Notes under the pieces: generated by a model
The model's input: the letters and a program-made list of their open reading frames with translations, nothing else
Told to the model about the DNA's origin: nothing
The model's database searches: none
Shown: piece after piece, positions 1-13,434 of the stretch
How the letters are laid out: every line of letters begins with the position of its first letter
How positions within the stretch are numbered: position 1 is the stretch's first letter
Made by a program: the position numbers and the translations under genes
NCBI GenBank assembly: GCA_915070235.1
Contig: CAJZFM010000029.1
Location: 1 to 13,434, forward strand
DNA from: an uncultured Capnocytophaga sp.
GTDB taxonomy: Bacteria; Bacteroidota; Bacteroidia; Flavobacteriales; Flavobacteriaceae
Length of the DNA stretch: 13,434 nucleotides
Direction: 5' to 3'

Positions 1-7
1 TAAACGC

Positions 8-38
8 TTGTAAACAAGACTGGTATTCCTTAATTTTG
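8..38 (+). promoter_or_regulatory. Promoter of the transposase relic
   Basis: A TTG at 8-10 and TAATTTTG at 31-38 are 20 bp apart, which fits the Bacteroidota -33/-7 promoter pattern. The start codon of the transposase remnant follows at 55. The promoter looks intact although the gene is not, so it could still drive transcription rightward into the 3' end of the opposing gene at 357-902. Confidence 0.5.
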
Positions 39-54
39 CAGTTAGGAAAAAAAT

Positions 55-325
55 ATGCAAATGGACAGAAATACCAGTACAGAGGGCAAAGATAGAGAAT
101 TATTATCAAACCTTAAAGGTTTATTTGGGAAAAAATTGAATTTAGCTCGTATAAAATTCGTAACTCTCTTTATATTAGCACTTTGCAAAACAAGAAAGGA
201 TAAAACCAGATGAGAAAAGAGTTATAAGTGTATTCAAATACGGATTAGACTACCTATCTGAGTACCTTTTTAGAGGGGTAAATAAGTTTAAAATCAATTA
301 CTTACAATTTTTGTCCTGTCCTTAG
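55..325 (+). pseudogene. IS4-like transposase with a large internal deletion
   Basis: Two pieces of one transposase lie side by side. Frame one (from ATG 55) reads 52 codons to TGA at 211. It contains LNLARIKFVTLFILALCK, which I recognise as the conserved N-terminal block of IS4-type transposases in Bacteroidota, where the family normally continues with VQTV..EKLA. A second frame, open by about 188 and running to TAG 323-325, reads KPDEKR, then VFKYGLDYLSEYL, and ends LQFLSCP, which resembles the C-terminal tail of the same family. The whole catalytic middle, probably about 300 residues including the DDE residues, is missing, and the junction near 183-195 shifts the frame. This is therefore a dead insertion sequence, not a gene. 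Clear terminal inverted repeats or a target duplication could not be found, and the left end may lie outside the window. The family assignment is from memory of conserved blocks. Confidence 0.75.
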
Positions 326-329
326 TAAA

Positions 330-357
330 ATTTGTTACTTGTCACTTGTCACTATTT
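330..357. repeat. Heptamer array (ACTTGTC type)
   Basis: Four consecutive 7-bp units: ATTTGTT, two perfect copies of ACTTGTC, then ACTATTT. The array ends on the first base of the stop codon (357-359, minus strand) of the membrane-protein gene that follows. Confidence 0.6.
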
Positions 358-902
358 TAGTATCCATCAATGGCTCTAATAACCATTTTATAGCGGTCAT
401 AGTCCGCCCCAGAGACGATTTTCACAGGAGTAACTCCTCTGAAATCCGATGGGGAAAAATACTTCATAAGAAGGAGATAGAAGGTTTTGTTCTGTGTATC
501 TTCATAGACATACATCTGTAGGGGTTGGTTGTTCTTGGACGGTAGGTTCGCCAGCTCTTGGTAGTTGCCTTGTTCCAAAAGTCGAGATAGTTCCTCCACG
601 GTGGTGTGACCAGAATCAAATTTCTTATGTCCTTTTTGTTTGATCTTGGTTTGGGTTTGCTTGTTGTAATAATCAGAAGCAAGGAAGAAACTAATCCCTG
701 CAAAGGCCATACCAGTCCAAGCGATGACACGCCATATCCATAGCTCGCCCACAGGGATAAGGTCAGGCTTTATCATCAGTACCAAGCAAACCGCAAAGAG
801 TAGCCCATAGGTGATTTGCTTTGCTGTATCTGCTTTGAGGACAAATTGTTCTGGGTGAGCCTGAAAGTAGGCTGCCATGTTTTGTGGAAATTCTGTATTC
901 AT
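357..902 (-). CDS. Two-helix membrane protein of unknown function
   Basis: A 181-residue protein that I do not recognise. The N-terminal 25 residues are polar. Two hydrophobic stretches follow at about 30-45 (LLFAVCLVLMI) and 55-76 (WRVIAWTGMAFAGISFFLA), forming a membrane hairpin. A basic loop at about 81-95 (KIKQKGHKK) suggests that the rest faces the cytoplasm. Residues 100-181 form a soluble domain with alternating hydrophobic and polar residues, such as QMYVYEDTQNKTFYLLLMKY. No catalytic motif is visible. The gene is separate from the unit upstream (1063-2840), with a hairpin between them, but its upstream region carries the same duplicated element, at about the same distance from the start, as that unit. 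The two may be co-regulated. The ATG at 902 is the only sensible start. There is high confidence that it is a gene and none on its function. Confidence 0.8.
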   Translation of the reverse strand: MNTEFPQNMAAYFQAHPEQFVLKADTAKQITYGLLFAVCLVLMIKPDLIPVGELWIWRVIAWTGMAFAGISFFLASDYYNKQTQTKIKQKGHKKFDSGHTTVEELSRLLEQGNYQELANLPSKNNQPLQMYVYEDTQNKTFYLLLMKYFSPSDFRGVTPVKIVSGADYDRYKMVIRAIDGY

Positions 903-927
903 TATCTAATAATTTTATATTATTTGG

Positions 928-960
928 CGAAGATAAATAATTTTAAAACTTGTAGGCGAA
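928..960 (-). promoter_or_regulatory. Weak promoter candidate of the 902 gene
   Basis: Read on the minus strand, TATCTTCG at 935-928 matches TAnnTTTG with one mismatch. A TTCG at 960-957 sits 21 bp upstream, where TTTG is expected. The site lies between the duplicated element (962-996) and the start codon at 902. Both boxes are imperfect, so the call is tentative. Confidence 0.3.
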
Positions 961-961
961 G

Positions 962-996
962 AAATCAATATTTGCGGGGGAGGGGTAAATATTCGC
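962..996. repeat. Duplicated upstream element, copy A
   Basis: A 35-bp element nearly identical to 2904-2939. It has AATATTTGC at 967-975, a G-rich middle (five G, one A, four G at 976-985) and AATATTCGC at 988-996. The two nonamers are in direct orientation, 21 bp apart, about two helical turns. The element lies 60 bp upstream of the start at 902. Compared with copy B it has T for C in the first nonamer, lacks one A, and has an A interrupting the G run. Confidence 0.7.
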
Positions 997-1003
997 AATG
1001 ATT

Positions 1004-1059
1004 AAGTGAAAAATGAAAAGTGAAGAGCGCTTTTCACTCTTCACTTTTCGCTTTTTGCT
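1004..1059. repeat. Heptamer array carrying an inverted repeat
   Basis: Eight 7-bp units in unbroken phase. AAGTGAA, AAATGAA and AAGTGAA (1004-1024) lead to GAGCGCT, and then to TTTCACT, CTTCACT, TTTCGCT and TTTTGCT (1032-1059). The first half is roughly the inverse of the second, and this produces the hairpin at 1015-1049. Confidence 0.6.
1015..1049 (-). terminator. Hairpin terminator after the lipoprotein operon
   Basis: A perfect 13-bp stem, GAAAAGTGAAGAG at 1015-1027 with its complement at 1037-1049, and a 9-base loop. On the minus strand it begins 14 bases after the stop codon of the 1063-1674 gene and is followed by ATTTTT. This fits a rho-independent terminator separating the three-gene unit from the 902 gene, although the stem is poor in GC. 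Confidence 0.5.
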
Positions 1060-1062
1060 CAA

Positions 1063-1674
1063 TTAGTCTTCTTCTGGTTCAAATGTCCATTGTCCGTCTT
1101 TCTTCTGAGCCATAACACGATAGTAAGTAGTGGTAGTAGTTCGTGTACGTCCTATAGTTCTTGTCTCGGTAGCTTTACCTATTTCAGTAAATTCCATCTT
1201 GAACCCTACTTCATACTCCCCAGCCTTACCATTGCTAACAAGGAAGATACAAGAGACATTGAAGTTCTCATAATCAGGATACTCATCTTTGAATTTTTCA
1301 ATTCCTTCCTTGATGGTATCCACCACCTTGTCTGCACTGATATCCTTGAGTTTGAAGAGGTCACCTTCTTTTTGAGAATCATCTACCGCTTTGGCTTCGT
1401 CCCATTTTTTAGGAAAATTGAACTCTTGAAGGATAATCTTTCCTTGAGCTTGGTCCCAATACATAAAGCGACCGAAGTCAAGAGTATTTCCCTTGAGTGC
1501 TTCCTCGGATTGGAAGAAGATAAGGTTGAATTCTTTATCCTTTATGGGAGAATCCTCAAATAAGGTGATGATCTGTTTGAAGCCCTCTTTATCGTACATT
1601 ACAGGAGCTTTTTTACCACAAGAGGTAAGGGCGAGCGCCATAATTGCCGCGAAGAAAAGTGTAAGTTTTCTCAT
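1063..1674 (-). CDS. Lipoprotein of unknown function (third gene of unit)
   Basis: A 203-residue protein with a clear lipoprotein signal: MRKL, a hydrophobic stretch, then LTSC with the lipidated cysteine at 19. The residues after it (GKKAPVMYDKE) lack the acidic lipoprotein export signal known for surface lipoproteins in Capnocytophaga, so a periplasm-facing location is more likely. The mature part is mixed alpha/beta. A Thr/Arg-rich strand near 170-186 (TIGRTRTTTTTYY) is followed by an acidic C-terminal end. No enzymatic motif is visible. It starts 25 bp after the end of another small lipoprotein gene with a similar signal peptide and is the last gene of a three-gene unit. A solute-binding or envelope-stress role would be pure guesswork. 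The start is supported by the signal peptide. Confidence 0.85.
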   Translation of the reverse strand: MRKLTLFFAAIMALALTSCGKKAPVMYDKEGFKQIITLFEDSPIKDKEFNLIFFQSEEALKGNTLDFGRFMYWDQAQGKIILQEFNFPKKWDEAKAVDDSQKEGDLFKLKDISADKVVDTIKEGIEKFKDEYPDYENFNVSCIFLVSNGKAGEYEVGFKMEFTEIGKATETRTIGRTRTTTTTYYRVMAQKKDGQWTFEPEED

Positions 1675-1699
1675 GTTAGTTTGATTTTTATAAGTGATA

Positions 1700-2356
1700 T
1701 TATTTTTCAGAAACTAATTTTCCTTCTGCGTCAAAGACAAAGGTTTTATAATCTCCTTTTTGAATATTTTGCCCTTCTTTGGCAGCAGTTTTAAAAGTGG
1801 TTGTAAAGGCTAAGGTTTCTTGGTCTTTTTCTATTTGCCACTCTGAGATATAGGAGGTAGAATTAGCTTTTTCCTTAACAGCCTTAATCATCTCAGGAAG
1901 TTTTGCCACAAGAGGTTTTACCTCTGGGTAGGAGAAAAGCAGGTCTTGGTACTGCTCATACTTGGCACGCTTGCCTTCGTCGGTTTTAAGGACAATCATC
2001 TCTCCTCCTAAGTAGCGGAGGTGCTCGTTGTCATAATTGGCTTCAGCAGACTTCAAGGTGTTTTTTTCCTTGTCATCAAGAGCGAAAACCTTTACCTCAC
2101 AGGTTTTATCTCTGAAGGTAGTGTTGATAAAATAAATTTGGAGGGTATCGAGTTTGATACCTTTCTTTTCTATCAGTTTGTCAAAAGTGTTTTCAAAATC
2201 ACCAGCATCGGTACCTACGATACCTTTGGCATAGTCGTAATTGGCATCATCAACACCAGTGACACTTTTGGCCAAACTACTGACACCTTTTTTCCAATCA
2301 CAATTGGCAAAGGTGATGGCCACTAAGGCTACTACTAAAAGGGTGAGTTTTTTCAT
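1700..2356 (-). CDS. Lipoprotein of unknown function (second gene of unit)
   Basis: A 218-residue protein with a type II signal peptide, MKKLTLLVVALVAITFANC, whose lipidated cysteine is residue 19 and is followed by DWKKG. The mature protein is rich in Lys, Glu and Asp, with short hydrophobic strands such as LDTLQIYFINTTF and KTFVFDAEGKLV. It is probably a small soluble alpha/beta domain tethered to a membrane. No known motif was recognised. The gene begins 16 bp after the 155-residue protein gene and ends 25 bp before the next lipoprotein gene, so one transcript is likely. The signal peptide resembles that of its downstream neighbour (both begin M-K/R-K-L-T-L), but the mature parts are not obviously alike. 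Confidence 0.85.
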   Translation of the reverse strand: MKKLTLLVVALVAITFANCDWKKGVSSLAKSVTGVDDANYDYAKGIVGTDAGDFENTFDKLIEKKGIKLDTLQIYFINTTFRDKTCEVKVFALDDKEKNTLKSAEANYDNEHLRYLGGEMIVLKTDEGKRAKYEQYQDLLFSYPEVKPLVAKLPEMIKAVKEKANSTSYISEWQIEKDQETLAFTTTFKTAAKEGQNIQKGDYKTFVFDAEGKLVSEK

Positions 2357-2372
2357 ATAGGGTAAGGGATTT

Positions 2373-2840
2373 TTATTTGTTTCTTTTCCAAAGGGCAGAG
2401 ATACCTACATTTTGGTCTTTCTGTTGTACAGGGTATTTGCTATTGATAGCCTCTAAAATATCTCCATCAAAATCCTTATTACTACCATAGATGGTTTGGA
2501 TAATCCAACGGCCAATCATACCGCCTTCGTTGTAGAGCCCCTTGAGCCACCACTTCATAGTAGAGCGGTCAAAGCCTAAGTAAGTGTCCTCGCGAGACAT
2601 GTCCTCGGTCATAGGAGCATGCTTTACGGTAATAAAAGTACGGTGATAAGCGTTTTTGGCCACGAAGATACGATCTTCTGAGGCAGAAGTTCCCAAAAAC
2701 TGAGCAGCAGCATTGCCTTTTTTGATGAACTCCACTTTGTACTTGTCGCCTAATTTTTCTTTGATGACTTCAAAGAGGTCTTGCAAAGGCACCTTGCCTT
2801 CCAAGAATGTAATGGTGATATTCTTGTCCAATAGTCCCAT
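2373..2840 (-). CDS. Cytoplasmic protein of unknown function (first gene of unit)
   Basis: A 155-residue protein without signal peptide or membrane segment. Residues 8-40 (ITITFLEGKVPLQDLFEVIKEKLGDKYKVEF) suggest a strand-helix-strand start. A Trp-rich segment (MKWWLKGLYNEGGMIGRW, about 95-112) is distinctive, and residues 120-136 (SNKDFDGDILEAINSKY) look helical. I do not recognise the family. It heads a tight three-gene unit with two small lipoproteins, a pairing that could link a cytoplasmic component to the envelope, but this is inference. Its upstream region has a good -7 box, the duplicated element and a run of ten Gs, so expression may be variable. The ATG at 2840 is supported by the promoter about 30 bp upstream. 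Confidence 0.8.
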   Translation of the reverse strand: MGLLDKNITITFLEGKVPLQDLFEVIKEKLGDKYKVEFIKKGNAAAQFLGTSASEDRIFVAKNAYHRTFITVKHAPMTEDMSREDTYLGFDRSTMKWWLKGLYNEGGMIGRWIIQTIYGSNKDFDGDILEAINSKYPVQQKDQNVGISALWKRNK

Positions 2841-2869
2841 AATGACTTGTATTTAAGATTATTTAGTGG

Positions 2870-2906
2870 CAAAATTACATGAAATTTACTGAAATAGAAA
2901 AACAAA
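2870..2906 (-). promoter_or_regulatory. Promoter of the three-gene lipoprotein unit
   Basis: On the minus strand TAATTTTG at 2877-2870 is a perfect -7 box, 29 bp upstream of the start codon at 2840. The nearest TTTG (2906-2903) is 25 bp further up, longer than the usual 19-21, and it abuts the duplicated element. An activator bound at that element could compensate for the poor spacing. Confidence 0.45.
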
Positions 2907-2939
2907 TCAATATTCGCAGGGGGGGGGGTAAATATTCGC
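2904..2939. repeat. Duplicated upstream element, copy B, with ten-G run
   Basis: A 36-bp element nearly identical to 962-996. AATATTCGC occurs at 2909-2917 and again at 2931-2939, 22 bp apart in the same orientation, with ten uninterrupted Gs at 2919-2928 between them. It lies 63 bp upstream of the start at 2840, almost the same distance as copy A from its gene. This suggests a shared operator with two half-sites on one face of the helix; a dispersed repeat is the alternative. Confidence 0.7.
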
Positions 2940-2944
2940 GGCTA

Positions 2945-3024
2945 AACAAGCGAAAAGTGAAAAGCGCTCTTCACTATTCACGCTTCACTTTTCACCTTTT
3001 AGAGTTTGATAATTAACAATTAAA
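2945..3024. repeat. Heptamer array between divergent genes
   Basis: Tandem 7-bp units run in one phase from 2945. GAAAAGT and GAAAAGC (2952-2965) are followed by GCTCTTC, ACTATTC, ACGCTTC and ACTTTTC (to 2993), and then the array changes to AATTAAC and AATTAAA (3011-3024). The arms GAAAAGTGAAAAGCG (2952-2966) and CGCTTCACTTTTC (2981-2993) can pair as a hairpin with a two-base bulge. The last units abut the promoter of the toxin-antitoxin gene. Confidence 0.55.
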
Positions 3025-3036
3025 TTTGTACTTTTG
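3006..3036 (+). promoter_or_regulatory. Promoter of the 3060 antitoxin gene
   Basis: TTG at 3006-3008 and TACTTTTG at 3029-3036 are separated by 20 bp, a good Bacteroidota promoter. Transcription should start about 3042, giving a leader of only about 18 bases to the ATG at 3060. The stretch from 3011 to 3037 is nearly identical to the bioB promoter region at 11737-11764. Confidence 0.65.
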
Positions 3037-3059
3037 CACATGATTTAAATACTATCAGA

Positions 3060-3335
3060 ATGGAGACTTTGATACCTAATAAAGAATGTATGAACACTGT
3101 GTTATTACAAGCAAAGGTGCAAGAGTCAGATGTGCCTTATATAGAACGATTTCTTAGAGGAATTGCTACAGAGGTCTCTTTCGGTGAAGAAACTGATTTT
3201 TTTGAAGAACTGACAGAGGAAGATATTCAGAAAATAGAGAAAGGAAGAGAGCAAATACAACAAGGTATGAGTATCAGTAGTCAGGATTTGCAAAAAGAAA
3301 CCAGAGAGAAATATGGAAGTAAAATGGGCTATTGA
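3060..3335 (+). CDS. Antitoxin-like protein of a broken toxin-antitoxin pair
   Basis: A 91-residue acidic protein. The C-terminal part (EELTEEDIQKIEKGREQIQQ, then GMSISSQDL and EKYG) matches in pattern the antitoxin at 8720-8989 (EEELRAVEEGLRDIEAGNIVSHEEV). Both start with MNT followed by a short strand and then an IERFLRGI or IVNFLENI helix, so they are paralogues. That alignment favours a start at Met 11 (ATG 3090, 81 residues), while the promoter also allows the ATG at 3060, which is kept here. In intact loci such proteins bind and neutralise a RelE/ParE-type toxin and repress their own promoter. Here the toxin gene overlaps the last 23 bases but is cut short. The protein may survive as an orphan antitoxin able to neutralise related toxins. 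Confidence 0.7.
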   Translation: METLIPNKECMNTVLLQAKVQESDVPYIERFLRGIATEVSFGEETDFFEELTEEDIQKIEKGREQIQQGMSISSQDLQKETREKYGSKMGY

Positions 3336-3408
3336 TGCCAAAAACGACTATCACAATACACTTGATTATTGGTATGAGCACAATGGTTATTTATCCATTC
3401 CTCATTAA
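3313..3408 (+). pseudogene. Truncated RelE/ParE-type toxin
   Basis: An ATG at 3313, inside the end of the antitoxin gene, opens a 31-codon frame. It begins MEVKWAIDAKNDYHNTLDYW and ends with a TAA at 3406-3408. The pattern (VKW, A, a Y pair, I/L..W, E.N) is the first helix-containing segment of RelE/ParE toxins and lines up with SITWSHKANIQYYNILTFWAENN of the intact toxin at 8430-8741. A normal toxin has about 100 residues, so roughly 70, including the basic catalytic or gyrase-binding part, are lost. Family likeness stops at about 3387, and the last codons are antisense to the end of the response regulator gene (stop at 3391). The break therefore lies almost exactly at that gene's stop codon, as expected from a deletion or recombination joint. 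The fragment should be inactive. Confidence 0.7.
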
Positions 3409-4131
3409 CCACTTTTGCACCTGCTCCCTACGGCGTTCGGCCACGGGGATACGCTCACCTGTGGTCAGCTCCAAAACGCCTTCTTTGTAATACTTTCGCA
3501 CATAGCGAGCATTGACCAAATAGGACTGATGAGAGCGTATGAACTGTGAGGGAGGCAAAAGTCCTTCATATACCTTGATGACCTTGCTGACCAAGATCTT
3601 CTTTCCGTCGTCAAGGTAAAAAGTGGTGTAGCCCTTATCACTCTGCAAGTAGATAATCTTCTCTATAGGCACTACATCTATTCCTTCGGCGGTGGAAAGA
3701 GAGATTCTACTTATTTGACTTTTATCGGCTATATATTGTAAGGCAAGTTGCAGCTGGGAGGCTGCGACCTTGAACTGTTCTTTCTTCTGATAACATCTCA
3801 GCAGGGTTTGGTTGAAGAATGTTTCCTCAATAGGCTTAAGCAAATAGGCAAAGGCACCTAAGTTCAGTGCCTCTATGGCAAACTGGCTATAGGCGGTGAT
3901 AAAGATAAGCTGTAGGTGTTCCGTTTCTATCTCGGAAAAAAGGGTTAGACTATTCCCATCTGAGAGTTGTATGTCCGAGAGTACCAGATCGGGAGATAAG
4001 GCAGGAATCTCCTCCCTTGCGGTGGCTATATTCGAGCTATAGCCTACTGTTTGGGCAAAAGGGAGCTTTTCTACAAGGGCAATGAGATAACTGAGTATAT
4101 TCGGTTCGTCTTCTAAAATATACACTTTCAT
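3391..4131 (-). CDS. LytTR-family response regulator
   Basis: A 246-residue two-component regulator. Residues 1-115 are a receiver domain: acidic pair D8/E9 near the N-terminus, phosphoacceptor D53 (LVLSDIQLSDG), T79 (LIFITAYSQ) and K99 (YLLKP). Residues about 140-246 form a LytTR DNA-binding domain (EKIIYLQSDKGYTTFYLDDG, then FIRSHQSYLVN, then GERIPVAERRR). The start is Met at 4131 and not the in-frame Met nine codons earlier. Its ATG overlaps the kinase stop codon by 4 bases (ATGA), typical of translational coupling, and the earlier Met would lie inside the kinase gene. It receives phosphate from the adjoining histidine kinase (4128-5987). The target genes are unknown. The C-terminal end faces the truncated toxin on the other strand. 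Confidence 0.93.
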   Translation of the reverse strand: MKVYILEDEPNILSYLIALVEKLPFAQTVGYSSNIATAREEIPALSPDLVLSDIQLSDGNSLTLFSEIETEHLQLIFITAYSQFAIEALNLGAFAYLLKPIEETFFNQTLLRCYQKKEQFKVAASQLQLALQYIADKSQISRISLSTAEGIDVVPIEKIIYLQSDKGYTTFYLDDGKKILVSKVIKVYEGLLPPSQFIRSHQSYLVNARYVRKYYKEGVLELTTGERIPVAERRREQVQKWLMRNG

Positions 4132-5987
4132 AAAATAGGGATTACTAAGGTTATACAATATCCGCTTTCAGGGGCTTTTCGTGGGGCAGCGGTAAGGTAG
4201 GCGTTGTTCTTTTCGGTTTGGTTAAAGAGCAAATCCAATCGCTCTTGGGTAATGGTCTGTGAAAGGGATTTCTTATGAGGGGAGGCAGAGGTCTTGCCAC
4301 AACCATTGTCGGTAAGGGTGATATGGAGCTTTCCTGCACCTTCTGCTATATGTAGTAAAAGCAGTCCCTTATAGCTTAGGTGCTTAAATCCATGTTCTAT
4401 GGCATTCTCTACCAAAGGCTGTAAGAGCATAGGAGGAATCTGGTAAGTATCGGTATCCAAAGTGGTATCCACCTGAAAGTCAAAACGGTCGGGATAACGC
4501 AGCTGTTGGAGCTTTACATAGGCGTGGAGGGCGTCGATCTCCTCTGTCAGGGAGATAGTCTCCTCTCGGTTGAGTTCCAACATCTTTCTCAGATAGGAGG
4601 AAAAGGTAACCAAGTAATCATTGGCCAAGCTATTTTGTTGTGTTTGGATAAGTCCTTGTAGGTTGGCAATGGCATTGTAGATAAAATGAGGGTTGAGTTG
4701 TTGCTGGCGTAGTTGCTGGGCAAGAAGCAATTGCTTGTTCTCGGCAGAGAGTTGCTTGTTCTGTGCCTTAAGCAAATACCGTTTGTAGCTCAAATAAGAG
4801 GCTATACCTATGATGACAAGCAGCAGCAGTATACCCCCTATTAGGATACGCTGTTGAGAGATAGTACGCTGGTTAAGCTCATTGCTTATAGAGAGTGTTT
4901 TTATTTTGAAATCCTTTCTCTCGGACTGAAATTGGGCTAAGAGTTCTTGGTTCTTTTCGTTTTGTATCTGCTTTTCGCGCTGTACCAAAAGCTGATACAT
5001 AGTATCAACAGCATAGTAGGCTGCTCGGTAGTCTCCCTTGAGACGATAGGCTTCTTTTAGGTTCCAATAATAGGAATTAGACACTAAGGAATCGGTAGAA
5101 CGACTCAGGCGGATAGCCTCCTTGGAGTAGTATATAGCTGAATCGTATTGCTTATTGGCTAAAAACACCCCTGCCATATTCACGAGTAGGGGAGCAGAGG
5201 TTTCATGATGCTTTTGTGCTTTGTGGTAGCGTTGTTTCATCAGCTTCAGCGACTGGATATTCTTGCCAGTGAGCTTGTAGTATTCCGCTTCGAACTCCTC
5301 CAATCGCCTTAGAGCATAGGGTTCGTTGAGCTTTAGGGCTAAGGGGACAGCCAAGGCGTAATACCGCTGAAAGTCTCCAAGATTCTTCTCCGTTAGGGCA
5401 ATCATACAGAGAATGTCGTAATAACGCTGAGCAATGCGTGGATGCTGGCCAAAGGGGCAAGTGGCACGGTATAGGTCAAGGTATTGTTTGCATTGGGGAT
5501 AGTCATGGTTCAGGTAGCAGTACTTGGCCAGCATCTCATAACACTTATAGAGGGAGCGAAGCGATAACCTTTCGGCCTCTTGGGTCTTTTCCACCATGAG
5601 TTTCATTGCCTGATGAGGGGCCAAGCGTTTGTCCTCTCGGCCATACTGCGAAGTCTCCAAGAAAGCGAGCATAGATAGCTCTCGCTCTTGAGGCAGGGGG
5701 TGCAATTGTTCTATATAATAGGAGAGACTATCGCTCTTGAGCTGTTGTAGGAGCTTTATCTTTAGCAGCTTATACCCTGTGGTGGGGACAGGCTTAGGGT
5801 AATTATGCTCAATGAATTGTACTATGGCAGCTTGGCGATGCTCCATCTTTGTCGTATCCAAAGCTAATAAGAACGCTACCACCTCTGTGTCCCGACTAGC
5901 AGAGATAGGGCTTTGGGGGAGCTCTTGGGCATAAGAGCTACCTATACATAAAAGCAAAAGAAGAATACGATATATGTGATTAGTCAT
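4128..5987 (-). CDS. Membrane sensor histidine kinase, LytS/YehU-like
   Basis: A 619-residue kinase counted from Met at 5987. The ORF is open upstream to 6035, but those codons lie inside the hydrolase gene, and only the Met at 5987 gives a proper signal peptide (HIYRILLLLLCIGSSYAQ). Residues about 25-340 are a helical periplasmic sensor made of TPR-like repeats (for example YDSAIYYSKEAIRLSR and GDYRAAYYAVDTMYQL). One membrane helix follows at about 380-402 (LIGGILLLLVIIGIASYL) and then a Gln-rich coiled coil. The His_kinase domain has QQQLNPHFIYNAIANLQ with phosphoacceptor H434. The ATP-binding domain has LVENAIEHGF (N528) and DNGCG (D560). It overlaps the upstream hydrolase gene by 8 bases and the regulator by 4. 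Its signal is unknown; this architecture is common in Bacteroidota. Confidence 0.92.
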   Translation of the reverse strand: MTNHIYRILLLLLCIGSSYAQELPQSPISASRDTEVVAFLLALDTTKMEHRQAAIVQFIEHNYPKPVPTTGYKLLKIKLLQQLKSDSLSYYIEQLHPLPQERELSMLAFLETSQYGREDKRLAPHQAMKLMVEKTQEAERLSLRSLYKCYEMLAKYCYLNHDYPQCKQYLDLYRATCPFGQHPRIAQRYYDILCMIALTEKNLGDFQRYYALAVPLALKLNEPYALRRLEEFEAEYYKLTGKNIQSLKLMKQRYHKAQKHHETSAPLLVNMAGVFLANKQYDSAIYYSKEAIRLSRSTDSLVSNSYYWNLKEAYRLKGDYRAAYYAVDTMYQLLVQREKQIQNEKNQELLAQFQSERKDFKIKTLSISNELNQRTISQQRILIGGILLLLVIIGIASYLSYKRYLLKAQNKQLSAENKQLLLAQQLRQQQLNPHFIYNAIANLQGLIQTQQNSLANDYLVTFSSYLRKMLELNREETISLTEEIDALHAYVKLQQLRYPDRFDFQVDTTLDTDTYQIPPMLLQPLVENAIEHGFKHLSYKGLLLLHIAEGAGKLHITLTDNGCGKTSASPHKKSLSQTITQERLDLLFNQTEKNNAYLTAAPRKAPESGYCITLVIPIL

Positions 5988-6528
5988 TGTTTTCGTCTGT
6001 TTCAAAGAAAAAGTCCTCACGTGGGAGCGTCTCAACTAAGTGTTTCAGGCGAGGGTCATGCAATAGGGTCATGTTGAAAGAGAGCTTGATGCCTGCCTTT
6101 AATAGCTCATGGGCGAGGGATTCGCTCTTGTGAAAGCCATGGAGAATCCACAGCCCTGTGGCACCGATCTTCTTACGCAAACCGATAAGCTCCCCATAGC
6201 TCTTGACACAATGGATAATAAGGGGCTTATGTAGCTGCTCGGCTAAAGAGATATGTCGCTCAAAGAGTGCTATCTGCTTGGGCAGAGGCGTAGCAGCACG
6301 CTTGTCCAAGCCACATTCGCCTATGGCAACACAGAGTGGGTGAGTGGCACGCTCAAGTACTTGTGCCCATTGCTCTTGGCCGTCTCCACTGATATAACAG
6401 GGGTGAATACCTACTGAGAATACGCCCGCATCGTAGGTGTCTTCAGGGAAGCAGTTCTGTACCTCCTGACTATTTTTTGCCTTATGGGTATGTACATTAG
6501 GATAGGGGAAAAGAGGATTAATCGTCAT
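5980..6528 (-). CDS. TatD-like metal-dependent hydrolase, short at the C-terminus
   Basis: A 182-residue member of the TatD family (TIM-barrel metal hydrolases, often DNases). The metal ligands are present: H13 and H15 (NVHTHK), E71 (AIGECGLDK), H106 (PLIIHCV), H130 (WILHGFH) and D178 (FFFETD). The protein stops four residues after that last aspartate. As I recall them, relatives in Bacteroidota run about 35 residues further (typically I..IY..AA....I....L......N) and have about 215 residues; E. coli TatD has about 260. The missing part is the final helix or helices that close the barrel. The kinase gene starts 8 bases inside the end, so the truncation coincides with that joint. The gene overlaps recX by 11 bases. 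Activity is possible but stability is doubtful. No frame containing the lost tail was seen just downstream. Confidence 0.8.
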   Translation of the reverse strand: MTINPLFPYPNVHTHKAKNSQEVQNCFPEDTYDAGVFSVGIHPCYISGDGQEQWAQVLERATHPLCVAIGECGLDKRAATPLPKQIALFERHISLAEQLHKPLIIHCVKSYGELIGLRKKIGATGLWILHGFHKSESLAHELLKAGIKLSFNMTLLHDPRLKHLVETLPREDFFFETDENND

Positions 6529-7000
6529 AGGGAAAGAGTTCTACTGCCTTTTCGTACACCATGGAGGACTCCCAGCCTTTGTAGAGCAGGTAGTCAGCGA
6601 GCTTGCGGCGTGCTTTTTGGATATTCTTCTCAGTGATAGTGTCGGCCTTTTTCTCTGCCAAGGTATCAAATACCTCTTGATAATCGTCCTCTATCTCCTC
6701 CATAGCACAAGCTATATTGTAGCGGGAGATCTCGCGAAACTTCAGCTCGCGGGTGATACGTACGCGTCCCCACTTTTTGAAACGGAATTTGCCTCTGGCA
6801 TAGCTACGAGCAAAGCGTTCCTCATTGAGGAAATTCTCCTCAATAAGGTACGCTACAATAACATCTATCGCTTCGGGAATCATACGCATCTGTCGGAGCT
6901 TAGTGACCACCTCTTTGTGGCAACGTTCCTGATAGGCACAATAGCGCTGCATACGCCCCTTGGCTTCCTCTACCGTATAAGTTTTTACCGTTTCGCTCAT
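6518..7000 (-). CDS. recX: Regulatory protein RecX
   Basis: A 160-residue RecX homologue, which binds RecA filaments and modulates recombination and the SOS response. It is made of tandem three-helix repeats. The hallmark is at residues about 51-85: YLIEENFLNEERFARSYARG, a basic stretch, then KKWGRVRITRELK. The C-terminal repeat (RRKLADYLLYKGW, about 131-143) is also typical. The Met at 7000 is chosen over one ten codons earlier because that one would lie inside the upstream membrane-protein gene, whose stop ends 2 bp before 7000. The 3' end overlaps the TatD-like gene by 11 bases. No recA is present in the window, and the placement within an operon ending in a two-component system looks like packing rather than function. 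Confidence 0.92.
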   Translation of the reverse strand: MSETVKTYTVEEAKGRMQRYCAYQERCHKEVVTKLRQMRMIPEAIDVIVAYLIEENFLNEERFARSYARGKFRFKKWGRVRITRELKFREISRYNIACAMEEIEDDYQEVFDTLAEKKADTITEKNIQKARRKLADYLLYKGWESSMVYEKAVELFPYDD

Positions 7001-7002
7001 GA

Positions 7003-7446
7003 TCAAAAGGCAGCCATCCACGTTTTCCAAGGCAACACACCCAAAATAAGCAGTAATCCTATGCCATAGAAAATAAGGATACGCTTGAAAGCACCTACAT
7101 CAGTTTTCTGCTTTTTGTGTAGTGACCAGCCAATAGTAATAAGCGTTACTGCCACAATACCGAAGGGGTGCTCCACCAGCATCTTTCTCAGGTAAGCGTC
7201 CTTCATCACACCTGCACCCATAGCTGACCAGCTTTGAAAAAGAGGGGTTACAAAATAGAGGATAAGTCCTAAGGTTACCTGTAGGTGTGTGAATATGAGA
7301 GCAAACAAGTTGATACGCAAGTCCTTTTTCTCATATTTACGTTTTTGCCATACACCTAAAGCGGCATTGATTACAGCAAAGCAAAGCACCACCAAGACGA
7401 TATAAGCAGTCAGTGAGTGGGTGGTTTTCAGTAGTTGATATAACAT
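7003..7446 (-). CDS. Four-helix cytochrome b-like membrane protein
   Basis: A 147-residue membrane protein with four hydrophobic segments, at about 10-32, 46-67, 93-109 and 120-138. Each carries or adjoins a histidine: H10 (TTHSLTAY), H54 (LIFTHLQVTLGL), H93 (VEHPFGIVAV) and H110 (WSLHKK). This arrangement suggests a di-haem or single-haem cytochrome b. Homologues in Flavobacteriia are commonly labelled cytochrome b or, wrongly, ribosomal protein L27. Haem binding is inferred from the histidines and is not shown. The gene follows rnz after 50 bp filled by a heptamer array and ends 2 bp before recX. No TAnnTTTG promoter was seen in the gap, so it may be transcribed with rnz. Nothing indicates a redox partner. 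Confidence 0.75.
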   Translation of the reverse strand: MLYQLLKTTHSLTAYIVLVVLCFAVINAALGVWQKRKYEKKDLRINLFALIFTHLQVTLGLILYFVTPLFQSWSAMGAGVMKDAYLRKMLVEHPFGIVAVTLITIGWSLHKKQKTDVGAFKRILIFYGIGLLLILGVLPWKTWMAAF

Positions 7447-7450
7447 ATCA

Positions 7451-7506
7451 GTTTTAAGTTTTAAGTTTTGAGTTTTTAATCACTAATCACTATTCGTTAT
7501 TCACTA
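7451..7506. repeat. Mosaic heptamer array at the rnz 3' end
   Basis: Eight 7-bp units in one phase: two GTTTTAA, GTTTTGA, GTTTTTA, two ATCACTA, TTCGTTA and TTCACTA. Two different unit types are joined without breaking the period. The last two units contain the stop codon (7497-7499) and final two codons of rnz. The array fills nearly all of the gap between rnz and the cytochrome b-like gene. Confidence 0.65.
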
Positions 7507-8408
7507 AAAAAGAATTCTTTCCCGTCTTCGCTCAGTAGCGTATTAGGGAAAATCGTTTGGGCTTCTTCTTGGAAAACCCGTTTGTCCTTATAGCGAGAGG
7601 AGTAGTGGCCTAAGATAAGGGTTTGTACATTAGCGGCTTTAGCGATTTTGGCAGCTTCAAGGGCGGTGGAGTGCTTGGTTTTCTCAGCCAAAGCACGGTT
7701 ATCCTCAAGGAAGGTGCTCTCGTGATAGAGTACTTGTGTCCCCTCAATCAGCGGTATGATCTTAGGCAAATAGGCGGTATCACTACAAAAAGCATAGCTC
7801 TGTGCAGGAGCAGGCGGGAAGCTTAGTACTTCATTGGGGATACACTCCCCACTGTCTAAGATAATGTCCCGACCATTCTTGATATTCTGATAATAGCAAA
7901 CATCAATGCCATATTCTTGCACAGCATCCACATTGAGCTTGCGTTCCTTGTTCTTTTCTTTGAACAAAAAGCCATTGGCATAGATACGATGGTCAAGGGG
8001 AATGGTAGTGACCGAGAGCTTATCGTCCTCAAAGATAACTTCGCTCTCCTTGCTCTCTAACTCATGGAAGTACAAGGGGAAGACCATATGAGCACCACTT
8101 ACTTTCAGCAATAGCAGCATGGCATCTTTGGCACCCTTAGGGGCATGGATATGTAGTTCCGCCTCCCTGCCCTGTAGCTGGAAAGTAGAAATCAGCCCCG
8201 CCAATCCGTAGAAATGGTCGCCGTGGAGGTGAGAGATGAAGATATGCTTGATACGGGCAAACTTAGCCCCTGATTGTCTCAGTGCCATTTGTGTTCCCTC
8301 CCCGCAGTCAATAAGGAAGAGATGCCCCCGCATCTCCAAGAGCTGGGCAGTGGTACGTGCCTTATCCCTCGGTGAAGCACTATGACAGCCTAATGTAGTT
8401 AATTTCAT
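7497..8408 (-). CDS. rnz: Ribonuclease Z
   Basis: A 303-residue tRNA 3'-processing endonuclease of the metallo-beta-lactamase fold. It cuts tRNA precursors after the discriminator base. The metal site is complete: H60, H62, D64 and H65 in FISHLHGDHFYGLAGL, then H140 (PLDHRI), D210 (YAFCSDTAY) and H268 (LILGHYSSRYKD). The family signature FLIDCGEGTQ is at 31-40 and HESTF at 229-233. The length matches bacterial enzymes (about 300-310). The gene starts 21 bp after the intact toxin gene, with no recognisable promoter in the gap. It may therefore share the toxin-antitoxin promoter or have one inside that locus. The final codons (Ser-Glu-stop) lie inside a heptamer array. Confidence 0.96.
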   Translation of the reverse strand: MKLTTLGCHSASPRDKARTTAQLLEMRGHLFLIDCGEGTQMALRQSGAKFARIKHIFISHLHGDHFYGLAGLISTFQLQGREAELHIHAPKGAKDAMLLLLKVSGAHMVFPLYFHELESKESEVIFEDDKLSVTTIPLDHRIYANGFLFKEKNKERKLNVDAVQEYGIDVCYYQNIKNGRDIILDSGECIPNEVLSFPPAPAQSYAFCSDTAYLPKIIPLIEGTQVLYHESTFLEDNRALAEKTKHSTALEAAKIAKAANVQTLILGHYSSRYKDKRVFQEEAQTIFPNTLLSEDGKEFFFSE

Positions 8409-8429
8409 AAACCTGTAACAGAGAGTAAT

Positions 8430-8741
8430 TTAAAATTTGAGTTTTTTAGGGTTACTCCTATTATCAATAAAAGCTAAAATAAGAATTTCATTGTACTCTT
8501 CAATGAATCTATAATATATAGAGAAATTGCGCAAGATAGTAACTTTCCTGATATCTTTTTCTTTAGAGAAAATCTTTCCAATTTTTGGAAAGGAAATGAG
8601 CATATCAAGTATTGTAGTTACCTGTTTTTCAATACTTTCAATATAATTTATAGACTGATTATTTTCTGCCCAAAAGGTAAGAATATTATAGTATTGGATA
8701 TTAGCCTTATGTGACCAAGTTATGCTTCTTTCCTTCTCCAT
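8430..8741 (-). CDS. RelE/ParE-family toxin
   Basis: A 103-residue basic protein of the RelE/ParE superfamily. The N-terminal helix (ITWSHKANIQYYNILTFWAENN) and the C-terminal strands (RKVTILRNFSIYYRFIEEYN, ILILAFIDNRSNPKKLKF) are typical of the family and it is full length. Members either cleave mRNA on the ribosome or poison gyrase; the sequence does not show which. The start (ATG 8741) overlaps the end of the antitoxin gene by 22 bases, indicating coupled translation. The locus is richer in A+T than rnz and the kinase genes nearby, which suggests acquisition by transfer. A truncated relative is present at 3313-3408. Confidence 0.85.
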   Translation of the reverse strand: MEKERSITWSHKANIQYYNILTFWAENNQSINYIESIEKQVTTILDMLISFPKIGKIFSKEKDIRKVTILRNFSIYYRFIEEYNEILILAFIDNRSNPKKLKF

Positions 8742-8989
8742 CTTTCTTTATAACTTTCTATGATATTTCTTGCTCCTTGCATTACCTCTTCATGAGAGAC
8801 AATGTTCCCTGCCTCTATATCTCTTAGGCCTTCTTCTACAGCTCTAAGTTCTTCTTCAGTAGGTGTTTCTGTTTCTTCAAATACTTCGTAATCAGGAGTT
8901 TGTATTTCGACGCCTATATTTTCAAGGAAATTAACAATAAGCTGATATTTCTGAAAATCAATAGGTTCTTTTAAGGTAATTGTGTTCAT
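8720..8989 (-). CDS. Antitoxin of the intact RelE/ParE-type pair
   Basis: An 89-residue acidic protein preceding and overlapping the toxin gene by 22 bases. The N-terminal half (MNTITLKEPIDFQKYQLIVN, then FLENIGVEIQ) could fold as a strand-helix unit. The middle (EETETPTEEELRAVEEGLRDIEAG) is strongly acidic and helical, and the end (ESYKERWRRKEA) is basic. A classical Phd or RelB DNA-binding motif is not obvious, so the antitoxin class is assigned mainly from its position and from its likeness to the protein at 3060-3335. Family behaviour suggests that it neutralises the toxin and autoregulates the promoter at 9024-9054. Confidence 0.8.
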   Translation of the reverse strand: MNTITLKEPIDFQKYQLIVNFLENIGVEIQTPDYEVFEETETPTEEELRAVEEGLRDIEAGNIVSHEEVMQGARNIIESYKERWRRKEA

Positions 8990-9023
8990 AAATTATAAGG
9001 TTTAAAAGTTTTAAAATTCTCCG

Positions 9024-9054
9024 CAAAGATACGAATATAATGACAAATGACAAA
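9024..9054 (-). promoter_or_regulatory. Promoter of the intact toxin-antitoxin pair
   Basis: On the minus strand TATCTTTG at 9031-9024 is a perfect -7 box, with TTTG at 9054-9051 and 19 bp between. The start codon is at 8989, giving a leader of about 30 bases. The -33 box is made by a TGACAAA heptamer (TTTGTCA on the minus strand) that is present twice. It may serve rnz and later genes too. Confidence 0.7.
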
Positions 9055-9061
9055 TAATAAA
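9034..9061. repeat. Heptamer array (TGACAAA type)
   Basis: AATATAA, two perfect copies of TGACAAA (9041-9054) and TAATAAA follow one another in 7-bp phase. The second TGACAAA supplies the -33 TTTG of the antitoxin promoter at the right spacing. The first would place it too close, so gain or loss of one unit should alter promoter strength. Confidence 0.55.
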
Positions 9062-9064
9062 TTA

Positions 9065-9097
9065 GAGGTAAGTTATCAGGCTTTAGTAACAAACCTC
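9065..9097 (-). terminator. Probable terminator of the GH2 gene
   Basis: GAGGTAAGTTA at 9065-9075 and TAACAAACCTC at 9087-9097 can pair over 11 positions with two mismatches and an 11-base loop. On the minus strand the hairpin begins about 11 bases after the GH2 stop codon and is followed by TAATTTATTATTT. It is a weak but well-placed candidate. Confidence 0.4.
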
Positions 9098-9107
9098 TCA
9101 TAATAGC

Positions 9108-11579
9108 TTATTGACCGCTTGTCATGATTTTTGTCTCTCCTTTTAGTTTTTTGCTATTGGCTTTTAGGGTAATTTCTCCTGCTTTCTCAGTAGCCTGAAC
9201 TATGACAACCAATTTCCCATTGAACAGATGCATTTTAGGCAAATGGAAAGGATCAATACAAGTGGCATCTCCATTGGCAGCAGCACGATAGGTGCCCACC
9301 CCTTTTACTGTAAATTCCACCAGTTCGTTTACATTGGGGCATACATTACCTTTTTCGTCTATCACTTCTACAGTAACAAAGCAAAGGTCTTTGCCATCAG
9401 CTTTGATAGTAGAACGATCAGGCGTTAGGCGTAGGGCATAAGGAGCACCTGCAGTATGGAGCTGTCTTTCGGCTACAGCTTTGCCTTTTTCATCATAAGC
9501 GACTACCTTTACAATACCAGGTTCATACTTAATGTCCATCCACATTAGGCGGTAGCGTTTTTGGCGATCAAGATCGGTAGGGTTACCTTTTCCTTCATCT
9601 TTGGCTAACCTGATGCTGAGATCTTTGCTGCGTTTTCCTTGGCTTTTTCCATTGATAAAAAGCTCCGCTGTAGGATAGCTGGTATAAACGAAAATAGGAG
9701 TTGTCTTTCCTTCACGTCCCTCCCAATTCCAGTGAGGAAGGATATGAAGCGTTTCCGCTTCTTTGTTCCAGTGAGAGCGATAGAGGTAAAAGCGATCTTT
9801 AGGAAGTCCTGCCAAGTCTACTGCTCCAAAATAAGAACTATGAGACGGCCATTCCTCATAGTAAGGAGTAGGCTCTCCCAGATAATCAAAGCCTGTCCAA
9901 ATAAATTCTCCTATAGTATAGGGTAGGTCTTCTTGGTGAATCCAGTCATCTTCAGGGAGGTTTGACCAATCGCAATGTTCTACATCATAGGACGATGATT
10001 GCATGTCTGGATATTTGGCCATAGACTTTCTCTCTATAGGAAACTTATACACGCCTCGTGAACTGAGTGTAGAAGCGGTCTCACTACCAAGTAACAAACG
10101 TTGTGGGAGCTTGCCATAGGCCTCTTGGTATTTGAAAGGGCGATAGTTAAAACCGACTAAATGCATGGTCGCAGCCATATTGTTTCGCAAAACATCATCA
10201 GGCCTATCCATACCATTGCTTATAGGGCGTGTAGGATCTAATGCTCGTACTATGTTTTGTAAGTAATAGGCTACTTGTGAGCCATTCTCTACGCTTTGTT
10301 CTTCTACTTCGTTACCAATGAACCACATCAGTACACTGGGGTTGTTGCGGTAATGCTTGACAAGGTTTGTGAGGTCTTTGGCAGCCCAATCCTTGAAGTA
10401 GAGGTGATAGCCGTTATCCACCTTGGGTATAGCCCATTCGTCAAAGCTCTCAACAGCCAGTAACATACCCATCTCATCGGCAGCACGTACATACTCAGGG
10501 GCAGGCATGTTATGGGAGGTACGGATGGTATTGGCGCCCATATCTTGCATAATACGTATCTGTCGGCGGATGGCGGCTTCATTCACAGCGCCTCCTAAGG
10601 CTCCTAAGTCATGATGCATACACACCCCTTGGATCTTGATCTTTCGGCCATTGAGGTATAGGCCATCGTTGGGTTTTACCTCTATAGAACGAATGCCAAA
10701 GGTTGTACTCATCTGGTCTTTTACCACTCCATTTTCATAGAGTTTAGTGACGGCTTTGTAGAGATATGGTTTTCCTATATCCCACAGCGTAGGATGGTTG
10801 ATATAGAGTTCGTTAGAAAGTACATCGCCAGTATATTGGGTGCTTTGGGTAGTGTGAGTCGTTAGCTTTTCTCCCTTGGCGTTGAAAATAGTGGTTTCCA
10901 CTGAAATATTGGCCTTATTATCGGTTACAAATTCAGTATTCACCAAGACTTTAGCAAAATCTTTTTCTATGATAGGGGTTGTAAGCTGTATTCCCCAAAT
11001 AGGTATATAAGTCTTGTTCTTAGTGATAATATGTACATGGCGGTATAGGCCTGCACCGGGATACCAGCGTGAGGCTTCAGGGAGGTTATTTAATCGTACG
11101 GCGAGTATATTTCCTTGAGCCTTTACAAAGGAACTGATATTGAGAAAGAAAGTATTGTAACCATTGTGCCATAGCCCTGCCTTGTGTCCATTTACATATA
11201 CTTCAGGATTACTCATAGCTCCGTCAAACTGTATAAATACCTGCTTGTCGGCCGTCAATTCAGGTATATCAAATTCAGTACGATACCAGCCGACCCCCAC
11301 AAAGGGCAATCCTCCTGTTCGTCCTGTATGTTCAATGGCTGATTTCTGACCGTCTTGCTTGATAGCAATACGCTGAAGATCATTCTCCCTATCGAAAGGG
11401 CCATAGATAGCCCAATCATGCGGCAAGGTCACCTTTTGCCATTTGCTGTCATTGTAGTCTCCATGTGAAAATTGAGGCTGGTCTTCACGTGTGAATTTCC
11501 ACCCCTTTTCTAAGGTCTGTTGTTGCGCCCAGCTCATAGTGGTAAGTGCTAACAATAATAGAAGATTAATTTTTCTCAT
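9108..11579 (-). CDS. Secreted GH2 family beta-galactosidase-like enzyme
   Basis: An 823-residue glycoside hydrolase of family 2, counted from Met at 11579. An in-frame Met 15 codons upstream falls within the promoter. The signal peptide is MRKINLLLLLALTTMSWA, cut before QQ. Residues 25-190 are the sugar-binding sandwich domain (VGVGWYRTEFDI, RWYPGAGLYRHV). An Ig-like domain follows, then the TIM barrel from about 305 (RTSHNMPAPEYVRAADEMGM). The acid/base is E424 in WFIGNEVEEQ and the likely nucleophile is E500 in LLGSETAS. GEFIWTGFDYLGEP is typical of this branch. Two C-terminal sandwich domains, the first resembling DUF4982, complete it. It probably removes terminal beta-galactose or a related sugar from host or dietary glycans in the periplasm or at the surface. 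No SusC/SusD partners are nearby, and the exact substrate cannot be read from the sequence. Confidence 0.92.
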   Translation of the reverse strand: MRKINLLLLLALTTMSWAQQQTLEKGWKFTREDQPQFSHGDYNDSKWQKVTLPHDWAIYGPFDRENDLQRIAIKQDGQKSAIEHTGRTGGLPFVGVGWYRTEFDIPELTADKQVFIQFDGAMSNPEVYVNGHKAGLWHNGYNTFFLNISSFVKAQGNILAVRLNNLPEASRWYPGAGLYRHVHIITKNKTYIPIWGIQLTTPIIEKDFAKVLVNTEFVTDNKANISVETTIFNAKGEKLTTHTTQSTQYTGDVLSNELYINHPTLWDIGKPYLYKAVTKLYENGVVKDQMSTTFGIRSIEVKPNDGLYLNGRKIKIQGVCMHHDLGALGGAVNEAAIRRQIRIMQDMGANTIRTSHNMPAPEYVRAADEMGMLLAVESFDEWAIPKVDNGYHLYFKDWAAKDLTNLVKHYRNNPSVLMWFIGNEVEEQSVENGSQVAYYLQNIVRALDPTRPISNGMDRPDDVLRNNMAATMHLVGFNYRPFKYQEAYGKLPQRLLLGSETASTLSSRGVYKFPIERKSMAKYPDMQSSSYDVEHCDWSNLPEDDWIHQEDLPYTIGEFIWTGFDYLGEPTPYYEEWPSHSSYFGAVDLAGLPKDRFYLYRSHWNKEAETLHILPHWNWEGREGKTTPIFVYTSYPTAELFINGKSQGKRSKDLSIRLAKDEGKGNPTDLDRQKRYRLMWMDIKYEPGIVKVVAYDEKGKAVAERQLHTAGAPYALRLTPDRSTIKADGKDLCFVTVEVIDEKGNVCPNVNELVEFTVKGVGTYRAAANGDATCIDPFHLPKMHLFNGKLVVIVQATEKAGEITLKANSKKLKGETKIMTSGQ

Positions 11580-11626
11580 ACAAATGTGTTTTAAGATCTG
11601 TTGCTGATTATTCGGCTCAGACACTA

Positions 11627-11657
11627 CAAAATTAATAAAAAAATAGGAAATAACAAA
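11627..11657 (-). promoter_or_regulatory. Promoter of the GH2 gene
   Basis: On the minus strand TTTG at 11657-11654 and TAATTTTG at 11634-11627 are 19 bp apart, an excellent match to the Bacteroidota pattern. The leader to the ATG at 11579 would be about 40 bases. The position rules out a start at 11624. Confidence 0.7.
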
Positions 11658-11680
11658 GTTAATTCTTAGTTTTTTGTCAT

Positions 11681-11750
11681 TAGAGTAATCATTAATCTCA
11701 AACCACTAATCGCTAAATTAACAATTGACAATTGACAATTAACAATTAAA
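11681..11750. repeat. Mosaic heptamer array upstream of bioB
   Basis: Ten consecutive 7-bp units in one phase. The first five (TAGAGTA, ATCATTA, ATCTCAA, ACCACTA, ATCGCTA) are degenerate versions of the ATCACTA unit seen at 7479-7492. The last five are AATTAAC, AATTGAC twice, AATTAAC and AATTAAA. An AATTGAC unit provides the -33 TTG of the bioB promoter. Confidence 0.65.
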
Positions 11751-11763
11751 TTTTGTACTTTTG
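11732..11763 (+). promoter_or_regulatory. bioB promoter
   Basis: TTG at 11732-11734, inside the second AATTGAC heptamer, is followed after 21 bp by TACTTTTG at 11756-11763. The ATG is at 11792, so the leader is about 22 bases. From 11737 the sequence is nearly the same as at 3011-3037. No BirA or BioR-like palindrome was recognised. Confidence 0.65.
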
Positions 11764-11791
11764 CCCCTTGTAATATTTCATTAGAAAGACC

Positions 11792-12853
11792 ATGAACGAA
11801 ATACGACATAACTGGACACCAGAGGAGATTATCGCTATCTATAACAAGCCCTTGATGGACTTACTTTATGAGGCCGCTACTGTGCATCGTAAGTACCACG
11901 ATCCTAATACCGTACAGGTTTCTACCTTGCTCTCGGTCAAGACCGGGGGCTGCTCGGAGGACTGTTGTTACTGCTCGCAGTCGGCACGCTACCACACCGA
12001 GGTGGAGATAGAACCCATGATGAGCCTCTCCCAAGTGAAGGCGCAGGCCTTGCGAGCCAAAGCCTCTGGAAGTTCCCGTGTGTGCATGGGGGCTGCTTGG
12101 CGCAATGTCAAGGACGGCCCTGAGTTCGAGCAGGTGTTGGAGATGGTACGTACCATTAACAAATTAGATATGGAGGTGTGCTGTACCCTTGGAATGCTTA
12201 CTGAAAACCAAGCCAAACGCCTCTCCGAGGCGGGTCTCTATGCCTATAACCATAACTTAGATACTTCTGAGGATTATTATAAGGAAATCGTAACTACTCG
12301 TAGCTACGAAGACCGTCTCAAGACTATAGAGAATGTACGTAAAACAAGTATCACAGTATGTAGTGGAGGAATCATTGGTATGGGTGAGGCCTTGGAGGAT
12401 AGGGCTAAGATGCTCGTGGCACTCTCTACCCTTGACCCTCAGCCTGAATCGGTGCCTATCAATGCTTTAGTACCTATTGAGGGTACGCCCCTTGAGGAGC
12501 TGCCACCAGTGGATATCTGGGAAATGGTGCGTATGATCGCCACTGCCCGTATCGTGATGCCTCAGTCTCAGGTACGCCTCTCTGCAGGACGTATGAATAT
12601 GTCCCGCGAAGGACAAGCCTTGTGCTTCTTTGCGGGGGCTAACTCTATCTTTGCGGGGGATAAACTGCTGACCACTCCCAACCCCGACATCAAGGAGGAT
12701 ATGCACATGCTCGAAGTCTTAGGTATGCGTACCCAAAAACCTTTTGAGAAACACCCACAACCTACTACAGTGGAAGCGGCGGATTCTAAAATACCTGCCC
12801 TTGGTGAAAAACCTAAGTGGTCAAGACCTCAAAAAGTGAAGAGCGAACAATAA
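11792..12853 (+). CDS. bioB: Biotin synthase BioB
   Basis: A 353-residue radical SAM enzyme that inserts sulfur into dethiobiotin, the last step of biotin synthesis. The radical SAM cluster motif GGCSEDCCYCSQS gives C54, C58 and C61. The ligands of the second, sulfur-donating cluster are C98 (SSRVCMGAAWR), C130 (MEVCCTLGML), C190 (ITVCSGGIIGMGE) and R262 (QVRLSAGRMNM). YNHNLDTS and NALVPIEGTPL are also conserved. The length is close to E. coli BioB (346). The tail after about residue 325 is hydrophilic and variable, and its last codons (KVKSEQ) lie in a heptamer array. The gene stands alone: no other bio genes are in the window. A divergent GH2 gene lies upstream and a convergent DUF7935-like gene downstream. 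Confidence 0.97.
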   Translation: MNEIRHNWTPEEIIAIYNKPLMDLLYEAATVHRKYHDPNTVQVSTLLSVKTGGCSEDCCYCSQSARYHTEVEIEPMMSLSQVKAQALRAKASGSSRVCMGAAWRNVKDGPEFEQVLEMVRTINKLDMEVCCTLGMLTENQAKRLSEAGLYAYNHNLDTSEDYYKEIVTTRSYEDRLKTIENVRKTSITVCSGGIIGMGEALEDRAKMLVALSTLDPQPESVPINALVPIEGTPLEELPPVDIWEMVRMIATARIVMPQSQVRLSAGRMNMSREGQALCFFAGANSIFAGDKLLTTPNPDIKEDMHMLEVLGMRTQKPFEKHPQPTTVEAADSKIPALGEKPKWSRPQKVKSEQ

Positions 12854-12924
12854 AAAGTGAATAGTTAAAAGTAAAAAGTGAAGAGTGAAAGTTATCTTTC
12901 ATTCTTCACTTTTTACTTATAACT
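12834..12924. repeat. Heptamer array from the bioB 3' end through the terminator
   Basis: Thirteen 7-bp units in one phase. AAGTGAA recurs at 12834, 12855 and 12876, with relatives GAGCGAA, TAGTTAA, AAGTAAA and GAGTGAA between. After the loop unit AGTTATC come TTTCATT, CTTCACT, TTTTACT and TATAACT. The first units are the last codons of bioB, and the two halves are inverse and pair as the terminator. Confidence 0.6.
12864..12923. terminator. Bidirectional terminator between bioB and the DUF7935-like gene
   Basis: A 28-bp stem (left arm 12864-12891, right arm 12896-12923) with only two mismatches, one of them a G-U wobble in the plus-strand RNA, and a 4-base TTAT loop. It lies between the convergent bioB and DUF7935-like genes and touches the stop codon of the latter. 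The A-run in one arm and T-run in the other suit termination in both directions. Confidence 0.7.
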
Positions 12925-13433
12925 TATATAAAGCTTGTTACCTCGCCGACTAAGTGAGCCATAGCATGGGTAGAAGGGGAGGGCTTATTGGTAAATTCGG
13001 TGATGATGGCCTCGCGGAGCTTTTGAGCATCGGCTATAGCCTCATCGGTAGCGATGCGATGGATAATCTGTAGGGTGGTGTTCTTGCTGATAAGAATCAC
13101 ATTCCATAGGTCGCTACTTATATAAATCTGCTGGGTGATGTTGTGCTCATACTCAGCATTGATATGCTCAATAAGCAATAGTTCATAGGCCATTTTGTCC
13201 TGAGAAGCAGGAACCACTCGTAGGGCGAGCTTCTGTGGGCTGGTGCGGTCAAGCAGCAAGGCTAAGCGTTCGTAAGCCTGTAAGCGCAAGGGGAGTGCTC
13301 CTTTCTGAAGGTCTTTCTTTAGGTGCCATTGTCTGGCCCTATCTTCGTTCTTGAAGTACTGTTGGAATAGTAAATAAGCTATCGCGGCCACTATGACCGA
13401 TGGTAAGCAGTAAGAGAGAATTTGTAATAACAT
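12924..13433 (-). CDS. DUF7935-like single-pass membrane protein
   Basis: A 169-residue protein typical of Flavobacteriia, with no known function. One N-terminal membrane helix (residues about 4-23, ILSYCLPSVIVAAIAYLLFQ) is followed by a basic helical region and the conserved block LPLRLQAYERLALLLDR (47-63). The region EYEHNITQQIYISSDLW, the helix around NTTLQIIHRIA and the motif PSPSTHAMAHL near the C-terminus match my memory of the family. The body should be cytoplasmic and mostly helical. The gene is complete (ATG at 13433-13431), but its promoter is outside the window. It converges on bioB with a shared hairpin terminator. Confidence 0.85.
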   Translation of the reverse strand: MLLQILSYCLPSVIVAAIAYLLFQQYFKNEDRARQWHLKKDLQKGALPLRLQAYERLALLLDRTSPQKLALRVVPASQDKMAYELLLIEHINAEYEHNITQQIYISSDLWNVILISKNTTLQIIHRIATDEAIADAQKLREAIITEFTNKPSPSTHAMAHLVGEVTSFI

Positions 13434-13434
13434 T

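Follow-up and report, generated by a model that had tools for sequence, protein, structure and literature searches.

Our analysis of a 13,434-nucleotide stretch of DNA from an uncultured Capnocytophaga sp. (the window), which is nearest to Capnocytophaga oral taxon 863 and C. gingivalis and whose nearest loci are those of Capnocytophaga, indicates that its intergenic DNA probably carries largely neutral, locally duplicating, fold-back arrays of one dispersed and degenerate heptad family (approximately TGANNAR). The lag-7 signal of this intergenic DNA is confirmed as real. Over its 1264 nt, delimited here as elsewhere in our study by crude ORF calls rather than annotation, identity at lag 7 is 0.403 compared with 0.295 in shuffled sequence (z 9.2), with harmonics at lags 14 (z 4.8) and 21 (z 4.1); lags 5, 6 and 9 give z values of -0.1, 1.2 and 1.6, lag 8 gives a weak signal (z 2.5), lag 2 reaches z 2.7, and the lag-7 excess is absent from the window's coding DNA (identity 0.258). 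A segment caller found eight lag-7 segments in seven of the eight intergenic regions of at least 40 nt (about 0.2 expected from dinucleotide shuffles), none at lags 4, 5, 6, 8 and 10-13, and one at lag 9. These shuffle controls rule out chance or base composition as the source of the 7-bp signal. A sequence-only reading of this DNA had named seven intergenic regions as heptamer arrays and proposed autocorrelation at lag 7 as the check; every one of the seven contains a lag-7 segment as well as period-7 rows in Tandem Repeats Finder, and the excess in the window is both strong and intergenic, as that reading had anticipated. With tandem 7-bp units beyond chance and an intergenic location, the arrays belong to the bacterial intergenic heptanucleotide tandem repeats in the broad sense. 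The -7 promoter box of Bacteroidetes is TANNTTTG, and candidate boxes stand beside two of the arrays:

332-353, no strand assigned: heptad array of the TGACAAG class on the minus strand (ACTTGTC on the plus strand), on the 3' side of the 357-902 gene.
1004-1059, no strand assigned: inverted heptad array with an AAGTGAA arm and a CACTTTT arm, after the 1063-1674 gene.
2948-3023, no strand assigned: inverted heptad array that continues into an AATTAAC stretch leading to a promoter-like core.
3029-3036, plus strand: TACTTTTG, a candidate -7 box from a regular-expression scan, matching TANNTTTG and close downstream of AATTAACAATTAA.
7438-7502, no strand assigned: heptad array whose type changes from AGTTTTA to AATCACT.
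9039-9062, no strand assigned: short AATGACA heptad array, identical in the relative locus L001 and altered in the relative locus L002.
11686-11749, no strand assigned: heptad array upstream of bioB whose type changes from ATTAATC/CACTAAT to AATTRAC.
11756-11763, plus strand: TACTTTTG, the promoter-like -7 box of bioB, from its sequence in a regular-expression scan.
12834-12928, no strand assigned: inverted heptad array between bioB and the 12924-13433 gene, with lag-7 segments at 12846-12889 and 12898-12928.

A TTG at 11732-11734 lies inside the array upstream of bioB, with the promoter-like -7 box 21 nt further on. The array at 1004-1059 forms a hairpin of about 23 pairs (RNA fold of 1001-1062, -24.6 kcal/mol), and that at 12834-12928 forms a strong hairpin (RNA fold of 12831-12930, -35.3 kcal/mol) and encodes the final residues of BioB. 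At the place matching 7438-7502, both L001 and L002 carry arrays of other units. A known RNA family was rejected as the identity of the arrays, as Rfam gave no match in the window at gathering score.

The signal extends to the relatives of the window. In 46 kb of noncoding DNA from G001, the genome of L001, there are 113 lag-7 segments (3.5 expected), and in 31 kb from C. gingivalis (G002) there are 72 (2.4 expected), whereas coding DNA holds few (9 in 351 kb and 11 in 179 kb, respectively); the excess is robust to ORF masking at thresholds of at least 50, 80 or 120 aa. The prediction of a lag-7 excess in relatives was upheld in that lag 7 dominates (z 36 and 32), but not in its exclusiveness, since lags 2, 3 and 4 (z 8-12) and lag 8 (z 7 and 3) also exceed shuffles. 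Of the intergenic regions sampled in the two nearest genomes, 86 of 228 and 57 of 130 hold arrays, roughly a third of gaps, and other Capnocytophaga range from equally array-rich down to none. The sister (sputigena) group also carries period-8 segments (30, with 2.8 expected) and period-11 segments (21, with 3.0 expected), so that 7 is not special in itself and no universal constant. Five other Flavobacteriaceae genomes yielded 18 lag-7 segments where about 1.4 were expected; these genomes are not a random sample, having been picked for prior matches in a pattern scan that lacked a valid control (reversing the pattern yields another heptad pattern, one that a rotation of TGANNAG fits), and among them G120 has no segment and G272 has as many at lag 8 as at lag 7 (5 and 5). 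Further afield, the noncoding part (9.4 kb) of 100 kb of E. coli gave no lag-7 segment and 100 kb of an N. azollae plasmid no array, and 150 kb of Trichormus plasmid A holds four lag-7 arrays (0.3 expected).

The sequence-only reading had seen a process that generates a 7-bp period rather than copies of one repeat. This part did not survive: 371 arrays fit one cyclic pattern, approximately TGANNAR (equivalently ARTGA plus two free bases), with a log-likelihood per base of -0.907, far better than 20 column-permuted sets (-1.076, sd 0.004; 8 restarts for the real arrays and 4 for the null sets). Positions T1, A6 and R7 are conserved and two positions are nearly free. The 2090 units include 461 distinct ones. 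Units that at first seem unlike one another appear to be versions of a single loose motif. Under the common pattern, G001, G002 and G014 give z values of 23.8, 19.4 and 13.1; these values are not independent, since the arrays of the three genomes went into the fit, although each genome fitted alone also beats its permuted null. The independent tests, which like the fit cover period-7 arrays, give z 6.8 for the sister group, 0.7 for G012 (9 arrays), 2.2 for other Flavobacteriia and 2.4 for the five Flavobacteriaceae genomes picked for prior matches.

Within arrays, adjacent units are more alike than remote ones, as local duplication predicts: at the free positions, unit-to-unit identity over the between-array level is 0.38 and 0.28 for units one step apart and drops to 0.13 and 0.17 at a distance of eight units. 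The claim that units change while the 7-bp phase is kept was correct inside a single array, where abutting 21-mers of different type on the same strand (0-3 nt apart) are in phase in 16 of 16 pairs, an agreement that is to some extent inherent in the comparison, since two such pieces tend to belong to one continuous periodic stretch. Across gaps of 4-21 nt the phase is lost (6 of 31 pairs share it, where about 1 in 7 would be expected); phase is kept only within an unbroken array. Comparison of orthologous sites shows that arrays are gained, lost and rewritten. In 30 orthologous regions of G001 and G002, arrays are present in both genomes in 7, in one only in 8 and in neither in 15 (Fisher p 0.02), and in one pair the third base is changed alike in four successive units (CTAATTA CTAATCA CTAACCA CTAATTA versus CTGATTA CTGTTCA CTGCTCA CTGATTA). 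Gaps in the array alignments include 7, 34, 29, 13, 15 and 5, with 9 and 5 in the comparison of the window with its relatives; these are not clean multiples of 7, and growth in unit steps is therefore not established.

Arrays occur at much the same frequency whatever the gene orientation (convergent 36/116, tandem 100/288 and 85/243, divergent 47/146), and a promoter-only or terminator-only role was rejected as a general account on this near-equality. A stem score of at least 12 is reached by 55% of 264 array-bearing regions, compared with 34% of 517 regions lacking arrays and 3% averaged over shuffles. In 74 of 273 array-bearing regions a stem of this score has its two arms within the array, and array-free convergent regions are also stem-rich (50/80).

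We propose that array length would rise and fall through local duplication, by replication slippage or fold-back copying aided by the hairpins, and that a unit may mutate and the mutated unit then spread to adjacent units. The array type would drift while the phase stays because mutated units spread to their neighbours, and coding DNA would be without arrays because steps of 7 bp disrupt the reading frame. Most arrays would be neutral passengers in intergenic DNA; a few may have been co-opted, for instance AATTRAC stretches as the source of a promoter's -33 TTG, or inverted arrays as possible terminator-like hairpins. Duplication alone, however, explains neither the pattern common to distant arrays nor the preference for 7, and common descent or dispersal, neither of which is seen directly, must be added to it. 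A slippage model, as far as its account of unit size goes, also counts against our proposal: it argues that an origin by folded slippage is improbable for units of 7-10 nt (PMC7430839).

Other readings account for parts of these data. The conserved positions of TGANNAR could reflect selection, and the arrays might then be protein- or RNA-binding sites read in 7-bp steps. The contrast between T1, A6 and R7 and the nearly free positions agrees with this, as does the occurrence of AATTRAC shortly before a TANNTTTG box at 10 of 111 RACAATTAA sites (none for the reversed box; one of the ten inside an array). We consider it unlikely, given the even spread over gene orientations, the turnover of arrays between close species, the duplication-like decay at free positions and a promoter link at only a minority of sites. 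Generic polymerase slippage, in which a preference of the replication machinery for 7-nt steps, shared by many bacteria, acts on any sequence (Mrazek et al. 2007, as cited in PMC4679880 and PMC4692102), would explain the many distinct units and the lag-7 excess in the five Flavobacteriaceae genomes chosen for prior matches; it appears improbable, however, as it leaves the clade-wide TGANNAR pattern, the very uneven array density among Capnocytophaga species, the period-8 and period-11 segments and the absence of segments in the E. coli noncoding DNA unaccounted for.

Dispersal of a small mobile or copied element fits the one pattern common to the whole clade, and a promoter-plus-array module of about 50 bp matches many loci of G001, G002 and G014 and turned up once more in the regular-expression scan for -7 boxes. 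Constant ends and target duplications were nevertheless absent by eye in 15 alignments of orthologous regions, and the loci viewed differ in length and unit content, which makes this a decidedly improbable account. We hold with equally little confidence that each lineage has a copying activity of its own, with a sequence preference, that fixes both the period and the favoured unit (7 bp with TGANNAR in the gingivalis group; in the sputigena group, 8 bp with AATTNGCN and 11 bp with a GATANNNGAAN-like unit); if true, one genus would contain several enzymes or enzyme states writing intergenic DNA at different fixed steps. Since 7 cannot be divided by 3, a stop codon within the heptad shuts every reading frame, and 61% of 361 arrays do close three frames on one strand within 21 nt, compared with 40% of column-permuted arrays. 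Selection for such stop-codon arrays is still very improbable, being weakened by the ranking of enriched trinucleotides: TAG is missing among the 24 most enriched ones listed, GTG and AGT also show strong enrichment, and among 45 sets of like composition the stop set comes second.

Differences in repair genes among 20 Capnocytophaga genomes were considered separately. Loss of mismatch repair and loss of a DinB-type polymerase were rejected as causes, as mutS (over the curated cut-off) and an IMS-domain gene are each present in 20 of 20 genomes, rich or poor in arrays. Loss of the hairpin nuclease SbcCD, which might let hairpin arrays persist, shows the opposite pattern: sbcD was detected in all 10 array-bearing genomes and in 4 of the 10 array-poor ones (Fisher p 0.011, uncorrected for kinship, for sbcD only, with the completeness of the genomes not given and the rich/poor split set after array densities had been seen).

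The novelty of these arrays, which the sequence-only reading had left unverified, is limited. Published work already describes heptamer arrays between genes, mixed heptamers and indels that come in 7-nt increments (PMC4679880; also PMC6344855 and PMC4692102), and arrays have been published for cyanobacteria, Xanthomonas, Beggiatoaceae and some Bacteroidetes, in accounts that, in the portions bearing on the arrays, give no mechanism. Cyanobacterial STRR (short tandemly repeated repetitive) sequences are described as usually of 7-bp units, with hairpin loops and no known function (PMC2670836), much as here. The Capnocytophaga arrays share the hairpin-forming heptads but lie outside STRR in the narrow sense, which requires a cyanobacterial host; they belong to a different phylum, their units vary within an array and share TGANNAR, and the cyanobacterial pieces that we compared, plasmids rather than chromosomes, are array-poor. 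The TAACTGA direct repeats of Beggiatoaceae, Cyanobacteria and five Bacteroidetes (MacGregor 2015, PMC4679880) are intergenic as well, with mixed heptamers reported in Microcystis, Gramella, Aequorivita and Elizabethkingia and indels mostly in 7-nt increments in Cyanothece. In the main genome that the text of that study describes, one fixed unit is dominant, related heptamers are rarely repeated and the repeats lie mostly just before start codons, whereas in Capnocytophaga one degenerate unit occurs in many variants, whatever the gene orientation; AACTGAT, the canonical form of TAACTGA, is absent among the 40 of 49 doublet units listed. A SPADE survey of 7006 genomes includes intergenic tandem heptamers (PMC6344855), but degenerate arrays, a shared pattern and clade-specific periods are not reported there, as far as we have seen. 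The P6b stem of the Nostoc trnL intron is described as built from 7-nt motifs (TDNGATT or NNTGAGT) whose class was replaced several times (PMC4476775); those lie inside a group I intron, whereas our arrays are intergenic. GGGAATC and GGGGAYT of Xanthomonas and Nostoc are reported as intergenic heptads, some in inverted pairs, but as G-rich quadruplex formers of near-fixed sequence (PMC4692102). Heptamer-derived families such as (GATAGRA)n of Chloroflexus appear among bacterial satellites, in a survey whose stated range (repeats of 10-260 nt in at least four regular copies) places short degenerate heptad arrays outside it (PMC6749651).

Our results suggest that perfect-repeat searches for one unit undercount degenerate arrays, because the degenerate pattern is shared and only 110 of 193 arrays hold a perfect doublet (at least one), the remainder being degenerate. 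Within Capnocytophaga some species are rich in period 7, some combine periods 7, 8 and 11, and some have few arrays or none at all, and such variety within one genus makes the question "why 7" directly testable by comparison of sister species.

The period of seven nucleotides in the intergenic DNA of the window is real and extends well past it. Over 1264 intergenic bases, identity at lag 7 was 0.403, as against 0.295 in shuffled sequence (z 9.2), with harmonics at lag 14 (z 4.8) and lag 21 (z 4.1) and a z of 2.5 at lag 8, while coding DNA of the window showed no lag-7 excess. Eight lag-7 segments (stretches called by 7-nt self-identity; 0.2 expected) were found across seven of the eight intergenic regions ≥40 nt long. 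They cover each of the seven regions that a sequence-only reading had described as tandem heptamers, and the comparison of lags with shuffles that it had proposed bears out the 7-nt period.

A protein scan places the window in Capnocytophaga: its BioB is 98% identical to that of Capnocytophaga sp. oral taxon 863 (genome G001, locus L001) and 96% identical to that of C. gingivalis (G002, L002). At the DNA level, window 9010-13434 matches L001 at about 90% identity and window 5983-8408 at 82%. Between these stretches, window 8409-9009 holds a toxin-antitoxin-like pair that L001 lacks at the corresponding place:

8430-8741, ParE-like ORF (Pfam E 1.6e-4, just under the family cut-off)
8720-8989, its partner ORF (no family)

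A 91-aa ORF in window 3060-3400 has no Pfam family; after it, at about 3312, comes what by eye seems to be the truncated beginning of a ParE/RelE-like ORF, and this region is possibly a decayed toxin-antitoxin pair.

In sampled stretches, lag 7 reached z 36 in G001 and z 32 in G002, and its harmonics were again visible. Smaller excesses, far below that of lag 7, occurred at lags 2-4 (z 8-12) and at lag 8 (z 7 in G001 and 3 in G002; 14 segments against 2.9 expected and 5 against 1.9, respectively). Arrays, that is, tandem runs of degenerate heptads, occur there in 86/228 and 57/130 intergenic regions ≥40 nt long (130/406 and 112/365 regions in larger samples), and account for 7-11% of noncoding bases, varying with the ORF mask. 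Across 20 Capnocytophaga genomes, of which 16 were sampled for only 3.5-6.6 kb of noncoding DNA, density was 2.0-2.5 arrays per kb noncoding DNA in G001, G002, G012 and G014, 0.8-1.7 in the sister group (the C. sputigena group; G003-G006, G013, G015), and 0-0.56, without clear excess, in the remaining ten. The gene sbcD was found in 10/10 array-bearing and 4/10 array-poor genomes, a count uncorrected for kinship. Elsewhere in the Flavobacteriia, 75 loci with 765 regions yielded 57 lag-7 segments, where 15.4 were expected; these lie in 48 of the regions. At least one exact TGANNAR triple occurs in 125 of 299 Flavobacteriaceae genomes, with most in G001 (461 overlapping matches; next genome 103), these being raw counts without a valid control.

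The sequence-only reading had distinguished separate unit types, and these give way to a single degenerate pattern, which is new here. One cyclic 7-column pattern, fitted to the pooled arrays of G001, G002, G014 and the window (371 in total), was much superior to a null with columns permuted within each array. It has T1 (0.84), G2 (0.57), A3 (0.66), A6 (0.90) and a purine at position 7 (A and G jointly 0.93), with two positions nearly free. The window arrays can be displayed in their best register, which is no test alone because some best register always exists:

window arrays, best register: TGACAAG, TGAAGAG, TTTTAAG, TCACTAA, TGACAAA, TTGTCAA and others

Arrays outside the fit follow the pattern in the sister group (z 6.8) but not in G012 (z 0.7, 9 arrays), and those of other Flavobacteriia do so weakly (z 2.2 and 2.4). 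The simplest origin of the shared pattern is thus common descent within the clade.

Adjacent units are more similar than distant ones at every position, an excess that fades over several units. Same-strand stretches of similar type are in phase in 88/97 pairs. Where the type changes, abutting same-strand stretches are in phase in 16/16 pairs, a count partly built in because both pieces are drawn from one periodic stretch, whereas those 4-21 nt apart are in phase in 6/31, about chance (1 in 7). Phase is thus a property of the unbroken array: the earlier claim that it survives a type change within one array stands, and its loss across gaps sets a limit that is also new. When 30 orthologous intergenic regions were compared between G001 and G002, an array was present in both in 7, in G001 only in 6, in G002 only in 2, and in neither in 15. 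We viewed 15 alignments in which one or both genomes carry an array (40-nt flanks instead of 20-nt; one has an N run), and saw large arrays without a counterpart, apparent growth from a short seed, one array in which four successive units share an identical third-base change, and gap lengths that are no clean multiples of 7.

Array occurrence is independent of gene orientation, which is new here (convergent neighbours 36/116, tandem 100/288 and 85/243, divergent 47/146). Of 264 array-bearing regions, 55% contain a stem with a score of at least 12; the share is 34% among 517 array-free regions and 3% in averaged shuffles. A 36-unit G002 array keeps one orientation for about 20 units before it flips, and as RNA it is predicted to fold into a long imperfect stem; predicted folds, of native sequence only, give -24.6 kcal/mol for window array 1004-1059 and -35.3 kcal/mol for window array 12834-12928. 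The end of the bioB frame (KVKSEQ, window 12832-12853) is encoded by an array; in C. gingivalis, by-eye translation gives a BioB terminus NKVNSEK that is likewise encoded by that species' own array. At window 974-996 and 2919-2939, a G-tract element with TAAATATTCGC at its end directly precedes a heptad array; exact GGGGTAAATATTCGC had no match in 249 loci. The array upstream of bioB has TTG 21 nt before TACTTTTG, an arrangement that resembles the Bacteroidetes -33/-7 promoter. At 10 of 111 RACAATTAA sites, TANNTTTG follows 3-9 nt after, one of the ten being a match within an array; for the reversed box the count was 0.

This kind of repeat is already known. Related literature includes PMC4679880 and PMC4692102, both of which cite Mrazek 2007, as well as PMC6344855, PMC4476775, PMC2670836, PMC7430839, PMC6749651, PMC4060949 and PMC2858038; among the matches listed from open-licence literature, no title was on Capnocytophaga heptad arrays.

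Between genes of the C. sputigena group, period-7 arrays are joined by arrays of period 8 (unit AATTWGCN) and of period 11, at these loci:

period-8/-11 arrays: L003, L004, L005, L111-L120, L143-L148, L161-L162, L169-L170, L181-L182

Counts in the six sister-group genomes were 41 against 2.0 expected for period 7, 30 against 2.8 for period 8 (e.g. AATTTGCT, AATTAGCA) and 21 against 3.0 for period 11 (e.g. GATATAGGAAG or AACGAACTATA), some listed lag-11 segments being simply AT-rich. Periods 9 (4 against 2.2), 10 (5 against 2.0) and 12 (6 against 3.2) were raised at most about 2.5-fold, and periods 4, 5, 6 and 13 showed no enrichment in these genomes. The period-8 and period-11 arrays argue against a universal 7-nt footprint; what emerges as new is a set of clade-specific periods, 7, 8 and 11, inside one genus.
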